Shown here in pieces: positions 1-64,000 of a DNA stretch of 64,000 nucleotides. The DNA comes from Steroidobacteraceae bacterium (GTDB lineage Bacteria; Pseudomonadota; Gammaproteobacteria; Steroidobacterales; Steroidobacteraceae). The stretch spans positions 124,001 through 188,000 of the forward strand of contig JANWJS010000033.1 in assembly GCA_025451845.1 (NCBI GenBank), in the 5' to 3' direction. Under the pieces are notes generated by a model. It saw nothing but the letters and a program-made list of their open reading frames with translations, was not told the DNA's origin and ran no database searches. Within the stretch, counting starts at the first letter, position 1. Each line of letters starts with the position of its first letter. Position numbers and translations under genes: made by a program.

Positions 1-1767
1 GAGCGCAGCCGCGAGCCGCGAGCCGCGTACGCCGGGCGGATGGCGGCCCAGGCCGGCGGCGAGCCGGCGCGCAAGCGCATCTCCTGCGCAAATCTCGCGC
101 ACGGGTTTGCGGCATCGGGGTCCCCTGACAAGCAGGCGTTGCGGGAGCTGCGCTGGCCGAACCTTGCCATCGTCACCGCCTACAACGACATGCTGTCGGC
201 GCACCAGCCCTACGAGCGGTTTCCCGGCCTGATCCGCGCGGCCGCGCGCGAGGCTGGGGCGACCGCACAGGTCGCGGGCGGCGTTCCCGCCATGTGCGAC
301 GGCGTGACTCAGGGCCAGCCCGGCATGGAGCTCTCGCTCTTCAGCCGCGACGTCATCGCGATGTCGACGGGCATCGCCCTCTCGCATGGCATGTTCGATG
401 CGGCGCTCTGCCTGGGCGTCTGCGACAAGATCGTGCCTGGCCTGCTCATCGGCGCCCTCGCTTTCGGGCAGCTGCCGGCGGTATTCGTGCCGGCGGGCCC
501 GATGCCCTCCGGATTACCCAACAAGGAGAAAGCGCGCATCCGCCAGCTCTTTGCCGAAGGCCTCGTGGGACGAGACGCGCTGCTCGAGTCGGAGGCCGCA
601 AGCTATCACGCCGCCGGCACCTGCACCTTCTATGGCACGGCCAACAGCAACCAGATGCTGATGGAAGTGATGGGCCTGCACCTGCCCGGCAGCGCCTTCG
701 TGCCGCCCAACACTCCGCTGCGTGATGCGTTGACGCGCGCCGCCACGCGCCGCGCCGCGCAGATCACCGCTCTCGGTCAGGAGTATCTGCCGCTCGCGCA
801 GGTGGTCGATGAGCGCAGCATCGTGAATGCGGTCGTCGGCCTCCTCGCCACCGGCGGCTCGACCAACCACACGCTGCACCTCGTCGCCATCGCGCGCGCC
901 GCGGGCATCCTCGTAGACTGGGACGACTTCAGCGACTTGTCGGACGTCGTGCCGCTGCTTGCCCGGATCTATCCGAACGGGAGCGCCGACGTCAACCATT
1001 TCCACGCCGCAGGCGGCATGGGATTCCTCATCAACGAGCTGCTCGGGGCAGGCCTCATGCACGAGGACGTGCAAACCATCTCCGGCGCGGGACTTCGTGC
1101 CTCGGCGCTCGAGCCCTGGCTCTCCCCCGGAGGACTCGCCTGGCGCACGGCTCCCGCGGTGACCGGCGATAGCGCCATCTTGCGTCCCGTCAGCGACCCG
1201 TTCAGCGCCGACGGCGGCCTCAAGCTCCTGCGCGGGAACCTCGGCCGCTCCGTGATCAAGGTGTCGGCCGTAGGCTCCCAACATAGGGTCATCGAGGCTC
1301 CCGCCCGGGTCTTCGACAGCCAGCAAGCGGTATTGGAAAGCTTCCAGCGTGGCGAGCTGACACGCGACGTGGTGGTCGTCATCCGCTTCCAGGGCCCGCG
1401 CGCCAACGGAATGCCGGAGCTGCATGGCCTCACCCCTGCCCTGGCCTCGTTGCAGGGCAAGGGTCATCGAGTCGCATTGGTCACCGACGGAAGGATGTCA
1501 GGCGCTTCCGGTGCCGTGCCCGCCGCGATTCACTTGACGCCGGAAGTCGCAAGCGGCGGTCCGCTGGGCAAAGTACGCGACGGCGACATCATCCGGCTCG
1601 ACAGCGTGCAGGGAATGTTGGAGGCACTCGTGCCGCAGGAAAGCTGGAGTCGCCGGCCGGCAGCCACCGCCGACCTGAACGGCAACGCGTTCGGCATGGG
1701 ACGCGAGCTCTTCCGCGCCTTCCGCATGAATGCCGCCCCTGCCGAAGAGGGCGGCGGCATTTGTTAG
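1..1767 (+). CDS. edd: 6-phosphogluconate dehydratase (5' end outside window)
   Basis: Entner-Doudoroff dehydratase converting 6-phosphogluconate to 2-keto-3-deoxy-6-phosphogluconate, an IlvD/Edd-family Fe-S enzyme. The reading frame is open from base 1. The residues before the first ATG at 40 ([10 protein letters not shown]) match the N-terminal part of E. coli Edd, so that ATG is internal and roughly 15-20 codons lie outside the window. Counting from the ATG at 40, the cluster-binding cysteines are at about 86 (VPAMCDG), 128 (LGVCDK) and 195 (GTCTFYG). The substrate motifs [13 protein letters not shown] and [12 protein letters not shown] are present. The usual length is about 605 residues. 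No KDPG aldolase (eda) follows on this side. Confidence 0.95.
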
Positions 1768-1823
1768 GCGGCCAAGTGAGTCATCTGCGGCCGCTGAAAG
1801 CGCCGCAAGCGACTTTGGGCCGA

Positions 1824-2459
1824 TCAAGGAGGCGGTGCGACTTTCAGCTGCTCGAAGCGCTCGATATCCGACTGGAACTGCGCCTTCACCTGCGCCTGCT
1901 GTTGTCTGCGCGCCTGAATCGTCCCGTCCTGCATGTGGACTTCATTCAGCGTTTGCACCAGTTCCTGCGCCAGGTCGTCGGGCATGCGCGGCGCATTGGG
2001 CAGTGAGCTATACGGTTTGAAATTTTGCGCCCGCCTCTGCAGCGAGGTGAGGCGCGACTGTAGGCTCTGCACGTACTGCTGCGCAGCGGTCTGCTGCGCC
2101 TGGATCTGCGACAGCCGCTCGTCGCGCAGCGATTCGATGTCCTTGACCGAGGTATAGGTGCTCAGCAAAAAATAATCGTGTTGCTTCTGGGCGACCCGCT
2201 GCGCCCGCGTACGCGCCTCCGCGGCGAGCTGCGTGGAGGTCTTTTCCGCATCGACGTGCCCGATCTCGACGCCCTGGCTGTTCAGGATCTGGCGGCTGTC
2301 GCGCGCGTACTTCGGTGGAATGCTGTCGCCATAATGGACGACGCCGTGCTCATCCACCCAGCGGTAGGCAACTCCGCTCTTGTCGTTCTGCGCCGCAGCC
2401 GGTCCCGCGACGCAGGCGAGCGCCAGGATCAAAGAAAGGACCGGATGCGGTAGCCGCAT
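1824..2459 (-). CDS. DUF4124-domain secreted protein
   Basis: Protein of 211 residues with a clear signal peptide (MRLPHPVLSLILALACVAG, cleavage near AAA-Q). A DUF4124 motif follows (YRWVDEHGVVHYGDSIP), then a long Gln/Arg/Ala-rich segment that looks coiled-coil. The start at 2459 is preferred over the ATG nine codons upstream because it puts the signal peptide at the N-terminus. DUF4124 proteins are common envelope proteins of gammaproteobacteria and have no settled function. It ends 56 bp from edd, with which it converges, and follows pyrE on the same strand. Confidence 0.8.
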   Translation of the reverse strand: MRLPHPVLSLILALACVAGPAAAQNDKSGVAYRWVDEHGVVHYGDSIPPKYARDSRQILNSQGVEIGHVDAEKTSTQLAAEARTRAQRVAQKQHDYFLLSTYTSVKDIESLRDERLSQIQAQQTAAQQYVQSLQSRLTSLQRRAQNFKPYSSLPNAPRMPDDLAQELVQTLNEVHMQDGTIQARRQQQAQVKAQFQSDIERFEQLKVAPPP

Positions 2460-2499
2460 AAGGTGGATATTCTGACCGACCGCCACGCGGAGGCAAGTC

Positions 2500-3159
2500 T
2501 CAAGAGACCCCGTAGCGCTGCCGATAGGCCTTCAGCAGTGTGAGCTGGTCGTCAGAAATGGCGGTCCGGCCGTTGTGCGGGCGCGACAACGCCTCGATGA
2601 GGTCCGCCAGTGTGACGACGCTCACGCAGGGAATGCCGTGCTCTTTCTCAATCTCCTGGGTGGCGCTCAGCGCCCCGTGCCCCCGCTCCTGCCGGTCGAG
2701 GGCGAAGATGACGCCCGCCGGCCGCGCCCCCTGCTGCCCGATGAGGGTCAGTGACTCCCGCACGGCGGTGCCAGCCGTGACCACATCATCGATGACGAGA
2801 ACCCGCCCGCGAAGCGGCGCACCGATGACGCTGCCGCCCTCGCCGTGGTCCTTCGCCTCCTTGCGATTGAAGGCGAAAGGAACGCTGCGCCCGTGATGCA
2901 CGAAGAGCGCGGCCGCGGCGGCCGCGGCAAGCGGAATCCCCTTGTAGGCCGGGCCGAAAAGCACATCGAACGCGGGTGCCGAGCGCACGATGGCCGCAGC
3001 GTAGCAACGGCCCAGGACGGTGATGGCCTCACCGTCGCTGAAGAGGCCCGCGTTGAAGAAGTAGGGGCTCTCGCGGCCGGATTTGAGCGTGAACTGGCCG
3101 AAGCGCAGCGCCTGGCGCGCAAGTGCGAGGTCGATGAAGGTGAGCTGATAGTCCTGCAT
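2500..3159 (-). CDS. pyrE: orotate phosphoribosyltransferase
   Basis: Transfers phosphoribose from PRPP to orotate to give OMP in pyrimidine synthesis. The 219 residues match the usual length. Visible signatures are the N-terminal [14 protein letters not shown] segment, the flexible-loop [11 protein letters not shown] around residues 99-109, and the PRPP-binding loop [13 protein letters not shown] around 120-132. It diverges from the AmpG-like gene with only 17 bp between the two start codons, so the promoters must overlap or lie inside the opposite gene. In E. coli pyrE lies near dut-coaBC-radC; here those genes are 46 kb away. Confidence 0.96.
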
Positions 3160-3176
3160 GCCGCTATCATTGCGCG

Positions 3177-4595
3177 ATGCACATGGACCGCGTCAATGCC
3201 CACCGCCCGAGCTGGCTGGGGGTGCTCGCCGTCTACCGCGAGCCACGCATGGTCGCGATGCTGTTCCTCGGATTCTCGAGCGGTTTGCCGTTCTATCCGG
3301 CGTTCCAGACCATGACGATATGGCTGCGTGAGTCAGGTATCGCGCTGCCGCTCATCGGCATGGTGGCCTGGGCCACGATGCCCTACTCACTCAAGTTCCT
3401 GTGGGCGCCGGTGGTGGACCGGATGCCGCTGCCTCTCCTCACCCGGCTCCTGGGCCGCAGGCGCGCCTGGATGCTCCTCGCGCAAGGCTGCATCGCCGTC
3501 GGCCTCTTGCAGCTTGCGGCGAGCGAGCCGACGGCGGGAATGCGCCGCATCGTGATCTGGGACGTGTTCCTGACTTTCTTCGCCGCGACGCAGGACATCG
3601 CGCTGGACGCCTGGCGGATCGAGTCGGCTCCGATCTCCATGCAGGGCGCGATGGCCGCCGCGTATCAGATCGGCTACCGCATCGCGCTGATCGCCGGCAG
3701 CGCGGGCGCGCTCACTCTCGCGCAGTCGCTCAACTGGCACGTGAGCTATGTGGGTATCGCGCTGCTCTCCTCCGTTGGACTCGTGACGACACTGTTCATC
3801 CGCGAGCCGCAGGCTGCGGCCTCTCGCGACAGCGCGGAACGGGAAGCGCGGACGGTCGATTGGCTCGAGCGTCGTGCTCACTGGCCGAAGCCGCTGCAGC
3901 ATGCCGGCGAGTGGCTCCTCACCGCAGTGGTCTGCCCGCTCGTTGATTTCTTTGCGCGCTACCGCGGCTGGATCGCCATCGTCACGCTGTTGCTCATCGG
4001 CGCCTATCGGCTGACGGACTATGCCGAGGGCGCCATGACGCTGCCGTTCTTCCATGACCACGGTTATTCCAACGAACAGATCGCCTGGGTGGTGAAGATC
4101 ATTGGACTGAGCTTGTCGGTGCTCGGCGTATTCTTCGCCGGGCTGCTGGTCGCGAAATGGGGGCTGCTGCGATCGCTCGTGACGGGAAGCATTCTCATGA
4201 TGATTTCCAGCTCCGGTTTCGCGCTGCTCGCCACGACCCACACGCCAACGTTGCTCGGACTCGGCCTCGCCAACGGGTTCGACAACCTGGCCATCGCGGT
4301 CCAGGGCACCGTGTTCATCGCGTTTCTTTCCAGCCTCACGAGCCCCAAATACACCGCGACGCAGTACGCGCTCTTCTCTTCGCTGTTCGCACTGACAGGC
4401 AAGACACTGGAGGGTTTTTCGGGCTTCGTGTCGCATGCGACGGGTTACCAGGTCTTTTTCGTCTACTCGGCGACGCTCAGCATTCCGGGTCTCCTGCTGC
4501 TCTTCTGGCTGTGGCGTCGCAGCGGCGCCGGCATGGGCCTGTCGCCGCTCGCCCTGGCGGATGCTGGTGGAAACGCCCGTGTCAGCAGCGGCTGA
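3177..4595 (+). CDS. ampG: AmpG-like MFS permease (muropeptide permease family)
   Basis: Integral membrane protein of 472 residues with about 12-14 hydrophobic segments. The N-terminus ([21 protein letters not shown], then [13 protein letters not shown]) is the AmpG/MFS_1 pattern. AmpG imports anhydro-muropeptides across the inner membrane for cell-wall recycling and, where ampC exists, beta-lactamase induction. The start could be 3177 or the next ATG at 3183. The Rieske gene overlaps its 3' end. The exact substrate is inferred from family only, but the possible link to the D-amino-acid island at 23-39 kb is worth noting. Confidence 0.85.
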
Positions 4596-4965
4596 GCTCG
4601 ACCTCGAGCGTGTGATCTGCCGCCTGGCGGACCTGGAGGAGTATGGCTCGCGTGCATTCACGATCGGCAACGGCGACTGGCCCGTGCGTGGCTTCGTCGT
4701 GCGCAGTGGCAAAGACGTTCGAGGCTACGTCAATCGCTGCCCCCACGCAGGGCATCCGCTGGACCTGCGGCCGCATCGATTCCTCACACCGGACCGGGCA
4801 TTGATTCTCTGCTCATCGCACGGCGCGCTGTTCGAGAAGGATGCGGGCCGTTGCCTCGCGGGCCCGTGCGCCGGAGAGCAGCTGCGACCGGTGCCGCTCG
4901 AACTGATCGGCGATGTGTTGCTGATCGCGGCAGACGCGGACCTGGCGGCGCTGTCCGGCGAATGA
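4561..4965 (+). CDS. Rieske [2Fe-2S] ferredoxin-like protein
   Basis: Small protein of 134 residues with the two Rieske ligand motifs: C-P-H-A-G-H around residue 60 and C-S-S-H-G about 27 residues later. It is the stand-alone Rieske-domain type related to the ferredoxin subunits of nitrite reductase and ring-hydroxylating oxygenases, probably a cytoplasmic electron carrier. It has no signal peptide or membrane anchor. The ATG at 4561 overlaps the permease gene by 35 bp; a GTG at 4579 is an alternative. The overlap implies co-transcription with ampG. The redox partner is not visible. Confidence 0.85.
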   Translation: MLVETPVSAAAELDLERVICRLADLEEYGSRAFTIGNGDWPVRGFVVRSGKDVRGYVNRCPHAGHPLDLRPHRFLTPDRALILCSSHGALFEKDAGRCLAGPCAGEQLRPVPLELIGDVLLIAADADLAALSGE

Positions 4966-5006
4966 GGTCAGGCACGAAGAGGTCCCCCCGCGCAGGGTGA
5001 CTCAGA

Positions 5007-5327
5007 CTAATCGAATTCGAAAAGGTCGATGCCGTCCAGGGCGCCCGCCCGCAGGGTCGGGTCCTCATCGAGATTGTCGGAGCCGCGGCCCTCATCGTCA
5101 CCGCTCTCCACGTCCACCGACCCGCTCCAATCCTCAGGCGCCTCCGCGGCCTCGAGAGCGCCGTCGTCCCACTGCGCCTCCCAGTCCTCGCGATCCATCT
5201 CCTCGACGGTGGCATCGAAGTACTGGATCTCGATCGTGCCCTCGTCCTCGTCGAGCGCCACGACCTCGAACAGATCGCCGCCGATCAAGCGATACCAGTG
5301 ACCGATGCTGGGTAGAGGAGCCGCCAT
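5007..5327 (-). CDS. small acidic protein, unknown function
   Basis: Protein of 106 residues and very acidic: the second half is a run of Asp, Glu, Gly and Ser. The N-terminal 45 residues (GHWYRLIGGDLFEVVALDEDEGTIEIQYFD) look like a small beta-barrel/SH3-like fold. It resembles conserved short gammaproteobacterial proteins of the DUF6763 type, but that assignment is from memory and unchecked. There is no signal peptide. It diverges from marC. Function unknown. Confidence 0.7.
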   Translation of the reverse strand: MAAPLPSIGHWYRLIGGDLFEVVALDEDEGTIEIQYFDATVEEMDREDWEAQWDDGALEAAEAPEDWSGSVDVESGDDEGRGSDNLDEDPTLRAGALDGIDLFEFD

Positions 5328-5460
5328 GTGAGACCTCCACGCATGACACCGCGCGGCAGGTCCCGGAGCTGTTATCCTCCGCCCGCCGCGGGGGGACGAG
5401 TCCGATGTTGCGCCTCGCGTATGCCCCTTTCAAGCAGCGAGTGACGTTCCGCGAGGGCAC

Positions 5461-6099
5461 ATGCTCGAGCAGCCGTTGAAATTCTTCGTGGTCTTCTTCG
5501 TCGTGGTCGAGCCGATCTCGCTGATCCCGCTGTTCAGCGGTCTGACGCGCGGTGCCACCCGGGAGTACCGGCGCCGCATGGCGACAAAGGCCGTAGGGAT
5601 CGCAGCGCTCATTCTCTTGCTCTTTGCCGTGGGCGGAGCACCATTCCTCGCGGTGATGGGGATCAGCCTCGGAGCGTTCCGCATCTTCGGCGGCATCCTG
5701 CTCTTCCTGCTGGCGCTCGAGATGGTGTTCGCACGAGAGTCGGGCAGCCGCACCTCCAGTGACGAGCGTGCAGAGAGCCGCAAACGCGCGGATATCTCCG
5801 TCTTTCCCGTAGCCTTCCCGTTCATCGCCGGCCCCGGTGCGCTCGCCACGGTGCTCCTCTGGTTCGGGCCGGTGCATTTCCTGCGGGCGCCGATGCCCTT
5901 CCTCCTGCTGCTCGCTGCCGCGGCCGTGGTGCTCGCCATCTCGCTCGTCCTGATGCTGCTCGCCGAGCCGCTCATGCGCCTCATGGGCGTGACGGGCGTG
6001 AATGTCGCCGGGAGGCTGCTCGGCGTGGTGCTCGGGGCGCTGGCGGTGCAATACGTGATCGACGGGCTGCGGGCGGCCTTCTTCGTCAAGCCCGGCTGA
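5461..6099 (+). CDS. MarC family integral membrane protein
   Basis: Protein of 212 residues with six predicted membrane segments and the MarC signatures FVVVEPISLIPLF near the N-terminus, FPFIAGPGALATVL in the middle and a G-rich last helix (VLGALAVQYVIDGL). MarC/YchE-type proteins were once linked to multiple antibiotic resistance, but that link was withdrawn and the transported substrate is unknown. It converges with trmB, leaving 11 bp between the stop codons. Confidence 0.9.
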   Translation: MLEQPLKFFVVFFVVVEPISLIPLFSGLTRGATREYRRRMATKAVGIAALILLLFAVGGAPFLAVMGISLGAFRIFGGILLFLLALEMVFARESGSRTSSDERAESRKRADISVFPVAFPFIAGPGALATVLLWFGPVHFLRAPMPFLLLLAAAAVVLAISLVLMLLAEPLMRLMGVTGVNVAGRLLGVVLGALAVQYVIDGLRAAFFVKPG

Positions 6100-6110
6100 G
6101 CCGACAACCG

Positions 6111-6797
6111 CTACACGCGGCGGAACTCCAGATCCCAAACCCGGTGCCCCAAGCGCTCACCCCGCCGCTCGAACCGCGTGGGGGACCTTTCGGCCGGCCG
6201 CGGTGCAAAGCCGGTGGCCGCGGCAACATTGCGCAGTCGGGGTTCCGCTGCGAGCGTGAGCAGCATCTCAGCCGCGTACGGCTCCCAATCCGTTGCGAGG
6301 CGCAGCGCTCCACCGGGCCGCAGCCGCTCGGCGAGCAGGGTCACGAAAGGTGACTGGATGAGCCGCCGCTTGTGGTGGCGCTTCTTGGGCCAGGGATCGG
6401 GGAAGAGAATCAGGATCTCGTCCAGGCACGGCCCGTCGAGGTAGCGCTCCAGCACTTCGACGGCGTCGCGGCAGATCACACGGACATTGCGCAGCCCGCG
6501 CTCCTGCAGCTGCAGCAGCAACCGCCCGACGCCCGGCCGATGCACCTCGATGCCGAGGAAATCCTCGGCCGGCCGGGACTGCGCCAGCGCCAGCAGGTGG
6601 TCGCCGTTGCCGAACCCGACCTCGATGACTCGGCGGGCGCGGCGGCCGAAGAGCGCATCGAGCTCGAGCGCGGCAGCGCCCAGCTCGACACCGTAAAGCG
6701 GCCAGAGCTCCTGCAACGCGCGCTCCTGCGCGGCGGTGATGCGGCCGCTGCGGGTGACGAACGAGCGGATCGCACGGGAGTGGTCGGCGTCGCTCAA
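6111..6797 (-). CDS. trmB: tRNA (guanine-N7)-methyltransferase
   Basis: SAM-dependent methylase making m7G46 in tRNA. The SAM-binding motif is EVGFGNGDHLL, and the strongly conserved family motif FPDPWPKKRHHKRR and the C-terminal TRFERRGERLGHRVWDL are present. The conserved TrmB N-terminus (RAIRSFVTRSGRITAAQ) has no ATG in front of it. The best start is a TTG at 6797, which overlaps the TGA stop of the upstream rhodanese gene as TTGA and gives 228 residues, the normal family length. The frame continues upstream, but that part lies opposite the rhodanese gene and is not TrmB-like. Confidence 0.93.
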   Translation of the reverse strand: MSDADHSRAIRSFVTRSGRITAAQERALQELWPLYGVELGAAALELDALFGRRARRVIEVGFGNGDHLLALAQSRPAEDFLGIEVHRPGVGRLLLQLQERGLRNVRVICRDAVEVLERYLDGPCLDEILILFPDPWPKKRHHKRRLIQSPFVTLLAERLRPGGALRLATDWEPYAAEMLLTLAAEPRLRNVAAATGFAPRPAERSPTRFERRGERLGHRVWDLEFRRV

Positions 6798-7141
6798 GCT
6801 GGGCGTGAGCCGATGCGCACGGTCGGCAGGCCCCGGGCTTTCCACTCCGAGATCCCGCCGCTCATGTGCGCCGCCGGCTGCCCCGCCGCAGTGCGGATGC
6901 GCGCCGCCGTCAGAGAGCGTCCGCCAGCGGCGCAGTGGAAGACCACCGCACGCTCGCCCTCCGGCGGTAAATGCGCCGCATCGAAGGTCGACAGCGGATA
7001 GAGCAGGGCGCCGCAGATGCGCTCCGCCGCGTACTCCATCGGCTCCCTGACATCGACCAGCAGCACCCGACCCTGCTCGAGCAGTGCCTGGACTTCCTCG
7101 GGATCGTATTCGGTGATGCCGTCGGGCGTGGTATGGCTCAT
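6794..7141 (-). CDS. rhodanese-like sulfurtransferase
   Basis: Single-domain rhodanese of 115 residues. The active-site cysteine sits in VVFHCAAGGRSL at about residue 70, and the entry motif VLLVDVREPMEYAAERI is typical. Such proteins carry sulfane sulfur on the cysteine; the physiological acceptor cannot be read from sequence. There is no signal peptide, so it is cytoplasmic. It is translationally coupled to trmB through a stop/start overlap, suggesting a two-gene operon and a possible tRNA-thiolation role (inference). Confidence 0.88.
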   Translation of the reverse strand: MSHTTPDGITEYDPEEVQALLEQGRVLLVDVREPMEYAAERICGALLYPLSTFDAAHLPPEGERAVVFHCAAGGRSLTAARIRTAAGQPAAHMSGGISEWKARGLPTVRIGSRPA

Positions 7142-7213
7142 GACGGGATTGTATCAGCCGCCGCGCCTGCGACGGCGGGCAACGGAAACGCTCGCGCAGC
7201 AGGGCCGCTTCCG

Positions 7214-7492
7214 TCAACGCTCGACCAGCCACCCGCTACGGCGCGCCGCTTCGAGAAACGCTTGCACGTCTGCAGCGAGCAACGGGTCCGCCATGCCGGC
7301 GACGCGGGTCACTATCTCGGCGCGCGTGCAGGTCCCATCACACAGCGCGAGAATGGCCGCCGCCGTCGCGTTGAGTCGGACACGTCCGGAGTGGGTCACG
7401 AGAACAGGGCCGCCTCCGGCCGGCGGCTTCAGCAGCCGGTGCGCCGGTGCGAGCCGGACCTTCGGCCGCCGCGTTGAGCTTTTTATCCTCAT
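7214..7492 (-). CDS. PqqD-family peptide-binding protein (orphan)
   Basis: Protein of 92 residues beginning MRIKSSTRRPKVRLAP, with the PqqD core GRVRLNATAAAILALCDGTCTRAEIVTRV. PqqD binds the precursor peptide PqqA and presents it to the radical-SAM enzyme PqqE; PqqD-like domains also serve other ribosomal-peptide pathways. No pqqA, pqqB, pqqC or pqqE is near, so it is an orphan here. The start at 7492 drops a 20-residue N-terminal extension of the open frame that lacks PqqD similarity. It follows the sigma-54 activator gene on the same strand after about 110 bp. Confidence 0.75.
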   Translation of the reverse strand: MRIKSSTRRPKVRLAPAHRLLKPPAGGGPVLVTHSGRVRLNATAAAILALCDGTCTRAEIVTRVAGMADPLLAADVQAFLEAARRSGWLVER

Positions 7493-7606
7493 GTTGTCGC
7501 CGGCCTGCACACCTGCAAGCCAGTCCCTGCCCCGGTGCAAGCGCCGGGCCAACCTTGAAAGATGCCGGGGCGCGAGGCGCGGCCGGCGGCACGCGGATGC
7601 GGCGCG

Positions 7607-8728
<1,122 letters not shown>

Positions 8729-8780
8729 ACGAGCCTCCCAACTATCGTTTGAGGAGTGCGTCAGGAATGCCACGCCCCAC

Positions 8781-8795
8781 CGTGACACTGTCACG
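8781..8795. promoter_or_regulatory. perfect palindrome, candidate activator site
   Basis: CGTGACA-C-TGTCACG, a perfect 7-1-7 inverted repeat 53 bp upstream of the sigma-54 activator gene and about 240 bp upstream of the porin -24 box. A second copy of the half-site CGTGACA begins a 10-bp palindrome ACAACGTTGT at about 8919-8931. Fis-type activators bind such dyads. That this one is bound by the adjacent activator is an inference. It could serve both autoregulation and activation of the porin. The rest of the 336-bp intergenic region shows no gene. Confidence 0.6.
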
Positions 8796-9021
8796 CTAGA
8801 GAAACATGCCCGCGCGGCGACTGCAAGCTCGGCAATGGCCCAAGTGCCGTGTTTTTCGGGGGCGGCGCGATGTCTGTGCGTGAGGTCGCGCGACGCGGCG
8901 GCGCGGCGTTCCAAGTCCGTGACAACGTTGTGCCGTCCCGTACCGCAAAATGGAACAGGATGAGCACCCCGGAGAAGACTGTGTCGCCAGCGCAACACGC
9001 GACGGCGCGCGGCCGCCCTTC

Positions 9022-9037
9022 TGGCACGCGCGTTGCA
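9022..9037 (+). promoter_or_regulatory. sigma-54 (-24/-12) promoter of the porin gene
   Basis: TGGCACG-CGCG-TTGCA matches the sigma-54 consensus TGGCACG-N4-TTGCW exactly, with the GG and GC dinucleotides at 9023-9024 and 9035-9036. The transcript should begin near 9048, giving a very short leader in which the ribosome-binding site AAGGAGGGG (9051-9059) precedes the ATG at 9065. The adjacent divergent gene encodes a sigma-54 activator. Confidence 0.85.
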
Positions 9038-9064
9038 CCCGGTCAGCCTCAAGGAGGGGTATCC

Positions 9065-10342
9065 ATGAACAACCAACGAACCAGCCTTCTCGCAGCAACC
9101 GTGTTGGCATTGCTCGCCGCGCCCGCAGCACGCGCGATCGACGTGACCGCGGGTGCTTGGACTCTGTCCTTTGACGGTAACGTCAATGCGAACTACATTT
9201 ATTCGGACTGCGCCGATCACAACGACGTCGCAGGCGGACTCGCCTGCGTTTCGTCCACGACGTCCAACAACTCCTCCGCTGTGAGCAACGGGCTGCTGCC
9301 GGCTGCGCTCACCGTGAGCGGCGCGACGGTCCAGGACGGCATCAACCTCGGATTCACCTTCGGGCTCTACCCGGGCATCAGCACCAATGACGGGGGCAGC
9401 CCTAACCTGCAGGCCATCGCGGCCAAAGACCTCGGTCATACCGCCCTCGGCACCGCCGGGCTGGACATCCGCCAGGTGTTCCTGACGGCAGGCGGCACCT
9501 GGGGCACGATCATGGCCGGTCGCAATATCGGCCTCTTCGGGGCGGATGCGATCTTGAACGACATGACGCTGCTCGGCGTCGGCGGCGGCAACGGCGACTA
9601 CTCCGCTCCGGCCAACACGTCGCTGGGGTCGATCGGCCTCGGTTACATCTATACGGATTGGCTGTCGCAGATCAATTACACCACCCCTGACATGGGCGGC
9701 GCCAAGGTCACCGTCGGGATCTTCGATCCGCTGAATACGCTGGGCCAGGCCCCGGCCAACCACAGCACACCGGGCTTCCAGGCGAAGATCGCCTACACGG
9801 CTGGACCGCTCTACCTGTCGGCGAGCGGGCTCTATCAACAGCAGCGCGTGCCGTGCTCCGGCGTGGGCTCGTGCGCGTTGGCGGCGCCCGCAGGGTCCTA
9901 CGTGTCCTACGGCAGTTCGGCATTTGATCTCGGCGGCAAGTACGACATCGGCGGATTCGAGGTACTTGGTTGGTACTACCGCGGCAAGGGCGTCGGTACG
10001 ACGGGCCTGTTTGTAAACGGCAATGATGCGATGGGGACGGCGCGCGACTCCGACGGCTACCTCGCGCAGGTCAGCTACAAGATCGCGAACAGCAAGATCG
10101 GCGTGAACTATGGGGTGAGCAACCTCGATGGGACGGCGGTCGACAGGGCGACGGTATGCCCCCCCACCGGCGTGGTCGGCTGCCTGGTGAGGCGCAATGA
10201 CAAGTGGTCGCTGGGCCTTTATCAGAACGTCACGACGAATCTGCTCTTCGTCGGGGAATTCAGCCGCATCCAGTCAAAGAGCGACGCCGATCAGACGAAC
10301 TCGAGCTGGAACCTGAACGTCGGCCTGTTCCTGAAGTTCTAG
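9065..10342 (+). CDS. outer-membrane porin-like beta-barrel protein
   Basis: Protein of 425 residues with a cleavable signal peptide (LLAATVLALLAAPAARA) and alternating hydrophobic/aromatic beta strands throughout. It ends in the Phe typical of outer-membrane barrels (WNLNVGLFLKF). Two Cys pairs lie in predicted loops. It resembles general Gram-negative porins (Porin_4-like), but the substrate is not evident. It is transcribed from a sigma-54 promoter next to a dedicated activator, so it is probably induced by a particular nutrient condition. A strong terminator follows, so it is a single-gene unit. Confidence 0.85.
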   Translation: MNNQRTSLLAATVLALLAAPAARAIDVTAGAWTLSFDGNVNANYIYSDCADHNDVAGGLACVSSTTSNNSSAVSNGLLPAALTVSGATVQDGINLGFTFGLYPGISTNDGGSPNLQAIAAKDLGHTALGTAGLDIRQVFLTAGGTWGTIMAGRNIGLFGADAILNDMTLLGVGGGNGDYSAPANTSLGSIGLGYIYTDWLSQINYTTPDMGGAKVTVGIFDPLNTLGQAPANHSTPGFQAKIAYTAGPLYLSASGLYQQQRVPCSGVGSCALAAPAGSYVSYGSSAFDLGGKYDIGGFEVLGWYYRGKGVGTTGLFVNGNDAMGTARDSDGYLAQVSYKIANSKIGVNYGVSNLDGTAVDRATVCPPTGVVGCLVRRNDKWSLGLYQNVTTNLLFVGEFSRIQSKSDADQTNSSWNLNVGLFLKF

Positions 10343-10358
10343 GTCCGGGCGGGCCAGC

Positions 10359-10413
10359 CGCCAAAGAGCGTTCCCCGGGGGGAAAGCTCTTTGGCGCTCG
10401 GCCCGCCTTTTTG
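10359..10413 (+). terminator. rho-independent terminator after porin gene
   Basis: A perfect 11-bp stem (CGCCAAAGAGC at 10359-10369 with GCTCTTTGGCG at 10386-10396) encloses an inner TTCCCC/GGGGAA stem. After a short GC-rich stretch it is followed by TTTTT at 10408-10412. Confidence 0.85.
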
Positions 10414-10421
10414 AGGTTTAC

Positions 10422-10438
10422 ACTCTGTGACGCAGAGT
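10422..10438. promoter_or_regulatory. inverted repeat, candidate operator
   Basis: ACTCTG-TGACG-CAGAGT, a perfect 6-5-6 inverted repeat placed two bases before a candidate -35 box and about 50 bp upstream of the membrane protein gene. The operon encodes a winged-helix regulator, so autoregulation through this site is plausible (inference). Confidence 0.55.
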
Positions 10439-10440
10439 AC

Positions 10441-10468
10441 TTGACGCGATTGAGAGGTCTGCTACATT
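10441..10468 (+). promoter_or_regulatory. candidate sigma-70 promoter of the membrane protein/regulator/uppS operon
   Basis: TTGACG at 10441-10446 and TACATT at 10463-10468 are separated by 16 bp. Both are close to the sigma-70 consensus and lie directly after an inverted repeat. The first ATG of the operon is 22 bp downstream. Confidence 0.5.
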
Positions 10469-10490
10469 CGAGCGAAACCTCAGGGTCGGT

Positions 10491-11111
10491 ATGCCCATGC
10501 GCCCGAACAATACCGTCGCCATGGACAGCCATGCGCTCGGTACACTCAATTACATTCGAGCCTCGATCGACGCGGCTGGCGCATTCGCCGTACCCGGTAC
10601 GGCGGGCATCGCCATGGGCCTGGTCGGGGTGGCGGCGGCGGGGGTGGCCTCTATTCCCGCACTCGCCGCCCATTGGCTGATCATCTGGCTGGTGGCGGCC
10701 ACGGTCGGGGCAGGGGTCGGCGTGATCCTGGTCGCGCGCCACCGCTCGGGTATCGGGCTGCCGCTGTACCGCGGGCCGGCGCGGCGATTCGTGCTGTGTC
10801 TCTGCCCGGCGTTGCTGGCGGGCGGTGTCTTGACCGCAGTGCTCTATCAAGCCGGTGAGGCCCAGCTTCTCCCAGGAGTGTGGCTGCTGCTCTATGGCTG
10901 TGCGGTGCTTTCCGCGGCGCTGATGACGGCGCCGGCCATGATGCGCCTCATCGGCACCATGGGCGGTCTCTTCGTGGTGTGCGGCGCGCTGGCTTTCGAG
11001 ATCTCCCCGCGCTGGCACAACGTCCTCCTGGGCGGCGGCTTTGGGCTGCTGCACCTGGTCTTCGGGTATCTGATCGGCCGCATCGAGAGCGAGGAGCGCG
11101 CGCCTGCATGA
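10491..11111 (+). CDS. integral membrane protein, unknown function
   Basis: Protein of 206 residues with about five or six hydrophobic helices rich in Ala, Gly, Val and Leu. I do not recognise a family. Internal starts at 10497 and 10521 are possible. Its stop codon overlaps the start of the winged-helix regulator gene (ATGA), so the two are translationally coupled. Regulators of this winged-helix type are often encoded beside small membrane proteins, which may modulate them; no direct evidence here. Confidence 0.75.
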   Translation: MPMRPNNTVAMDSHALGTLNYIRASIDAAGAFAVPGTAGIAMGLVGVAAAGVASIPALAAHWLIIWLVAATVGAGVGVILVARHRSGIGLPLYRGPARRFVLCLCPALLAGGVLTAVLYQAGEAQLLPGVWLLLYGCAVLSAALMTAPAMMRLIGTMGGLFVVCGALAFEISPRWHNVLLGGGFGLLHLVFGYLIGRIESEERAPA

Positions 11112-11500
11112 AGACGGTCGCGCGAAGACGTGAGACTGCAATGCGCTCGCCGGAAGCGGGCAAGCCTGCGCCCTCTGCGGCCCCGAGCCGCCGCGGCGGC
11201 AACGAGGAATCGAAGTTCGACCGCCTGGTCTACGAGCGCGTGCGGCTCGGCATCATGAGCGCGCTCGCCGTGAACGCGCAGCTCACGTTCAACGAGCTGA
11301 AAGCGCTGTTCGACGTCAGCGACGGAAATCTCAGCGCACATGCGCGCAAGCTCGAGGAAGCCGGCTATATAGAATGCTCGAAGTCGTTCGCCGGTCGGCG
11401 CCCGAAATCCGAGTATCGGCTGACGCCCCTGGGTCGCCAGGCGCTGTACCGCTACCTCGAGCACATCGAGGCGGTCATCAAAGCGACCCGGCCATCGTGA
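11108..11500 (+). CDS. winged-helix transcriptional regulator
   Basis: Protein of 130 residues. After a basic, disordered-looking N-terminal 35 residues comes a winged-helix domain ([15 protein letters not shown], then [30 protein letters not shown], wing [25 protein letters not shown]), the HTH_34/MarR-like fold used by ligand-free or membrane-linked repressors. It is coupled on both sides: ATGA with the membrane protein and GTGA with uppS. It may bind the inverted repeat at 10422-10438. Confidence 0.85.
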
Positions 11501-12222
11501 GCGCCGCGCTGAGTCTGCACGTGGCGATCATCATGGACGGCAACGGCCGTTGGGCGCAGCGCCGAGGCATGCCGCGCAGCGCCGGGCATGTCCACGGCGC
11601 CAAGGCCGTCAACGGCATCGTGGAGGCGGCCGCTCAGACTGGCATCCGCACGTTGACGCTCTACGCATTCTCCGCCGACAACTGGGGGCGGCCGAGCCTC
11701 GAGGTCGACGCGCTGATGCGGCTGCTGCAGCGCTATCTGACGATCGAGACCCGCCAGTGCGTGGAGCAGTCCATCCGGATCAATGTCATCGGCCGCCGCG
11801 ACCGCCTGCGGCCGAGCCTGGTGCGCGCCATCGAGCAAAGCGAGCGGCTGACGGCGGCCTGCTCGCGGATGCACCTGCGGATCGCCATCGACTATTCTTC
11901 CCAGCACAGCATCCTCGAGGCCGCGCGCCGCGTGCCGCGCCATGGCGGCCTGAGCGCCCTGAGTATCGAGGAGTTCGAAAGCTTGCTGGCGCAGGTCGAC
12001 CACTCAGTGGCGGACACGGGCGCGGTGGATCTGCTGATCCGGACCGGTGGCGAGCAGCGCCTGTCGGATTTCCTCCTCTGGGACTGCGCCTATGCCGAGC
12101 TCTACTTCACCGACCGGCTGTGGCCGGACTTCGGCGAGGCGGAGCTCAAGGCGGCGCTCGCCGACTACTCGCGGCGGCAGCGGCGCTTCGGCAAGGTGCT
12201 GGCGGCTGCGGAGACCGGATAG
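11497..12222 (+). CDS. uppS: UppS-type polyprenyl diphosphate synthase (probable accessory copy)
   Basis: cis-Prenyltransferase of 241 residues that condenses isopentenyl diphosphate onto farnesyl diphosphate to make the lipid carrier of cell-wall synthesis. Motifs: [17 protein letters not shown] (catalytic Asp), [11 protein letters not shown], and [18 protein letters not shown] with YAELYFT. It starts with GTG at 11497 overlapping the regulator stop (GTGA). The housekeeping uppS usually sits between frr and cdsA, which are absent here. An operon with its own regulator suggests a second, regulated copy; that needs the rest of the genome. Confidence 0.92.
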
Positions 12223-12314
12223 GCCCTCGCCGCCGCGGTGTCACCTCGCGGCCGCGACGAGCCACCTGTCAGGTGTTGGGAGAGGAACCGGATAGCGGTC
12301 GCACACGTGCGGCG

Positions 12315-12899
12315 CTAAACGGCGGCAAAGCTCCGGAACTCCTCACTCCACGCGGGTGCGCGCTCGAGCGCATCCGGGACATCCTCTGGCCGGGCGACCA
12401 CCTGCCACATCTGCGCGTGCCGCGCGTCCATGAAATGCTCGTCGACCGCACGCGCGAGCATTTCCAACAGCGGCTGGAAGTAGCCTCGCGTGTTCATCAG
12501 CACGATGGGCCCGAGAAAGAGCCCCAGGCGCTTGAGGGTGATCGCCTCGAGCAGCTCCTCGAGGGTGCCGCAGCCGCCGGGCAACGCCACCGCCGCCTGC
12601 GCGTGCGCGAGCATGAGATGCTTGCGGGTGCGCATGTCCTCGACGAGCTTCAGCTCCGACAGTCCGCGGTGGCCCCACTCGAGATCGGCCATGAACCGAG
12701 GCAGGATGCCGATCACTCGACCGCCCTTGCCCAGCGCGCCGTCGGCCAGAGCACCCATGGAGCCTCTGGCGCCACCGCCATACACGATGGCGATGCCGCG
12801 CTCGGCCAACACCTCACCCAGCCGGAACGCCGCCTCGCGGTACTGAGGATGTGCCGTGCGGCTCGAGGCACAGTACACGCACACCGCAGGGTCGGGCAC
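12315..12899 (-). CDS. LOG family protein (TIGR00730 type)
   Basis: Rossmann-like protein of about 194 residues with the family motifs VCVYCASS, IVYGGGARGSMGALADGAL and PGGCGTLEELLEAITL. The first and last include the nucleotide-binding and catalytic Arg/Glu region of cytokinin-riboside-monophosphate phosphoribohydrolases. Bacterial members cleave nucleoside 5'-monophosphates; the in vivo role is unclear. GTG at 12899 fits the family N-terminus. An ATG at 13016 would add 39 residues lacking similarity. Confidence 0.85.
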   Translation of the reverse strand: MPDPAVCVYCASSRTAHPQYREAAFRLGEVLAERGIAIVYGGGARGSMGALADGALGKGGRVIGILPRFMADLEWGHRGLSELKLVEDMRTRKHLMLAHAQAAVALPGGCGTLEELLEAITLKRLGLFLGPIVLMNTRGYFQPLLEMLARAVDEHFMDARHAQMWQVVARPEDVPDALERAPAWSEEFRSFAAV

Positions 12900-13016
12900 G
12901 GCCCGCGACTCAACGCCAAGAGGCTGGAGCACAACTGGATTGCGCGACGTGATCCCCACGAGATACCTCCGAGGGCGCAGCAGACGATCATCCGATGATA
13001 GTCGGCTCGAGGGCAA

Positions 13017-13571
13017 GCACGGCGTGACTATTGGGTCCAGCGTGCCGCCGCCGATTCGCCCCCAGGCCAGCCGCCGCGATGGTGGCGGGACTTACCTGCA
13101 GCGGCGCTAGACTGGATTGCAGGACCAAGTCAAATGAACTGTCGTTGCAAACCGTCGCCCATCTGAACGGGCCAGGCGTTTGGCAGGCCCTGTCCAAAAC
13201 GGGGCGTGGTCGGTGGTGCTGCGGGTTGGTCGGCGCGCACAGACATAGCACCGCCGGAGGAAAGGCAGGGTCCTCGCAATTCCTGTTACTCGTGTGGAGC
13301 GTGTAAGCCTCACGGGACGTCCGTGATGAAATCGGGCAAGGCGGCCCGCAAGCTCTGCTGAGGTCTCAGGAGGTAGGGGGATGCCCGAAGAGGCAAAGGC
13401 CGAGCCTGTAATGGGCACGGATAGGGGCTGAAACGATCGGTCCATGCGAAAGCGGGCAGACTCCGGCAAGTGGTCTCTCGCTAGAGAGCTCGTAATTGTC
13501 CAACCCCGGAGGGGGATGTACTATTCTCATCCCGGGGAAACGTGCGTCTCCGATGGGGCATCGCAAACGGG
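13017..13571. other. non-coding stretch with hairpins before tRNA-Gly
   Basis: No convincing gene on either strand. The right half (about 13230-13540) is purine-rich and contains several hairpins: CTCTC-GCTA-GAGAG at 13475-13488, and GGGATG/CATCCC nested in CCCC/GGGG at 13504-13537, which ends 34 bp before the tRNA. I recognise no RNA family; it is not 6S, 4.5S, tmRNA or RNase P RNA by their usual landmarks. It may be an unknown RNA, the tRNA leader, or a decayed element. Confidence 0.35.
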
Positions 13572-13645
13572 GCGGGTGTAGCTCAATGGTAGAGCTCTTG
13601 GTTCCCAACCAAGTGACGAGGGTTCGATTCCCTTCACCCGCTCCA
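13572..13645 (+). tRNA. tRNA-Gly (CCC anticodon)
   Basis: Complete cloverleaf of 74 nt. Acceptor stem GCGGGTG/CACCCGC, D arm GCTC-AATGGTA-GAGC, anticodon stem CTTGG/CCAAG with loop TTCCCAA (anticodon CCC), T arm GAGGG-TTCGATT-CCCTT, discriminator T and an encoded CCA. A rearranged patch of gene fragments begins shortly downstream, but no repeat of the tRNA 3' end was seen. Confidence 0.97.
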
Positions 13646-13871
13646 ATCCAGGGCAACGCCAGGCAAGCTGCGGCAAGAACAGCAGCGGCAAGTTTCTGAT
13701 TCCTTGGATGATTGCATGAGAACGTCGGCTTCGGGCCGACTCGAGCCGGTCGACGCGCCAATCAGTTGCCGTACATTGCCTCAGAGTGCCCACGTACCTC
13801 GAATTCCGCACGAGGAACGCACTGGGCTATTCAGGAGGGCGTAACGCCCTGTGTCAGGATACTCAGTACAT

Positions 13872-15149
13872 CTAGTCCTCGAGCTCTAGCTGCCGCAGCC
13901 ATTCGACAAAGCCCTCGTCCTGAATCTGGTAGTGCCCGTATTCAAGTTTCACCACGAGCTCTTCCTTCTGCAGGCGACGAAGTGCATTTTTCGGCGTGTC
14001 CAGTGGAGCCGCCTTGCCTAGACCCAACTCCTCCCCCATTCGCCTACGGGCAGGGAGCGAGTGAAGGTCGCTCACCCCCTGAGCCAGTGCTCTCAAAATG
14101 GCCTTATCTGCGGGTAGAAGCTGCTCCCACGCAGTGCGATAGCCTGAGTCGTTGAAGACGTGTGCAAGCGTGTCATCGAGCGCAGCGCGTGGACCCAACT
14201 CCGCATACGCTAGGTAGCGCTGCAGATAGCGACGAAAGAATTCCGGCGTGCGCTTCAAAGCCTCAAAGGCGCGCAGGGCCTCTCTTTCGGAAAGCGAGTA
14301 GCGCGAGAGCTGATTCACCTTATGCGTCATTGCGGTCACAAACTCGGCACCCAAGCGCTCGAAGGGCTCTATCGGCGCCCAGTTGTAAAATGGTTCGGTG
14401 GCACGACCAAACATCCGCCGCAAAGAGCTCTCGGAACTGCCCGCAAAAATCACCTTGATTGTCTGTTTACGGATATCCAATCCGGCACGCAGCGAATGAG
14501 CCAGATCCGCATGGGCCGGCGACGCGAGCACCTGCGCTTCATCAAGTATCAGTAAGAGCCTACGGTCGGTTCGGTCGAAGCTGCGCAACAAGTCCGAGAG
14601 CGCAGGTCCGGCGATCTTTGGATCCTCCGTCAGGTCAGCTTCCAGGGACCCTTCGGCGAGTCCCGAGACCTTCGCGGAGGCTTTTACCTTCTTCAAGGGA
14701 GCCTTCAATTTCTTGATGAGCGCAGATACCCCTCGCGGCGAGCCAGCGCGAGCAAGTGCGCTGATCAAGGCACCCCGGGGATGTTCACGGGCATCCCACA
14801 GATTCAGGTATGCAGTGAGGAGACCCGACTTCTGGGCGGCGGGAATCAAATCCTGCTCGAGGAATTCGCTCTTGCCCATCCGGCGAGGTGCAAAAAGCGC
14901 CTGCGCGCAGATAAGCCCGATCCGAAAGATCTGCAGATACCTCTGCGCCAGCTCTGGACGCGCAAAGTGCCAAGGATCTGGTCTGCTCTCAGGGCATGAT
15001 GGGACAGTGATGCGCCCTGATCGAACCAGACTTCGATGCCGGCGGCGCGCAGGGCCTCGCAAATCCTTTTCGCCGCCTGTGCATCCTGCGAGGCGTAGCT
15101 CTAGAAACACTGCGCGCGACGGCTCGGTCACCGAGCGGCACTTCCCCAT
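13872..15149 (-). CDS. AAA-type ATPase with a chimeric N-terminus
   Basis: The ATPase proper begins around base 14984 (RPDPWHFARPELAQRYL) and runs about 370 residues. It has a modified P-loop APRRMGKSEFL, a Walker B LLLILDEAQVL, an EPF-x-R-x-G sensor-like segment and a C-terminal winged-helix-like end (KNALRRLQKEELVVKLEYGHYQIQDEGFVEWL). No start codon lies close to the homologous N-terminus. The only in-frame ATG nearby is at 15149 and belongs to a TIR gene fragment, so any product would carry a TIR-derived leader that is partly out of frame. Role unknown; related ATPases are found in accessory loci. May be a decayed gene. Confidence 0.6.
   Translation of the reverse strand: MGKCRSVTEPSRAVFLELRLAGCTGGEKDLRGPARRRHRSLVRSGRITVPSCPESRPDPWHFARPELAQRYLQIFRIGLICAQALFAPRRMGKSEFLEQDLIPAAQKSGLLTAYLNLWDAREHPRGALISALARAGSPRGVSALIKKLKAPLKKVKASAKVSGLAEGSLEADLTEDPKIAGPALSDLLRSFDRTDRRLLLILDEAQVLASPAHADLAHSLRAGLDIRKQTIKVIFAGSSESSLRRMFGRATEPFYNWAPIEPFERLGAEFVTAMTHKVNQLSRYSLSEREALRAFEALKRTPEFFRRYLQRYLAYAELGPRAALDDTLAHVFNDSGYRTAWEQLLPADKAILRALAQGVSDLHSLPARRRMGEELGLGKAAPLDTPKNALRRLQKEELVVKLEYGHYQIQDEGFVEWLRQLELED
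15017..15149 (-). pseudogene. TIR-domain gene fragment with a frameshift
   Basis: The ATG at 15149 begins MGKCRSVTEPSRAVFL. A single extra base near 15101-15103 then shifts the frame, after which it reads SYASQDAQAAKRICEALRAAG and EVWFDQ, ending at 15017. Together these are the first 45 or so residues of a TIR domain (first strand VFLSYAS, helix with A-x-x-ICEALR, second strand GIEVWFD) of the type found in TIR-TPR signalling proteins. The rest of that gene is missing, replaced by the ATPase coding sequence. Confidence 0.7.
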
Positions 15150-15182
15150 GAGTTGAAGTGCGCGGGAGATCTTCTGGGAGCT

Positions 15183-15452
15183 CCCACAGGCAGCAAGATA
15201 ACTGAAAAATTCCCGGCAAGCACGGGCATCCAGGCGAAGGTAGGGTTCGCTGAAGCGCAATCTAAGGAAGTCGCGCACCACCCCGCCGGCACTGCGATGT
15301 GGCGGCGGCAAGCGCGTCAGCACGGAATAAGTCTCGAGCGCGCAATGATCGATCAGACGAGCGCCGCCGTCCAAGGCCGCGCGCGCCCGGTCGTGATGCT
15401 CGTGCCACGACGCGAACGCGGCGACGACCACACTCGTATCAACGGCCCTCAC
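15183..15452 (-). pseudogene. PIN-domain (VapC-like) toxin gene, 3' truncated
   Basis: GTG start at 15452 gives VRAVDTSVVVAAFASWHEHH, a PIN-domain opening with the first metal-binding Asp (VDTS). HCALETYSVLTRLPPPHR supplies the conserved Glu. Similarity stops at about residue 90 (FFSYLAACG), before the third and fourth acidic residues of the active site, so it should be nuclease-dead. The frame runs on without a stop into the TIR and ATPase sequences. No antitoxin gene is visible upstream. Confidence 0.7.
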
Positions 15453-15636
15453 CGCCGGATACGCTGCAGCGCCGCTCCACCGAGCGGATAGGCGCACTCG
15501 TTGAGAGCGCGATGCTACCCTCAAGACTTGTGGGGTCCCCCAGATCGAAGTAGCTTTTCGGGCGCCGTCATCCGATCCGTCGCATAGGTAGCCGCCCCTG
15601 ATTCGCACTGTCCAGATCCTGGTCCTGCTGCTGGCC

Positions 15637-17202
15637 GTGACCGCCGCGGTCGGTGTCGCCTCGGCGCGCCTGAAGATCCCGCCGTCCATCCTGCTGGTGA
15701 TCACCGGCGTGGTGCTGGCGCTGGTGCCGGGGCTGCCGGCGCTGCAGCTGGCACCGGAGCTGGTCTTGCTGCTGGTGCTGCCGCTCGTGGTGTACTGGTC
15801 CGCGGTCGCGATGAGCTGGCGTGAGTTTCGCTTCAACCTGCGCCCGATCTCGATGCTGGCTGTGGGTTGCGTGATATTCACTACGGTAGCCGCCGCATCG
15901 GCTGCGCACTGGCTGCTCGGTCTGGCGTGGGCGCCGGGATTCGTGCTGGGGGCGATCATCTCCCCGCCCGATGCGCTGGCACCGCTCTCCATTGCCCGCC
16001 GTCTGCAGCTGCCGCGACGCATCCTGGTGATCCTCGAGGGGGAGGGGCTGGCCAATGATGCGACCGCACTGATTCTGTATCGCTTCGCGGTCGTGGCCGT
16101 GAGCCTCGGCGCCTTTTCACTCGGACGCGCAGCGGGTCTCTTCTGCGTGATCGTCGCGGGCGAAGTACTGTGGGGAATTGGCGTCGGCTGGGCGATGCTG
16201 CGGCTGCGGCGCTGGGCTGCCGATCCGCCCGTCGAGATCACTCTGTCGGTGCTGACGCCGTTCCTGGCCTACTGGCCACCCGAATACCTCGGCGGCTCCG
16301 GCGTGCTCGCGACGGTGACCGTCGGGTTGTATGTCAGTTGGAACGGCCCGCGGCTGATCAGTCCCGCCACGCGCCTGCAGGGCGTGTTTTTCTGGGACTT
16401 CCTCACATATCTGATCGAAGGCATGGTTTTCCTGATCACGGGGCTGCAGACGCGTACCTTGATGGCGGGTATCCGGAGCTATTCGGTGCGCGAGCTGGTT
16501 ATGGCGGCCGTGGTCGTCAGCACAGTGGTGATCGCGGCGCGCTTCGCGTGGATGTTCCCAGCTACTTATATCCCGCGCTGGCTGTCGGCCTCGCTGCGGC
16601 GTCGCGACCCGGCACCGCGGTGGCAGTGGCCGTTCGCACTGGCCTTCACAGGTGTGCGTGGCATCGTATCGCTCGCGGCTGCGCTCGCGCTGCCGCTAAC
16701 GATCGCGGATGGCGCGCCGTTTCCCCACCGCGACCTGATCCAATTTCTGACGTTTTGCGTGATCCTGGTAACTCTGGTGGGTCAGGGCCTGGGAATGCCG
16801 GCCGCGATGCGCGCATTGGGGCTGGCTCGGGCCGGTTATCGCGAGCGCCATGCCGACCGCGAGGCGGAGTTTGTGGCCCGCCGCCAGGCGGTCGAGGCGG
16901 CGGTGGCGCGGCTCGAGCAGCTCATCGCCGAGCGCGACTTTACCGAGGAGTTCGTCGCGCCGCTACGCGGTAGTTACCGCGACCGGCTGCGTCACCTCAG
17001 GCGGCGCAGCGACGGCGACGATGGCCATCGCAAGCTCACCGAGCTGCACGAAGAGATCGAGCTGCTGCTGCTGGAAGCCGAGCGCGAGCGGATCAACGAG
17101 CTGTCTCGTGCCGGCCAGCTCAAGGATGAGGCGCGACGCCGGATCGAACGCGAGTTGGATCTGCGCAATGCGCAGCTGGAGAACCTGCGCGCGGGGGAAT
17201 GA
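15637..17202 (+). CDS. Na+/H+ antiporter, CPA1 family
   Basis: Protein of at least 521 residues: about 12 membrane helices followed by a cytoplasmic, charged, probably coiled-coil tail from about residue 400. Typical CPA1 segments are GAIISPPDALAP (the acid residue of the ion site), ILEGEGLANDATALILYRFA, and FTGVRGIVSLAAALALP. Similarity appears to extend upstream of the GTG at 15637 (IRTVQILVLLLAV), where only CTG at 15598 or ATT at 15601 precede an in-frame stop at 15589. The true start may therefore be non-standard. Confidence 0.9.
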   Translation: MTAAVGVASARLKIPPSILLVITGVVLALVPGLPALQLAPELVLLLVLPLVVYWSAVAMSWREFRFNLRPISMLAVGCVIFTTVAAASAAHWLLGLAWAPGFVLGAIISPPDALAPLSIARRLQLPRRILVILEGEGLANDATALILYRFAVVAVSLGAFSLGRAAGLFCVIVAGEVLWGIGVGWAMLRLRRWAADPPVEITLSVLTPFLAYWPPEYLGGSGVLATVTVGLYVSWNGPRLISPATRLQGVFFWDFLTYLIEGMVFLITGLQTRTLMAGIRSYSVRELVMAAVVVSTVVIAARFAWMFPATYIPRWLSASLRRRDPAPRWQWPFALAFTGVRGIVSLAAALALPLTIADGAPFPHRDLIQFLTFCVILVTLVGQGLGMPAAMRALGLARAGYRERHADREAEFVARRQAVEAAVARLEQLIAERDFTEEFVAPLRGSYRDRLRHLRRRSDGDDGHRKLTELHEEIELLLLEAERERINELSRAGQLKDEARRRIERELDLRNAQLENLRAGE

Positions 17203-17461
17203 CGGACCGTGCGACGACGATCCATCAGCGTCGTCCGCAAGAGCGGCCGGCGGTACTGCCAATGGGATCAGGGGCCAGGGCTGCGATGTGACATTCACCC
17301 GCTCGTGTCGCGGTGCAGGGTCATTCGCGGCGGATAACCCTCCCCGCGCAGGAAATAAAGCGTATCCGCCCTTCCCGCCGGGGAAAGGCCAGATTGCACG
17401 AAGTCGTCACCGAGGAAATGGGAGCGCCTGGTTACCCTGAAAGGGTCGTGGCTCCAGGGCT

Positions 17462-17779
17462 TCAGATCCCCGACGATTCACTGCCGCGCGTCAGCATCAG
17501 GTGTCCGTCGGAAAGCGACACGGCCACCTGACCGTAGAGGGGATCGGATACGGGCCGGCGTAGCCCCCCGAGCGGCAGCGAAGGCTCGGAATGCGGCTGG
17601 CGCGATATTTCGTGTTCCGCTTGCGACTGTGTCTCGCCCGCCCGCGCTTTCGCCATTACCGCCAGCAGACGCCCACCCCAGTCAACGTGGGGAGGACCGA
17701 TGTAGTCGTTGAAGACCCCGTCCATCACTGCGATGGGCAGGTTGGTGTCGTTCCTGTTGGCCAGGATTACGACCCCCGA
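17462..17779 (-). pseudogene. C-terminal remnant of a beta-lactamase-fold serine hydrolase
   Basis: The frame reads SGVVILANRNDTNLPIAVMDG, then a DUF3471-like tail (HEISRQPHSEPSLPLGGLRRPVSDPLYGQVAVSLSDG), the end of class-C-type serine hydrolases. The N-terminal catalytic part (S-x-x-K, Y-x-N) is absent: upstream the frame is a low-similarity Arg/Ala-rich run. Two intact serine hydrolases of this superfamily lie at 35.6-38.3 kb. This is best read as a decayed relative. Confidence 0.6.
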
Positions 17780-18035
17780 GGTGGCGCGAGGGGTGCGGGC
17801 AAGCGGGGCGTAAACACGCGGCCCTCGCGCCGCAAGCAGCGTGTCGCACGGATGGGTGCGAACCGCCGCTCCCCGTCCTGCCCGAGTCCCGCCCCGACAG
17901 GCACACGCGACCATGGCTCTCGGGCATCTGGCAACGGATGGGATCGTTGATATACGCGGAAATGCGTGTAAAGCTGCATGGGTCGAGGCGACCCATGGGG
18001 AGAGCGTGCCGGTGTACGAGATCCAAATCCGCTCG

Positions 18036-19562
18036 ATGGGCGCTGCAGCGCCTGTATCGCGTTTGTGTGCCGCGGCATCGATCCCCCTGATGTTGCCGTT
18101 GCTGCTGCTGACACTGATTGCGGCAACGGCGACGGCATCCGCCATGGATGCGGACGACAATGCACTGCCGACGATCGTCGGGCTCGTCACCGCCGGTCAG
18201 TTTCGTCAGGCCAGTGCCCGCATCGATGCAGCGCTGCAGCAGCCCGGATTGCCCGCGATGACGCGCGAGGCGCTTGAATTCCAGCACGCGCGCATGCAGC
18301 GCATGCGCGAAGACTTCAGCCTCACCGCCAATGAGGTTCGGACGCAGGTGCGCAAGCAGATCCCCGATCTTACTGACGCCGAATTCGAGCGCTGGGACGT
18401 CCAGGGGCTGTTCGAGCATATGGACATCGACGGGGAGCGGAGGTACTTCGATCGTGCGCCTTCCAACCTGTTTCATTTGAGCGCGCAGGCGCGTGCCCGA
18501 TCGAGGGCGCCGATGCCGTTTGCCGACAGCGGCCTGTCCAAGCAGTTTACTGAACAGGTCACCGACTACGATCGTGAGGTGATCCGGCGCGCGCGGACCA
18601 CGAGCCATTCGAGCGTGCTGCAGCAGCGGGTGCGGGTAACGGAATCCGTGACCGTGGATGCCGACGCGGTGCCGATGGGCAAGACAGTTCGCGCATGGAT
18701 TCCGTATCCGCGCTCCATTCCAGGGCAACAGGAATCCATCCGCTTCGTGGCAAGCCGGCCGGGCGGGCATCGCATCGCGCCGCCGTCGGCCCTGCAACGC
18801 ACGGTATACCTCGAACAGACCTCGCAGGCGCATGAGCCGACGGTGTTTTCGGTGACCTATGAAGTCACCCTCTTTGCGCAGTACCACGTGATTGACTCGA
18901 GCAAGGTGGTGCCTGCAATGATCACTCCGGCGTTGGCGCCTTATGTGGCCGAACGTGCGCCGCACGTCGTGTTCACCGAGCCGCTGCGGGTGTTTTCGCG
19001 GCAGGTGGTCGGCGACACCACCAACCCTTACCGCATCGCGCAGAAACTTTTTGCGGCGGTGGACGAGATTCCGTGGGCTGGCGCGCGCGAGTACTCCACC
19101 ATTCCCGATTTGAGCGCCTACACGCTGCAGGCAGGCCATGGCGATTGTGGCGAGCAGACCATGCTGCTGTTGACTCTGATGCGCATGAACGGCATCCCTG
19201 CGCGCTGGCAATCGGGCTGGACCTTCACCCCCGACGGCGACGACGACATTCACGACTGGGCCCAGATTTATCTGGCGCCTTACGGGTGGATACCGGTCGA
19301 CGTCACGTACGGTCGGCTCAAGTCTGATGACCCGTCGCTGAAATGGTTCTATCTGGGCGGACTGGACAACTTCCGCATCGCCTTCAACGACGGTTTCTCC
19401 GAGGCGTTCGTGCCGCCCAAGCAGTTCTTCCGTTCCGATGACGTCGATTCGCAGCGCGGCGAAGTCGAATGGGATGACAACCTGTACTACGACAAGTGGA
19501 GCTATCACTTCGACTGGAGGATCCTGCCGTCGCAGCAACACGCGCAGAACCCGGGCGGCTGA
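18036..19562 (+). CDS. secreted transglutaminase-like cysteine peptidase-fold protein
   Basis: Protein of 508 residues. A hydrophobic signal segment (IPLMLPLLLLTLIAATATA) begins about 15 residues after the ATG at 18036. The Transglut_core domain is near the C-terminus with a full catalytic triad: Cys in AGHGDCGEQTMLLLTLMR, His in DIHDWAQIYL and Asp in WIPVDVTYG. Bacterial members act mostly as proteases or amidases rather than crosslinkers. The upstream part of the long open frame (from 17841) has no signal-peptide character and is probably untranslated. It converges with the M61 peptidase. Confidence 0.85.
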   Translation: MGAAAPVSRLCAAASIPLMLPLLLLTLIAATATASAMDADDNALPTIVGLVTAGQFRQASARIDAALQQPGLPAMTREALEFQHARMQRMREDFSLTANEVRTQVRKQIPDLTDAEFERWDVQGLFEHMDIDGERRYFDRAPSNLFHLSAQARARSRAPMPFADSGLSKQFTEQVTDYDREVIRRARTTSHSSVLQQRVRVTESVTVDADAVPMGKTVRAWIPYPRSIPGQQESIRFVASRPGGHRIAPPSALQRTVYLEQTSQAHEPTVFSVTYEVTLFAQYHVIDSSKVVPAMITPALAPYVAERAPHVVFTEPLRVFSRQVVGDTTNPYRIAQKLFAAVDEIPWAGAREYSTIPDLSAYTLQAGHGDCGEQTMLLLTLMRMNGIPARWQSGWTFTPDGDDDIHDWAQIYLAPYGWIPVDVTYGRLKSDDPSLKWFYLGGLDNFRIAFNDGFSEAFVPPKQFFRSDDVDSQRGEVEWDDNLYYDKWSYHFDWRILPSQQHAQNPGG

Positions 19563-19583
19563 CGCAAGCTACCTTCGGCAGCT

Positions 19584-21485
19584 TCACCGGTCATTACCCG
19601 CGGATTTTGGCGCAAGGATCTGCTCCAAATAGTCGGTCTTGCCCGGAATGCGGACCAGGTGCGGATATTTCAGTCCGCGGTCGTAATGAACCGTGTAGAG
19701 CTCGACGATGCCGTCGTTCTGCGCCTGCATCCGCAACGGCTCCCCATTCTGCCCATGGGTGATTGCCGCTCGCAGAATCTGCGTGCTGTATGGTTGTCCA
19801 TTGACCGAGATGAGCTTCATGCCCGGCGCGATTCCGGCCTTGAAAGCAGGGCCGCCCCACCGCACGTCGTCGACCTTGCCGACGCTATCGAGGAACATGC
19901 CCACCGAGAACATCTCGTCGACGCCCTTTCCTTCGAGCTCTCCCTCGCCGACATTTTCGAGCGCGTTCTGATACCGGCTGGGTTTGTCGGTGTACACGAG
20001 CTGCCACCCGCTGGCCTCGATACCGGACAAGAGCGGCACCTGCCGGCCGACGCCTTGCAGCCAATCGTGCAGGAATCCGGCCCAGTCATACGGTTGCACC
20101 GCGTTGAGCGTATTCGTGACGTCGCCGAACGTATACGTGCGCGTTACGAAACTCCCATCGTCGCCGCCGAAGAAGCGCTGCGCAAAGTCATCAATGGAAT
20201 ACCGATCGTGGCTCAATGACCGGATTTTCATGTCAACGGCGAGCCACAGCAGCTGACCTTCACGATAGAAGTCGGTTCCGCGGCGCCAGTTCGACCAGCG
20301 CATGGGCGAGCCGTACACCAGTTGCGCGGCGACGGTGGTGTCGATCAGCGGCCGCCAATCGCGGCCAGTGCGGTGCGCCATGGCTGCCGCCCGATAGGCG
20401 ACCACGTCACGCCAGGTGTCCGGCGACCATAATCCGCTTCGCGCGGTCAACATATCACCGAGATAGACCGTGAGGCCCTCATATACCCATAGCCCCCAGC
20501 CCTGCTCCGGCCGCTCGAAGTCGGGCTGCCACAGCTGCGCCGGGCGCATGAACTTGCCGTTCCACGAGTGCGTGTATTCGTGCGGAAGCAAGGAGGCATC
20601 GAGCATGAAGTGATCGGCGTCCGCGAACATCTTCGCGCCGCTGCGTGCGCGGTCGTCACTCGACCGGTGGTGCTCCAGGCCGCCCTTCGACGTGTAGTCG
20701 CTCAACGTCAGCAAAAAGTGATAGTCGTCATAGTGATGCGAGTGGAACAGCTCCTGTTCCTGCTCGACGAGGCGGCGATAGTCAGCGATCTGCACCGCCG
20801 AGATATCGAGGGCCGCGGCCTCATCACCCACCAGATCCAGGTAACGGTGCACCGACGACCGCGGCGGAGTGACATCGATTTCCCGGAAGTATTGCCCGGC
20901 GATCACCGGCGAGTCGACCAGGGTGTTGAACGGGACCGGCTCGAATGCGATGCGCCCGCCGCTGCGCGTTTGTGTCTGCAACGCGCTCGCATAGCGCCAT
21001 CCGGCGGGGATCACCAGCGTCGGCCGATATATCTGCGCCCGGGTCGGATAGCCGGCGTAGTACAGCGCTACCGTATTCCACTCGAGGCCCATCAGGTGCG
21101 GGGTGATCCGATCGCTGGCCGGGAATTGGAAGCGGACGTCGATCCGAGTTACGCCCGCCGGCACCGTCAAGTGAAACGCGAACATGTCCACTGCATCACG
21201 GTGCCACGCGATCCGCTTGCCGCCGGCCGTGATCTCCAGGCCCATCATCTCTTCGATGGGGCCATCCGGTGCGTGATCGCCCGGAATCCACTTCGGATAC
21301 AGCAGCGTCAACGACCCCGGCCTGGCCGGCATCACCTCGTGCACCTGGAAGATCTCCTGGCCGGGACGAGGCAGCCGGACCGTCAACGCAACGGGAGCGG
21401 GTGGCGCAGCCACTCTCTGCGCAGCCACGCTGGGCGCGGACCCCACGAGAGCAACAGTGGCAAGAAGCAACGTCAGTCGTGTCAT
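19584..21485 (-). CDS. M61-family metallopeptidase, secreted
   Basis: Protein of 633 residues with signal peptide (LTLLLATVALVGSAPSVAA). The order is an N-terminal beta domain, a thermolysin-like catalytic domain with HEYTHSWNGK (HExxH) and the Glu ligand in GLWVYEGLTVYLGDML, then a C-terminal PDZ-like domain (GGPAFKAGIAPGMKLISVNGQ). This is the glycyl-aminopeptidase/M61 family, which releases N-terminal Gly or Ala. The ATG at 21485 is chosen because it starts the signal peptide. Together with the neighbouring permease it suggests periplasmic peptide breakdown followed by amino-acid uptake. Confidence 0.9.
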   Translation of the reverse strand: MTRLTLLLATVALVGSAPSVAAQRVAAPPAPVALTVRLPRPGQEIFQVHEVMPARPGSLTLLYPKWIPGDHAPDGPIEEMMGLEITAGGKRIAWHRDAVDMFAFHLTVPAGVTRIDVRFQFPASDRITPHLMGLEWNTVALYYAGYPTRAQIYRPTLVIPAGWRYASALQTQTRSGGRIAFEPVPFNTLVDSPVIAGQYFREIDVTPPRSSVHRYLDLVGDEAAALDISAVQIADYRRLVEQEQELFHSHHYDDYHFLLTLSDYTSKGGLEHHRSSDDRARSGAKMFADADHFMLDASLLPHEYTHSWNGKFMRPAQLWQPDFERPEQGWGLWVYEGLTVYLGDMLTARSGLWSPDTWRDVVAYRAAAMAHRTGRDWRPLIDTTVAAQLVYGSPMRWSNWRRGTDFYREGQLLWLAVDMKIRSLSHDRYSIDDFAQRFFGGDDGSFVTRTYTFGDVTNTLNAVQPYDWAGFLHDWLQGVGRQVPLLSGIEASGWQLVYTDKPSRYQNALENVGEGELEGKGVDEMFSVGMFLDSVGKVDDVRWGGPAFKAGIAPGMKLISVNGQPYSTQILRAAITHGQNGEPLRMQAQNDGIVELYTVHYDRGLKYPHLVRIPGKTDYLEQILAPKSAGNDR

Positions 21486-21571
21486 ACCGCCCCCCGAATG
21501 AATTGATGGCCGCATGGCTCGCCCGTTGCTCAGAAAGTCAGGCAGGTTTCCCCGTTCGCCGACGAGCTCTG

Positions 21572-22942
21572 TTACGTGCGCTGGCGGCCAGGCGAAGGCG
21601 CCGCAGCGGGCGAGCGGCGACGGTGCCACGCCGTCCAGAGGAAGTACAGGGGCGCGCCGGCGAGCGTGATGAGGAGGCTGACGGTGGTGGACCAGAACTG
21701 CGCGTATAGCGCATTCGCAATGACGGCGAGTGTCGCCAGCACGAATAGCGCGGGAACAACGGGGTACCCCAGCGCGCGGTACACGCGTGGAAAGTCCGGA
21801 CGACGCCGCCGCAGCACGAAGAGCGCGATCACGCACAATGCGAGGAACGGCCAGACACCCAGCACGTAGCCTTCGGCCAGCTGCATGAAGTCACGCAGCA
21901 GCACGTAGACCACCGCCAGCACCGCGATGAAGCTGATGGCCACGTAAGGGGTTTCGAACCTCGGATGGATACGGCCGACGGTGCGAAAGAAGAGGCCGTC
22001 CTCGGCCATCGCGAAAAAGACTCGCGGACAGGAGAGGATGCTGCCGTTCAGGGTGCCGAAGACCGACAGCATCACCAGCGCGCCGGCCAGCGAAGCGCCT
22101 GCCCGCCCGAATACCGCTCCGGCGGCATCGGCGGCGACGGATTTCGAGGCCGCGAGCTGCGGCAGCGGCAGCGCGCGCAGATACGCCGCATTGATGAGCA
22201 AATACGCCGCGATGACCACGAGGACACCGCCGATCAGCGCAATCGGCAGGTTGCGCTGCGGGTTTTTGACCTCGCCCGATAGCGTGGTCAGATTTTCCCA
22301 GCCATCGTAGGCCCAAAGCGCGGCGATCAGGCCGATGCCGATGCCGGACCAGTTTGCCGCGCCCATTGGCTGCGCGTGGAAAGGGTTCGCCTGACCTCCG
22401 GGCGCGAAGACGAAAATCGCCACGGATAAGCCCGCAATGGCCAGTACCTTCGCGCCCGTCGAGACGTTCTGGATCACGGCGCCCAACTTCACCGACCGAT
22501 AGTTTGCGGCGGCAACCAGGACGATGAGCACGGCCGCGACCATGTGCTGCACGGACGTCCGAATCGGCACGTAGTACCCCAGGTACTCCGCGAACATCAG
22601 GCTCTGCGCAGCCCACGAGATCGGTGTAGTCAGCAGCCACATCCAGCCGAACAGGAACGCGAGCGGGCGGCCATACGCTTCGCGCAGGTACACGTAGGGG
22701 CCGCCAGCCGCGGGATACATCGCAGCAAGCTCGGCAACCGAGAGCGCGCCGAACAGCGAGACGATGCCCCCCAGGACCCACACCAAAGCGACGCCGGTGA
22801 GGCTGCCGGCCGCAGCCGCGATCGGGGAAGGAACGCGAAAGATGCCGCTGCCGATGATCACCCCGACCACGACCGCCATGCCGGTGACGAGTCCGAGTTT
22901 GCGCGGCAGCTCGCGCGGTGCGGTTGCTGGCGATTCGACCAT
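21572..22942 (-). CDS. APC-superfamily amino-acid permease
   Basis: Protein of 456 residues with about 12 membrane helices. The first helix carries the substrate-binding GSGIF motif (VVVGVIIGSGIFRVP), and YPAAGGPYVYLREAYG, WAYDGWENLTTLSGEVKNPQRNLP are family hallmarks, closest to the LAT/SteT exchanger branch. The substrate is an amino acid of unknown identity. It is encoded upstream of, and on the same strand as, the M61 peptidase. Confidence 0.9.
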   Translation of the reverse strand: MVESPATAPRELPRKLGLVTGMAVVVGVIIGSGIFRVPSPIAAAAGSLTGVALVWVLGGIVSLFGALSVAELAAMYPAAGGPYVYLREAYGRPLAFLFGWMWLLTTPISWAAQSLMFAEYLGYYVPIRTSVQHMVAAVLIVLVAAANYRSVKLGAVIQNVSTGAKVLAIAGLSVAIFVFAPGGQANPFHAQPMGAANWSGIGIGLIAALWAYDGWENLTTLSGEVKNPQRNLPIALIGGVLVVIAAYLLINAAYLRALPLPQLAASKSVAADAAGAVFGRAGASLAGALVMLSVFGTLNGSILSCPRVFFAMAEDGLFFRTVGRIHPRFETPYVAISFIAVLAVVYVLLRDFMQLAEGYVLGVWPFLALCVIALFVLRRRRPDFPRVYRALGYPVVPALFVLATLAVIANALYAQFWSTTVSLLITLAGAPLYFLWTAWHRRRSPAAAPSPGRQRT

Positions 22943-23093
22943 GGCGGCGCATCGTACATGGCAGCCGCGAGCCTGTAGAGACGGGTCGTGCCAGGCCAGC
23001 TACGGCGCCGTCCGCTCCGGCGGATGCGCTAAATCGCGCGCTGAATAGCGGTTCGCGGCATGTTTCAGCCTTGCGTACCGACGGTACAACCAT

Positions 23094-23133
23094 AACCCGC
23101 AGCTATGCCGAATATCGGTCTTTTCATTGGTGG
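23094..23133 (+). promoter_or_regulatory. shared 40-nt element, copy A (upstream of TonB receptor)
   Basis: Composite motif AACCC-N5-TATGCC-N6-CGGTCTTTTCATTGGTGG, ending 148 bp before the receptor start. A second copy with identical spacings lies at 30150-30189. The two share 32 of 40 bases by direct comparison, including an 18-base exact block. No gene was found elsewhere in the 339-bp intergenic region 22943-23281. Candidate binding site for the LysR regulator at 29127-30029 (inference). Confidence 0.7.
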
Positions 23134-23281
23134 TTTCCGATGACGGCTGAGTATCCTCAGTACCATGCCGCGTGTGGTTTGCCTGCGCCGCGCATGACCA
23201 TCGGTCGCTCGTCGTGCCGACGCGATAAAGAAACAAGCAGCGGCTGCCCTTGCCGGTCACCCACAATAGGGGGAGCGTCTC

Positions 23282-26200
23282 ATGAAGCGAGCGTCTTCGC
23301 GTCGATTGCATCGCAACAGCGCCGTCCAGAGGGCCGTGGCGCTCGCCATCGGCTCAGCAGTAATCGGCTTCTCGGGCCCAGCCTGGGGGCAGGCAGTCAC
23401 CGGCACCATCGAGGGGACGGTTCCGGCGGCTTCCGGCGAAAGTATCCGGATCACCGGTGGCTCCGGGTTCAACCGTATCATCAACGTGGACCCCTCCGGC
23501 AGATACTCGACCACCGTTCCAGTCGGTACCTACACGGTGTCCCTGCTGCAGAACGGCAAGGTCGTGCAGTCCAAGACGGACGTCAGTCCGGTTGCCGCGG
23601 GCGCAGTGACCGTCGTCTTTTCCAGCGCGACCGCCACGACGGCCACGACAGCCCTGAGCACCATCCTCATCTCAGCCAGGGCGATCCCCGCGATCGACGT
23701 GTCCACGACCAATCAAGTCACCACGGTGACGGCCCAGGACCTGCTGCGCCTGCCCTTGCAGCGTGACGCGGCGGACATCGCCGCGCTGGCGCCGGGTGTC
23801 GGCATGGGCTCGCCCCAGCTGAGCAGCGGCCCGCTGGGCAACCCGATCAATGTGTTCGGCGGCGCCTCGACAGCCGAGAATGCCTACTACATCGACGGCA
23901 TGAACGTCACCGACGCGCTCACCGCACAGGGCGGTCTCGAGCTGCCGTATGGCGCCATTGAGGAGCAACAGACCCTCATCAGCGGCTACGGCGCCAAATA
24001 TGGCCGGTCCATCGGTGGCGTGATCAACCAGATCGGCAAGAGCGGCACCCACGACTGGCACTTTGGCGTGCGCGCCCTGGTGCAGCCGTCCTTCTTGCAA
24101 GCCGACTTCAAGAATTCCTATTACGCCAATTCGTTGGCGGCATCGAAGGGGTTTCCTCCGGGTCTGCTGCATAGCTACAACACGCCCGAGGATTTCCAGG
24201 AGACGACCTACGACGCCTACGTCAGCGGCCCGATCATCGAGAACAGATTGTTCTTCTTCCTGGCCGCCGAAGAGGACTACACGGGACAAACCACCAACGA
24301 CCTGTCCCTGGGCAACGCGGGTACGTTCGAAAACCCGTTCATCGCCCACGACCGCACGGATGCGCCCAAGTACTACGCCAAGATAAATTGGAACATCAAC
24401 GACAACAATCTGCTCACCCTGACCGGGCTCCAGACCTCGAACAAGACCTGGCAGTCGCAATATAACGTCAACTACGACCCTCCGAGTCTCGGGACTTTCT
24501 CGGGTTTCGGTCAAACGGTAAAGACTACCTTCAGGATGGGGGTGGCAAATTTCACCTCGTACCTCACCGACCAGCTGACCCTGGATGCGATGTTCGGTAG
24601 AACTCACGGCGACTATTCAGTCGTGCAGCCCGAGGGCCCGGGGTTCAATGCATCATTGCCCCACATCTCGAGCGCATCCAATCAGGATCCGCGGTTTGCG
24701 CCGCCCGGCGGTGTTACCAACGCCAACAGCAACTCGACGCAAGCCGACCCCCTGCACCATGTCAACGTCGCGTCTTACCGTGTGAGCCTCAACTACAAGT
24801 GGCGCACTCACGATATTACGGTGGGTATCGATAACATCAATTCCTGGGACTTGCACGACGGCAGCGAGAACACCGGACCCGGTTATTCCTGGATCTATGG
24901 CACCGCCGATCCGGGTGCGGCGCTTCTTACCGGCGCCACCCCCGGAGTCGCGCCCTATGTCGGCCCGTCGGATCAATGCTTCGACGGGACTTGCTACTAT
25001 GCCCAGCAGTCCTTTTCCAAATCATCGGCTTCGGTGAAGGTCCAGCAGCGCGCGCAGTACATCGAGGACAATTGGCACGTCATGTCGAACCTGCTGCTGT
25101 CCTTGGGCTTGCGCAACGACCAATTCACCAACTACGACGGGTCCGGCGTACCCTACATCAAGTTGACCTCGCCCCAATGGGCTCCGCGTTTCGGCTTCAG
25201 CTGGGACGTGAAGGGCGATTCCACCTTCAAGGTATTCGGCAATGCCGGCCGCTATTACCTGGCACTTCCGTTGACCACCGCCCTGTCGATCGCGGCGCCC
25301 GTGGTGAATTATTCCTTGTATGGGACCTACACGGGCATCGATCCGAGGACCGGCGCGCCCATCGGCTTCAAGCCCGTGTACCAGCTGCCGTCGACGGGCG
25401 CGGGGATCGACAGCGAATACGGCCAGGCGAAGGATCCGAGGATATCGGCCTCCCAGAACATCAAGGCCGAGTATTCGGACGACTTCGTGCTCGGCCTGCA
25501 GCACGAGTTCGAGATGTTGGATGAGAAGTGGGTGGCCGGGGCAACGGGCACGTACCAGAAGATGAACCGGATCATCGACGACTATGACGACGAGCAAAGA
25601 GAGTGTGCCGCTGGGCTGGCACAGGGCTATTCCTGGATGACGCCTGAAAACTGCGGCCAGTTTGCCCAAAGCCTCATCCTGATCAACCCGGCCGTAAACC
25701 AGCATATTCTGATGAAGGCCCCCGACGGGAGCCTCGTCCCGGTCAACTTCACGCCGGCGGAACAGGGCTTCCCGAGAGGGGTACTGCGCCAATACTACTC
25801 GCTCGACCTTTCACTGACGCACGTATGGAACGGCAGGTGGGCGGCGAAATTCGACTACGTATTCTCCAAGACGTGGGGCAACACGGAAGGGCCCGTCAGC
25901 ACCTTCTCGCAGCAGAGCGGGTCATATGAATCGATCACGACCGCGTGGGACTTCCCCGAGAGAATGGTGAATTCGTATGGCGTACAGCCGAACGACCGCA
26001 GGCACCAGTTCAAGATCTTCGGATCTTACGGGATCACGCGGGAACTGACGGTAGGCGCCAACCTCTACGCCGCCTCCGGCACTCCCCGGATGTGCCGCGG
26101 CGGATACGGGCCGGATCAGATCGCTTTGCACGGTTCCCATACTTACTACTTTTGCGGCGGCGTGCCGGTTCCTCCGGGCTCGCTGGGCCGTTTGCCCTGG

Positions 26201-26422
26201 ACCACCCGCCTGGACCTCAGCTTGGATTACAAACCGACGCTCAAGTACGTTGATCACGGACTCGACTTGAACGTTGCGGTGTTCAACGTGCTCAATCGTC
26301 AGACACCGCTCTTCATCAACGACTTCTTTGGCACGACCAGCAGTCCCAATTCCGAGTACGGCAGTGTCAACAACTTCACGCCGCCGCGCAGTGTTCGACT
26401 CTCTATTGCCTACGACTATTGA
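23282..26422 (+). CDS. TonB-dependent receptor, Oar-like
   Basis: Outer-membrane active transporter of 1046 residues. A signal peptide (VALAIGSAVIGFSGPAWGQA) is followed by a carboxypeptidase-regulatory-like beta-sandwich domain (about 40-115), the plug (LPLQRDAADIAALAPGV, INVFGGASTAENAYYIDGMNVTD) and a long beta-barrel ending SVRLSIAYDY with the terminal aromatic residue. Oar-like receptors with this N-terminal domain often import peptides or proteins. It shares an upstream element with the dgcN operon, so its substrate may be a D-amino-acid-containing peptide (inference). Ribosome-binding site GGGGGA precedes the ATG. A terminator follows. Confidence 0.93.
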   Translation: MKRASSRRLHRNSAVQRAVALAIGSAVIGFSGPAWGQAVTGTIEGTVPAASGESIRITGGSGFNRIINVDPSGRYSTTVPVGTYTVSLLQNGKVVQSKTDVSPVAAGAVTVVFSSATATTATTALSTILISARAIPAIDVSTTNQVTTVTAQDLLRLPLQRDAADIAALAPGVGMGSPQLSSGPLGNPINVFGGASTAENAYYIDGMNVTDALTAQGGLELPYGAIEEQQTLISGYGAKYGRSIGGVINQIGKSGTHDWHFGVRALVQPSFLQADFKNSYYANSLAASKGFPPGLLHSYNTPEDFQETTYDAYVSGPIIENRLFFFLAAEEDYTGQTTNDLSLGNAGTFENPFIAHDRTDAPKYYAKINWNINDNNLLTLTGLQTSNKTWQSQYNVNYDPPSLGTFSGFGQTVKTTFRMGVANFTSYLTDQLTLDAMFGRTHGDYSVVQPEGPGFNASLPHISSASNQDPRFAPPGGVTNANSNSTQADPLHHVNVASYRVSLNYKWRTHDITVGIDNINSWDLHDGSENTGPGYSWIYGTADPGAALLTGATPGVAPYVGPSDQCFDGTCYYAQQSFSKSSASVKVQQRAQYIEDNWHVMSNLLLSLGLRNDQFTNYDGSGVPYIKLTSPQWAPRFGFSWDVKGDSTFKVFGNAGRYYLALPLTTALSIAAPVVNYSLYGTYTGIDPRTGAPIGFKPVYQLPSTGAGIDSEYGQAKDPRISASQNIKAEYSDDFVLGLQHEFEMLDEKWVAGATGTYQKMNRIIDDYDDEQRECAAGLAQGYSWMTPENCGQFAQSLILINPAVNQHILMKAPDGSLVPVNFTPAEQGFPRGVLRQYYSLDLSLTHVWNGRWAAKFDYVFSKTWGNTEGPVSTFSQQSGSYESITTAWDFPERMVNSYGVQPNDRRHQFKIFGSYGITRELTVGANLYAASGTPRMCRGGYGPDQIALHGSHTYYFCGGVPVPPGSLGRLPWTTRLDLSLDYKPTLKYVDHGLDLNVAVFNVLNRQTPLFINDFFGTTSSPNSEYGSVNNFTPPRSVRLSIAYDY

Positions 26423-26443
26423 CCGGATCCAGTGACGCCTTTG

Positions 26444-26471
26444 CCGCCGGGCCCGCGCCCGGCGGTTTCTT
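26444..26471 (+). terminator. intrinsic terminator after TonB receptor
   Basis: Perfect 9-bp GC stem CCGCCGGGC-CCGC-GCCCGGCGG followed by TTTCTT, 21 bp after the receptor stop codon. Confidence 0.75.
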
Positions 26472-26527
26472 GCGGCGGGTTCGCGATCCGGATAGCATCC
26501 GGGGCACGCCCCCTGTTTGCCCATGAC

Positions 26528-28156
26528 ATGACCTCCGTTACCGAGCCGCAGTCCGCGCAGGTCGCCCTCCGGCGACCGCTGTCATCGGTGGCCTCGCGCC
26601 TGCTGGCCAGGGCGCGCAAAGAGTGGTCGCAGCAACAGTTCGAAGCTGCAGAACAGTCGCTGATCAGCGTGCTGGCATTGGCCCCGGATGAACCGGACGC
26701 CATCCGACTGCTCGGCATGGCGGCGCAGCGCCTCGGCAATCACGTCAAAGCGATCGACTGCTTCCGCCGGGTCCTTGCGCTGGGGCCCGAAGATTCCGAT
26801 CTGCACATGGGGCTCGGCATTGCCTTGTTCGAGCGCGGCGAGGTCGATGACGCGCTGGCGCACTTCCGACGCGCCTGCCAGCTCGAGCCTGCTTCCGCGT
26901 CGGCGTGGTTCAATCTCGGCGAGGCACTCGCACGGCAGGCGCACACGGAAGAGGCCCTCGCCGCGTTGCGGCACACGCTCGAGCTCCAATCCGCGCACCT
27001 ATCCGCCCGGCTCTCGCTGGCCCGGGCACACACCAGTCTGGGGCAAATCGATGCGGCGGTGTCCGAGTTTCGCGAAGTGCTGCGACGCGACCCCGGCAAT
27101 GCCGAAGGATGGTTCGGGCTCTCGAATCTCAACGTGATTCGCTTCCATGCCGCGGACGCCGCTTCTCTGCAGCGTGCTCTGTCACGGGAGGACTTGCCCC
27201 ACCGTGATCGCGAACTGCTCGGATTCGCTTTGGCGAAGGCCCTGGAGGGCCAGGGTGACTACGCGCAGGCCTTCGAAGTATTCCGGTCTGCCAATGCCTC
27301 CCGACGGCGCCGGGTGAAGTGGGATGCGGCGGGGGAGCACAGACGTGTCGATGCGATCCTGCGCGGATTTGCGGACGAGACGCTACCGCCACTCGATAGC
27401 CAGCTCGGGAAAGAAGTCATCCTGATCGTCAGCATCCCCCGCTCGGGCTCGACGCTGGTCGAGCACATCCTGGCTTCGCATCCGGAGGTCGAGGGCGCGA
27501 ACGAGATCAAGGACATGACGCAGGTCATCGATGCGGAGACTGCGCGTCGCAAATCGGCATTTCCACTCTGGGTTCCCGACGCCACGGCCGAGGATTGGCA
27601 ACGCCTTGGCCGCGAGTATCTTGCGCGAACCGCGCGCTGGCGGCTGACCAAGCCGCGGTTCACCGACAAGAGCCTGGTCACCTGGTATCTGGTGGGCGCA
27701 GCATTGGCGATGTTGCCCGCGGCACGCGTGATCGTCGTTCGCCGCGATCCGGTGGAGACCTGCCTGGGCTGCTTCCGCCAGTGCTTCAGCGAAAACAGCG
27801 GCTTTGCCTGTGACCTCGACGAGATGGCCGACTATTGCGGCGACTTCCTGCGCCTGACACGCTTCTGGCTGGAGAAGTATCCGAATCAGGTGTTCGATCT
27901 GCAATACGAAGCCCTGGTGGCCGAGCCGGAGCCCGTGATCCGTCGCCTGCTCGACTTCTGCAATCTCTCGTTCACCCCCGCATGCCTGGAGTTTCACAAG
28001 ACGGCGCGAACGGTGCAGAGTTTGCCCAGCGCCGCCCTCGTGCGCCAACCTTTGCGCAGCGACACCGCGCGCAGCGCGCTTTTTGGTGACAAGCTGGACC
28101 CCTTGCGCCGGCGCTTGCGGAAGGCGGGAGTGGATGTGGGATCGGTTTCCCCGTAA
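26528..28156 (+). CDS. TPR-repeat sulfotransferase-domain protein
   Basis: Protein of 542 residues. The N-terminal half has about five tetratricopeptide repeats (pattern A-x-x-L-G, then A-x-x-x-F-x-x-A-L-x-L-x-P). The C-terminal half is a sulfotransferase-3 domain with the PAPS 5'-phosphosulfate loop IPRSGSTLVEHIL, the 3'-phosphate-binding VIVVRRDPVETCLGCF and KSLVTWYLVGAAL. This architecture often sits beside Oar-like TonB receptors, as here; the sulfated substrate is unknown. ATG at 26528 is preferred over the first ATG at 26432, which lies before the terminator hairpin. Confidence 0.9.
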   Translation: MTSVTEPQSAQVALRRPLSSVASRLLARARKEWSQQQFEAAEQSLISVLALAPDEPDAIRLLGMAAQRLGNHVKAIDCFRRVLALGPEDSDLHMGLGIALFERGEVDDALAHFRRACQLEPASASAWFNLGEALARQAHTEEALAALRHTLELQSAHLSARLSLARAHTSLGQIDAAVSEFREVLRRDPGNAEGWFGLSNLNVIRFHAADAASLQRALSREDLPHRDRELLGFALAKALEGQGDYAQAFEVFRSANASRRRRVKWDAAGEHRRVDAILRGFADETLPPLDSQLGKEVILIVSIPRSGSTLVEHILASHPEVEGANEIKDMTQVIDAETARRKSAFPLWVPDATAEDWQRLGREYLARTARWRLTKPRFTDKSLVTWYLVGAALAMLPAARVIVVRRDPVETCLGCFRQCFSENSGFACDLDEMADYCGDFLRLTRFWLEKYPNQVFDLQYEALVAEPEPVIRRLLDFCNLSFTPACLEFHKTARTVQSLPSAALVRQPLRSDTARSALFGDKLDPLRRRLRKAGVDVGSVSP

Positions 28157-28183
28157 CGGTACTACGAAGCCGAGTTCGATCGC

Positions 28184-29047
28184 ATGGCCGACGCTCTTTC
28201 CACCTGCCTGCTCGACGGCGCCTTGCTGCCCACGAGCTCGGCCCGAATCTCCCCGTTCGATCGCGGCTTTCTGTTCGGCGATGGGATATACGAGGTCGTG
28301 CCCTGTTACGGCGGCAGGCCGTTTCGCCTGCCGGCGCACTTCGACCGGCTGGAGGCGGGGCTGGACGCGCTCGGGATCCACAACCCCTACCCGCGCGCCC
28401 GCTGGGCCGAGCTCATACAGGCGCTCATCACGGCCAACGGTGGCGGCGATATGGGCCTGTATCTCGAGATCACGCGGGGCACCGAACAGGGCCGCGACTT
28501 CCTACCGCAGCCGGGCATGAATCCCACGATTTTTGGCTTCTGCTGGCGGCTGGAGGTGGCGCGGCCCGAGCAACTCGAGCGGGGCATCTCTGTCGTCACG
28601 TTGGAAGACATCCGTTGGCTACGGTGTGACATCAAGTCCATCGCTCTGCTGGCGCCCGTCATGCTGCGGATGGAGGCCAAGCGCCGCGGCGCCGACGAGG
28701 CGATCCTGGTGCGCCAGGGGCGCCTGGCCGAGGGAAGCTCCAGCGCCGTATTCGTGGTCAACGACGGGCGCATTGCCACTGCGCCGGCGAGCAACGAGCG
28801 CCTGCCGAGCATCACTCGTCTCGTCGTGGGCGAAGTCATCGTCGCGCTCGGGCTGCCGTTGGAGGTGCGCGAAATCCATCACGATGAGATCTACACATCC
28901 GACGAGATCTGGATCGCGAGCGCGACCCGTGAGGTGATGCCCGTTACGCTTCTCGACGGCCGCGCCTTGGGCACGGGGAAACCGGGCCCGATCTGGCGCC
29001 GCGTCTTCGACGAATACCAGGCGTTCAAGAAACGCGAAGCGGCGTGA
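28184..29047 (+). CDS. dat: class IV aminotransferase, probable D-amino-acid (D-alanine) aminotransferase
   Basis: PLP enzyme of 287 residues of the D-AAT/BCAT fold: entry motif PFDRGFLFGDGIYEVVPCYGGRPFRL, PLP-lysine in RWLRCDIKSIALLAPVM, and the cofactor phosphate site LAEGSSSAVFVVNDG. The overall pattern, with a short small-domain arm and RCDIKS, fits D-alanine aminotransferase better than branched-chain enzymes. It would interconvert D-Ala, D-Glu and their keto acids. It lies 27 bp after the TPR-sulfotransferase, in the same transcription direction, and next to the lysR/dgcN pair. Confidence 0.87.
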   Translation: MADALSTCLLDGALLPTSSARISPFDRGFLFGDGIYEVVPCYGGRPFRLPAHFDRLEAGLDALGIHNPYPRARWAELIQALITANGGGDMGLYLEITRGTEQGRDFLPQPGMNPTIFGFCWRLEVARPEQLERGISVVTLEDIRWLRCDIKSIALLAPVMLRMEAKRRGADEAILVRQGRLAEGSSSAVFVVNDGRIATAPASNERLPSITRLVVGEVIVALGLPLEVREIHHDEIYTSDEIWIASATREVMPVTLLDGRALGTGKPGPIWRRVFDEYQAFKKREAA

Positions 29048-29126
29048 CGCGCATTATCCTTACGGAGCCATATGGAGCACGGGCATCTGCTCAGTGAGCG
29101 CGCTGCGGGCGATTCGACTGCAGCCG

Positions 29127-30029
29127 CTAGCGTTTGGCGAGCATCCCCTGTGCGAGTTGTCGCACGACGTTGAGAAAGCGTTTCTGTACCCGATCCAACG
29201 GACTGTCAGGCCGATGCATCGCGTACAACACGACTTCGAGAGAAGGCTTCAGCGGACGCATTTGCACGCTGTTCGCATCGCCACAGCGTGCCGTGAAAGG
29301 ATCCACCAGCGCCACTCCTTCGCCCTGTGACACGAGCGAACGGGCCAATTGATACGTCTGTACCGCGACCGCGATTTTGGGCGCCGGATCGAGCTTTGCG
29401 AGGTGGCTTTGAAGCATGCTGCCCAAGGCGTCGCGCACCGTGATACCGATCATGGACTGACTGGCCAAAGCGCCGATCGGCAAAGGTTGCGTCAATTCCC
29501 CCGGCGACCACCATCCTGGCGGAGCGATCGCCATGACCTGTCCGCGGCAGAGCACTCTCTGTCGCAAGTTCTGATGCCCGGTATCCTGTAACGTGAGGCC
29601 GATATCCGTCTCGCGGAGCGTCACCGACTCGCACATCGCCGCTGAATGCTCCGTGGACAGCTCGACCGTCACATCGGGGAAAGTCTTGCGCAACAATACG
29701 GTTGCGGAGGGAAGCAGCACCTGTGCCAGGGTCGGCGTGCAGGTCACGCGCAACGGAGAGCTTCCCGGCTGGCTCATGTTCGTCGTCAGGCGCTCCAGGT
29801 CCTGTACCTCCTGAATGATATTTTCGATCCGCTCGCGCAATAACTGCGCTTGCGGGGTCGGCTGTACGCGTCCACGTACACGACTGAACAGGGCAAAGCC
29901 GAGCTGATCCTCGGCATGCTGCAACGCCTTGCTGGCCGCAGGTTGGGAGATGTCCAGCAGCTTCGCTGCGCCGGTGATGCTGCCCGAGGTCAGAATGGCA
30001 TGAAATAGCTCGATGTATCGCAGCCGCAT
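29127..30029 (-). CDS. LysR-type regulator of the D-amino-acid island (DgcR-like)
   Basis: LysR-family regulator of 300 residues with the N-terminal helix-turn-helix (RYIELFHAILTSGSITGAAKLLDISQPAASKALQHAEDQLGF written in pieces: SITGAAKLLDISQPAASKAL) and the effector-binding domain. It is divergent from the DUF1611 gene. LysR regulators occupy the same place in the described D-glutamate pathway (DgcR with DgcN and DgcA). A 40-nt element lies 120 bp before its start and recurs before the TonB receptor. The inducing ligand is not known; N-acetyl-D/L-glutamate or D-Glu is a reasonable guess. Confidence 0.88.
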   Translation of the reverse strand: MRLRYIELFHAILTSGSITGAAKLLDISQPAASKALQHAEDQLGFALFSRVRGRVQPTPQAQLLRERIENIIQEVQDLERLTTNMSQPGSSPLRVTCTPTLAQVLLPSATVLLRKTFPDVTVELSTEHSAAMCESVTLRETDIGLTLQDTGHQNLRQRVLCRGQVMAIAPPGWWSPGELTQPLPIGALASQSMIGITVRDALGSMLQSHLAKLDPAPKIAVAVQTYQLARSLVSQGEGVALVDPFTARCGDANSVQMRPLKPSLEVVLYAMHRPDSPLDRVQKRFLNVVRQLAQGMLAKR

Positions 30030-30149
30030 AGCGCTCTACCCACCCATTTTCGTCAAGCAGTGCCATCTCGGAGTTCAACACAGGTTGCCGTTTTCAGGCA
30101 AACCAAGACGCTCCGAAGCACCGATTCGATGACTCGGGTAAAGCCCCAC

Positions 30150-30189
30150 AACCCTGAGTTATGCCATCTTCCGGTCTTTTCATTGGTGG
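30150..30189 (+). promoter_or_regulatory. shared 40-nt element, copy B (between lysR and dgcN)
   Basis: AACCC-N5-TATGCC-N6-CGGTCTTTTCATTGGTGG, with the same spacings as copy A at 23094-23133. It ends 68 bp before the dgcN start. Its position between a LysR gene and its divergent target is the usual place for a LysR recognition site. Confidence 0.7.
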
Positions 30190-30257
30190 CCGGCGCCGCC
30201 CATGGTTATGCTTCTTCGGCCTTTTTACGCTGAACGGAAGCAGTTGGAGCGGATTTC

Positions 30258-31301
30258 ATGTTCAAGCATGGCGAAGCGGCCGACCACGGCCATTGGGGCC
30301 CGCCTTTTCTGCTGTACCTGGGTGGAGCAGCGGACGATTTGGCGATCAAGACCGCCAGGGGACTGGCCTACTGGCGACCCGAGTGGTGTATCGGCCAGTA
30401 CCGGGATCCCGAGTGCCGCCCGACGCTCGGCTTGCCGGATATGGAACCGGCGCAAGCCAGTGCCGCAGGCGCAAACACCATGGTGATCGGCACCGCAAGT
30501 GCGGGCGGCGTGATGGCACGCCAGACCGTCGCGGACATCATCACGGCACTGAACGCCAACCTCAACGTGATTTCCGGCCTCCACGAAAAGCTGCGTGACA
30601 ATGCGGACATCGTGGCTGCCGCTACACGCAACGGCCGAACGTTGTTCGATGCCCGCGAATACGCGCAAAGGATCCCTGTCGGCAGTGGCCGCAAGCGTGC
30701 CGGACAGCGCTTGTTGACGATTGGTACCGACTGCTCGGTCGGCAAGATGTACACCACGCTCGCGATCGAGCGCTGCATGCGCAAACGCGGTCTCAAGGCG
30801 GATTTCCGCGCCACCGGGCAGACCGGCATCTTCATCGCGGGTGCCGGCATACCCGTGGATGCGGTGATTGCCGATTTCATTTCCGGAGCGGCCGAATTGA
30901 TCTCGCCTGCCCGTGAAGACGACGGCTGGGATCTCATCGAAGGCCAGGGGTCGCTGTTTCATCCGTCGTACGCCGGGGTGTCGCTGGGCTTGCTCCACGG
31001 TTCCCAACCGGACGCGCTCGTCCTATGCCATGAGCTGACGCGGCAGCACATGCGCGGACTCCCCGGCTACCCGCTCCCCGGCCTCGCGAGCTGCCTGGAA
31101 GCGAACCTCATCGCTGCTCGCTTGACCAACCCTGCGGTCAAGGCAGTCGGCATAGCCCTCAACACGTCGAATGTATCCGAACGGGCGGCCCATGCGGCTT
31201 GCCGCGAGATCGCTGAGCGACTGGACCTGCCGTGTGAAGACCCGGTCACCATGGGAGTTGAATCCATCGTGGACAATTTGCTTTCGTGCTGCGCACACTG
31301 A
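30258..31301 (+). CDS. dgcN: DUF1611 family protein, DgcN-like (D-glutamate N-acetyltransferase)
   Basis: Protein of 347 residues with an N-terminal Rossmann-like part and a C-terminal P-loop-like part (LLTIGTDCSVGKMYTTLAIE around 155-174, then GQTGIFIAGAGIPVDAVIADF and GWDLIEGQGSLFHPSYAGVSLGLLHG), the DUF1611 pattern. DUF1611 member DgcN acetylates D-Glu to N-acetyl-D-Glu, which DgcA epimerises. The start of the DgcA-like gene lies inside its end (16-bp overlap), strong support for a shared pathway. Specificity for D-Glu over other D-amino acids is inferred from context. Confidence 0.85.
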   Translation: MFKHGEAADHGHWGPPFLLYLGGAADDLAIKTARGLAYWRPEWCIGQYRDPECRPTLGLPDMEPAQASAAGANTMVIGTASAGGVMARQTVADIITALNANLNVISGLHEKLRDNADIVAAATRNGRTLFDAREYAQRIPVGSGRKRAGQRLLTIGTDCSVGKMYTTLAIERCMRKRGLKADFRATGQTGIFIAGAGIPVDAVIADFISGAAELISPAREDDGWDLIEGQGSLFHPSYAGVSLGLLHGSQPDALVLCHELTRQHMRGLPGYPLPGLASCLEANLIAARLTNPAVKAVGIALNTSNVSERAAHAACREIAERLDLPCEDPVTMGVESIVDNLLSCCAH

Positions 31302-32272
31302 ACATCCAGCACCGCGCGTTTCCGTTGCGGTCACCCTTTCGAATCTCGCGCGGGGTCAAGCTTGCGGCGGACGTGGTGACGGTCGAGCTGGGGCAGGCAG
31401 GTTGCGTTGGGCGTGGCGAATCGGTGCCCTACGGTCGCTACGGCGAGTCCGTGGCATCCGTGATGGATCAAATCGAGGTGCTGCGTAGCGTCCTGTGTGC
31501 AGGCATGGGCAGGGACGAGCTGCAGGCACGCCTTCCCGGGGGGGCGGCGCGCAACGCACTGGACGCGGCGTTGTGGGATCTGGAATCCCGACTCAGCCAG
31601 ATACCCGTATGGAAACAGTTGGCGCGGCCGGCCCGCTTGCCGCTGGTGACTGCTCTCACAATCGGCATTGACACGCCGCAGGAGATGCGCAAGGCGGCCG
31701 CCCGCATCGCGAATCATAAACTGATCAAGATCAAGGTCGATACGGATGATCCGGTTGGGCGAATCGAGGCCGTGCGGGATGCGGCTCCCGCCGCCAAACT
31801 CATCGTGGACCCCAACGAAAGCTGGACGATCGACGTCCTGCGCGAGGTCCAACCGGCGCTCGAACGAGCATCCGTGAGTCTCCTGGAACAGCCGCTTCCT
31901 GCCAATGAAGACGATGCCCTGCTGGAGTTTTCGAGCGGCATCCCGATATGCGCGGATGAGGCCTGCCACACCACCTCGAACCTGCGCTCGCTGCTCAATC
32001 GTTATCAGGCCGTCAACATCAAGCTGGACAAGACCGGGGGCCTGACCGAAGCCTGGCGCCTGCTGCGTGAGGCAAGAGCCTGTGGCTTCACTGTCATGGT
32101 GGGATGCATGGTCTGCTCATCGCTCGGCATCGCACCGGCGTTGGAAGTCGCACGCGAAGCGGACTTCGTCGACCTGGATGGACCGCTGTGGCTGCAAGGA
32201 GACCATCCGGATGGCGTCACCCTGCAAGACGGCCTGCTCATGCCGCCGGCATCCGGATTCTGGGGCGGGTGA
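31286..32272 (+). CDS. dgcA: enolase-superfamily dipeptide/N-acyl-amino-acid epimerase, DgcA-like
   Basis: Muconate-lactonising-type enolase-superfamily protein of 328 residues. Catalytic features: K-x-K at about 148/150 (LIKIKVD), metal ligands Asp175 (VDPNES), Glu201 (LLEQPL) and Asp224 (CADEACH), and the second-base region NIKLDKTGG near 244-252. Relatives are L-Ala-D/L-Glu epimerases of murein-peptide recycling and DgcA, which turns N-acetyl-D-Glu into N-acetyl-L-Glu. Adjacency to the DUF1611 gene favours DgcA, but either reaction fits the island. GTG start at 31286, overlapping dgcN. Confidence 0.87.
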   Translation: MLRTLNIQHRAFPLRSPFRISRGVKLAADVVTVELGQAGCVGRGESVPYGRYGESVASVMDQIEVLRSVLCAGMGRDELQARLPGGAARNALDAALWDLESRLSQIPVWKQLARPARLPLVTALTIGIDTPQEMRKAAARIANHKLIKIKVDTDDPVGRIEAVRDAAPAAKLIVDPNESWTIDVLREVQPALERASVSLLEQPLPANEDDALLEFSSGIPICADEACHTTSNLRSLLNRYQAVNIKLDKTGGLTEAWRLLREARACGFTVMVGCMVCSSLGIAPALEVAREADFVDLDGPLWLQGDHPDGVTLQDGLLMPPASGFWGG

Positions 32273-32434
32273 GCCGACCCCCGGCAAGGTGGACAGAGCT
32301 CTTCGATTGCTGAGAGCATGCTGCGGAAGGGGAATTGCCTCGACAATACCGGCCAGGCGGCATAGCGTTCGTGTCATGAGTGACGGCCATCGGTCACGAC
32401 TCTCTCCATTCCAAGACCTACGAGGTTGAAGGCG

Positions 32435-34261
32435 ATGTTCGAGCCACACACGGCGCAGCCTCTCTCAACGGAACCTGCCCGGTTGGTACGACGACCCGGT
32501 ATCGGATCGTTTCGGGCGGCATTGGCTCTGGCTATCGTTGCACTCAGTACGACGGCCGGCGCGAGGGACAGCGCCAGTACACGAGTGCTCTCCACGATTG
32601 CCAATGCACCTTCCACCACTCGCGAGGCGCTGGCCAAGGCCAAACCGGTCATCGCGCAGCACGCCATGGTGGTCAGCGCTCAGCATCTGGCGACCCTGGC
32701 AGGATTGGACATCCTCAAGCGAGGAGGCAATGCAATCGACGCGGCCGTAGCCGTCGGCTACGCGGAGGCGGTCGTCCATCCGTGCTGCGGCAATATCGGT
32801 GGCGGCGGGTTCATGCTGATTCATCTCAAGAGCGGCGAGAACCTGTTTCTCAACTTCCGCGAGAGAGCGCCGCTGAAAGCCACACCGACCATGTTCCAGG
32901 ATGCCGAAGGCAGAGTTGTGCCGAGTCGCAGCACCGATTCCTACTTGGGAGTGGGTGTACCAGGCACCGTCATGGGCCTCGACACCGCGCTCGCGAAATA
33001 CGGCTCGATGTCGTTGAGAGAGGTGATCGCGCCGGCCATACAGCTGGCCCGCGACGGCTATGTGCTTCGACAGGGCGACGTGAACATCCTCAACGACAGC
33101 GTCGAAGACTTCGCCAGACATCCCAACGTTGCAGCTATTTTCCTGAATCACGGCAAGCCCTACGTGGCCGGCCAGCGTCTGGTACAAAAGCAACTGGCGC
33201 AAACGCTCGAGCAGATTGCCGATGGCGGCACTGACGCGTTCTACCGGGGCGCCATCGCACGCGCCGTGGTCAGGGCCAGCCAGGCCAATGGCGGCATCCT
33301 GGCGGCGCAGGACTTCGCCCACTACACGGTGCAATGGGAGAGGCCGATCCGCTGCAGTTACCACGGCTACACCATTCTTTCCGCGCCTCCGCCGAGCTCG
33401 GGTGGCACGACGCTATGCGAGATCCTGCAGATCATCCAGCCGTATCCGTTCGCCCAATGGGGCTATGGCTCGGTCAACTCCGTGCACTTCCTGGCCGAGG
33501 CCGAGCGCCGCGCGTTCGCCGATCGCAACACCTACCTGGGCGATCCGGCATTCGTCCACGATCCGGTCGACGAGCTGCTTTCAGCCGCTCACGCGGAAAA
33601 GCTGCGATCCACGATCCTTGCGGACCAAGCCACGCCTTCATCGGCGATCCGGGGTGATCTCGGCGCCACCGAAGGTAATCACACCACGCACTATTCGGTG
33701 GCCGACAAGTATGGCAATGCGGTTGCCGTCACGTACACCGTAAATTTTCTGTTCGGCATCCGCCAGATTGCCGGCCGCACCGGCTTCTTCCTCAACGACG
33801 AGATGGATGACTTCACGTCCAAGCCTGGCGTGGCCAACGCAGCAGGCCTGGTGCAAGGCAAGGTCAACCAAGTCGAGCCCGGGAAGCGCCCCTTGAGCTC
33901 CATGACGCCGACCATCGTCATGCGTGACGGCAAGCCGCTTTTGCTGACCGGCAGCCCCGGCGATGCGACCATCATCTCGACCACCCTGCAAAGTATCCTC
34001 AACGTCGTGGACTACGGCATGAACGTGCAACAAGCCGTGAACGCGCCCCGCATGCACCAGCAGTGGTATCCGCAGAAAGTCTGGATCGAGGACGGGATGC
34101 TTTCGCCCGAGTCGCAACGGAAGCTCGAGGCAATGGGCTATCAATTCAGAACGATCCACGGCATGGGCGCCGATGAAGCCATCCTGATCGACCCGAAGAG
34201 CGGCGTGCTCGAAGGCGCCAACGATCGGCGTCGTCCGGCCGGTCTCGCGGCGGGCTACTGA
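32435..34261 (+). CDS. ggt: gamma-glutamyltranspeptidase, periplasmic
   Basis: Ntn-hydrolase of about 608 residues that transfers or hydrolyses gamma-glutamyl groups. A signal-anchor-like segment (FRAALALAIVALSTTAGA) is near residue 25. The self-cleavage and catalytic Thr is the first Thr of HTTHYSVAD at about residue 417, followed by YGNAVAVTYTVN. The substrate-binding KRPLSSMTPTIV and GSPGDATII segments are present. ATG at 32435 is used; TTG at 32426 is in frame with similar spacing to a GAGG box. In this operon it may open gamma-D-glutamyl bonds, but that stereochemistry is not shown by sequence. Confidence 0.93.
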   Translation: MFEPHTAQPLSTEPARLVRRPGIGSFRAALALAIVALSTTAGARDSASTRVLSTIANAPSTTREALAKAKPVIAQHAMVVSAQHLATLAGLDILKRGGNAIDAAVAVGYAEAVVHPCCGNIGGGGFMLIHLKSGENLFLNFRERAPLKATPTMFQDAEGRVVPSRSTDSYLGVGVPGTVMGLDTALAKYGSMSLREVIAPAIQLARDGYVLRQGDVNILNDSVEDFARHPNVAAIFLNHGKPYVAGQRLVQKQLAQTLEQIADGGTDAFYRGAIARAVVRASQANGGILAAQDFAHYTVQWERPIRCSYHGYTILSAPPPSSGGTTLCEILQIIQPYPFAQWGYGSVNSVHFLAEAERRAFADRNTYLGDPAFVHDPVDELLSAAHAEKLRSTILADQATPSSAIRGDLGATEGNHTTHYSVADKYGNAVAVTYTVNFLFGIRQIAGRTGFFLNDEMDDFTSKPGVANAAGLVQGKVNQVEPGKRPLSSMTPTIVMRDGKPLLLTGSPGDATIISTTLQSILNVVDYGMNVQQAVNAPRMHQQWYPQKVWIEDGMLSPESQRKLEAMGYQFRTIHGMGADEAILIDPKSGVLEGANDRRRPAGLAAGY

Positions 34262-34314
34262 TTGGCCGCCCCGCGTCTCAGCCCGATGGAAAACATACAG
34301 CGCGGCGGCGAGCG

Positions 34315-35598
34315 ATGACCGGCACGACCGATCTCGCCGAAGCCGTGTGCGCTGACGATGGCCGTCTGGAAGGCGTGGATCTGCGCGTCCTGGCGCAGCG
34401 ACTGGGCACGCCGCTTCATGTCTATTCCGCACCCGCCATCGGAGCACGCATTCGTGCGTTGCAAACAGCCCTGCGAGGGCAGGATGCGCTGATCTGCTAT
34501 GCCGTCAAGGCCAATTCAAACCTCGCCGTTCTGGGATTGATGGCCGACGCCGGACTGGGTGCAGACATCGTGTCGGCAGGCGAATTGCAGCGCAGTCTGC
34601 GTGCGGGCATTCCCGCCGGCCGTATCGTATTTTCCGGGGTTGCCAAGAGCGCCGATGAGATCGGCGATGCGCTGGCCGCCGGCATCGGCCGCTTCAACGT
34701 GGAATCGAAAGACGAGCTGCGCCTGTTGCAGGATGTGGCGGCGGCCCGGGGCGCGGTCGCACGTGCCTCGGTACGCGTCAATCCCGACGTCGATGCGCTC
34801 ACCCACGCCAAGATTTCCACCGGCAAATCGGAAAACAAGTTCGGCGTGGGCATTGATGAGGCACGCGAGTGGTTCGCGGACAGCACGCGGCTGACGCATG
34901 TGCGCTTGGATGGCTTGCACGTACACATTGGCTCGCAAATGCTCTGCCTGGATCCGATCCAGCTGGCATTGCAACGCGTGGCCGCCCTCTGGCGCGAACT
35001 GACCTCTTCCGGATATGCGATCAACAGTATCGATGTCGGTGGCGGACTCGGTGTGCGCTATCGCGACGGCCAGGACCAGCCCGTTTCCGTGCAGGACTAC
35101 GCCGAGGTCATTCGGAAAACGCTGGACGGCTTCGGCGGCCGCATCCTGCTCGAACCGGGCCGCTGGCTCGTGGCCGAGGCCGGATTTCTGCTGACACGGG
35201 TGCTCCGTATCAAGCAGGGGCGGCAGCGCCGATTCCTGGTCGTGGACGCGGCCATGACCGAGCTCGTGCGCCCGAGCCTCTATGACGCCTGGCACGAGAT
35301 CGTGCCGATCTTGCGCCGCCCACTACCGCCGCAAATCTACGACGTCGTCGGACCGGTTTGCGAGAGCAGCGACACTTTTGCCGTTGATCGCCAGCTGCCG
35401 CCGTGCGAGCCCGGCGATCTGCTGATGATCAAGACGACGGGGGCTTACGGCGCCGCGATGGCATCGAACTACAACTCGCGACCGCTGGCCGTCGAGGTGC
35501 TGCTCGAGCGCGGCCGCTACGCGGTCGTGCGGCGGCGCCAGACGCTCGAGGAAATGATCGCCGGTGAGCAACCGGCACGGAACTGGGAATGCGCATGA
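34315..35598 (+). CDS. lysA: diaminopimelate-decarboxylase-like PLP enzyme
   Basis: Fold-type III decarboxylase of 427 residues. PLP-lysine in CYAVKANSNLAVL, histidine stack GLHVHIGSQ, phosphate-binding GGGLGVRYRDG, EPGR, and catalytic Cys in GPVCESSDTF. LysA acts on the D-centre of meso-diaminopimelate, giving L-lysine. Its placement among D-amino-acid and gamma-glutamyl genes suggests a catabolic role on DAP from cell-wall peptides, or on another D-amino acid, rather than lysine synthesis (inference). It overlaps the next gene by 10 bp. Confidence 0.87.
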   Translation: MTGTTDLAEAVCADDGRLEGVDLRVLAQRLGTPLHVYSAPAIGARIRALQTALRGQDALICYAVKANSNLAVLGLMADAGLGADIVSAGELQRSLRAGIPAGRIVFSGVAKSADEIGDALAAGIGRFNVESKDELRLLQDVAAARGAVARASVRVNPDVDALTHAKISTGKSENKFGVGIDEAREWFADSTRLTHVRLDGLHVHIGSQMLCLDPIQLALQRVAALWRELTSSGYAINSIDVGGGLGVRYRDGQDQPVSVQDYAEVIRKTLDGFGGRILLEPGRWLVAEAGFLLTRVLRIKQGRQRRFLVVDAAMTELVRPSLYDAWHEIVPILRRPLPPQIYDVVGPVCESSDTFAVDRQLPPCEPGDLLMIKTTGAYGAAMASNYNSRPLAVEVLLERGRYAVVRRRQTLEEMIAGEQPARNWECA

Positions 35599-37148
35599 AG
35601 CGGTCTGCCGGATTGCCGCTGATCTCTTTGGTGCTGGTCCTATGCGGAGCAGATGCCCAAGGTGCCTCGCCCAACACCGGTTCGCCGTCCGACTACGATG
35701 GCCTGGTCAGTGCGGTGGTGGCGCAATACCACCTGCCGGGCATTGCTGTCGGTGTCATCGACGATGGCAAGGTGGTTTACACGCGCACGGCAGGGAATCT
35801 GGAATCGGGCAAGCCGATCGACACCGATACGCTGTTCGAGATTGCGTCCAACAGCAAGGCCATGACCGTGACGCTGCTGGCTCGCCTGGTGGAAGAAGGC
35901 AAGTTGCATTGGGACGACCCGGTAACGAAGTACCTGCCGTCATTTCGTATGAACGACCCTTGGGTCACGGCGAACATGCAGGTCGGCGATCTGCTGGTGC
36001 ATCACAGCGGCCTCCCCGAGGGCGCAGGGGATTTGATGCTGTGGCCGGAACCCAATGATTTCACGCCCCGGGACGTGGTGGAGGGCCTGCGTTACCTCAA
36101 GCCGGCCTACAGCTTTCGCGCGGGCTACGGCTACGACAACACGCTCTACATCGTGGCCGGTCAGGTGGCTGCCGCGGCCGGGGGCGCGCCGTATCCGACC
36201 CTCATGCGCCGGGAGATATTTCAGCCGCTCGGCATGAACCGCTGCCAGATCGGCACGTGGAATCGCGACCAGGTGGGCAATGTGGCGCGCCCGCACATAT
36301 GGCAAGACGGCGGTTTCGTCGAAGAGCAGCCCAGCGGGCCAATCGTGCGGGCTGCCACCATGGACGCGGCCGGGGGCGTGCGCTGCAGCCTGAATGACAT
36401 GCTGATCTGGGCCCTGAGCTGGCTGGCACCCACACCGAAGCAACTCGCGTGGTTATCGCAGGACCAGCGCCGGAAAGAGTGGACCGCCTATACTCCCATG
36501 CCCATATCCGCACGTCGCCGTGCCTGGGATGGCACCCTCTTTTACAGCTATGGTTATGGCTGGCGCATTGCCGATGTAGATGGACAGATGACGGTGTCGC
36601 ACACGGGCACGCTGTCAGGCATGTATTCCGCCGTGACACTGCTGCCGTTCCGGAAGAGCGGCTATGTCTTCCTCATCGACGCCGATGCCGATAATGCGCG
36701 CACCGTGCTCAATGAGGTACTGACCAAGCGATTCACCGCCCCGCAGAGCGCTCGCAGTGTGGCCAGCTACGCCGACGAGCTGGCTCGCGAGGATCGGCAG
36801 CAACGAAATTCGCGCGTTCCCAATACGTCCTCGCGCAAGCCTGCGAGGCCCATGGATCTCAAGGATCAACTCGGTGTGTGGCGCGACCCGTGGTTCGGCG
36901 AGGCGCGGATTTGTGCACGAGGGGATGCAGTGTTCTTCGCCTCGCGGAAATCGCCCATGCTGGCCGGACAGGTCATGCGCGTCGGAGAGCACTATCTGGT
37001 GCACTGGGGCAGCGGGAATTCCGAGGCCTGGCTGCTTTTTCCCAGGCAGGCTGGCGACGAGTTGCGCATGGCCAAGGTCGATCCCGACGCGGACTTCAGC
37101 GACGACTACGAAGACCTGGCCTTCAAACGAGAGCATGCTTGTGAATGA
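35589..37148 (+). CDS. beta-lactamase-fold serine hydrolase with C-terminal extension
   Basis: Secreted protein of 519 residues (signal LPLISLVLVLCGADAQGA). Class-C-type catalytic signatures are S-N-S-K in LFEIASNSKAMTVTLLARL, Y-D-N in YGYDNTLYIVAG and the third box SHTGTLSG. The last 130 residues form a DUF3471-like beta domain. Members include DD-peptidases, D-aminopeptidases and esterases. In this operon a peptidase acting on D-residues is likely. Overlaps lysA by 10 bp, so it is co-translated. Confidence 0.85.
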   Translation: MRMKRSAGLPLISLVLVLCGADAQGASPNTGSPSDYDGLVSAVVAQYHLPGIAVGVIDDGKVVYTRTAGNLESGKPIDTDTLFEIASNSKAMTVTLLARLVEEGKLHWDDPVTKYLPSFRMNDPWVTANMQVGDLLVHHSGLPEGAGDLMLWPEPNDFTPRDVVEGLRYLKPAYSFRAGYGYDNTLYIVAGQVAAAAGGAPYPTLMRREIFQPLGMNRCQIGTWNRDQVGNVARPHIWQDGGFVEEQPSGPIVRAATMDAAGGVRCSLNDMLIWALSWLAPTPKQLAWLSQDQRRKEWTAYTPMPISARRRAWDGTLFYSYGYGWRIADVDGQMTVSHTGTLSGMYSAVTLLPFRKSGYVFLIDADADNARTVLNEVLTKRFTAPQSARSVASYADELAREDRQQRNSRVPNTSSRKPARPMDLKDQLGVWRDPWFGEARICARGDAVFFASRKSPMLAGQVMRVGEHYLVHWGSGNSEAWLLFPRQAGDELRMAKVDPDADFSDDYEDLAFKREHACE

Positions 37149-37199
37149 GGGCGCGCCTCGCGACGATCATGTGCTGACTTTCGGTGCGGAGAAACGATC

Positions 37200-38264
37200 A
37201 TGACGCGCAAACTGGCGCTGTTGGCGCTGATGTGGCTGATGCCGACGATCTGTGCGTATGCGCAATCCGCCGAGCAGGCGAGGCGTGCCGATATCGACGG
37301 CCTGATGAGCCGCTACCAAGGTGAAGTACCCGGCGCCTCGCTGCTGGTCGTCAAGGACGGCCAGGCCATCGTGAGACGCGGCTATGGTTACGCGAATATG
37401 GAGAGGGAGATCAAGTCCGGCCCTGACACCAACTATCGCCTGGCATCGGTGACGAAGCAGTTCACTGCCGCATGTATCCTGTTGCTGCAACAGGATGGGA
37501 AATTGCAGCTGAAGGACCGCGTGCGCAAATGGCTGCCGGAACTTCCAGCCGAAGACGACAAGATCACCCTTTACCATTTGCTGACTCACACCAGCGGACT
37601 GATCGATTATGAGGACCTGATTCCCCCCAACCGAACTGCCCAGCTGGACGATGCCGACGTACTCAGCCTGATCGCTGCACAGCACCGCCTCTACTTCGAG
37701 CCTGGCAGCGCTCACCGCTACAGTAATGGCGGCTTTGTGCTTCTGGGCTTGATCGTCGAGCGCGTGTCGCGCATGGATCTGGCGGCTTTTTTGAAGAAGC
37801 GCATTTTCCAGCCGCTCGGGATGGACCACACCCTGATGTACGAGCACGGGCGGGGGCCCGGGGTATCGAATCGCGCCTACGGCTACAGTGATATCAACGG
37901 TACGTGGTCGAGAACCGACCAGGACATCACGAGCGCCACTCGCGGCGACGGCGGCATCTACTCCTCCATTGACGACCTCGGCAGGTGGGATGCGGCGCTG
38001 TACACGGACAAACTGCTGAACGCAGACTCGCGGCGCAGGGCCTTCACCGCGCACGAACCGACCGACGACCCCGACGTGACTTACGGATTCGGCTGGCGCA
38101 TCTCCGGCAATACCGTGTGGCACTCCGGCGAGAGTATCGGGTTTCGTAACGTGATCGTCCGCTGGCCGAAACAGCACCTCACCGTGATCATCCTCAGCAA
38201 TCGCAACGAATTCCAGCCCTATCCGCTGGCGGTCGCGATCGGGCAGTTGTTTTTGCACCGGTAA
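37200..38264 (+). CDS. beta-lactamase-fold serine hydrolase, short form
   Basis: Secreted protein of 354 residues (signal ending YAQSA). Catalytic motifs are S-V-T-K in YRLASVTKQFTAACILLLQQDG, Y-S-N in HRYSNGGFVLLGLI and the HSGES box near the C-terminus. It lacks the C-terminal domain of its neighbour, so the two are separate relatives rather than a recent exact duplication. It probably acts as a D-aminopeptidase, DD-carboxypeptidase or esterase in the periplasm; the assignment among these is open. It begins 51 bp after the preceding gene. Confidence 0.85.
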   Translation: MTRKLALLALMWLMPTICAYAQSAEQARRADIDGLMSRYQGEVPGASLLVVKDGQAIVRRGYGYANMEREIKSGPDTNYRLASVTKQFTAACILLLQQDGKLQLKDRVRKWLPELPAEDDKITLYHLLTHTSGLIDYEDLIPPNRTAQLDDADVLSLIAAQHRLYFEPGSAHRYSNGGFVLLGLIVERVSRMDLAAFLKKRIFQPLGMDHTLMYEHGRGPGVSNRAYGYSDINGTWSRTDQDITSATRGDGGIYSSIDDLGRWDAALYTDKLLNADSRRRAFTAHEPTDDPDVTYGFGWRISGNTVWHSGESIGFRNVIVRWPKQHLTVIILSNRNEFQPYPLAVAIGQLFLHR

Positions 38265-38288
38265 GCGAGGTCTTCCGCAGCAACTGCA

Positions 38289-39452
38289 GTGAACGCGAAC
38301 ACGAGCCTCGCCGGCCTCGCAGTCGGCTACGACATCCCCGCTTTGCCCGGCATGGGCGAGGCGGACATCCAGACGCCCTGTCTGATCCTCGATCTGGACG
38401 CGCTGGAGCGTAACATCAGGAAGATGGGTGAGTACGCGAGGGCGCACGGCATGCGCCACCGCAGTCACGGGAAGATGCACAAGTCGATCGACGTGCAGAA
38501 GCTGCAGGAAACGTTGGGTGGCGCAGTGGGCGTTTGCTGTCAGAAAGTTTCCGAGGCCGAGGCCTTCGCGCGCGGTGGCATCCAGGATATCCTCGTGTCC
38601 AACGAAGTGCGCGATCGGGTCAAGATCGACCGCCTCGCGCATCTTCCGAAGTATGGCGCACGCATCAGCGTCTGCGTCGATGAGCTGGCGAACGTGGTGG
38701 AGCTTTCGGCTGCCGCGCAACGGCGCGACACGACGCTGGAGTGCCTCGTCGAAATCGACTGCGGCGGTGGCCGCTGCGGCGTCAAGAGTGCCAGCGCCGC
38801 AATCGAGATTGCGAAAGCCATCGGTGTAGCGCCGGCGCTGAAATTCGGCGGCATCCAGGCTTATCAAGGCACCCTGCAGCACCTGGAGAGCTACGAGGAT
38901 CGCAAGGCCAGGTTCGACGACGCCCTGGGCCCGGTCAAGGCGGTCCTCGAGGCTCTGCGAGCGGTTGGGCTGAGACCGGAGCTCGTCTCGGGAGGCGGGA
39001 CGGGCTCCTATTATTTCGAGTCGACCTCGGGCGTCTACAACGAGCTGCAATGCGGCAGTTATGCGTTCATGGATGCAGACTACGGGCGCGTCAGGGACAA
39101 GGATGGGAACCGCATCGACCATGGCGAATGGGAGAACGCTCTCTTCATCCTGACCTCAGTGATGAGCCATACCAAGCCCGATCAGGCGGTCTGCGACGCA
39201 GGACTGAAGGCGCAGTCGCTCGATAGCGGCCTGCCCGTCATCCATGGCCGCAACGACGTGAAATACATCAGCGCCTCGGATGAACACGGCGTGATCGAGG
39301 ACAAGCGCGGCGTTCTGCGCATCAATGAAAGGCTGAAGCTCGTTCCGGGGCATTGCGACCCGACCTGCAATCTTCACGATTGGTACGTCGGTGTGCGCAA
39401 CGGCAAAGTCGAGGTGGTCTGGCCTGTGTCCGCGCGCGGCAAATCCTATTGA
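38289..39452 (+). CDS. D-threonine aldolase / D-serine dehydratase (DSD1) family PLP enzyme
   Basis: Fold-type III PLP enzyme of 387 residues. N-terminal IQTPCLILDLDALERNI, PLP-lysine segment RSHGKMHKSIDVQKLQ, GGGTGSYYFESTSGVYNELQCGSY, and C-terminal metal site GHCDPTCNLHDWYVG. The family covers D-threonine aldolase, D-serine dehydratase and 3-hydroxy-D-aspartate enzymes, which sequence alone does not separate. All act on D-amino acids, fitting the rest of the operon. GTG start at 38289. It is the last gene of the seven-gene run and lacks a signal peptide, so it is cytoplasmic. Confidence 0.85.
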   Translation: MNANTSLAGLAVGYDIPALPGMGEADIQTPCLILDLDALERNIRKMGEYARAHGMRHRSHGKMHKSIDVQKLQETLGGAVGVCCQKVSEAEAFARGGIQDILVSNEVRDRVKIDRLAHLPKYGARISVCVDELANVVELSAAAQRRDTTLECLVEIDCGGGRCGVKSASAAIEIAKAIGVAPALKFGGIQAYQGTLQHLESYEDRKARFDDALGPVKAVLEALRAVGLRPELVSGGGTGSYYFESTSGVYNELQCGSYAFMDADYGRVRDKDGNRIDHGEWENALFILTSVMSHTKPDQAVCDAGLKAQSLDSGLPVIHGRNDVKYISASDEHGVIEDKRGVLRINERLKLVPGHCDPTCNLHDWYVGVRNGKVEVVWPVSARGKSY

Positions 39453-39803
39453 TGCTGGCCGCGGCCGCAAAGGAAAACGGAGGTCCAGGGAGGACGCTCG
39501 ACCTCAGGGCGGGAGCGGGCTGGAAGAGCGGCAAGCGAGGCCGACTCCACGTGCCCGGCACCATTGGGGAGGTGGCAGAGCGCGCTAGGCAGGCGGGGTG
39601 GCCCCTTTCCCTGCGGCCGCGAACCATGGGCGACGATTGCCGGCATCGGAGGGTGCTCATCCGGATACCAGTCCGGAGGGTTGAGAGCATCCTGAAGCAG
39701 AAGTGCTGCACACGCCAGTGGGCGCGCGCGCGACGTGCGCGCGCCGACTTCATCGAGACGGCGCCCCATGCTCTCATCGTAGATGGGGTCGCTCACGACA
39801 GCC
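39453..39803. other. 351 bp without a recognisable gene
   Basis: Between the convergent DSD1-family and beta-propeller genes. Several open frames cross it but none has protein-like composition. A GC-rich hairpin (GGCGCGCGC/GCGCGCGCC) lies near 39720-39745 without a T run; it might end transcription in a rho-dependent way. Could also be gene remnants. Confidence 0.4.
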
Positions 39804-41033
39804 TCAGGGATTGCTGAAAACAGCACCATGCGGAATGGCACTTCCGTGCCACCCATCCGGCCACGCGCGCGTGAGGTCGATGATTGACGGATCGAGTGTC
39901 AGCTTGCCGGAGCGGCGATTGATCGTCGCGAACCGGGCCCTGGTCGCGAGCGCGCCGCGGCCGGTGATGACCAGCCGATCTCCGCCCGGCTCGAGCGCCA
40001 GCCAATGAGGATATTCATCCGGCGGCAGCAGGATGCGGCTGACTTCGCGCGGATGCTCCGGATCGCGCAGGTCGAGACTGACGATGGCATGTCCGCTCTG
40101 CATCGCTTGCACCAGATAGTCACCGGCAATCACCGGCACTTCGCACGTGCGGTAGCCGAAGTCGTAGACATGTTGCAGCTTCGGTTTGCCGCCCGCCAGA
40201 TCCAGAACGAGGAAGAGACCGCAGTTGAATGTCGGAACTACGACCGTCTTGCGGTCTGACAGCATCCGAGGTTCCGATGAATCGGCCGCCGTGTCGTAAT
40301 ACCAATCGGGTTGTGGCGGCAACTGCACGGTCCTGAGCAGCTTCAGATCGGAGAGCCGCCAGATCTGGACCCCATGGCTGACCTGCGCTCCCATCATATC
40401 CGCGCTGCCGGTGACGACGCGATTGAGCTTCTCAACGACAGCCAGGCTGTAGGGGCGAATGTCGGGATGTCCGGATACGGCCGCCGATGCGGTCCGCACC
40501 ACCTGGCCGTGTGAATCGAACTCCACCAGCCCGCCCGCTGCATGGTTGAATCCACCGGAATACTGAAATGTCGCTAGCGTATTGCCGTTGGACAGATAGG
40601 AAAAGGAGTGCGGGTAGCCGTAGGCGCCGACGCTGCCAAACTTGCGCACGAGCCGCGGCTGCCGGGGATTACGGAGGTCGAATACGTACGTGCGGTTCGC
40701 GATCCAGTCGTTCGCATACAGGAGGTCGTTGGCAGGCTCCTCGTAATTCGTGTGATGCGCCATCGCCGCGTTTCCCACCGGCAGCATCGCGATGAGCTTG
40801 CCAAACGACCGGCCCGGCCGGACGTCGAACACGGCGAGGAAGTCCTTACCCAATCCCTGCGTGCTGCGCCGCGCGGCCAGATCGGGCAACATGAGCGCCT
40901 GCGTGGAAGCTTGAGGATGCTTGGCTTCCATCGCCCACACGAAAAGATACTGGCTGGGAATTGCCGCGGCCGACGCGATCAGCGGCAAAGTCAGCAGCAG
41001 AACCAGCATGCAGCGGGCGATTGGTTTTCTCAT
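39804..41033 (-). CDS. secreted beta-propeller protein (selenium-binding-protein/LVIVD-like)
   Basis: Protein of 409 residues with signal peptide (MLVLLLTLPLIASAAA). The rest is made of repeating propeller blades of the form VFDLRNPRQPRLVRKF and VSLDLRDPEHPREVSRI, each about 45-60 residues. Scattered His-rich motifs (AHHTNYEE, YGYPHSFSYLSNG) resemble the metal sites of SBP56/methanethiol-oxidase-type propellers. I cannot assign a reaction. It converges with the D-amino-acid operon and is not part of it by strand. Confidence 0.7.
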   Translation of the reverse strand: MRKPIARCMLVLLLTLPLIASAAAIPSQYLFVWAMEAKHPQASTQALMLPDLAARRSTQGLGKDFLAVFDVRPGRSFGKLIAMLPVGNAAMAHHTNYEEPANDLLYANDWIANRTYVFDLRNPRQPRLVRKFGSVGAYGYPHSFSYLSNGNTLATFQYSGGFNHAAGGLVEFDSHGQVVRTASAAVSGHPDIRPYSLAVVEKLNRVVTGSADMMGAQVSHGVQIWRLSDLKLLRTVQLPPQPDWYYDTAADSSEPRMLSDRKTVVVPTFNCGLFLVLDLAGGKPKLQHVYDFGYRTCEVPVIAGDYLVQAMQSGHAIVSLDLRDPEHPREVSRILLPPDEYPHWLALEPGGDRLVITGRGALATRARFATINRRSGKLTLDPSIIDLTRAWPDGWHGSAIPHGAVFSNP

Positions 41034-41361
41034 CGCACGACCTCGCGCGGGATTGTACCCACTACCATCCAGGAGCAGAACGCACTGAGACCGCCACGGT
41101 GGATGCCTTTCTTTTGTGTTATTCAGGCCAATCCATACTGCCGGTTACATCCGTCGGGACGGCACGCGCAGGCCCGCCCCACCGGAACCGCGCCGCGAAC
41201 GTTACGCCGCGCCACCGCCGCACCCCATATACCACTGGGTGGTCATTACGGCAACACCTTGCCACCCTGCACGCGCCGCGCGAGTCGCGCGGGCCTCCGG
41301 GGCGACGTAAGATACCGCCCCTTCGGAAGGGGCCGCGCCGCGAAATGCGAGGGGTGAGAAG
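41034..41361. other. 328-bp intergenic region with a hairpin
   Basis: Separates the divergent propeller and hydrolase genes. It contains a hairpin GCCCCTT-CGG-AAGGGGC at 41317-41333 just upstream of the hydrolase ribosome-binding site (GAGGGGTGAGAAGG at 41349-41362). No gene is convincing. The hairpin could influence translation of the hydrolase; nothing else stands out. Confidence 0.4.
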
Positions 41362-42957
41362 GTGGCTTTGAAAGGTCGAACGATCCTGCGCCTCGTCATC
41401 CTGACGTTCGGGGTGGCTTTGCTGTTCTGGCGGCACATCGGCGGCCAACACATGGGATCTGCAAGCGGGGAACACGCAGTGTCCGGCGTGATCCGGGCCA
41501 CCGCATCATCGGCTCATCCGACGAAGCCACCTCCGCTGCGTCACTGGCAACTCGGCTCATTGGACCTCACCTCATGTGAGCTCCCCCATCTCAACAGCGG
41601 CGCGACGACAGCGGCGTGGTGCACTGCCTTCGACGTCGCCGAAGACCCCGCCCGGCCGCAAGGCCGCCACATCGCCCTGCACGTAGCCGTGATTCGCAGC
41701 GATGCAGCCAAGCCCGACGCCGACGTCGTGGTCATGCTCGCAGGGGGCCCCGGCGAGGCGGCCACCAAGGACTTCGCGGACACAGCTCCCTACTCGGGCA
41801 TACTCAAGCATCACAACGTGCTGCTCCTCGATCAGCGCGGCACGGGCGGCTCCAATCCGTTGAGCTGCGAGGAAACCGCCAAAACCCAGCGGGCGCAGGC
41901 GCCCGGCACGGCCATGTTCGATCCGGACGCAATCGGCAAGACGGTCGCCAGTTGTCTCGCCGAGGTACGGCAGAAAGCCGATCCCCGCTATTACACTACG
42001 ACCATCGCCGTCGATGACCTCGAGAAAGTGCGCCTGTCGCTGGGCTCGCCGCGCTTCGACTTGATCGGCGTGTCTTACGGCACTCGCGTTGCACAGCAAT
42101 ATCTGATGCGCCATCCGGACGCCGTACGAAGTGTCGTGCTCGATTCGCCCGCGCCCAATCAGCAGATGCTCGGCGAGGAGTTCGCCGCGAACCTGGAATC
42201 GGCCCTGAAGCGCGATTTCGCCGACTGCATCGCCGCGCCGGCATGCAAGCAGGCCTACGGGGATCCGCTGCGTACGCTCTACAAGCTTCGCGATGCGCTG
42301 CGTGCGGATCCGCACCAGGTCACGTTTCGAGACCCACGCAGTTTCCAGCCGGTCTCGCGCATGCTGACACCTTACTCGCTGGCCTCGGTCGTGCGAATCT
42401 TCGCCTACGAGCCCGAGACCGCCGCCGTGCTTCCTTTATCGATCAATGCCGCCGCGAATGGCGACGTAGCGCCGTTGCTGGGTCAAGAGCGCCTTCTGGA
42501 CGCCGACCTCGCCGGCGACCTGAATAGCGGCATGTCGATGAGCGTGATCTGCAGTGAGGACGCCGACCAGCTGCAGGATCGGCCGCAGGACGCGGATACG
42601 ATACTCGGCAATCGCCTCATCGACAGCCTCAAGGCGCAGTGCGCGGTGTGGCCGCACGGCGCAATGCCCAGTGACTTCCATGCCCCGCTCCGAAGCGACA
42701 GGCCCGTCCTGATTTTGTCGGGATCGCGTGACCCGGTGACGCCACCGAAGTACGGCGACGAGATCATGCAGGGGCTCAGCGACGCGCGGCACCTGGTGCT
42801 CAAGGGTCAGGGTCATGCTGTCCTCGTCCGCGGGTGTATGCCGAAGCTCGTCGAGCGATTCATCGATCACCCCGATCCGAAGAAGCTCGATGCCAGATGT
42901 CTCGACCGCCTCGGGCCGACGCCGGAGTTCGTCGATTTCAACGGAGCCACCCCATGA
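41362..42957 (+). CDS. membrane-anchored alpha/beta hydrolase (TAP/proline-iminopeptidase-like)
   Basis: Protein of 531 residues with one N-terminal membrane anchor (RLVILTFGVALLFWRHIGG), so exported or tethered in the periplasm. Hydrolase fold: oxyanion region MLAGGPGEAAT, LLLDQRGTGGS, nucleophile elbow GVSYGTRVA, acid SGSRDPVTPP and His in GQGHAV. This is the arrangement of secreted tripeptidyl aminopeptidases. GTG start at 41362. Its stop overlaps the ABC ATPase start (ATGA), so the enzyme is made together with an ABC exporter. Confidence 0.87.
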   Translation: MALKGRTILRLVILTFGVALLFWRHIGGQHMGSASGEHAVSGVIRATASSAHPTKPPPLRHWQLGSLDLTSCELPHLNSGATTAAWCTAFDVAEDPARPQGRHIALHVAVIRSDAAKPDADVVVMLAGGPGEAATKDFADTAPYSGILKHHNVLLLDQRGTGGSNPLSCEETAKTQRAQAPGTAMFDPDAIGKTVASCLAEVRQKADPRYYTTTIAVDDLEKVRLSLGSPRFDLIGVSYGTRVAQQYLMRHPDAVRSVVLDSPAPNQQMLGEEFAANLESALKRDFADCIAAPACKQAYGDPLRTLYKLRDALRADPHQVTFRDPRSFQPVSRMLTPYSLASVVRIFAYEPETAAVLPLSINAAANGDVAPLLGQERLLDADLAGDLNSGMSMSVICSEDADQLQDRPQDADTILGNRLIDSLKAQCAVWPHGAMPSDFHAPLRSDRPVLILSGSRDPVTPPKYGDEIMQGLSDARHLVLKGQGHAVLVRGCMPKLVERFIDHPDPKKLDARCLDRLGPTPEFVDFNGATP

Positions 42958-43688
42958 TCCAGGTGGAGAATCTGCACAAATCATTCGGCGAGATCCGAGC
43001 CGTCGCGGGTGTCAGCTTCTCGGCGCGCGATGGCGAGATCACGGGCCTGCTCGGACCCAACGGCGCCGGCAAGACGACGACCTTGCGTATGCTCTATACG
43101 CTGATGCGACCGGACACTGGCCGCGTGCTCGTCGACGGCATCGATGCCAGCGTCGATTCACTTGCAGTGCGAAAACGGCTCGGTGTGCTGCCGGATGCGC
43201 GGGGGCTGTACAAGCATCTTACGGCGCGCGAAAACATCGACTACTTCGCCCGCCTGCAAGGGGTGCCGGCCGATGAGGCGGAGCGGCGCCGTGAGGCACT
43301 GGTCCGGGTGCTCGAGATGGGTGCCTTCGCCAACCGACGCGCAGAGGGCTTCTCGCAAGGACAGCGGGTGAAGACGGCAATTGCGCGCGCACTGATACAC
43401 GATCCGAAGAACGTGCTCCTCGATGAGCCGACCAATGGCCTCGATGTGATGGCCACGCGGCGCATGCGCCAGTTCATGCGCGACTTGCGCGGCGAGGGCC
43501 GCTGCGTGGTGTTCTCGAGTCACATCATGCAGGAAGTCGCGCAGCTGTGCGATCGCATCGTCGTGATCGCAGGAGGCCGGGTCATCGCCGACGAGTCACC
43601 GGAAGCGCTGCGCCAGCAGACCGGCGAATCCAACCTCGAGGAGGCCTTCGTGAAGATCATCGGCAGCGGCGAGGGCCTGGCGGCATGA
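42954..43688 (+). CDS. ABC transporter ATPase, NatA-like
   Basis: Protein of 244 residues: Walker A GPNGAGKTTTLRM, Q-loop-less DARGLYKHLTARENIDYF segment, signature FSQGQRVKTAIARAL (SQGQ in place of the usual SGGQ), Walker B NVLLDEPTNGLD and the switch His in VFSSHIM. It resembles NatA of Na+-exporting NatAB systems. Coupled to both neighbours by ATGA overlaps. The exported substrate is unknown. Confidence 0.9.
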   Translation: MIQVENLHKSFGEIRAVAGVSFSARDGEITGLLGPNGAGKTTTLRMLYTLMRPDTGRVLVDGIDASVDSLAVRKRLGVLPDARGLYKHLTARENIDYFARLQGVPADEAERRREALVRVLEMGAFANRRAEGFSQGQRVKTAIARALIHDPKNVLLDEPTNGLDVMATRRMRQFMRDLRGEGRCVVFSSHIMQEVAQLCDRIVVIAGGRVIADESPEALRQQTGESNLEEAFVKIIGSGEGLAA

Positions 43689-44860
43689 ACAGCTCCTTCG
43701 TCGTCTTTCGCAAGGAAGTGCGTGAGAACCTGCGTGACAAGCGCACGCTGATCAATGGCTTGTTCACGGGCCCACTGATCGGCCCGCTGATATTCGTCAT
43801 GATCATCAACGTGATGATTTCGCGCCAGCTCAATCAGGCGGAGTCCCCTCTCGAGCTGCCGGTCATCGGTGCCCGCTACGCACCGAACCTCATCGAGGCG
43901 CTGCACCAGGAGGGATTCGATCCGCGGCCGCCGGTCGCTGATCCGATTGCGGCCGTGCGCGACCGCGATGTGGCCGCCGTGCTGAGCATCCCTGCCAATT
44001 TCGGCAAGGCCTGGGACAAGGGCGACCCGGCGCAGGTCGAGATCTACTACGACTCCTCGCGGCGCGATACGGAACAGGCCGTGAGCCGGCTGAAAGACAT
44101 GCTCGACAGGTATTCGCGGCTCAACGGAGCCCTGCGTCTGGTCGCACGAGGCCTCTCCCCTGCGTTGATCCGCCCGGTCGTCGTGGACGAACGCGACCAG
44201 TCGACGCCGCAGTCGCGGGCCGGCGCGCTATTTTCCATCCTGCCCTATTTTTTCGTGCTGACCGTGTTCATGGGGGGTATGTACCTGGCCATCGACCTGA
44301 CGGCCGGGGAGCGTGAGCGGCAGTCGCTGGAGCCGCTGTTCATCAATCCGGTGGCACGCTGGCGCATCTTGCTCGGCAAGATAGGGGCGATCTGCCTGTT
44401 CTCCGTGGCGAGCCTGCTGATCTGCGCGGCGGCGTTCATCGTGGCCGGGCACCTCATTCCCACGGAGAAACTCGGCATGGAGCTCGGCCTCGGGCCGGTC
44501 TTCGGCCTGGAGGTGCTGGTGCTCATGTTGCCGCTCGTTCTGCTCGTGGCCGCTCTGCAGACACTCGTCGCCGCTTTCTCCAAGAGCTACCGGGAAGCGC
44601 AGACGTATCTCGGCATTCTCATGCTCATACCGGTGCTGCCGTCGATCCTGCTCAGTGTGATGCCGGTGAAGACCGCGGGCTGGATGTATGCCGTGCCGCT
44701 GCTCAGTCAGCAGGTCGGCATCACCGAGCTGCTGCTCGGCGGATCGGTGACGGCGGCTCAGTTCGCCATGTGCCTGGTTTGCGGGTTCGCGGTCGCCGCG
44801 ATCATGCTGGCGGTCACCGCGCGGGTCTATGGCTCGGAGCGTCTGGCTATCTCCGCCTAA
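43685..44860 (+). CDS. ABC-2 type permease, NatB-like
   Basis: Protein of 391 residues: one N-terminal membrane helix (LIFVMIINVMISRQL), a large extracytoplasmic domain (about 45-170), then a cluster of five or six helices with the ABC-2 landmark GERERQSLEPLFINPVARWRILLGKI. This is the NatB/YhaP arrangement. It forms an export complex with the preceding ATPase. Its 3' end overlaps the convergent HipA-like gene by 14 bp. Confidence 0.9.
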   Translation: MNSSFVVFRKEVRENLRDKRTLINGLFTGPLIGPLIFVMIINVMISRQLNQAESPLELPVIGARYAPNLIEALHQEGFDPRPPVADPIAAVRDRDVAAVLSIPANFGKAWDKGDPAQVEIYYDSSRRDTEQAVSRLKDMLDRYSRLNGALRLVARGLSPALIRPVVVDERDQSTPQSRAGALFSILPYFFVLTVFMGGMYLAIDLTAGERERQSLEPLFINPVARWRILLGKIGAICLFSVASLLICAAAFIVAGHLIPTEKLGMELGLGPVFGLEVLVLMLPLVLLVAALQTLVAAFSKSYREAQTYLGILMLIPVLPSILLSVMPVKTAGWMYAVPLLSQQVGITELLLGGSVTAAQFAMCLVCGFAVAAIMLAVTARVYGSERLAISA

Positions 44861-45833
44861 GCCGCCGGCCGGTGTGCCCGGTAGGCGAAGCTGGGCCAGG
44901 GTCGGCGGTACCCGTCAAAAGCCCGGCAGTCTTGCGAACCGCGTTCATATTGTCGGCGCAGACCGCGCGGAAGCCCGCGCTGATGCGGGCATCATCGGCG
45001 GCCCGGGACCAGAATTGCCCGGCAGCGGCCGCGGCCACTCGCCAGTCGTCACGCTCGGCAGGCAGAGGTAACCGCGGGACGAAATTCGCCTGCGGAAGCT
45101 CAACACCTCGCTGCGGGGCATATAGCATCGGTAACACGTCGTATGCGGGGGCGAGGGCGAGTGGGGCCCCCGTGGCGGATATTCGCGGCGTGAACGACAG
45201 ATTGCCGTCATGCATGTCAGTATTGGCGATCAGCTGACCGAAGTGCCACAACCGCGCGATGCCCTGAGCGGCGTCGCGATCGACGGGCCTGCGTTCTAGA
45301 AGCAGCGCGGCCGCTTCGGTCCAAGGCCGCCCCGCAAGACCAAACCATCCATAGTGGAGAGCGGCCCAGGAGCAAAGCGCCGACCGCCCGCGGTGCCCAT
45401 GGCGGTCGAAGCGGACCACTTCGAGGAAGGTACGGCTCCCTGCCTGCGAGATGCTCGTTTGCGCCGTGCTCGGTCCTAGCACGGATGCAAGGGTTTGCGC
45501 CGCAAGGTGCTCGCAGACGAGAAGATCTGACCAGCGTTGCGTGCCGGGTGAGTTGTCAGAGCCGGAGAACTTCACGAGCACGTGAGCAGGCCCGCCGTTC
45601 AGCGTACGTAGCGCGGTGAACTTTGGAAATTCGCCGGCCGCAGAAGAGCCGGCATCGCCGTCCTGCATTGCGCGCTGCGCCCGCTCGACATAGGCCGGCA
45701 GCGCGTCCGCCTCCCGCAAGCATGCGGGAAGTTGCTGCAGCTGATCCTGCCACAGCCGAAAGGCCCTCTCGCCGACGATGAAATTGCCGCTCTGGTCCGC
45801 TCCGAGGAGCGAGATCGCGTACCAGACATCCAC
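44847..45833 (-). pseudogene. HipA-family kinase (YjjJ-like), N-terminally truncated
   Basis: The open frame of 328 residues corresponds to the C-terminal three quarters of HipA/YjjJ-like Ser/Thr kinases: GEFPKFTAL (nucleotide loop), HVLVKFSG, FLEVVRFDRHG, LIANTDMHDGNLSF (catalytic Asp) and APAYDVLPMLYA (metal Asp). Similarity begins immediately at the GTG start (LLGADQSGNFIVG). The N-terminal subdomain of roughly 100 or more residues is missing, with an in-frame stop just upstream and the SDR gene ending 150 bp away. No HipB-like antitoxin is present. It could be a decayed gene or a short active kinase; catalytic residues are intact. Confidence 0.65.
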
Positions 45834-45982
45834 TCCGTGGCCCGTAGCGATTCAGTAAGGTTTTCACCGCGCCACCGCGAGGTGCGCCGAGGCAACGTTG
45901 CAGGGCGGCCCGTGCCCGACTTTGATCCGGGTAGCCATCCGCTCAGATCATGGCGGGCGAGGGCAAGGGAGCCGTGCGGCGC

Positions 45983-46765
45983 TCAGTCCCGCGTCTGCAG
46001 CCGCAAGCTCTCCCAGCTCCCATCGGCAATCCAGCCGCCATCGACCGGCAAGCTGACGCCGTTCACGAAGGCGCTACGCTCCCCGTCAGCGAGGAACCCG
46101 ATCGCCTCGGCGACCTCCTCTGGCCGGGCAAAGCGGGCCATCGGGACGCGATTGCCGATGTCGGCATCGGAGTACGCGCCGCTGCCCTGGTCCTTCGTAT
46201 TCATTTCAGTCTTGATCCAGCCTGGACAGACTGCGTTGACTCGCACGCCGCGTCCGCCCCACTCGGCCGCTAGCGTCCGGGTCAGCCCAATCAGGCCGTG
46301 TTTGGAGGCGTTGTAAGCGCTGCGATGACTGATGCCGGCGAGACCTGCGACCGAGGCGACGTTGACAATACTGCCGCTTCGGCGCGCAAGCATCTGCACA
46401 CCCAGCGCCCGCGACAGCAGGAACGGTCCGAGCAGATTCACATCGAGCACCCGCCGCCAGTCGGCTGCGGTCGTCAGCTCGGCCGGCCGGATCAGGCTGA
46501 TGCCGGCGTTGTTCACCAGAACGTCTGCCGCGCGTCCGTTGGCGGCCACCCAGGAGGCGACCGCTTCGGCGAAGGACTCCGAAGCAACGTCGCCGACCCG
46601 GGCATCCGCCGTCGCGCCATCGGCGCGCAATTCCGCGAGTGCCCGCGCGCAATCCTGCTGGTCGAGCAGCAGCAAGCGAAACCCTCGCCTGGCAAGCAAA
46701 GCGCTCGTGCGCAGGCCCAGGCCCTGCGCCGCACCGGTAACGACGGCGAGTTTCGATCGGGTCAT
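45983..46765 (-). CDS. short-chain dehydrogenase/reductase
   Basis: Classical SDR of 260 residues: cofactor motif VTGAAQGLGLRTS, NNAG structural motif, Ser in VNVASVAGL, catalytic YNASK, and PGWIKTEM. NAD(H) or NADP(H) dependent; the substrate is unknown. ATG at 46765 gives the standard N-terminus. The open frame continues 43 codons upstream without similarity. It is next to wrbA and trxA on the same strand, possibly a redox/stress group. Confidence 0.88.
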   Translation of the reverse strand: MTRSKLAVVTGAAQGLGLRTSALLARRGFRLLLLDQQDCARALAELRADGATADARVGDVASESFAEAVASWVAANGRAADVLVNNAGISLIRPAELTTAADWRRVLDVNLLGPFLLSRALGVQMLARRSGSIVNVASVAGLAGISHRSAYNASKHGLIGLTRTLAAEWGGRGVRVNAVCPGWIKTEMNTKDQGSGAYSDADIGNRVPMARFARPEEVAEAIGFLADGERSAFVNGVSLPVDGGWIADGSWESLRLQTRD

Positions 46766-46914
46766 GAGAGTGCTCCCTACTTGCATTCTTGTTGTTTTGC
46801 GCTCGACGGCGAATCCGTCGATGACGCCGCCCGCCAACGCAAGTCTAACAGCTTCCGGCTCCGAGGCGGCCCACTCGACGGGCGGCTCGGCCACGACCCG
46901 CCAATGGGTTCTCC

Positions 46915-47535
46915 TTAAGGTCGGGCGGCCGCGCCGCGTTCGAGACTGGCCGCGATCTCGGCAACATGCCGTCCCTGGAAGCGCGCTCCCTCGAGCTCGT
47001 TCTCGCTCGGCTGCCGCGACCCGTCAGCCTTTGCGAGCGTGGTAGCGCCATAGGGTGTGCCGCCCGTGATCTCGTCCATCCGCGTCAGGCCGGCGAAAGA
47101 GTATGGCAGCCCCACGATGATCATCCCCTGGTGCAGAAGCGTGGAGTGGAAGCTCGTGATGGTGGTTTCCTGCCCGCCGTGCTGGGTCCCCGTCGAGGCA
47201 AACACGCTGCCGACCTTGCCAACCAGCGCGCCCTTCACCCACAACCCGCCGGTCTGATCCAAAAAATTGCGCATCTGCGCCACCATGTTGCCGAACCGGG
47301 TGGGCGTCCCGAAGATGATCGCGTCGTAGCTGGCGAGCTCCTCGACGCTGGCGACCGGCGCCTTCTGGTCGAGCTTCATGCCGGCCTTGCGGGCAACCTC
47401 ATCGGAGACCAGCTCCGGCACTCGTTTTATAGCCACCTCCGTCCCCGACACGGAGCGGGCACCCTCCGCCACCGCCTGCGCCATACGCTCCACGTGTCCC
47501 CAGGCCGAGTAGTACAGGACGAGAACCTTTGCCAT
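46915..47535 (-). CDS. wrbA: NAD(P)H:quinone oxidoreductase, flavodoxin-like
   Basis: FMN flavoprotein of 206 residues with [21 protein letters not shown] (phosphate loop), [37 protein letters not shown] and GTPYGATT, all WrbA signatures. It reduces quinones by two electrons, avoiding semiquinone radicals. The divergent or nearby LysR gene (48105) and trxA suggest an oxidative-stress or electrophile-response context (inference). Confidence 0.95.
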
Positions 47536-47654
47536 GGCCGTGCCTCCGGAACCGGAATTGCCCGCCGTTCAACGGTGCGCGGCGTGATGGGTTCCCGCGT
47601 CGGGCATGATCAATTGGCGGCGCCCGCAGCGGCGCCGCCCCGCAACCCGGTCCC

Positions 47655-47999
47655 TCAGGTATGCGCGTCCAGGAACGCGTGCAGCTGCGATCTGCTGAGA
47701 CTGCCGACGTGCGTGGCCACCGGGTGGCCGTCCTTGAAGATCATCAGCGTCGGAATGCCGCGGACGCTGTAGCGCGTCGGGGTGGCGGGATTGTCATCCA
47801 CATTCAGCTTTGCGATCGTCACCCGGTCGCCGTACTCCGCGGCGGACTCCTCGACGAGGGGCCCGATCATCCGGCAGGGTCCGCACCATTCAGCCCAGTA
47901 GTCCACGAGCACAGGTTTCGCCGCGCTGAGGACCTCCGCTTCGAACGTCTGGTCGGTTACGTTTTTGCTCGCTTGGCTCGCTTGGCTCGCTTGGCTCAT
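47655..47999 (-). CDS. trxA: thioredoxin
   Basis: Thioredoxin of 114 residues with the redox motif WCGPC (DYWAEWCGPCRMIGP), cis-proline GIPTLMIFKDG and full-length fold. The start at 47999 begins with a Ser-Gln-Ala triplet repeated three times and encoded by a 9-bp DNA repeat, an unusual N-terminal tag before the normal thioredoxin sequence (NVTDQTFEAEV). It is divergent from a LysR gene, the usual arrangement for a regulator and its target. Confidence 0.93.
   Translation of the reverse strand: MSQASQASQASKNVTDQTFEAEVLSAAKPVLVDYWAEWCGPCRMIGPLVEESAAEYGDRVTIAKLNVDDNPATPTRYSVRGIPTLMIFKDGHPVATHVGSLSRSQLHAFLDAHT
47971..47997. repeat. three tandem 9-bp repeats at the trxA start
   Basis: GCTTGGCTC repeated exactly three times, the last copy ending on the first base of the start codon complement. 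On the coding strand it reads as Ser-Gln-Ala units. Copy-number change would lengthen or shorten the N-terminus by three residues without shifting the frame. Confidence 0.9.
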
Positions 48000-48104
48000 C
48001 GGCTCAGTCCTCCTCGTTTGCACTGTGAGAGCAATCTAATGCTCCTGCAAATCGAAATAAAGCGTGCTAGCCTGAACTCATTATTCTGATTTGTGAACAA
48101 TAAG

Positions 48105-49052
48105 ATGGACAAGCTCCAGGCCATGGCGCTCTTCGTGCGGGTCGTCGAGACCGGAGGGATGGCCCGCGCCGCCGAAGGTCTGCGAATCCCGAAAGCGACC
48201 GCGACGACGCTGATCCAGAAGCTGGAGGCGTCACTCGGCGTGAAGCTGCTGAACCGCACCACCCGGCGGGTGAGCGTGACTCCGGACGGAGCTGCCTACT
48301 ACACGCGAGCCTCCGCCATCCTGGCGGAGGTTCGGGAAGCGGAAGAGGCACTGTCGCAGCGCGTCGCGGCACCGCATGGGCGGGTGCGCGTAGATGCACC
48401 CACCCTCATCGCCCGCTCGGTGATCGTGCCTGCGTTGCCGCGCTTCTTCGCCCGCTACCCTGACATGGAGCTGGCGCTGGCCTGCAACGAGCGGCATTTC
48501 GATCTGGTTGCCGAAGGAATCGATTGTGCGCTGTGGATCGGCGAGGCCACCGACCCCAGCCTGGTCACACGCCGAGTCGGATTTCTGTATTTCGCCACCT
48601 GTGCGGCGCCTGCCTACATCGCGGCACATGGGCTGCCGGCCCATCCGCGCGAGCTCGCGCGGCATCGGTGCATCAACCACTTCGCACCGAGCACGGGGGA
48701 AACCGTGGAGTGGGTGTTCTCGAAGGATGGCGAGCGCGTGCAGGCCGTGTTTCCGGGGAACCTGGCGCTCGAAGACGAGAACAGCTATGTGAGCGCCGCC
48801 GAAGCCGGGCTCGGCATCGCGCAGATGCCGGCCTTCGTGCTCAAGGAAGCGATGGAGCGCGGCACTCTCGACCTGGTGCTCGCGGACTGGCTTCCGGAGC
48901 CCTCTCCACTCTACGTAGTCTATCCGCAGAGCCGACATCTCTCGCGCCGTGTGCGTGTGTTCGTCGACTGGCTGGCTGCGCTGGCTGCGGATCATGATGG
49001 CATCCAACTGCGATCCACGCTGCCCAGCCGGCATGATTCGGACGCCGCCTAG
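48105..49052 (+). CDS. LysR-type transcriptional regulator
   Basis: Regulator of 315 residues, starting MDKLQAMALFVRVVETGGM with helix-turn-helix ARAAEGLRIPKATATTLIQKLEASLG and a standard effector domain. It belongs to the branch that often controls quinone or aromatic-stress genes. A GTG at 48093 is also in frame, but ATG at 48105 matches the family start. A dyad TTATT-N13-AATAA lies at 48081-48103. Divergent from trxA-wrbA-SDR, a plausible regulon. Confidence 0.88.
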   Translation: MDKLQAMALFVRVVETGGMARAAEGLRIPKATATTLIQKLEASLGVKLLNRTTRRVSVTPDGAAYYTRASAILAEVREAEEALSQRVAAPHGRVRVDAPTLIARSVIVPALPRFFARYPDMELALACNERHFDLVAEGIDCALWIGEATDPSLVTRRVGFLYFATCAAPAYIAAHGLPAHPRELARHRCINHFAPSTGETVEWVFSKDGERVQAVFPGNLALEDENSYVSAAEAGLGIAQMPAFVLKEAMERGTLDLVLADWLPEPSPLYVVYPQSRHLSRRVRVFVDWLAALAADHDGIQLRSTLPSRHDSDAA

Positions 49053-49187
49053 CCGGACTCAACGAGCACGTCCGAGCGTCGCGGGCAGCGACACTCGCAT
49101 GGAGGCTGAATGCACCGGTCGCAGGACCTGTTCGCGGGCATGACCCTTGCGATTGCGACCCCACGACCCCCATCCGGCAGGGCTTCC

Positions 49188-49376
49188 ATGTCAGTCATCC
49201 GATTCATTGCCCGAGGTAGTTGCCTGCTCAGCCTGATCGCCATGCTGGCGGGCTGCATCATCGCTCCCGGCCCGCGCGGAGGCTATCACGAAGGCTATTA
49301 CGATCGTCCGCACCACCGGTACTGGCACGATCACCACTGGCGCGAGTGCCACGAGCGCGACCCGTACTGCCGCTGA
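49188..49376 (+). CDS. small His-rich lipoprotein
   Basis: Protein of 62 residues. Lipoprotein signal peptide with lipobox LAGC at about residues 20-23, then a short mature part full of His, Tyr and Arg (HEGYYDRPHHRYWHDHHWREC). Many proteobacteria have such short lipoproteins of unknown function; metal binding is possible given seven or more His but is not shown. ATG at 49188 is the start that makes the signal peptide. Confidence 0.7.
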   Translation: MSVIRFIARGSCLLSLIAMLAGCIIAPGPRGGYHEGYYDRPHHRYWHDHHWRECHERDPYCR

Positions 49377-49400
49377 GGCAGCAGCGGGCGCCGCGCGCGA

Positions 49401-49862
49401 TCAGTCTCTTCCCGAGTGACCGAAGCCGCCGGCACCGCGGGTGCTGTCCTCGAAGGACGCGACGACTTCGAGGGCCACTTGCACCACGGGCACGACAACG
49501 AGCTGAGCGATGCGTTCGCCAGGTCGGATCGTGAATGGCTCACGTCCCCTGTTCCAGCAGGACACCATGAGTTGGCCCTGGTAGTCGGAGTCGATGAGGC
49601 CGACGAGGTTGCCCAACACGATCCCGTGTTTGTGGCCCAGACCTGACCGCGGCAGGATCACAGCCGCCAGCCCGGGATCATCCAGATGAATGGCCACGCC
49701 TGTCGGGATCAGCTCGGCGCGGCCGGGCTGGAGATCGAGCGGCGCATCGAGGCAGGCGCGCAGATCCAGCCCTGCCGAGCCCGAAGTCGCGTACGTCGGC
49801 AGCGGAAACTCCGTGCCGACGCGCCGGTCGAAAATCCTGATTTTGAGGGGCCGTGTCGTCAT
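49401..49862 (-). CDS. dut: deoxyuridine 5'-triphosphate nucleotidohydrolase
   Basis: dUTPase of 153 residues, the trimeric type: motifs [47 protein letters not shown] and the C-terminal lid [11 protein letters not shown]. It keeps uracil out of DNA and supplies dUMP. Its start overlaps the coaBC stop by 4 bp, as in E. coli, where the same two genes are adjacent. Confidence 0.97.
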
Positions 49863-51085
49863 GCCTGCGCCGAATCGCGCTGCGCCGTGCCCGCGCGGGA
49901 CGCGGCGTACGATTCGGCGATGAGGCGGACCAGCTCACGGGCCAGGGAAACCTTCGTGCCGTGGCCGAGGTCGCGGCGCGCGTTGCGCCAGAGGACGATG
50001 AGACGATTGTCCTCGCACTCGAAGACTTTGTTGTCGCCCACCTCGTTGGCCGCGATCATGTCGAGGTTTTTCTTGAGGAGCTTGGCGCGCGCGTTCTGCT
50101 CGACCGATTCCGTCTCCGCCGCAAAGCCCACTACGAAAGGCCGGCCGGCGCGCGCAGCCACGGTCGCCAACACGTCGGGGGTACGCTCCATGTTGAGGTC
50201 GAGGGTATTGGCGGTCTTCTTGATCTTCTGGCCGTGAGGATTCGCGGGCCGGTAGTCGGCTACCGCCGCCGTCGAAATGAAGATGTCGGCATCCGCCACT
50301 TCCCGCAGTACGGCGGTCAGCATGCTGTCCGCGTTTTCTACGTCGACCCGCCGCACGCCGGAGGGAGTTGGAAGGCTGACAGGCCCGGCGACGAGGACGA
50401 CCTCGGCCCCCGCTTCGCGTGCGGCCTGCGCGACCGCGAAGCCCATCTTGCCGGAGCTGCGGTTGCTGATGAAGCGCACGGGGTCGATCCGCTCGCGCGT
50501 GGGACCCGCGGTGATGAGCACCCGCCGGCCCTGGAGCGGACCGCTGCGCGGCAGCAGCATATCGACGCGGTCGGCGATCTCGAGCGGCTCCAGCATCCGC
50601 CCCTCGCCGACTTCGCCGCAGGCCTGCTCGCCCTCTGCGGGCCCCAGCACCTGAACGCCTCGTTGGCGAAGCGTCGCGACGTTCGCCGCCGTGGCGGCGT
50701 TGCCCCACATGATGCGGTTCATGGCGGGCGCGACGGCGATCGGCGACTGCGTGGCCAGGCATAGCGTGGCGAGCAGGTCATTCGCGTGCCCGCCGGCCAG
50801 ACGGGCCAGGAAATCGGCGCTGGCCGGAGCAACGAGCACCAGCTCCGCCCAGCGCGCGAGCTCGATGTGTCCCATGGCCGCTTCCGCCGCCGCATCCCAG
50901 AGCTCGGCGCGCACGGTACGGCCGGAAAGGGCCTGGAAGGTCATCGGGCCCACGAACTCCCGGGCCGCGGCCGTCATGACGACCTGCACCTCGGCGCCGC
51001 GCTCGTGCAGCCGCCGTACCAGATCCGCGGCCTTATAGGCGGCAATACCGCCGGTCACGCCGAGCAGGATGCGTTTGCCTTGCAT
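49859..51085 (-). CDS. coaBC: bifunctional phosphopantothenoylcysteine synthetase/decarboxylase
   Basis: Bifunctional CoA-synthesis enzyme of 408 residues. The N-terminal flavoprotein decarboxylase (CoaC) has [10 protein letters not shown], the His in [10 protein letters not shown] and PAMNRIMW. The C-terminal synthetase (CoaB) starts near residue 190 ([29 protein letters not shown]). ATG at 51085 is used, dropping 12 codons of open frame. Translationally coupled to dut and divergent from radC. Confidence 0.96.
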
Positions 51086-51311
51086 GACCGGATTATCAGT
51101 CGCCGCTCCCCGACGGCGCAAACGAACGCATCAGAAAAAATTCCAGGGAGCGATTTTGAGGGCCCAAAGCGCCGGGCCCCGCGGGGCGACGCCCAGGAAG
51201 GGGCGCGCAAATGCGGCCTTTCTCCCCAAAGAGCCGCCATTGACCCCCTCGCCCGGGCCCCACCCGCCGCGCCATCATGGCCGCGGTGACCGGGTAAGCA
51301 CAGGAGGCCCC

Positions 51312-52040
51312 ATGGAACTTACAGCGAGCACGGCCGGCGAAGCCGGTACTTTGAACGGGGCCGGCGCCCTTACCATCCGGGAATGGCCGGAAGCGGAGCG
51401 TCCCCGGGAGAAGCTGCTCGCCCGCGGCGCCCACGCGCTTTCGGACGCGGAGCTGCTCGCCCTGCTCCTCGGCTCGGGGATCCCCGGCTGCTCGGCCGTC
51501 GCCATGGCCCGCTCCCTCCTCAAGGACTTCGGCTGCCTGCGGGAGCTGCTGAACGCGCGCCTCACTCGCTGGCGGCGCAAAGGCATAGGCTCGGCCCGCT
51601 ACGCCGCCGTGCAGGCCGCCGTGGAGCTGGCGAAGCGGCATCTGCTCGAAGAGATGCGCATCGGCTCACCGCTCACGACCCCCCAGGCGACCTACCGCTA
51701 TCTACACGCGCAGCTGCGCGATCGCCCCTACGAGATTTTCTGCTGCCTCTATCTGGACAACCGGCACCGCCTGATCGCCTTCGAGGAGCTTTTCCGCGGC
51801 ACCGTTGACTGCGCGCAAGTGCACCCGCGAGAAGTGCTGCGTCAGGCCCTGCTGCACAACGCGACATCCCTGATCGTCGCGCACAACCACCCCTCCGGTT
51901 CTCTGGAGCCCAGCCCGGCGGATGACTTCATCACCCGCCGTCTCAAGGATCTCCTGGCTCTCATGGATGTGCGCCTGGTCGATCACATCATCGTCGGCGA
52001 CAGCCGGTGCTACTCCTTCGCCGAGCACGGGCTGCTCTAG
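51312..52040 (+). CDS. radC: RadC/JAB-domain protein
   Basis: Protein of 242 residues: N-terminal helix-hairpin-helix region (REKLLARGAHALSDAELLALLLGSG) and C-terminal JAB/MPN metal site with the conserved Glu (FEELFRGTVD) and HNHPSGSLEPSPAD. Once thought a DNA repair protein; its true role is unsettled. ATG at 51312 has a strong GGAGG box. The gene lies divergent to coaBC, as in E. coli. Confidence 0.95.
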   Translation: MELTASTAGEAGTLNGAGALTIREWPEAERPREKLLARGAHALSDAELLALLLGSGIPGCSAVAMARSLLKDFGCLRELLNARLTRWRRKGIGSARYAAVQAAVELAKRHLLEEMRIGSPLTTPQATYRYLHAQLRDRPYEIFCCLYLDNRHRLIAFEELFRGTVDCAQVHPREVLRQALLHNATSLIVAHNHPSGSLEPSPADDFITRRLKDLLALMDVRLVDHIIVGDSRCYSFAEHGLL

Positions 52041-52153
52041 GGCCATAGCGCCGGACGCCCGTACCGCGTTTCGCTGTCGGGTTTGCCGCGCCGAATCCGA
52101 TCTACTGGATGGAGCTCCAAATCGAATAAAGGGAGGGCCCATCCTTGAACCCC

Positions 52154-53641
52154 ATGAGATTCACGCGCGCCCGAAAAGCGCTCGCGGCATCGATCGCCGC
52201 ATTCATCGTCGCTCCCGGCTACGCCGATCCCGCACACCTGCGCGCCAGCATCGTCGTTGCGCCGGACCCTCACGGTCTGATGGGCACCCTGAAAATCGAC
52301 GGGCCGATCGATCGCAGCGGGCCATTCTTCCAAAGCCTGGGCACGAACGGACGCAGCTGCGCCACCTGTCATGATCCTGAGGAGGCGATGAGCTTCACTC
52401 CCGCGCACGCCGACATGATCTTCGCCACGAGCCGCGGCAAGGATCCGCTGTTCGCATCCGTAGACGGCGCGAACTGCGACAGCGTCGCGGCCAGAGACCG
52501 TGCCGGCCACAGCTTGATTCTGCAGAATGGGCTGCTGCGCATCGCGCTTCCCGTGCCTCCGAACGCGGAATTCTCGATTTCGGTCGTCAGCGACCCATAC
52601 GGCTGCGCACTGCGCATCGACCCCAAGACGCACGTCCTGACCGTATCCGTCTACAGGCGTCCTCTCCCGGCTACCAATCTGTCATTTCTCAGTGCTGTGA
52701 TGTCCGACGGCCGTGAAACCATCGCGCCGCTGACCAACGGAGCCAGCTACTCGGCCAACCTGCGTGCCGACCTGACTCAGCAGGCGATCGATGCCACGAC
52801 AGGACATGCTCAGGCCACCTCTGCGCCCACGCCGGGGCAGGCCGACGGCATCGTCGACTTCGAGCTCGCTCTGTATACGGCGCAACTGTGGGATCATCGG
52901 GCGGGTCCGCTGGATGGCCGCGGGACTTCCGGTGGCCCGATCCACCTTGCGGCGCAGTCCTATTATCCCGGCATCAACGACACTCTCGGTCAGGATCCGA
53001 ATGGAATCCCGTTCGATCCGGGTGCGATGACGCTGTATGGCAGCTGGGCACAGACTCCGTCCGTGTCAGGCCCTGACATCGAGAATCGCGGCGCCCGCGC
53101 CAGGATCGCCGCTGGCGAGCTGCTGTTCGACACTGCACCGCTCACCATCACCCATGTGCGCGGCCTCAACGACAATCCCGCGCTCGGCCAACCGGCCTCG
53201 TTCAAAGGGACTTGCACGACGTGTCACGACGCACCGAACGTGGGCAATCACTCGCTGCCACTGCCGCTCGACATCGGCACCAGCCATACGGGGAATCCTT
53301 CATTCGAATCCGATCCGGTCATCGCGTCGGCCGTGAGCCAGCTCTCGATGCCAAACCTGCCCGTCTTCCTGATCTCCGGCTGTCCGGACCCTTTCAGCCC
53401 AGGTCAGAGCACCTCCTTTTACACGACCGATCCGGCCCGCGCGCTGATCACGGGTCACTGCAGCGACTTCAATCGCGTCAAGGGACCGATCCTGCGCGGG
53501 CTCGCCGCGCGGGCGCCCTACTTTCACAACGGTGCTGCGGCGACGCTGCGCGAGGTAGTGAGCTTCTACGATCAGCGGTTCCAGATGGGACTGACGAAGG
53601 CGCAAAAGGAGGAGCTCGCCGCGTTCCTCAATTCGCTATAG
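52154..53641 (+). CDS. dihaem cytochrome c (cytochrome c peroxidase/MauG-like)
   Basis: Secreted protein of 495 residues with signal peptide (ASIAAFIVAPGYADP) and two haem c sites, CATCH near residue 73 and CTTCH near residue 355. The C-terminal end (KGPILRGLAARAPYFHNGAAATLREVVSFYDQRF) matches the MauG/CcpA peroxidase family. The substrate could be peroxide or a protein. TTG at 52145 is also open but ATG at 52154 is preferred. Converges with the kinase gene, overlapping it by 14 bp. Confidence 0.87.
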   Translation: MRFTRARKALAASIAAFIVAPGYADPAHLRASIVVAPDPHGLMGTLKIDGPIDRSGPFFQSLGTNGRSCATCHDPEEAMSFTPAHADMIFATSRGKDPLFASVDGANCDSVAARDRAGHSLILQNGLLRIALPVPPNAEFSISVVSDPYGCALRIDPKTHVLTVSVYRRPLPATNLSFLSAVMSDGRETIAPLTNGASYSANLRADLTQQAIDATTGHAQATSAPTPGQADGIVDFELALYTAQLWDHRAGPLDGRGTSGGPIHLAAQSYYPGINDTLGQDPNGIPFDPGAMTLYGSWAQTPSVSGPDIENRGARARIAAGELLFDTAPLTITHVRGLNDNPALGQPASFKGTCTTCHDAPNVGNHSLPLPLDIGTSHTGNPSFESDPVIASAVSQLSMPNLPVFLISGCPDPFSPGQSTSFYTTDPARALITGHCSDFNRVKGPILRGLAARAPYFHNGAAATLREVVSFYDQRFQMGLTKAQKEELAAFLNSL

Positions 53642-56318
53642 CGGCCCGAGCCGCGACGACGAGGGGCTGCGCCGGGAGGAGATTCGCCTCGAGATGACGG
53701 AGCGCCGCGCGTGCGTCGGCCGCCGCCGCGTCGGCCTGGCCAAGCGCCTTCTCCGCCTGCGCGCGCGCGAGCAATGCCTCGCCAACCCACGCCGATGACG
53801 TGTCGTCAACGGCAGCGGCGTTCGCCAGCGCGACGGCGCTCGCTGCATATCTGGCGGCATTCGCATAGTCGCCGTTCTGCATCGCGGCTCGAGCGGTCAG
53901 CACCTCGAGGTCGTAGCTGTCCGGGTTGATGGGCTGGCGGCGCGCGGCTATCAGGCTGCGCGCGATACCGAGGCGGTGCGATGCGGCATCGATGCGACCG
54001 TGTGCAAGGTCCAGGCGCGCATGGACGAGAAGCAAGCGGACCGCTTCGGCGCTCTGGTTCCCGGCTGCGAGTGCGTGGGTTTCGCCCGATGCGAGCGCTG
54101 CCCAGCGGGAGTCCGCCGCGGCCAGTTCGTTGCGCTCGAGGGCCGAAATCACGGTCATCGCAGGATAGAAGGTCTGCGAGGCGAGGTATCCGGCCGCGCC
54201 GGCCGCCTGCGTGGCGCGCACCAGCTGCGCATCGGCTGTTGGATCACCGGCCAGGGTTGCGGCCGCCGCCCGACAACCGGCCACATAAAAGGGAGGCTCG
54301 AACCCGGGATCCCCGCGGCGCGCACCCGTCAGCGCCTGGTCGATCAACCGTACGGCCTGCTGCGGCTGGCCACCACCGACTAGGGCGCGACAGGCGTTGG
54401 ACAGCATCGCCCAATAGGAGGAGGTATCGGATCGCCCGATCTCCCGCATCAGCGTGAGCAGATCGCGCATGACCCACCAGCCGCCGCGATAATCGCCGGC
54501 GAAAATCAGCGCTCTGCCGAGATTGTTGGTCGTGCTCGTGTAACGCGATGCCGCATACATCCCCGCGTCGACGAGCATCTGCTGCGCTGCCCTCTCACGC
54601 GCGACAGCTTGGCCATAGTCTCCCTGGGCTTGCCACACGAGCGCCGCGGAATCGGCGCACGCGGCGACGATGCGGGGCCCCGGGGAATCGACTCGTCGCA
54701 GATTTTCGCGACCCACCGCCAGAGAGGTCCGCGCGCCGGCGAGATCCCCGGCGAGCACCAGGTCCGCGGCATGGTCGCAGGCAAATTGCGCGGTGATGAT
54801 GGGATCGTGCACCCGGCTGTTGATCGCCTCGACTTCGCGGAGCACGGCCGCGGCGGCGCGGTACTCGCCGATGTCGATATAGCGGCCGGACACATCGACG
54901 AGCAGCCACGCGGCGAGCACGGGTGACTTGGCGTAGCGTCGTGCTATGAACCTGCGGGCGCGGTCGAGGCGATCGCGCACGAGGTCGCCCGGGATGCGGC
55001 TCAGGCTATCGCCGATCACGAATTCGGTGAGATCGGCCTGGGCTTGCGCGCGCTGCGCCTGCGAGAGAGCGTAATCCCGCTGGGACCGGGCTTCGAGCAT
55101 CTGCGCGAGCGCGAACACGCTCGTACCGATCAGCGCCAGTGCGATGAGCATTGCGGAGGCGACTCCGCCCCGATGGCGGCGGACGAATCGGACGGCACGG
55201 TAGCCGACGGTGTAGGGCCGCGCCTGAACCGGCTCGTGCGCCAGAAAGCGCCGCAGGTCGCTGGCAAAGTCTCCGACGCTCTCGTAGCGATCTCCCGCGT
55301 CTTTTTCGAGCGCCTTGGCGAGGATGTTGTCCAGGTCTCCGAGCGTACGGCGGCGGCCTGACTGAGCAGTGGCCGCCACGGAGGCGCGCAGCGGCTGTGT
55401 TGTGAGTGTCGCGTACATCAGCTCCGCATCAGTTGCGGCTGTCGTGCTCCCGGCGAACGGGTGTCTGCCGACGAGGAGCTCGTAGAGCATCGTGCCGAGG
55501 GCGTAAACGTCGGTCGCCGTAGTGACGGGATTTCCCAGCAATTGCTCGGGCGCCGCGTAGCGTGGCGTGAGGCCTTGCAGCATCGTGCGCGTCGGTGCCG
55601 CCTCTGAGCTCGCATCCACGAGCTTAGCGATACCAAAGTCAAGAAGCTTCACCGTCCCTTGTTGCGTGACCAGCACGTTCGAAGGCTTCAAATCCCGATG
55701 AACGATCAGGTGGCGATGCGCGTGCGCGACGGCGTCCGTCACGTCGAGGATGAGTCTGATCCGCGCCTCTGCGTCCAGCGCGCCATGGGCGCAGTACGCG
55801 TCGATGGGTCTTCCCTCCACGTACTCGAGGACGAGATACGGTTGTCCATCTTCGAGGACTCCGGCGTCGATCAGGCGCGCAATATTGGGATGATCGAGCC
55901 TCGCAAGCAGGCGTCCCTCGAGCAGGAAATGCTGCTCCCCGGCCCGCCCGCGCCAGGCAAGATGCAACATTTTGATGGCGACGGAGGCGTCATAGCGACC
56001 GTCCGTCCTCTTTGCCCGCCAAACGCTTCCCATGCCGCCGCGGCCTATCTCGGCCTCGATCACGTATGGACCGATACATCGCCCGAGGAGCGCAGTCGTG
56101 GCCGGCGGAGGTTGCGGGAGCGGCAGCGGTGTTCCCAGGAAGCCGGCAAACCGGTCATCCTGCCTGGCGCGGAGCAGGCAGCCGACCTCGGCGGCGGCCG
56201 CCGGATCGTCTCGCTCCAGAGCGGTCAGATAGCCCGGCCATTGGTCCTCGGGGAGCTCGAAGAGTCGATCGAGGTGGCCGCTCAGCCGTCGCCAGCGCTC
56301 GCTGTCGAGGTTCGACAC
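53628..56318 (-). CDS. membrane Ser/Thr protein kinase with TPR-like C-terminus
   Basis: Protein of 896 residues. The kinase domain is at about 85-345: GRGGMGSVWRA (P-loop), VAIKML, HRDLKPSNVL (catalytic) and LLDFGIAKL. One membrane helix follows near 390 (VASAMLIALALIGTSVFALAQ), and a 480-residue extracytoplasmic helical-repeat domain. It starts with GTG at 56318, three bases after the ECF sigma gene stop, so the two genes form an operon. Sigma/kinase pairs of this kind are known in which the kinase phosphorylates the sigma factor; for this pair it is an inference. Confidence 0.9.
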   Translation of the reverse strand: MSNLDSERWRRLSGHLDRLFELPEDQWPGYLTALERDDPAAAAEVGCLLRARQDDRFAGFLGTPLPLPQPPPATTALLGRCIGPYVIEAEIGRGGMGSVWRAKRTDGRYDASVAIKMLHLAWRGRAGEQHFLLEGRLLARLDHPNIARLIDAGVLEDGQPYLVLEYVEGRPIDAYCAHGALDAEARIRLILDVTDAVAHAHRHLIVHRDLKPSNVLVTQQGTVKLLDFGIAKLVDASSEAAPTRTMLQGLTPRYAAPEQLLGNPVTTATDVYALGTMLYELLVGRHPFAGSTTAATDAELMYATLTTQPLRASVAATAQSGRRRTLGDLDNILAKALEKDAGDRYESVGDFASDLRRFLAHEPVQARPYTVGYRAVRFVRRHRGGVASAMLIALALIGTSVFALAQMLEARSQRDYALSQAQRAQAQADLTEFVIGDSLSRIPGDLVRDRLDRARRFIARRYAKSPVLAAWLLVDVSGRYIDIGEYRAAAAVLREVEAINSRVHDPIITAQFACDHAADLVLAGDLAGARTSLAVGRENLRRVDSPGPRIVAACADSAALVWQAQGDYGQAVARERAAQQMLVDAGMYAASRYTSTTNNLGRALIFAGDYRGGWWVMRDLLTLMREIGRSDTSSYWAMLSNACRALVGGGQPQQAVRLIDQALTGARRGDPGFEPPFYVAGCRAAAATLAGDPTADAQLVRATQAAGAAGYLASQTFYPAMTVISALERNELAAADSRWAALASGETHALAAGNQSAEAVRLLLVHARLDLAHGRIDAASHRLGIARSLIAARRQPINPDSYDLEVLTARAAMQNGDYANAARYAASAVALANAAAVDDTSSAWVGEALLARAQAEKALGQADAAAADARAALRHLEANLLPAQPLVVAARAAIAN

Positions 56319-56321
56319 CGT

Positions 56322-56882
56322 TCAATCTCCCGCTTCGAGATCGCGGAATAGCAGGAGGCGCGCCTTTTCCCAGTCGCGCTGCACGGTGCGCTCCGAGGTT
56401 GCACGAACGCGCGCAATCTCGGCGAACGAGAAGCCGCAGAAGTACTTGAGGTCGACGACTTCCGCGAGACGCGGATCCAGTCGCGCCAGCTCATCCAGCG
56501 CGTCCGAGAGCCGCGTCAGCTCCGCGGCATCTGCCACCTCTTGGCCAATCGTCGTGCTGAGCTGTGTGATCTCGAACCCGGCACCCCGCTTCAGAGCCTG
56601 CTGCCGCCGGGCGAAATCGATGAGCAATCCGCGCATGGCGCGCGCGGTGTATCCGAGGAACTTGCCGCGCTCCTCGAAGGCGACTCCCGGCCGCCCGGCA
56701 AGGTTGAGGTACGCCTCGTGAACGAGCGTCGTGGGACTTACGCCCATGCCCGGAAAGCGCCTGAGCTCCCGCTCGGCGAGGTTGCGCAGCTGCGCATAAG
56801 AAGTGGCGAAGAGCTTTTTGTCGTCCCCGGTACCGGGCCGCTGGTCCGCCACAGCTTGCCCGCCCCGCATGTCGTCGCTCAT
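56322..56882 (-). CDS. ECF-type RNA polymerase sigma factor (kinase-linked)
   Basis: Sigma factor of 186 residues with region 2 (SPTTLVHEAYLNLAG and RGLLIDFARRQQALKRG) and region 4 (LDELARLDPRLAEVVDLKYFCGFSFAEIARVRATSERTVQRDWEKARLLL), the ECF-like family (Sigma-70_ECF, TIGR02999 type) that sits next to TPR Ser/Thr kinases. No anti-sigma gene is present. ATG at 56882 gives the canonical start. The target promoters cannot be told from this window. Confidence 0.88.
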   Translation of the reverse strand: MSDDMRGGQAVADQRPGTGDDKKLFATSYAQLRNLAERELRRFPGMGVSPTTLVHEAYLNLAGRPGVAFEERGKFLGYTARAMRGLLIDFARRQQALKRGAGFEITQLSTTIGQEVADAAELTRLSDALDELARLDPRLAEVVDLKYFCGFSFAEIARVRATSERTVQRDWEKARLLLFRDLEAGD

Positions 56883-57063
56883 TTCGGCCCCCGCGCGAGA
56901 CCCCACGGGACAGCCGACAATATGCTCAAAAGGCGTGCCCCCTGCAACAATTGGACGGCTGCGAGGCTTGTTCCGGTTGCGTGAGGCTGGTATAAAGCTC
57001 GGCTCGCGCGAGGCGGCCGCAGCTGCCCCGCACCCAAGTAGCTGAATTTCAAGGGCGATTCAT

Positions 57064-57300
57064 ATGTCGCGCGTCTGCGAGATCACCGGGAAAGGCCCGG
57101 CCGTCGGAAACCGCGTCTCCCACGCGAACAACAAGAAGCGCCGCCGCTTCCTGCCGAACCTGCACACCCAGCGGTTCTGGCTGGAAACCGAGAAGCGGTG
57201 GGTTTCGCTGCGCGTGTCCACCCACGGCATGCGCACGATCGAGAAGAAGGGCATCGACAAGGTCGTTGCCGAGCTCCGTGCCCAAGGCCGGAAGGTCTGA
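57064..57300 (+). CDS. rpmB: 50S ribosomal protein L28
   Basis: Protein of 78 residues with [28 protein letters not shown], the L28 signature. It is followed 10 bp later by rpmG, the usual pair. Confidence 0.98.
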
Positions 57301-57310
57301 AGGAGCCTCC

Positions 57311-57466
57311 ATGCGTGAGAAGGTCAAGCTACTCTCCTCTGCCGGTACCGGCCATTTCTACGTGACCACCAAAAACAAGCGCCTGCATCCCGATAAGCTC
57401 GAGGTGCGCAAGTTCGACCCGGTGGCGCGCAAGCACGTCCCCTACAAAGAGACCAAGATCAAGTAA
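57311..57466 (+). CDS. rpmG: 50S ribosomal protein L33
   Basis: Protein of 51 residues, [23 protein letters not shown] through KETKIK, the L33 pattern without zinc-binding CxxC pairs. Shine-Dalgarno AAGGAG lies just before the ATG at 57311. Confidence 0.98.
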
Positions 57467-57476
57467 CCCGGCCGCC

Positions 57477-57493
57477 CGCCCTGGGGCAGGGCG
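57477..57493. terminator. hairpin between convergent rpmG and ftsX
   Basis: CGCCCTG-GGG-CAGGGCG, a perfect 7-bp stem 10 bp after rpmG. No T run follows, so it is only a probable stop signal. Confidence 0.4.
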
Positions 57494-57552
57494 CGCCGGT
57501 CGACTCAATCTGGGATCACCCTCTGACCGAGTCGCCAAGCCCGTGGACGAGG

Positions 57553-58476
57553 CTAGGCGCGGGGCTCGATGCTGCGCAGATGACGGTGGGCGGAGATCCA
57601 TGCCCCGAGCCATCCGAGCGCCATGCCGCCGCCGAAGAGCGCTGCAAGCACCTGACCTGACGGTCCCTGCAGCGCGTACCGGCTGCCATAAAGCTGCGCG
57701 AGTGTTGCCACGGACGGGTCCAGCACCAGCACCGCCGTTTCGAGGATCGCGGTGGCGAGCACCGCCCCCCCGATCCCGTAGAGCAGCCCCGTGTAGAGGA
57801 ACGGCCGGCGTACGAAGGCGTTGGAGCCGCCCACGAGCTTCGTCACCTCGATCTCCGCCCGGCGGTTGAGGATCTCCAGACGAATGGTGTTGCCGACGAC
57901 CGCGAGCACCCCCGCGCCGAGCAGCACGGCGGCGACGAGCACCAGACGGCGCAGCACGGCCAGAATGGCATTGAAGCGCAGCACCCACTCCGTATCGAGC
58001 TGCACCACATCGACCTCCGGCCACGCGGCGAAATAGCGCCGCAATGAATCGAGATCCGCCGCGCTGCTCGCCCCGCGGCGCGGCATGACGTGCAGCACGT
58101 TGGGCAGCGGGTTGGTTTGGAGCGCATCGAGCGCGGCGCCGAAACCCGAGTACTTGCGAAACTCCGCAAGCCCCTCGTCCGCGGCGATGACGGTCACTTG
58201 CGCGACCTCCGGCCGCTCGCGCGCGTTGGCCGCGAGCTGCTGTGCCTTGGCCACCGGTAGCCCGGATTTGAGGTACACCGACATGTCGACGGCGTTGCTG
58301 AAGCCGCCCGTCGCCGTCTGCGCGTTGATCACGAAGAGCCCGAGCGCCGCCGGCAGCGCAAGCGCGAGTCCGATCACGAGCAGCGTCAGGACGGTCGCGA
58401 GCGGATTGCGCTTCAACCTGCCGAGGGAGCCAAGCAGAGCTTGCGCGTGGCGCGTGCCGAAGATCGCGGGATTCAT
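57553..58476 (-). CDS. ftsX: cell-division ABC-like membrane protein FtsX
   Basis: Protein of 307 residues with one N-terminal helix (VLTLLVIGLALALPAALGL), a periplasmic domain at about 50-170 and three further helices near the C-terminus (FtsX/MacB fold: VLRRLVLVAAVLLGAGVLAVVGNTIRLEI). With FtsE it controls cell-wall amidases at the septum. Its ATG overlaps the ftsE stop by 4 bp. Confidence 0.95.
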   Translation of the reverse strand: MNPAIFGTRHAQALLGSLGRLKRNPLATVLTLLVIGLALALPAALGLFVINAQTATGGFSNAVDMSVYLKSGLPVAKAQQLAANARERPEVAQVTVIAADEGLAEFRKYSGFGAALDALQTNPLPNVLHVMPRRGASSAADLDSLRRYFAAWPEVDVVQLDTEWVLRFNAILAVLRRLVLVAAVLLGAGVLAVVGNTIRLEILNRRAEIEVTKLVGGSNAFVRRPFLYTGLLYGIGGAVLATAILETAVLVLDPSVATLAQLYGSRYALQGPSGQVLAALFGGGMALGWLGAWISAHRHLRSIEPRA

Positions 58477-59177
58477 CGCCGCGGCACCACGTGCGGCAGG
58501 GTGTCGGTTCGCTCGATGTCGCCCTGGCTCTGAATCTCGCCGCTCGCGAGCACGATCTCGCGCTTGGCGAGGTCGCGCACGATGTGTTGGTCGTGGGTCG
58601 CAACCAACACCGTGACTCCGACATCGCTGAAGCGCCGGAAGAGGCGCATCACCTCGAGCGAGAGGTCGGGGTCCAGGTTGCCGGTCGGTTCATCGGCGAT
58701 GATGAGGGGCGGCTTGCTGACGACGGCGCGCGCGATGCCGACCCGCTGCTGCTCCCCGACTGAGAGCTCCGCGGGGAGCATCCGTTCCTTGCCGAGGAGC
58801 CCTACCTGATCGAGCGCGGCCCGCACACGCTTGTCGATCTCCTTGAGCGGCGCACCCGCGACGACGAGCGGCAGGGCGACGTTGTCGAACACCGGCCGGT
58901 CGGCGAGGAGCTTGTGATCCTGGAAGACGACGCCGACCTGCCGGCGGAAAGCCGGAATGTGGCGTGCCTTCAACGCGCCCGTGCTCTTGCCATTCACGGT
59001 CACGATGCCGCGCGTGGGCCGTTCGAGCAGCGCGACGAGCTTCAGCACGGTGCTCTTGCCGGCGCCGGAGCGGCCGGTGAGGAACACCATCTCGCCGCTC
59101 TGGATGCCGAAGCTGACATGGGTGAGGGCTTCCCGCCCGTTGGGGTAGCGCTTGCTGACGCGCTCGAAGAGGATCAT
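58473..59177 (-). CDS. ftsE: cell-division ATPase FtsE
   Basis: ABC ATPase of 234 residues: Walker A LTGRSGAGKSTVLKL, signature LSVGEQQRVGIARAV, Walker B LIIADEPTGNLDPD, switch His VATHDQHI. Energises FtsX. It lies between ftsY and ftsX in the conserved order. Confidence 0.96.
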   Translation of the reverse strand: MILFERVSKRYPNGREALTHVSFGIQSGEMVFLTGRSGAGKSTVLKLVALLERPTRGIVTVNGKSTGALKARHIPAFRRQVGVVFQDHKLLADRPVFDNVALPLVVAGAPLKEIDKRVRAALDQVGLLGKERMLPAELSVGEQQRVGIARAVVSKPPLIIADEPTGNLDPDLSLEVMRLFRRFSDVGVTVLVATHDQHIVRDLAKREIVLASGEIQSQGDIERTDTLPHVVPRR

Positions 59178-59201
59178 GGCGTTGACCGACCGCGCGTGGC
59201 T

Positions 59202-60194
59202 CTAGGGCTGAATCTGGCCGCCCGACTCCCGCGGGCCCTCGACCAGCGCGGCAGCGAACATGCGGGCATCGAATTCGCCGAAATCCTGCGCCTGCTCGCC
59301 GATGCCGATGAAGCGGATCGGCAGGCGCAAGCGGCGCGCTATGGCGATCACGATACCGCCCTTGGCGGTGCCGTCGAGCTTGGTGAGCGCAATACCGGTC
59401 ACGCCGATCGCCTCGTGGAACTGGATGGCCTGCGAGAGCGCATTCTGACCCTGGTTGGCGTCGAGAACCAGCAGGACTTCGTGCGGCGCAGAGGGCTCGA
59501 CGCGCTGCACCACCCGTTTCACCTTTTTCAGCTCCTCCATGAGATGCGCCTGGCTGTGCAAGCGGCCGGCGGTATCCGCCAACAGCACATCCGTGCCCCG
59601 CGAGCGCGCCGACTGCACGGCATCGAACACGACGGCACCGGGATCGGCCCCGGCGCGCTGCGCGATGAACGCAGCTCCGGAACGCTCCGCCCACACCTGC
59701 AGTTGCTCGATTGCCGCCGCCCGGAAAGTATCGCCAGCGGCCAATGTGACACTGCGTCCCTCGTCGGCAAGCCTGCGGGAGAGCTTGCCGATGGTGGTCG
59801 TCTTGCCGGACCCGTTGACTCCCACCACCAGGATCACGAAGGGCTTCCTGCTCGCGTCGATCATGAGGGGTTTGGCGCAGGGCTCCAGGATCTCCACGAC
59901 GGCGTCACGCAGCGCGTTGACCAGCGCTTCGACATCCGCGAGCTCTTTGCGGGCAACCCGTTTCCGCAGCTGCGTCAGGATGTCCTCGGTGGCTTCGACC
60001 CCTACGTCAGCGGTGAGCAGCCGCGTCTCGAGCTCCTCGAGGATCTCAGCATCGATCTGCCGGCCCTGGAAGAGGTTGGCCAGATCGTAAGTGAGCCAGG
60101 AGTTGCCACGGTTCAGCCGGCTGCGCAGGCGCCTGAAAAAGCCCTGCCGCTCCTCGGCCTCGGCGGCCCCGTCTTTAGGTTTGCGTCCGAACAT
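59202..60194 (-). CDS. ftsY: signal recognition particle receptor FtsY
   Basis: SRP-type GTPase of 330 residues: N domain from about 30, then G domain with GVNGSGKTTTIGKLSRRLA, DTFRAAAIEQLQVW, LLADTAGRLHSQ, LTKLDGTAKGG. Short acidic N-terminus compared with E. coli FtsY (about 500 residues). It diverges from rsmD with 48 bp between starts, as in E. coli. Confidence 0.96.
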   Translation of the reverse strand: MFGRKPKDGAAEAEERQGFFRRLRSRLNRGNSWLTYDLANLFQGRQIDAEILEELETRLLTADVGVEATEDILTQLRKRVARKELADVEALVNALRDAVVEILEPCAKPLMIDASRKPFVILVVGVNGSGKTTTIGKLSRRLADEGRSVTLAAGDTFRAAAIEQLQVWAERSGAAFIAQRAGADPGAVVFDAVQSARSRGTDVLLADTAGRLHSQAHLMEELKKVKRVVQRVEPSAPHEVLLVLDANQGQNALSQAIQFHEAIGVTGIALTKLDGTAKGGIVIAIARRLRLPIRFIGIGEQAQDFGEFDARMFAAALVEGPRESGGQIQP

Positions 60195-60242
60195 GGGTTT
60201 ATCCGGCGGTAGTGTATCGTAGCGTAGCGTGAGAGCTGTCCC

Positions 60243-60851
60243 TTGAGCCGCCCGTCGCCCCCAGTCCGCCGCGGCGCTTCCGTCCGGACGCTGCGGATCA
60301 TCGGCGGCTTCTGGCGCGGACGGCGCCTGCGCTTTCCGCCAACGCCGGAAATCCGCCCCACGCCCGACCGCGTCCGCGAGACCCTCTTCAACTGGATCGC
60401 AGCCCGTGTGCCAGACGCACGCTGCCTGGACCTCTTCGCCGGCAGCGGCGCGCTTGGCCTGGAGGCGCTGTCGCGGGGGGCTGCACGCGTGATTTTCGTC
60501 GAGCGCGATCCGGCCGCCGCCCGCGAGATCGCCGCGCGGCTGGCGGAATGGGGGGCACGCGCGGCGAGTGTCGAGCAGACCGATGCCCGCGAATTTCTCG
60601 AGCGCGTGCCTGCGGCGCCGTTCGACATCGTGTTCCTCGACCCGCCTTTCGCCTCGATGCTGCTCGAGGAGAGCGCGGCGCGCCTGGAGCAGGGCGGCTG
60701 GCTGTCCAGCGGCGCGCTGATGTACCTCGAATGTCCCGCTGCAGCGGCGCCCCGACTACCGGAGGGCTGGACGCCCGTCAAGTCAAAGAGGGCCGGCGAG
60801 GTCGGGTATCATCTCTATTCGAGAGCCGCGAGGGGGACACACAGCGAATGA
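60243..60851 (+). CDS. rsmD: 16S rRNA (guanine966-N2)-methyltransferase
   Basis: Methylase of 202 residues with the SAM loop [19 protein letters not shown] and the N-methylase motif LDPPF. Residues [15 protein letters not shown] and [15 protein letters not shown] are typical of RsmD. The frame starts with TTG at 60243, since no ATG lies before the conserved region. Its stop overlaps the coaD start (ATGA). Confidence 0.93.
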
Positions 60852-61333
60852 GCCGCAATGCCATCTATCCGGGCACGTTCGACCCGATCACCAACGGCCA
60901 CCACGACCTGGTGCGCCGCGCGGCCGGCATCTTCGACCGCGTCATCGTGGCCATCGCCTCCAATCCCAACAAGGCGCCGATGTTCCCGCTCGATGCGCGC
61001 ATCGACCTGGCGCGGCGCGTCCTCGATGACCTGCCGAACGTCGAGATCATGGGCTATTCCGAGCTGACCGTCGAATTCGCCAGCAGGCATCGCGCCACCG
61101 TGATCATCCGCGGACTGCGCGCGATCTCGGATTTCGAGTTCGAGTTTCAGCTCGCCAACATGAACCGCCACCTCGACCGCGACATCGAGACGGTCTTTCT
61201 CACCCCGCAGGAGCAGTTCACCTTCATTTCCTCGTCGCTCGTACGGGAAATCGCGGTGTTGGGTGGCGACGTCCACGAGTTCGTCCATCCGATCGTGGAA
61301 GCAGAGCTGAAGAAGCACCGAAAAGTGAAGTGA
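60848..61333 (+). CDS. coaD: phosphopantetheine adenylyltransferase
   Basis: Nucleotidyltransferase of 161 residues: [19 protein letters not shown] contains the T/HxGH nucleotide motif, with [10 protein letters not shown] at the C-terminal ATP site. Adds AMP to 4'-phosphopantetheine in CoA synthesis. Coupled to rsmD. Confidence 0.97.
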
Positions 61334-61348
61334 AGGCCGCCGGACTCC

Positions 61349-62158
61349 TCATCTCTGACAGATGGGACAGTAGTACGAGGACCTTCCCTGTTGCGTCAGG
61401 CGCCGCACCGCCGTGCCGCACACTCTGCATTCCTTCAGCCCATAAACATACAGCCTCTGCCTGAAGTATCCCGGCTCGCCGTCCGCCCCCACATAGTTGC
61501 GCAACGTGGTGCCCCCGACCTTGATCGCCTGCGAAAGCACCGCGCGCACCTCTTTGACGAGCCGCGTCGCCTCGTCGCGTGAGAGACTCTGCGCCTGCCG
61601 CCGCGGCCTGATTCGTGCACGAAAGAGCGTCTCGCTGGCGTAGATGTTGCCTACGCCGACGACGAGCCGGCTGTTCATCAGGACCTGCTTGATCGACGCC
61701 CGCCGGCGCCGCGTGATCCGCCACATGTAATCCGGGTCGAATTCCGGCTCGAGAGGCTCGGGGGCAAGCCGGGCGAGCAACGGATGCTGGCGCGGATCGC
61801 CGCTCGTGTAGTGGAGACTGCCAAAGCGGCGCGGATCGTTGAACCGCAGGGCGTTGCCGGACTCGAGCAGCAGGTCGTAGTGGTCGTGGGCGACGCGTGG
61901 CGTGTCGGCGGGGAGGATCCGCAGCGTCCCCGACATGCCGAGATGCACCAGAAGGGTGCCCGACTCCAGTCTGATCAAGAGGTACTTGGCGCGGCGCCCA
62001 GTGCCGGTGATCCGCTGGCCAGCCAGCTTCGCCGCCAGATCCTCCGGAACGCGCCAGCGCAGCCGCGGCTCGTGCACGGTGAGTGTCACGATCCGCCGGC
62101 CCGCGACGTGCGGGTCCAGCCCGCGCCGCGTCGTCTCGACCTCCGGTAGCTCGGGCAT
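61349..62158 (-). CDS. mutM: formamidopyrimidine-DNA glycosylase
   Basis: Base-excision repair enzyme of 269 residues: catalytic N-terminal Pro1-Glu2 (PELPEVETTRRGL), LVVGVGNIYASETLF (helix-two-turn-helix), and C-terminal zinc finger C-x2-C...C-x2-C (ECRVCG and YYCPICQ). Removes 8-oxoguanine. Convergent with coaD, only 15 bp apart; in E. coli the two genes are also neighbours. Confidence 0.97.
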   Translation of the reverse strand: MPELPEVETTRRGLDPHVAGRRIVTLTVHEPRLRWRVPEDLAAKLAGQRITGTGRRAKYLLIRLESGTLLVHLGMSGTLRILPADTPRVAHDHYDLLLESGNALRFNDPRRFGSLHYTSGDPRQHPLLARLAPEPLEPEFDPDYMWRITRRRRASIKQVLMNSRLVVGVGNIYASETLFRARIRPRRQAQSLSRDEATRLVKEVRAVLSQAIKVGGTTLRNYVGADGEPGYFRQRLYVYGLKECRVCGTAVRRLTQQGRSSYYCPICQR

Positions 62159-62167
62159 GGAACGCGA

Positions 62168-62758
62168 CTACGGCAGCATCCGGCGCAGCACCCGGTCGCG
62201 CAGCAGGTAGTGATGCGCCAGCGCGGCGGCGGCGTGCAGGCCCGCGATGATCAACACGATGTCGGCGAAATCGCCGTGCAGCTCCTCGATGATTCGCTTG
62301 AGGACACGATCGCCCGGGACGAGCTGCGGGATCGCATAGACGTTGAAGAGCACATCACCGCGCTGCCAGGCATTGAAAATCCCGAGCACCACCGTGACGC
62401 CGAGCAGCACGTAGAGCCCGTAGTGCACGACCTTCGCCGTAGCGCCGAGCCAGCCCGATTGGGCGAGCGGCAGCCGGCGCCCGCGACTTGCTCGCCACAG
62501 CAGGCGCGCAAGCAGGACGATGCCGAGCGCCGCGCCAAGAGTGATGTGCACCGACCGCGCGTCAATCTTCGGTGCGCCCTTCGGAAAGAAATCAATGGTC
62601 TGACCCAACGTCCACAGGGTCACCACGAGCGCCGCGGTGACCCAGTGCAGCACGATGCTCACGCCGTCGTAGCGCGCCGCGGGCTGCGTCGCCGCGCCTG
62701 GCGTGACGCCGGCCGCGGCCGCGGCTTGCTCGATTTTCTGGAAAGTCTCTGCCTGCAC
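62168..62758 (-). CDS. cytochrome b561-type membrane protein
   Basis: Protein of about 196 residues with four membrane helices, each carrying a likely haem-binding His: SIVLHWVTAAL, RSVHITLGAA, KVVHYGLYVLLG and IIAGLHAAAALAHHYL. It is a b-type dihaem electron carrier of the inner membrane (YodB/CybB branch). GTG at 62758 is the likeliest start (VQAETFQKIEQAAAAAG); the open frame continues upstream. It lies 9 bp after mutM's start, on the same strand. Confidence 0.83.
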   Translation of the reverse strand: MQAETFQKIEQAAAAAGVTPGAATQPAARYDGVSIVLHWVTAALVVTLWTLGQTIDFFPKGAPKIDARSVHITLGAALGIVLLARLLWRASRGRRLPLAQSGWLGATAKVVHYGLYVLLGVTVVLGIFNAWQRGDVLFNVYAIPQLVPGDRVLKRIIEELHGDFADIVLIIAGLHAAAALAHHYLLRDRVLRRMLP

Positions 62759-62916
62759 GGGAGGGCTCCGCCTGCAACTGTACCGGATCGTAGAGGGTAC
62801 GCGATTTAGCTGACGCGATCCTGCCGGGCAGGAGCGGCGCGCTGCACGCGGAACCACCCCCGCGCCGCGGGATTGATTCTGTCCGTCACAGAGTGATCTC
62901 CCTGGAGGGCCCCCCA

Positions 62917-63115
62917 ATGACCACCATGAAAGCCGTGCGCATCCGCTCCTTCGGCGGACCCGAGGTCCTCGAGCTCGCCGAGGTCGAGAAGCCGACCGCC
63001 AAGGACGACGAGGTGCTGATCCGGGTGCGCGCCGCCAGCGTCAATCCGGTGGACTACAAGATCCGCTCCAGTCATCGATTCCACCCAGGGCAAGGTGGTC
63101 CTCCAGATGGGCTGA
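62917..63115 (+). pseudogene. zinc-type alcohol dehydrogenase/quinone oxidoreductase with internal deletion
   Basis: Starts normally (MTTMKAVRIRSFGGPEVLEL, then DEVLIRVRAASVNPVDYKIRS), about 50 residues of the medium-chain dehydrogenase N-terminus. At about 63066-63070 it jumps to the gene's final segment, read in another frame as DSTQGKVVLQMG before TGA at 63113-63115. The intervening catalytic and cofactor domains, some 250 residues, are absent. A plain internal-deletion relic; no function expected. Confidence 0.75.
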
Positions 63116-63212
63116 GAGACCCCTCCTAAGGGAGATGCCCGCTGGGTCGCGTCGGCGCAAGCTTCTGTGCCACAAGGGGAAAAGGCGGACAACCGGGGAA
63201 CTTCCCGCTCCC

Positions 63213-63239
63213 TTAGCACTCCAATATCGCGAGTGCTAA
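63213..63239. promoter_or_regulatory. CIRCE element (HrcA-binding site) before rpoH
   Basis: TTAGCACTC-N9-GAGTGCTAA, a perfect match to the CIRCE consensus with the standard 9-bp spacer, ending 29 bp before the rpoH start. CIRCE is bound by the heat-shock repressor HrcA. No hrcA gene is in this window. Confidence 0.93.
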
Positions 63240-63268
63240 AATGCCTGCCCAAGACATCTGGAGACTGC

Positions 63269-64000
<732 letters not shown>

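Follow-up and report, generated by a model that had tools for sequence, protein, structure and literature searches.

The window, that is the whole stretch of 64,000 nucleotides analysed here, carries what is probably a horizontally acquired utilisation island, in which one LysR-type activator would control a regulon of the DgcR type, with which the cell would scavenge D-amino-acid peptides and above all the stem peptides of murein. The gene content with its protein families, two genome-unique copies of a 45-bp element, the co-occurrence of this element with LysR and the transfer are supported by the sequence itself, and from it we infer the likely substrate and regulation of the island. The first-pass annotation, which had read 23282..39452 as a ten-gene island for the use of D-amino acids and cell-wall stem peptides, is partly supported.

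Gene content and layout of the island

Judged by ORF coordinates and profile scores, all genes named in that annotation are present and the ten are real, each belonging to the family given or to a near one. A TPR-sulfotransferase gene between the receptor and aminotransferase genes had been missed; it adjoins the receptor gene in relatives too. In addition, the block is larger than described and extends from ~17.8 to 39.45 kb:

17841..19562, + strand: transglutaminase-core protein (Transglut_core), left edge of the Rhodanobacteraceae-like block
19584..21836, - strand: M61 glycyl-aminopeptidase family protein (PF05299/PF17899)
21572..22942, - strand: APC amino-acid permease, candidate inner-membrane importer (PF13520)
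23282..26422, + strand: TonB-dependent receptor, OMP_b-brl_4 type (Pfam)
26432..28156, + strand: TPR-sulfotransferase (Sulfotransfer_3 and TPR)
28184..29047, + strand: class IV (D-amino-acid) aminotransferase (PF01063)
29127..30029, - strand: LysR-type regulator, DgcR-like by position (PF00126/PF03466)
30258..31301, + strand: dgcN, D-Glu N-acetyltransferase (NF041892, 514 bits, cut-off 480)
31286..32272, + strand: dgcA, N-acetyl-D-Glu racemase (NF042940, 435 bits, cut-off 400)
32435..34261, + strand: gamma-glutamyltranspeptidase, GGT (TIGR00066, 563 bits, cut-off 358)
34315..35598, + strand: lysA, stand-alone DAP decarboxylase (TIGR01048, 465 bits, cut-off 298)
35589..37148, + strand: SH1, serine hydrolase with C-terminal extension (PF00144)
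37200..38264, + strand: SH2, serine hydrolase (PF00144)
38289..39452, + strand: bhcC, 3-hydroxy-D-aspartate aldolase (NF045642, 736 bits, cut-off 690)

Two forward head-to-tail units flank the divergent lysR. In the receptor unit the gaps are 9 bp (receptor-TPR) and 27 bp (TPR-aminotransferase), and in the dgcN unit -16 (dgcN-dgcA), 162 (dgcA-ggt), 53 (ggt-lysA), -10 (lysA-SH1), 51 (SH1-SH2) and 24 bp (SH2-bhcC). Since lysR lies divergently between the units and each of them has its own copy of the 45-bp element, a single operon at 23282-39452 is ruled out.

Predicted functions of the encoded proteins

For D-Glu, conversion to N-acetyl-L-Glu or an Ala-Glu epimerase had been offered. By the DgcN and DgcA cut-offs, the first is the likelier prediction. 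The epimerase is disfavoured because DgcA misses the cut-off of the E. coli-type model PRK15129 (324 bits, cut-off 343) and meets that for DgcA, so that the protein seems to fit an N-acetyl-D-Glu racemase better. The best solved match of the aminotransferase is the D-amino acid aminotransferase 4pbc, with scores below the NCBIfam cut-offs. GGT matches the E. coli-type GGT chain 2e0w (E 8e-159) and probably starts at ATG 32435 instead of TTG 32426; by eye, its N-terminal stretch resembles a signal peptide. The 15 best solved matches of LysA are all DAP decarboxylases. The SH1 translation shows SxxK/YxN/HxG motifs (read by eye) and has weak solved matches, the best being an esterase-like protein (E 2e-22) and the next the ClbP peptidase. 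The solved matches of SH2 include Flp, alkaline D-peptidase, DD-carboxypeptidase, D-amino acid amidase, D-aminopeptidase and beta-lactamases. The specificities of the receptor and of the serine hydrolases, with esterases among the SH1 matches, cannot be read from sequence.

The last gene, assigned earlier to the DSD1 family and to D-hydroxy-amino acids, encodes BhcC, which aligns over its full length to 6qkb (E 2e-203). Neither BhcC nor the sulfotransferase has a place on a normal stem peptide. As BhcC scores above the equivalog cut-off and LysA scores as complete, a beta-hydroxyaspartate cycle for glycolate/glyoxylate use or back-up lysine synthesis might be considered. We hold this to be very improbable: the scanned ORFs of the block include no BhcA, BhcB or BhcD, and the genome carries a biosynthetic aspartokinase-LysA fusion (AK-LysA; 1219 bits, cut-off 802). 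With this fusion elsewhere in the genome, the island lysA is an extra copy, so that the refuting condition set in the first-pass annotation, a lysA that is the sole lysine-biosynthetic one, does not hold. By family, a stand-alone LysA in addition to a separate AK-LysA would be a DAP-consuming enzyme beyond biosynthesis.

A 45-bp element shared by both units

The 45-bp element AYAAC-N5-GYTATG-N13-TTTTCATTGG precedes both dgcN and the TonB-receptor gene:

30146..30190, + strand: putative LysR operator 1, before dgcN (dyad centre 30155; TTGGTG 30183, TATGCT 30207, spacer 18)
23090..23134, + strand: putative LysR operator 2, before the TonB-receptor gene (dyad centre 23099; TTGGTG 23127, TATCCT 23152, spacer 19)

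Operator 1 was derived from an alignment of eight lysR-dgcN spacers and, as a training site, scores 72.6 with the PWM; operator 2 was left out of PWM building and scores 45.0. LysR-type promoters are expected to have a T-N11-A dyad around -65 and another element at -35. The receptor-side copy (ATAAC-N5-GCTAT) contains T-N11-A, and the dgcN-side copy (ACAAC-N5-GTTAT) has C for T. From the dyad centre to the last base of TATGCT or TATCCT it is 57 and 58 bp, the hexamers having been picked by eye and missed by the consensus scan. This promoter/terminator scan stayed near shuffle level (4 vs 3.1; 15 vs 11.2) and was uninformative. No Rfam match for the element was found in 17000-42000, and a known RNA was rejected on these grounds.

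In the 4.4-Mb genome the element occurs twice, both times in the island. Sites were detected in 18 of 24 genomes and the reversed-pattern control gave 0/24. All 16 genomes with a LysR orthologue (a match at E 1e-50 or better) contain the element, as do 2 of the 8 without one. Across 25 loci, 57 first genes follow 60 sites and encode 23 TonB receptors, 14 DgcN, 7 GGT, 4 M81/MlrC, 2 Amidohydro_3 and one each of an aminotransferase, a sodium:solute symporter, a TonB protein and an AAA protein; the other three are out-of-frame ORFs. A 'D-aminoacylase' label for the Amidohydro_3 genes was dropped, as the one scanned gave no NCBIfam match. Genes for GltS and D-amino-acid dehydrogenase were also found in element-headed units of relatives. 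Both units thus appear to share one putative operator, with LysR as its presumed binder.

lysA and murein-peptide clusters in relatives

A stand-alone lysA together with a second lysA is present in 11 of 15 genomes having a related dgcN. It adjoins dgcN in only 4/80 loci; besides the window's own genome, four genomes have it within the dgcN-dgcA run (L075-L078). A few other genomes keep much of the gene order. Where lysA lies away from dgcN in Rhodanobacteraceae, an NlpC/P60 protein, an M15 D-Ala-D-Ala dipeptidase and SH2 stand alongside in all six mapped loci, a dipeptide epimerase in five, an M19 dipeptidase in four and Amidase_2 in three. At L163 the closest match of the NlpC/P60 protein is a gamma-D-glutamyl-L-diamino acid endopeptidase, and that of the epimerase is the L-Ala-D/L-Glu epimerase 1jpm (E 1e-104). 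The proposed D-Glu/D-Ala/DAP/D-peptide theme gains support here, with lysA and hydrolases elsewhere forming part of a murein-peptide cluster. A PF00144 gene lies within 5 kb of DgcN at no fewer than 15 of 37 DgcN places in relatives (at least 14/36 without the window's own), with ~1 expected; these 37 are the subset of 55 matches from genomes searched for both, after fragments and divergent matches were dropped.

In the island itself, neither the ORFs scanned nor a whole-window tblastn with the L163 protein revealed an NlpC/P60 gamma-D-Glu-diamino-acid endopeptidase. The scanned ORFs of the block also yielded no L,D-carboxypeptidase, amidase or murein hydrolase. In Rhodanobacter, Dyella and Frateuria, all seven lysA clusters of the murein type (L163-L169) are without the 45-bp operator, which leaves lysA no more than a possible ancestral member of the regulon. 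According to the accessible parts of two papers, LysA is needed for growth of Halomonas A40-4 on external DAP (PMC9602339), and D-Glu as well as peptidoglycan supports growth of a Rhodobacteraceae strain that has the two Dgc enzymes (PMC11747546).

Other D-amino-acid peptides, such as non-ribosomal lipopeptides, D-hydroxy-Asp siderophores or cyclic D-Glu peptides, might be the food instead. BhcC within the operon would suit them, as would the ClbP-like peptidases among PF00144 enzymes and the M81/MlrC-type genes that stand behind an operator in Hydrocarboniphaga and in two genus relatives (MlrC NCBIfam 107 of 999, far below cut-off). However, LysA stands beside murein-peptide enzymes in six loci, the scanned ORFs of the window showed no MlrC and, to our knowledge, DAP is not usual in non-ribosomal or cyclic D-peptides, which makes this unlikely. 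Use of poly-gamma-glutamate or free D-Glu, in which GGT would strip D/L-Glu from the polymer for consumption by DgcN/DgcA and lysA and the hydrolases would be passengers, is less likely still. Rhodanobacter glycinis (L079 = L213) and Frateuria (L080) do have a lysA-free unit of GGT-DgcN-DgcA-GltS, but in the island lysA, a DAP decarboxylase gene by family, overlaps SH1, and it recurs in the dgcN-dgcA run of L075-L078. Moreover, the aminotransferase of the island and the D-amino-acid dehydrogenase of relatives would act on other D-amino acids.

Horizontal origin

The transglutaminase-core protein is 58-72% identical to proteins of Rhodanobacteraceae loci, where it stands beside M61 or LysA. The M61 protein shares 67% with Rudaea and Dyella loci and at most 46% with 29 relatives and its own paralogues, and the APC permease shares 81-82% with locus L206. 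These identities, the GC content and a syntenic site that is empty in six genus relatives point to a horizontal arrival from a Rhodanobacteraceae lineage. A misbinned contig is disfavoured because both flanks, at 1.8-7.2 kb and 49.4-62 kb, carry genes native to the genus, and six relatives have these genes near one another.

An AmpG-family muropeptide transporter gene (3177-4595), outside the block, could speak for recycling of the cell's own wall. The dedicated TonB receptor, the patchy distribution and the recent transfer are unlike a core recycling path, and we consider this quite improbable.

Proposed mechanism and significance

For the scavenging of foreign murein, LysR would switch on the TonB-receptor unit and the dgcN operon together through both operators, with D-Glu or another D-amino acid as the probable inducer. 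From foreign murein the receptor would import D-amino-acid peptides, whose D-Ala and N-terminal residue would be trimmed by M61 and serine hydrolases in the periplasm, and GGT may cleave the gamma-D-Glu-DAP bond. Permeases would bring the monomers in, where LysA would convert meso-DAP to L-Lys. The aminotransferase is expected to pass D-Ala nitrogen to 2-oxoglutarate, yielding D-Glu, and DgcN/DgcA would turn this into N-acetyl-L-Glu, which would make D-Glu the funnel for D-amino-acid nitrogen. BhcC might cleave 3-hydroxy-D-Asp or D-Thr of other D-peptides, and the diet would thus probably be wider than the stem peptide.

On a broader scale, we give about even chances to a portable D-amino-acid regulon, built of LysR and a long bipartite operator over several TonB receptors and the D-Glu funnel, in which some lineages captured a murein-peptide lysA-hydrolase module. 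D-Glu from foreign murein would then set off the import and breakdown of the entire stem peptide, and the set would have moved between gammaproteobacterial orders.

Much nitrogen is held in bacterial necromass, and the reuse of wall D-Glu, D-Ala and DAP is poorly mapped. The 45-bp element provides a searchable marker for the regulon and ties D-Glu catabolism to outer-membrane receptors. A direct test is feasible in cultured Rudaea, Rhodanobacter or Dyella.

Comparison with known systems

No published description of such a combined cluster was found at the level of titles and abstract openings, the subscription literature being mostly outside reach. As in DAP catabolism of marine Pseudomonadota, going by the accessible part of that paper, LysA would be the entry of external DAP; the island differs in that its lysA is a second copy and sits in a D-amino-acid operon, and the term 'gene cluster' is absent from the accessible main text (PMC9602339). 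With the beta-hydroxyaspartate cycle the island shares BhcC, matched over its full length; the scanned ORFs of the block include no further bhc gene.

Murein-peptide catabolic clusters of the ykfABCD type are resembled by the lysA-hydrolase module of the relatives, with its YkfB-like epimerase (1jpm) and gamma-D-Glu-diamino-acid endopeptidase. In the island, where no Ala-Glu epimerase or NlpC/P60 protein was found, DgcN/DgcA would instead handle D-Glu, and GGT would open the gamma bond. In its core the island resembles the DgcN-DgcA-DgcR pathway for D-glutamate, reportedly of Pseudoalteromonas CF6-2, as DgcN and DgcA are adjacent and above the NCBIfam cut-offs, with a LysR gene alongside. Unlike that pathway, the island adds GGT, LysA, two hydrolases and BhcC, and a TonB-receptor/aminotransferase unit under what is putatively the same operator.

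Gene content and organisation of the island

All genes named in the first-pass annotation were found in the ORFs and profile scans, each at the position given there. In the profile search of the island ORFs, DgcN, DgcA, GGT, LysA and BhcC exceeded their curated cut-offs, and the aminotransferase and the two PF00144 serine hydrolases (SH1 and SH2) were assigned to family level only. Inspection of the translations by eye showed the expected catalytic residues: SxxK, YxN and HxG in both SH1 and SH2, the threonine of GGT, KxK and the second lysine in DgcA, and the PLP lysine and CESSD in LysA. The single operon that had been proposed has to be replaced by two units, as gene spacing separates receptor-TPR-aminotransferase from dgcN-dgcA-ggt-lysA-SH1-SH2-bhcC, with a divergent lysR between them.

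Features of the island (window coordinates)
23090-23134, element (putative operator) before the TonB-receptor gene
26432-28156, + strand, TPR-sulfotransferase gene between receptor and aminotransferase genes, coupled to the same TonB-receptor type in several loci of relatives
30146-30190, element before dgcN
35589-37148, + strand, SH1
37200-38264, + strand, SH2

A putative LysR operator precedes both units

Alignment of the lysR-dgcN spacers of eight genomes, including the own genome, revealed one block conserved amid otherwise divergent DNA, the 45-bp element AYAAC-N5-GYTATG-N13-TTTTCATTGG. A weight matrix built from these eight spacer sites detects two sites of at least 8 bits in the window, the dgcN-side site (score 72.6), which is a training site, and the receptor-side site (45.0), which is outside the training set. 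Two mononucleotide shuffles of the window gave no site at 0 or above. With up to three mismatches, the pattern occurs exactly twice in the whole 4.4-Mb genome and is present in 18 of 24 genomes tested; the reversed-pattern control was found in none of the 24. A LysR orthologue (E 1e-50 or better; identity 46-81% outside the own genome) is encoded in 16 of these genomes, all of which carry element sites. Of the eight genomes that lack it, six have no site and two, both Luteimonas, a single one-mismatch site each. The probability of such a split would be 0.0002 for independent genomes, a condition that does not hold here.

With promoter hexamers assigned by eye, the dyad centre of the element is located ~64-65 bp upstream of the inferred start, with the TTTTCATTGG part directly next to the putative -35. 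LysR-activated promoters have this geometry in both respects. The receptor copy fits the strict T-N11-A core; the dgcN copies have ACAAC where this core requires ATAAC, which counts against a LysR-type core.

The putative regulon in relatives

For 60 element sites in 25 loci (41 without mismatch, 11 with one, three with two and five with three) the first downstream gene was taken. The 57 distinct proteins comprise 23 with a TonB Plug domain, 14 DgcN, seven GGT, four M81/MlrC, two Amidohydro_3 and one protein each of four further kinds: class IV aminotransferase, sodium:solute symporter, TonB protein and AAA protein. Of these four, the TonB protein and the AAA protein each stand behind a three-mismatch site. 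The remaining three of the 57 are out-of-frame ORFs over two dgcN genes and one receptor gene. As the loci were picked mostly for holding islands, these shares describe islands and not genome-wide rates. Element-headed units also include GltS (Rudaea; 320 bits, cut-off 311) and a D-amino-acid dehydrogenase (Lysobacterales bacterium 66-474; 668, cut-off 383). The latter genome has eight elements in ~51 kb (L206, L207 and L172), five of them before TonB-receptor genes, and this cluster would be a super-island of the same putative regulon.

The M81/MlrC-family genes behind an element belong to Hydrocarboniphaga (two) and two genus relatives (L209:13498-16946, L045:5032-6693, L046:5259-6959). In five loci of Dyella and Rhodanobacter (L081, L082, L083, L084, L089) dgcN units stand without dgcA in the locus examined. 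G010, a 7.9-Mb genome of the same genus, has ten DgcN-type (loci L035-L044) and 31 PF00144 matches, some of them adjacent to each other, which hints at a family of repeated D-peptide islands; a search of this genome for the element pattern found no copy.

lysA and the link to murein peptides

The island lysA is not the only lysine-biosynthetic copy, a possibility that the first-pass annotation had raised against its own reading. The genome encodes a further diaminopimelate decarboxylase as an aspartokinase fusion (1219 bits, cut-off 802), and therefore the island lysA should be dispensable for lysine synthesis. The 15 genomes with the closest dgcN relatives comprise 11 with two lysA genes, one stand-alone and the other judged by the long frame expected of the fusion (cut by a contig end in one genome), three with only the long-frame gene and one with only the stand-alone gene.

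In a set of 80 dgcN loci drawn from named genomes, with flanks of at most 10 kb and shorter ones for some, dgcA is present in 70, GGT in 12 and BhcC in three. lysA lies inside the dgcN run in four (L075-L078; three Rhodanobacteraceae/Lysobacterales records and one Proteobacteria record). The Rudaea order is dgcN-dgcA-lysA-SH1-SH2-bhcC; receptor-TPR-aminotransferase is close by, ggt-gltS-dehydrogenase forms a third unit, and an element is found upstream of each of the three.

A stand-alone lysA apart from dgcN occurs in seven Rhodanobacter, Dyella and Frateuria genomes (L163-L169), and the weight matrix found no element in any of these seven loci. Six (all except L166) were mapped with a larger query set. 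In all six LysA stands with an NlpC/P60 protein, an M15 D-Ala-D-Ala dipeptidase and SH2, accompanied by SH1 (5/6), a dipeptide epimerase (5/6), an M19 dipeptidase (4/6) and Amidase_2 (3/6). For L163 the best solved matches are a gamma-D-glutamyl-L-diamino acid endopeptidase (NlpC/P60 protein) and the L-Ala-D/L-Glu epimerase 1jpm (epimerase). Given this company of murein-peptide enzymes, lysA and SH1/SH2 together have the look of a murein-peptide module, which in the island's source lineage is found linked to the D-Glu operon. Of all the evidence for the stem-peptide reading, this context is the strongest.

Origin of the island

On the Rhodanobacteraceae side, the island proteins have best identities of ~64-82%. 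Within the own genus DgcN reaches 69% at most, mostly near 50%; LysA has none above 49% among the matches listed for 395 other genomes of the order (E 1e-100 or better), and M61 at most 46% in 29 relatives. TrmB (window 6-7 kb) shows the opposite trend: its identity is 53-73% in seven relatives of the genus and 42-56% in eleven further genomes. Six genus relatives have the 1.8-7.2 kb and 49.4-62 kb genes within ~6-25 kb of each other, without the block, and the GC content is 63.0% in 17.8-39.45 kb versus 66.3/66.2% on either side. Due to these identities, the empty site and the GC difference, the block is most simply seen as an insertion in native DNA. Neither its exact ends nor a mobility gene were found. 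Relative to the right flank, window 1827-7235 lies in the opposite orientation to that in genus relatives. The native flank also carries an AmpG-family muropeptide transporter gene (3177-4595; 447 bits, cut-off 350).

Proposed pathway and known systems

In the proposed scheme the TonB receptor would take up the peptides, SH1, SH2, M61 and GGT would trim them in the periplasm, the APC permease would import them, and LysA, the aminotransferase and DgcN/DgcA would use the products, with D-Glu as common product. E. coli GGT accepts gamma-D-glutamyl donors and M61 removes N-terminal Gly/Ala. BhcC and the TPR-sulfotransferase are left unexplained by the scheme. Gene content, element pattern and transfer are its sole parts based on computed results; each catalytic step on murein and the LysR control itself we infer.

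In Halomonas A40-4, deletion of lysA is reported to nearly abolish growth on DAP (PMC9602339). For Shewanella psychrophila WP2, the principal D-Glu path is described as very likely the DgcN-DgcA route (PMC10845958), dgcN is referred to as key gene of a D-Glu racemisation pathway (PMC12363236), and a Rhodobacteraceae strain with DgcN and DgcA is described as growing on D-Glu and on peptidoglycan (PMC11747546). A literature search of partial coverage found no description of a D-Glu system and a murein-peptide system combined, along with several TonB receptors, under a single putative operator. Both halves, the D-Glu operon and the murein-peptide module, are known kinds of system, and their union in this form may be new.
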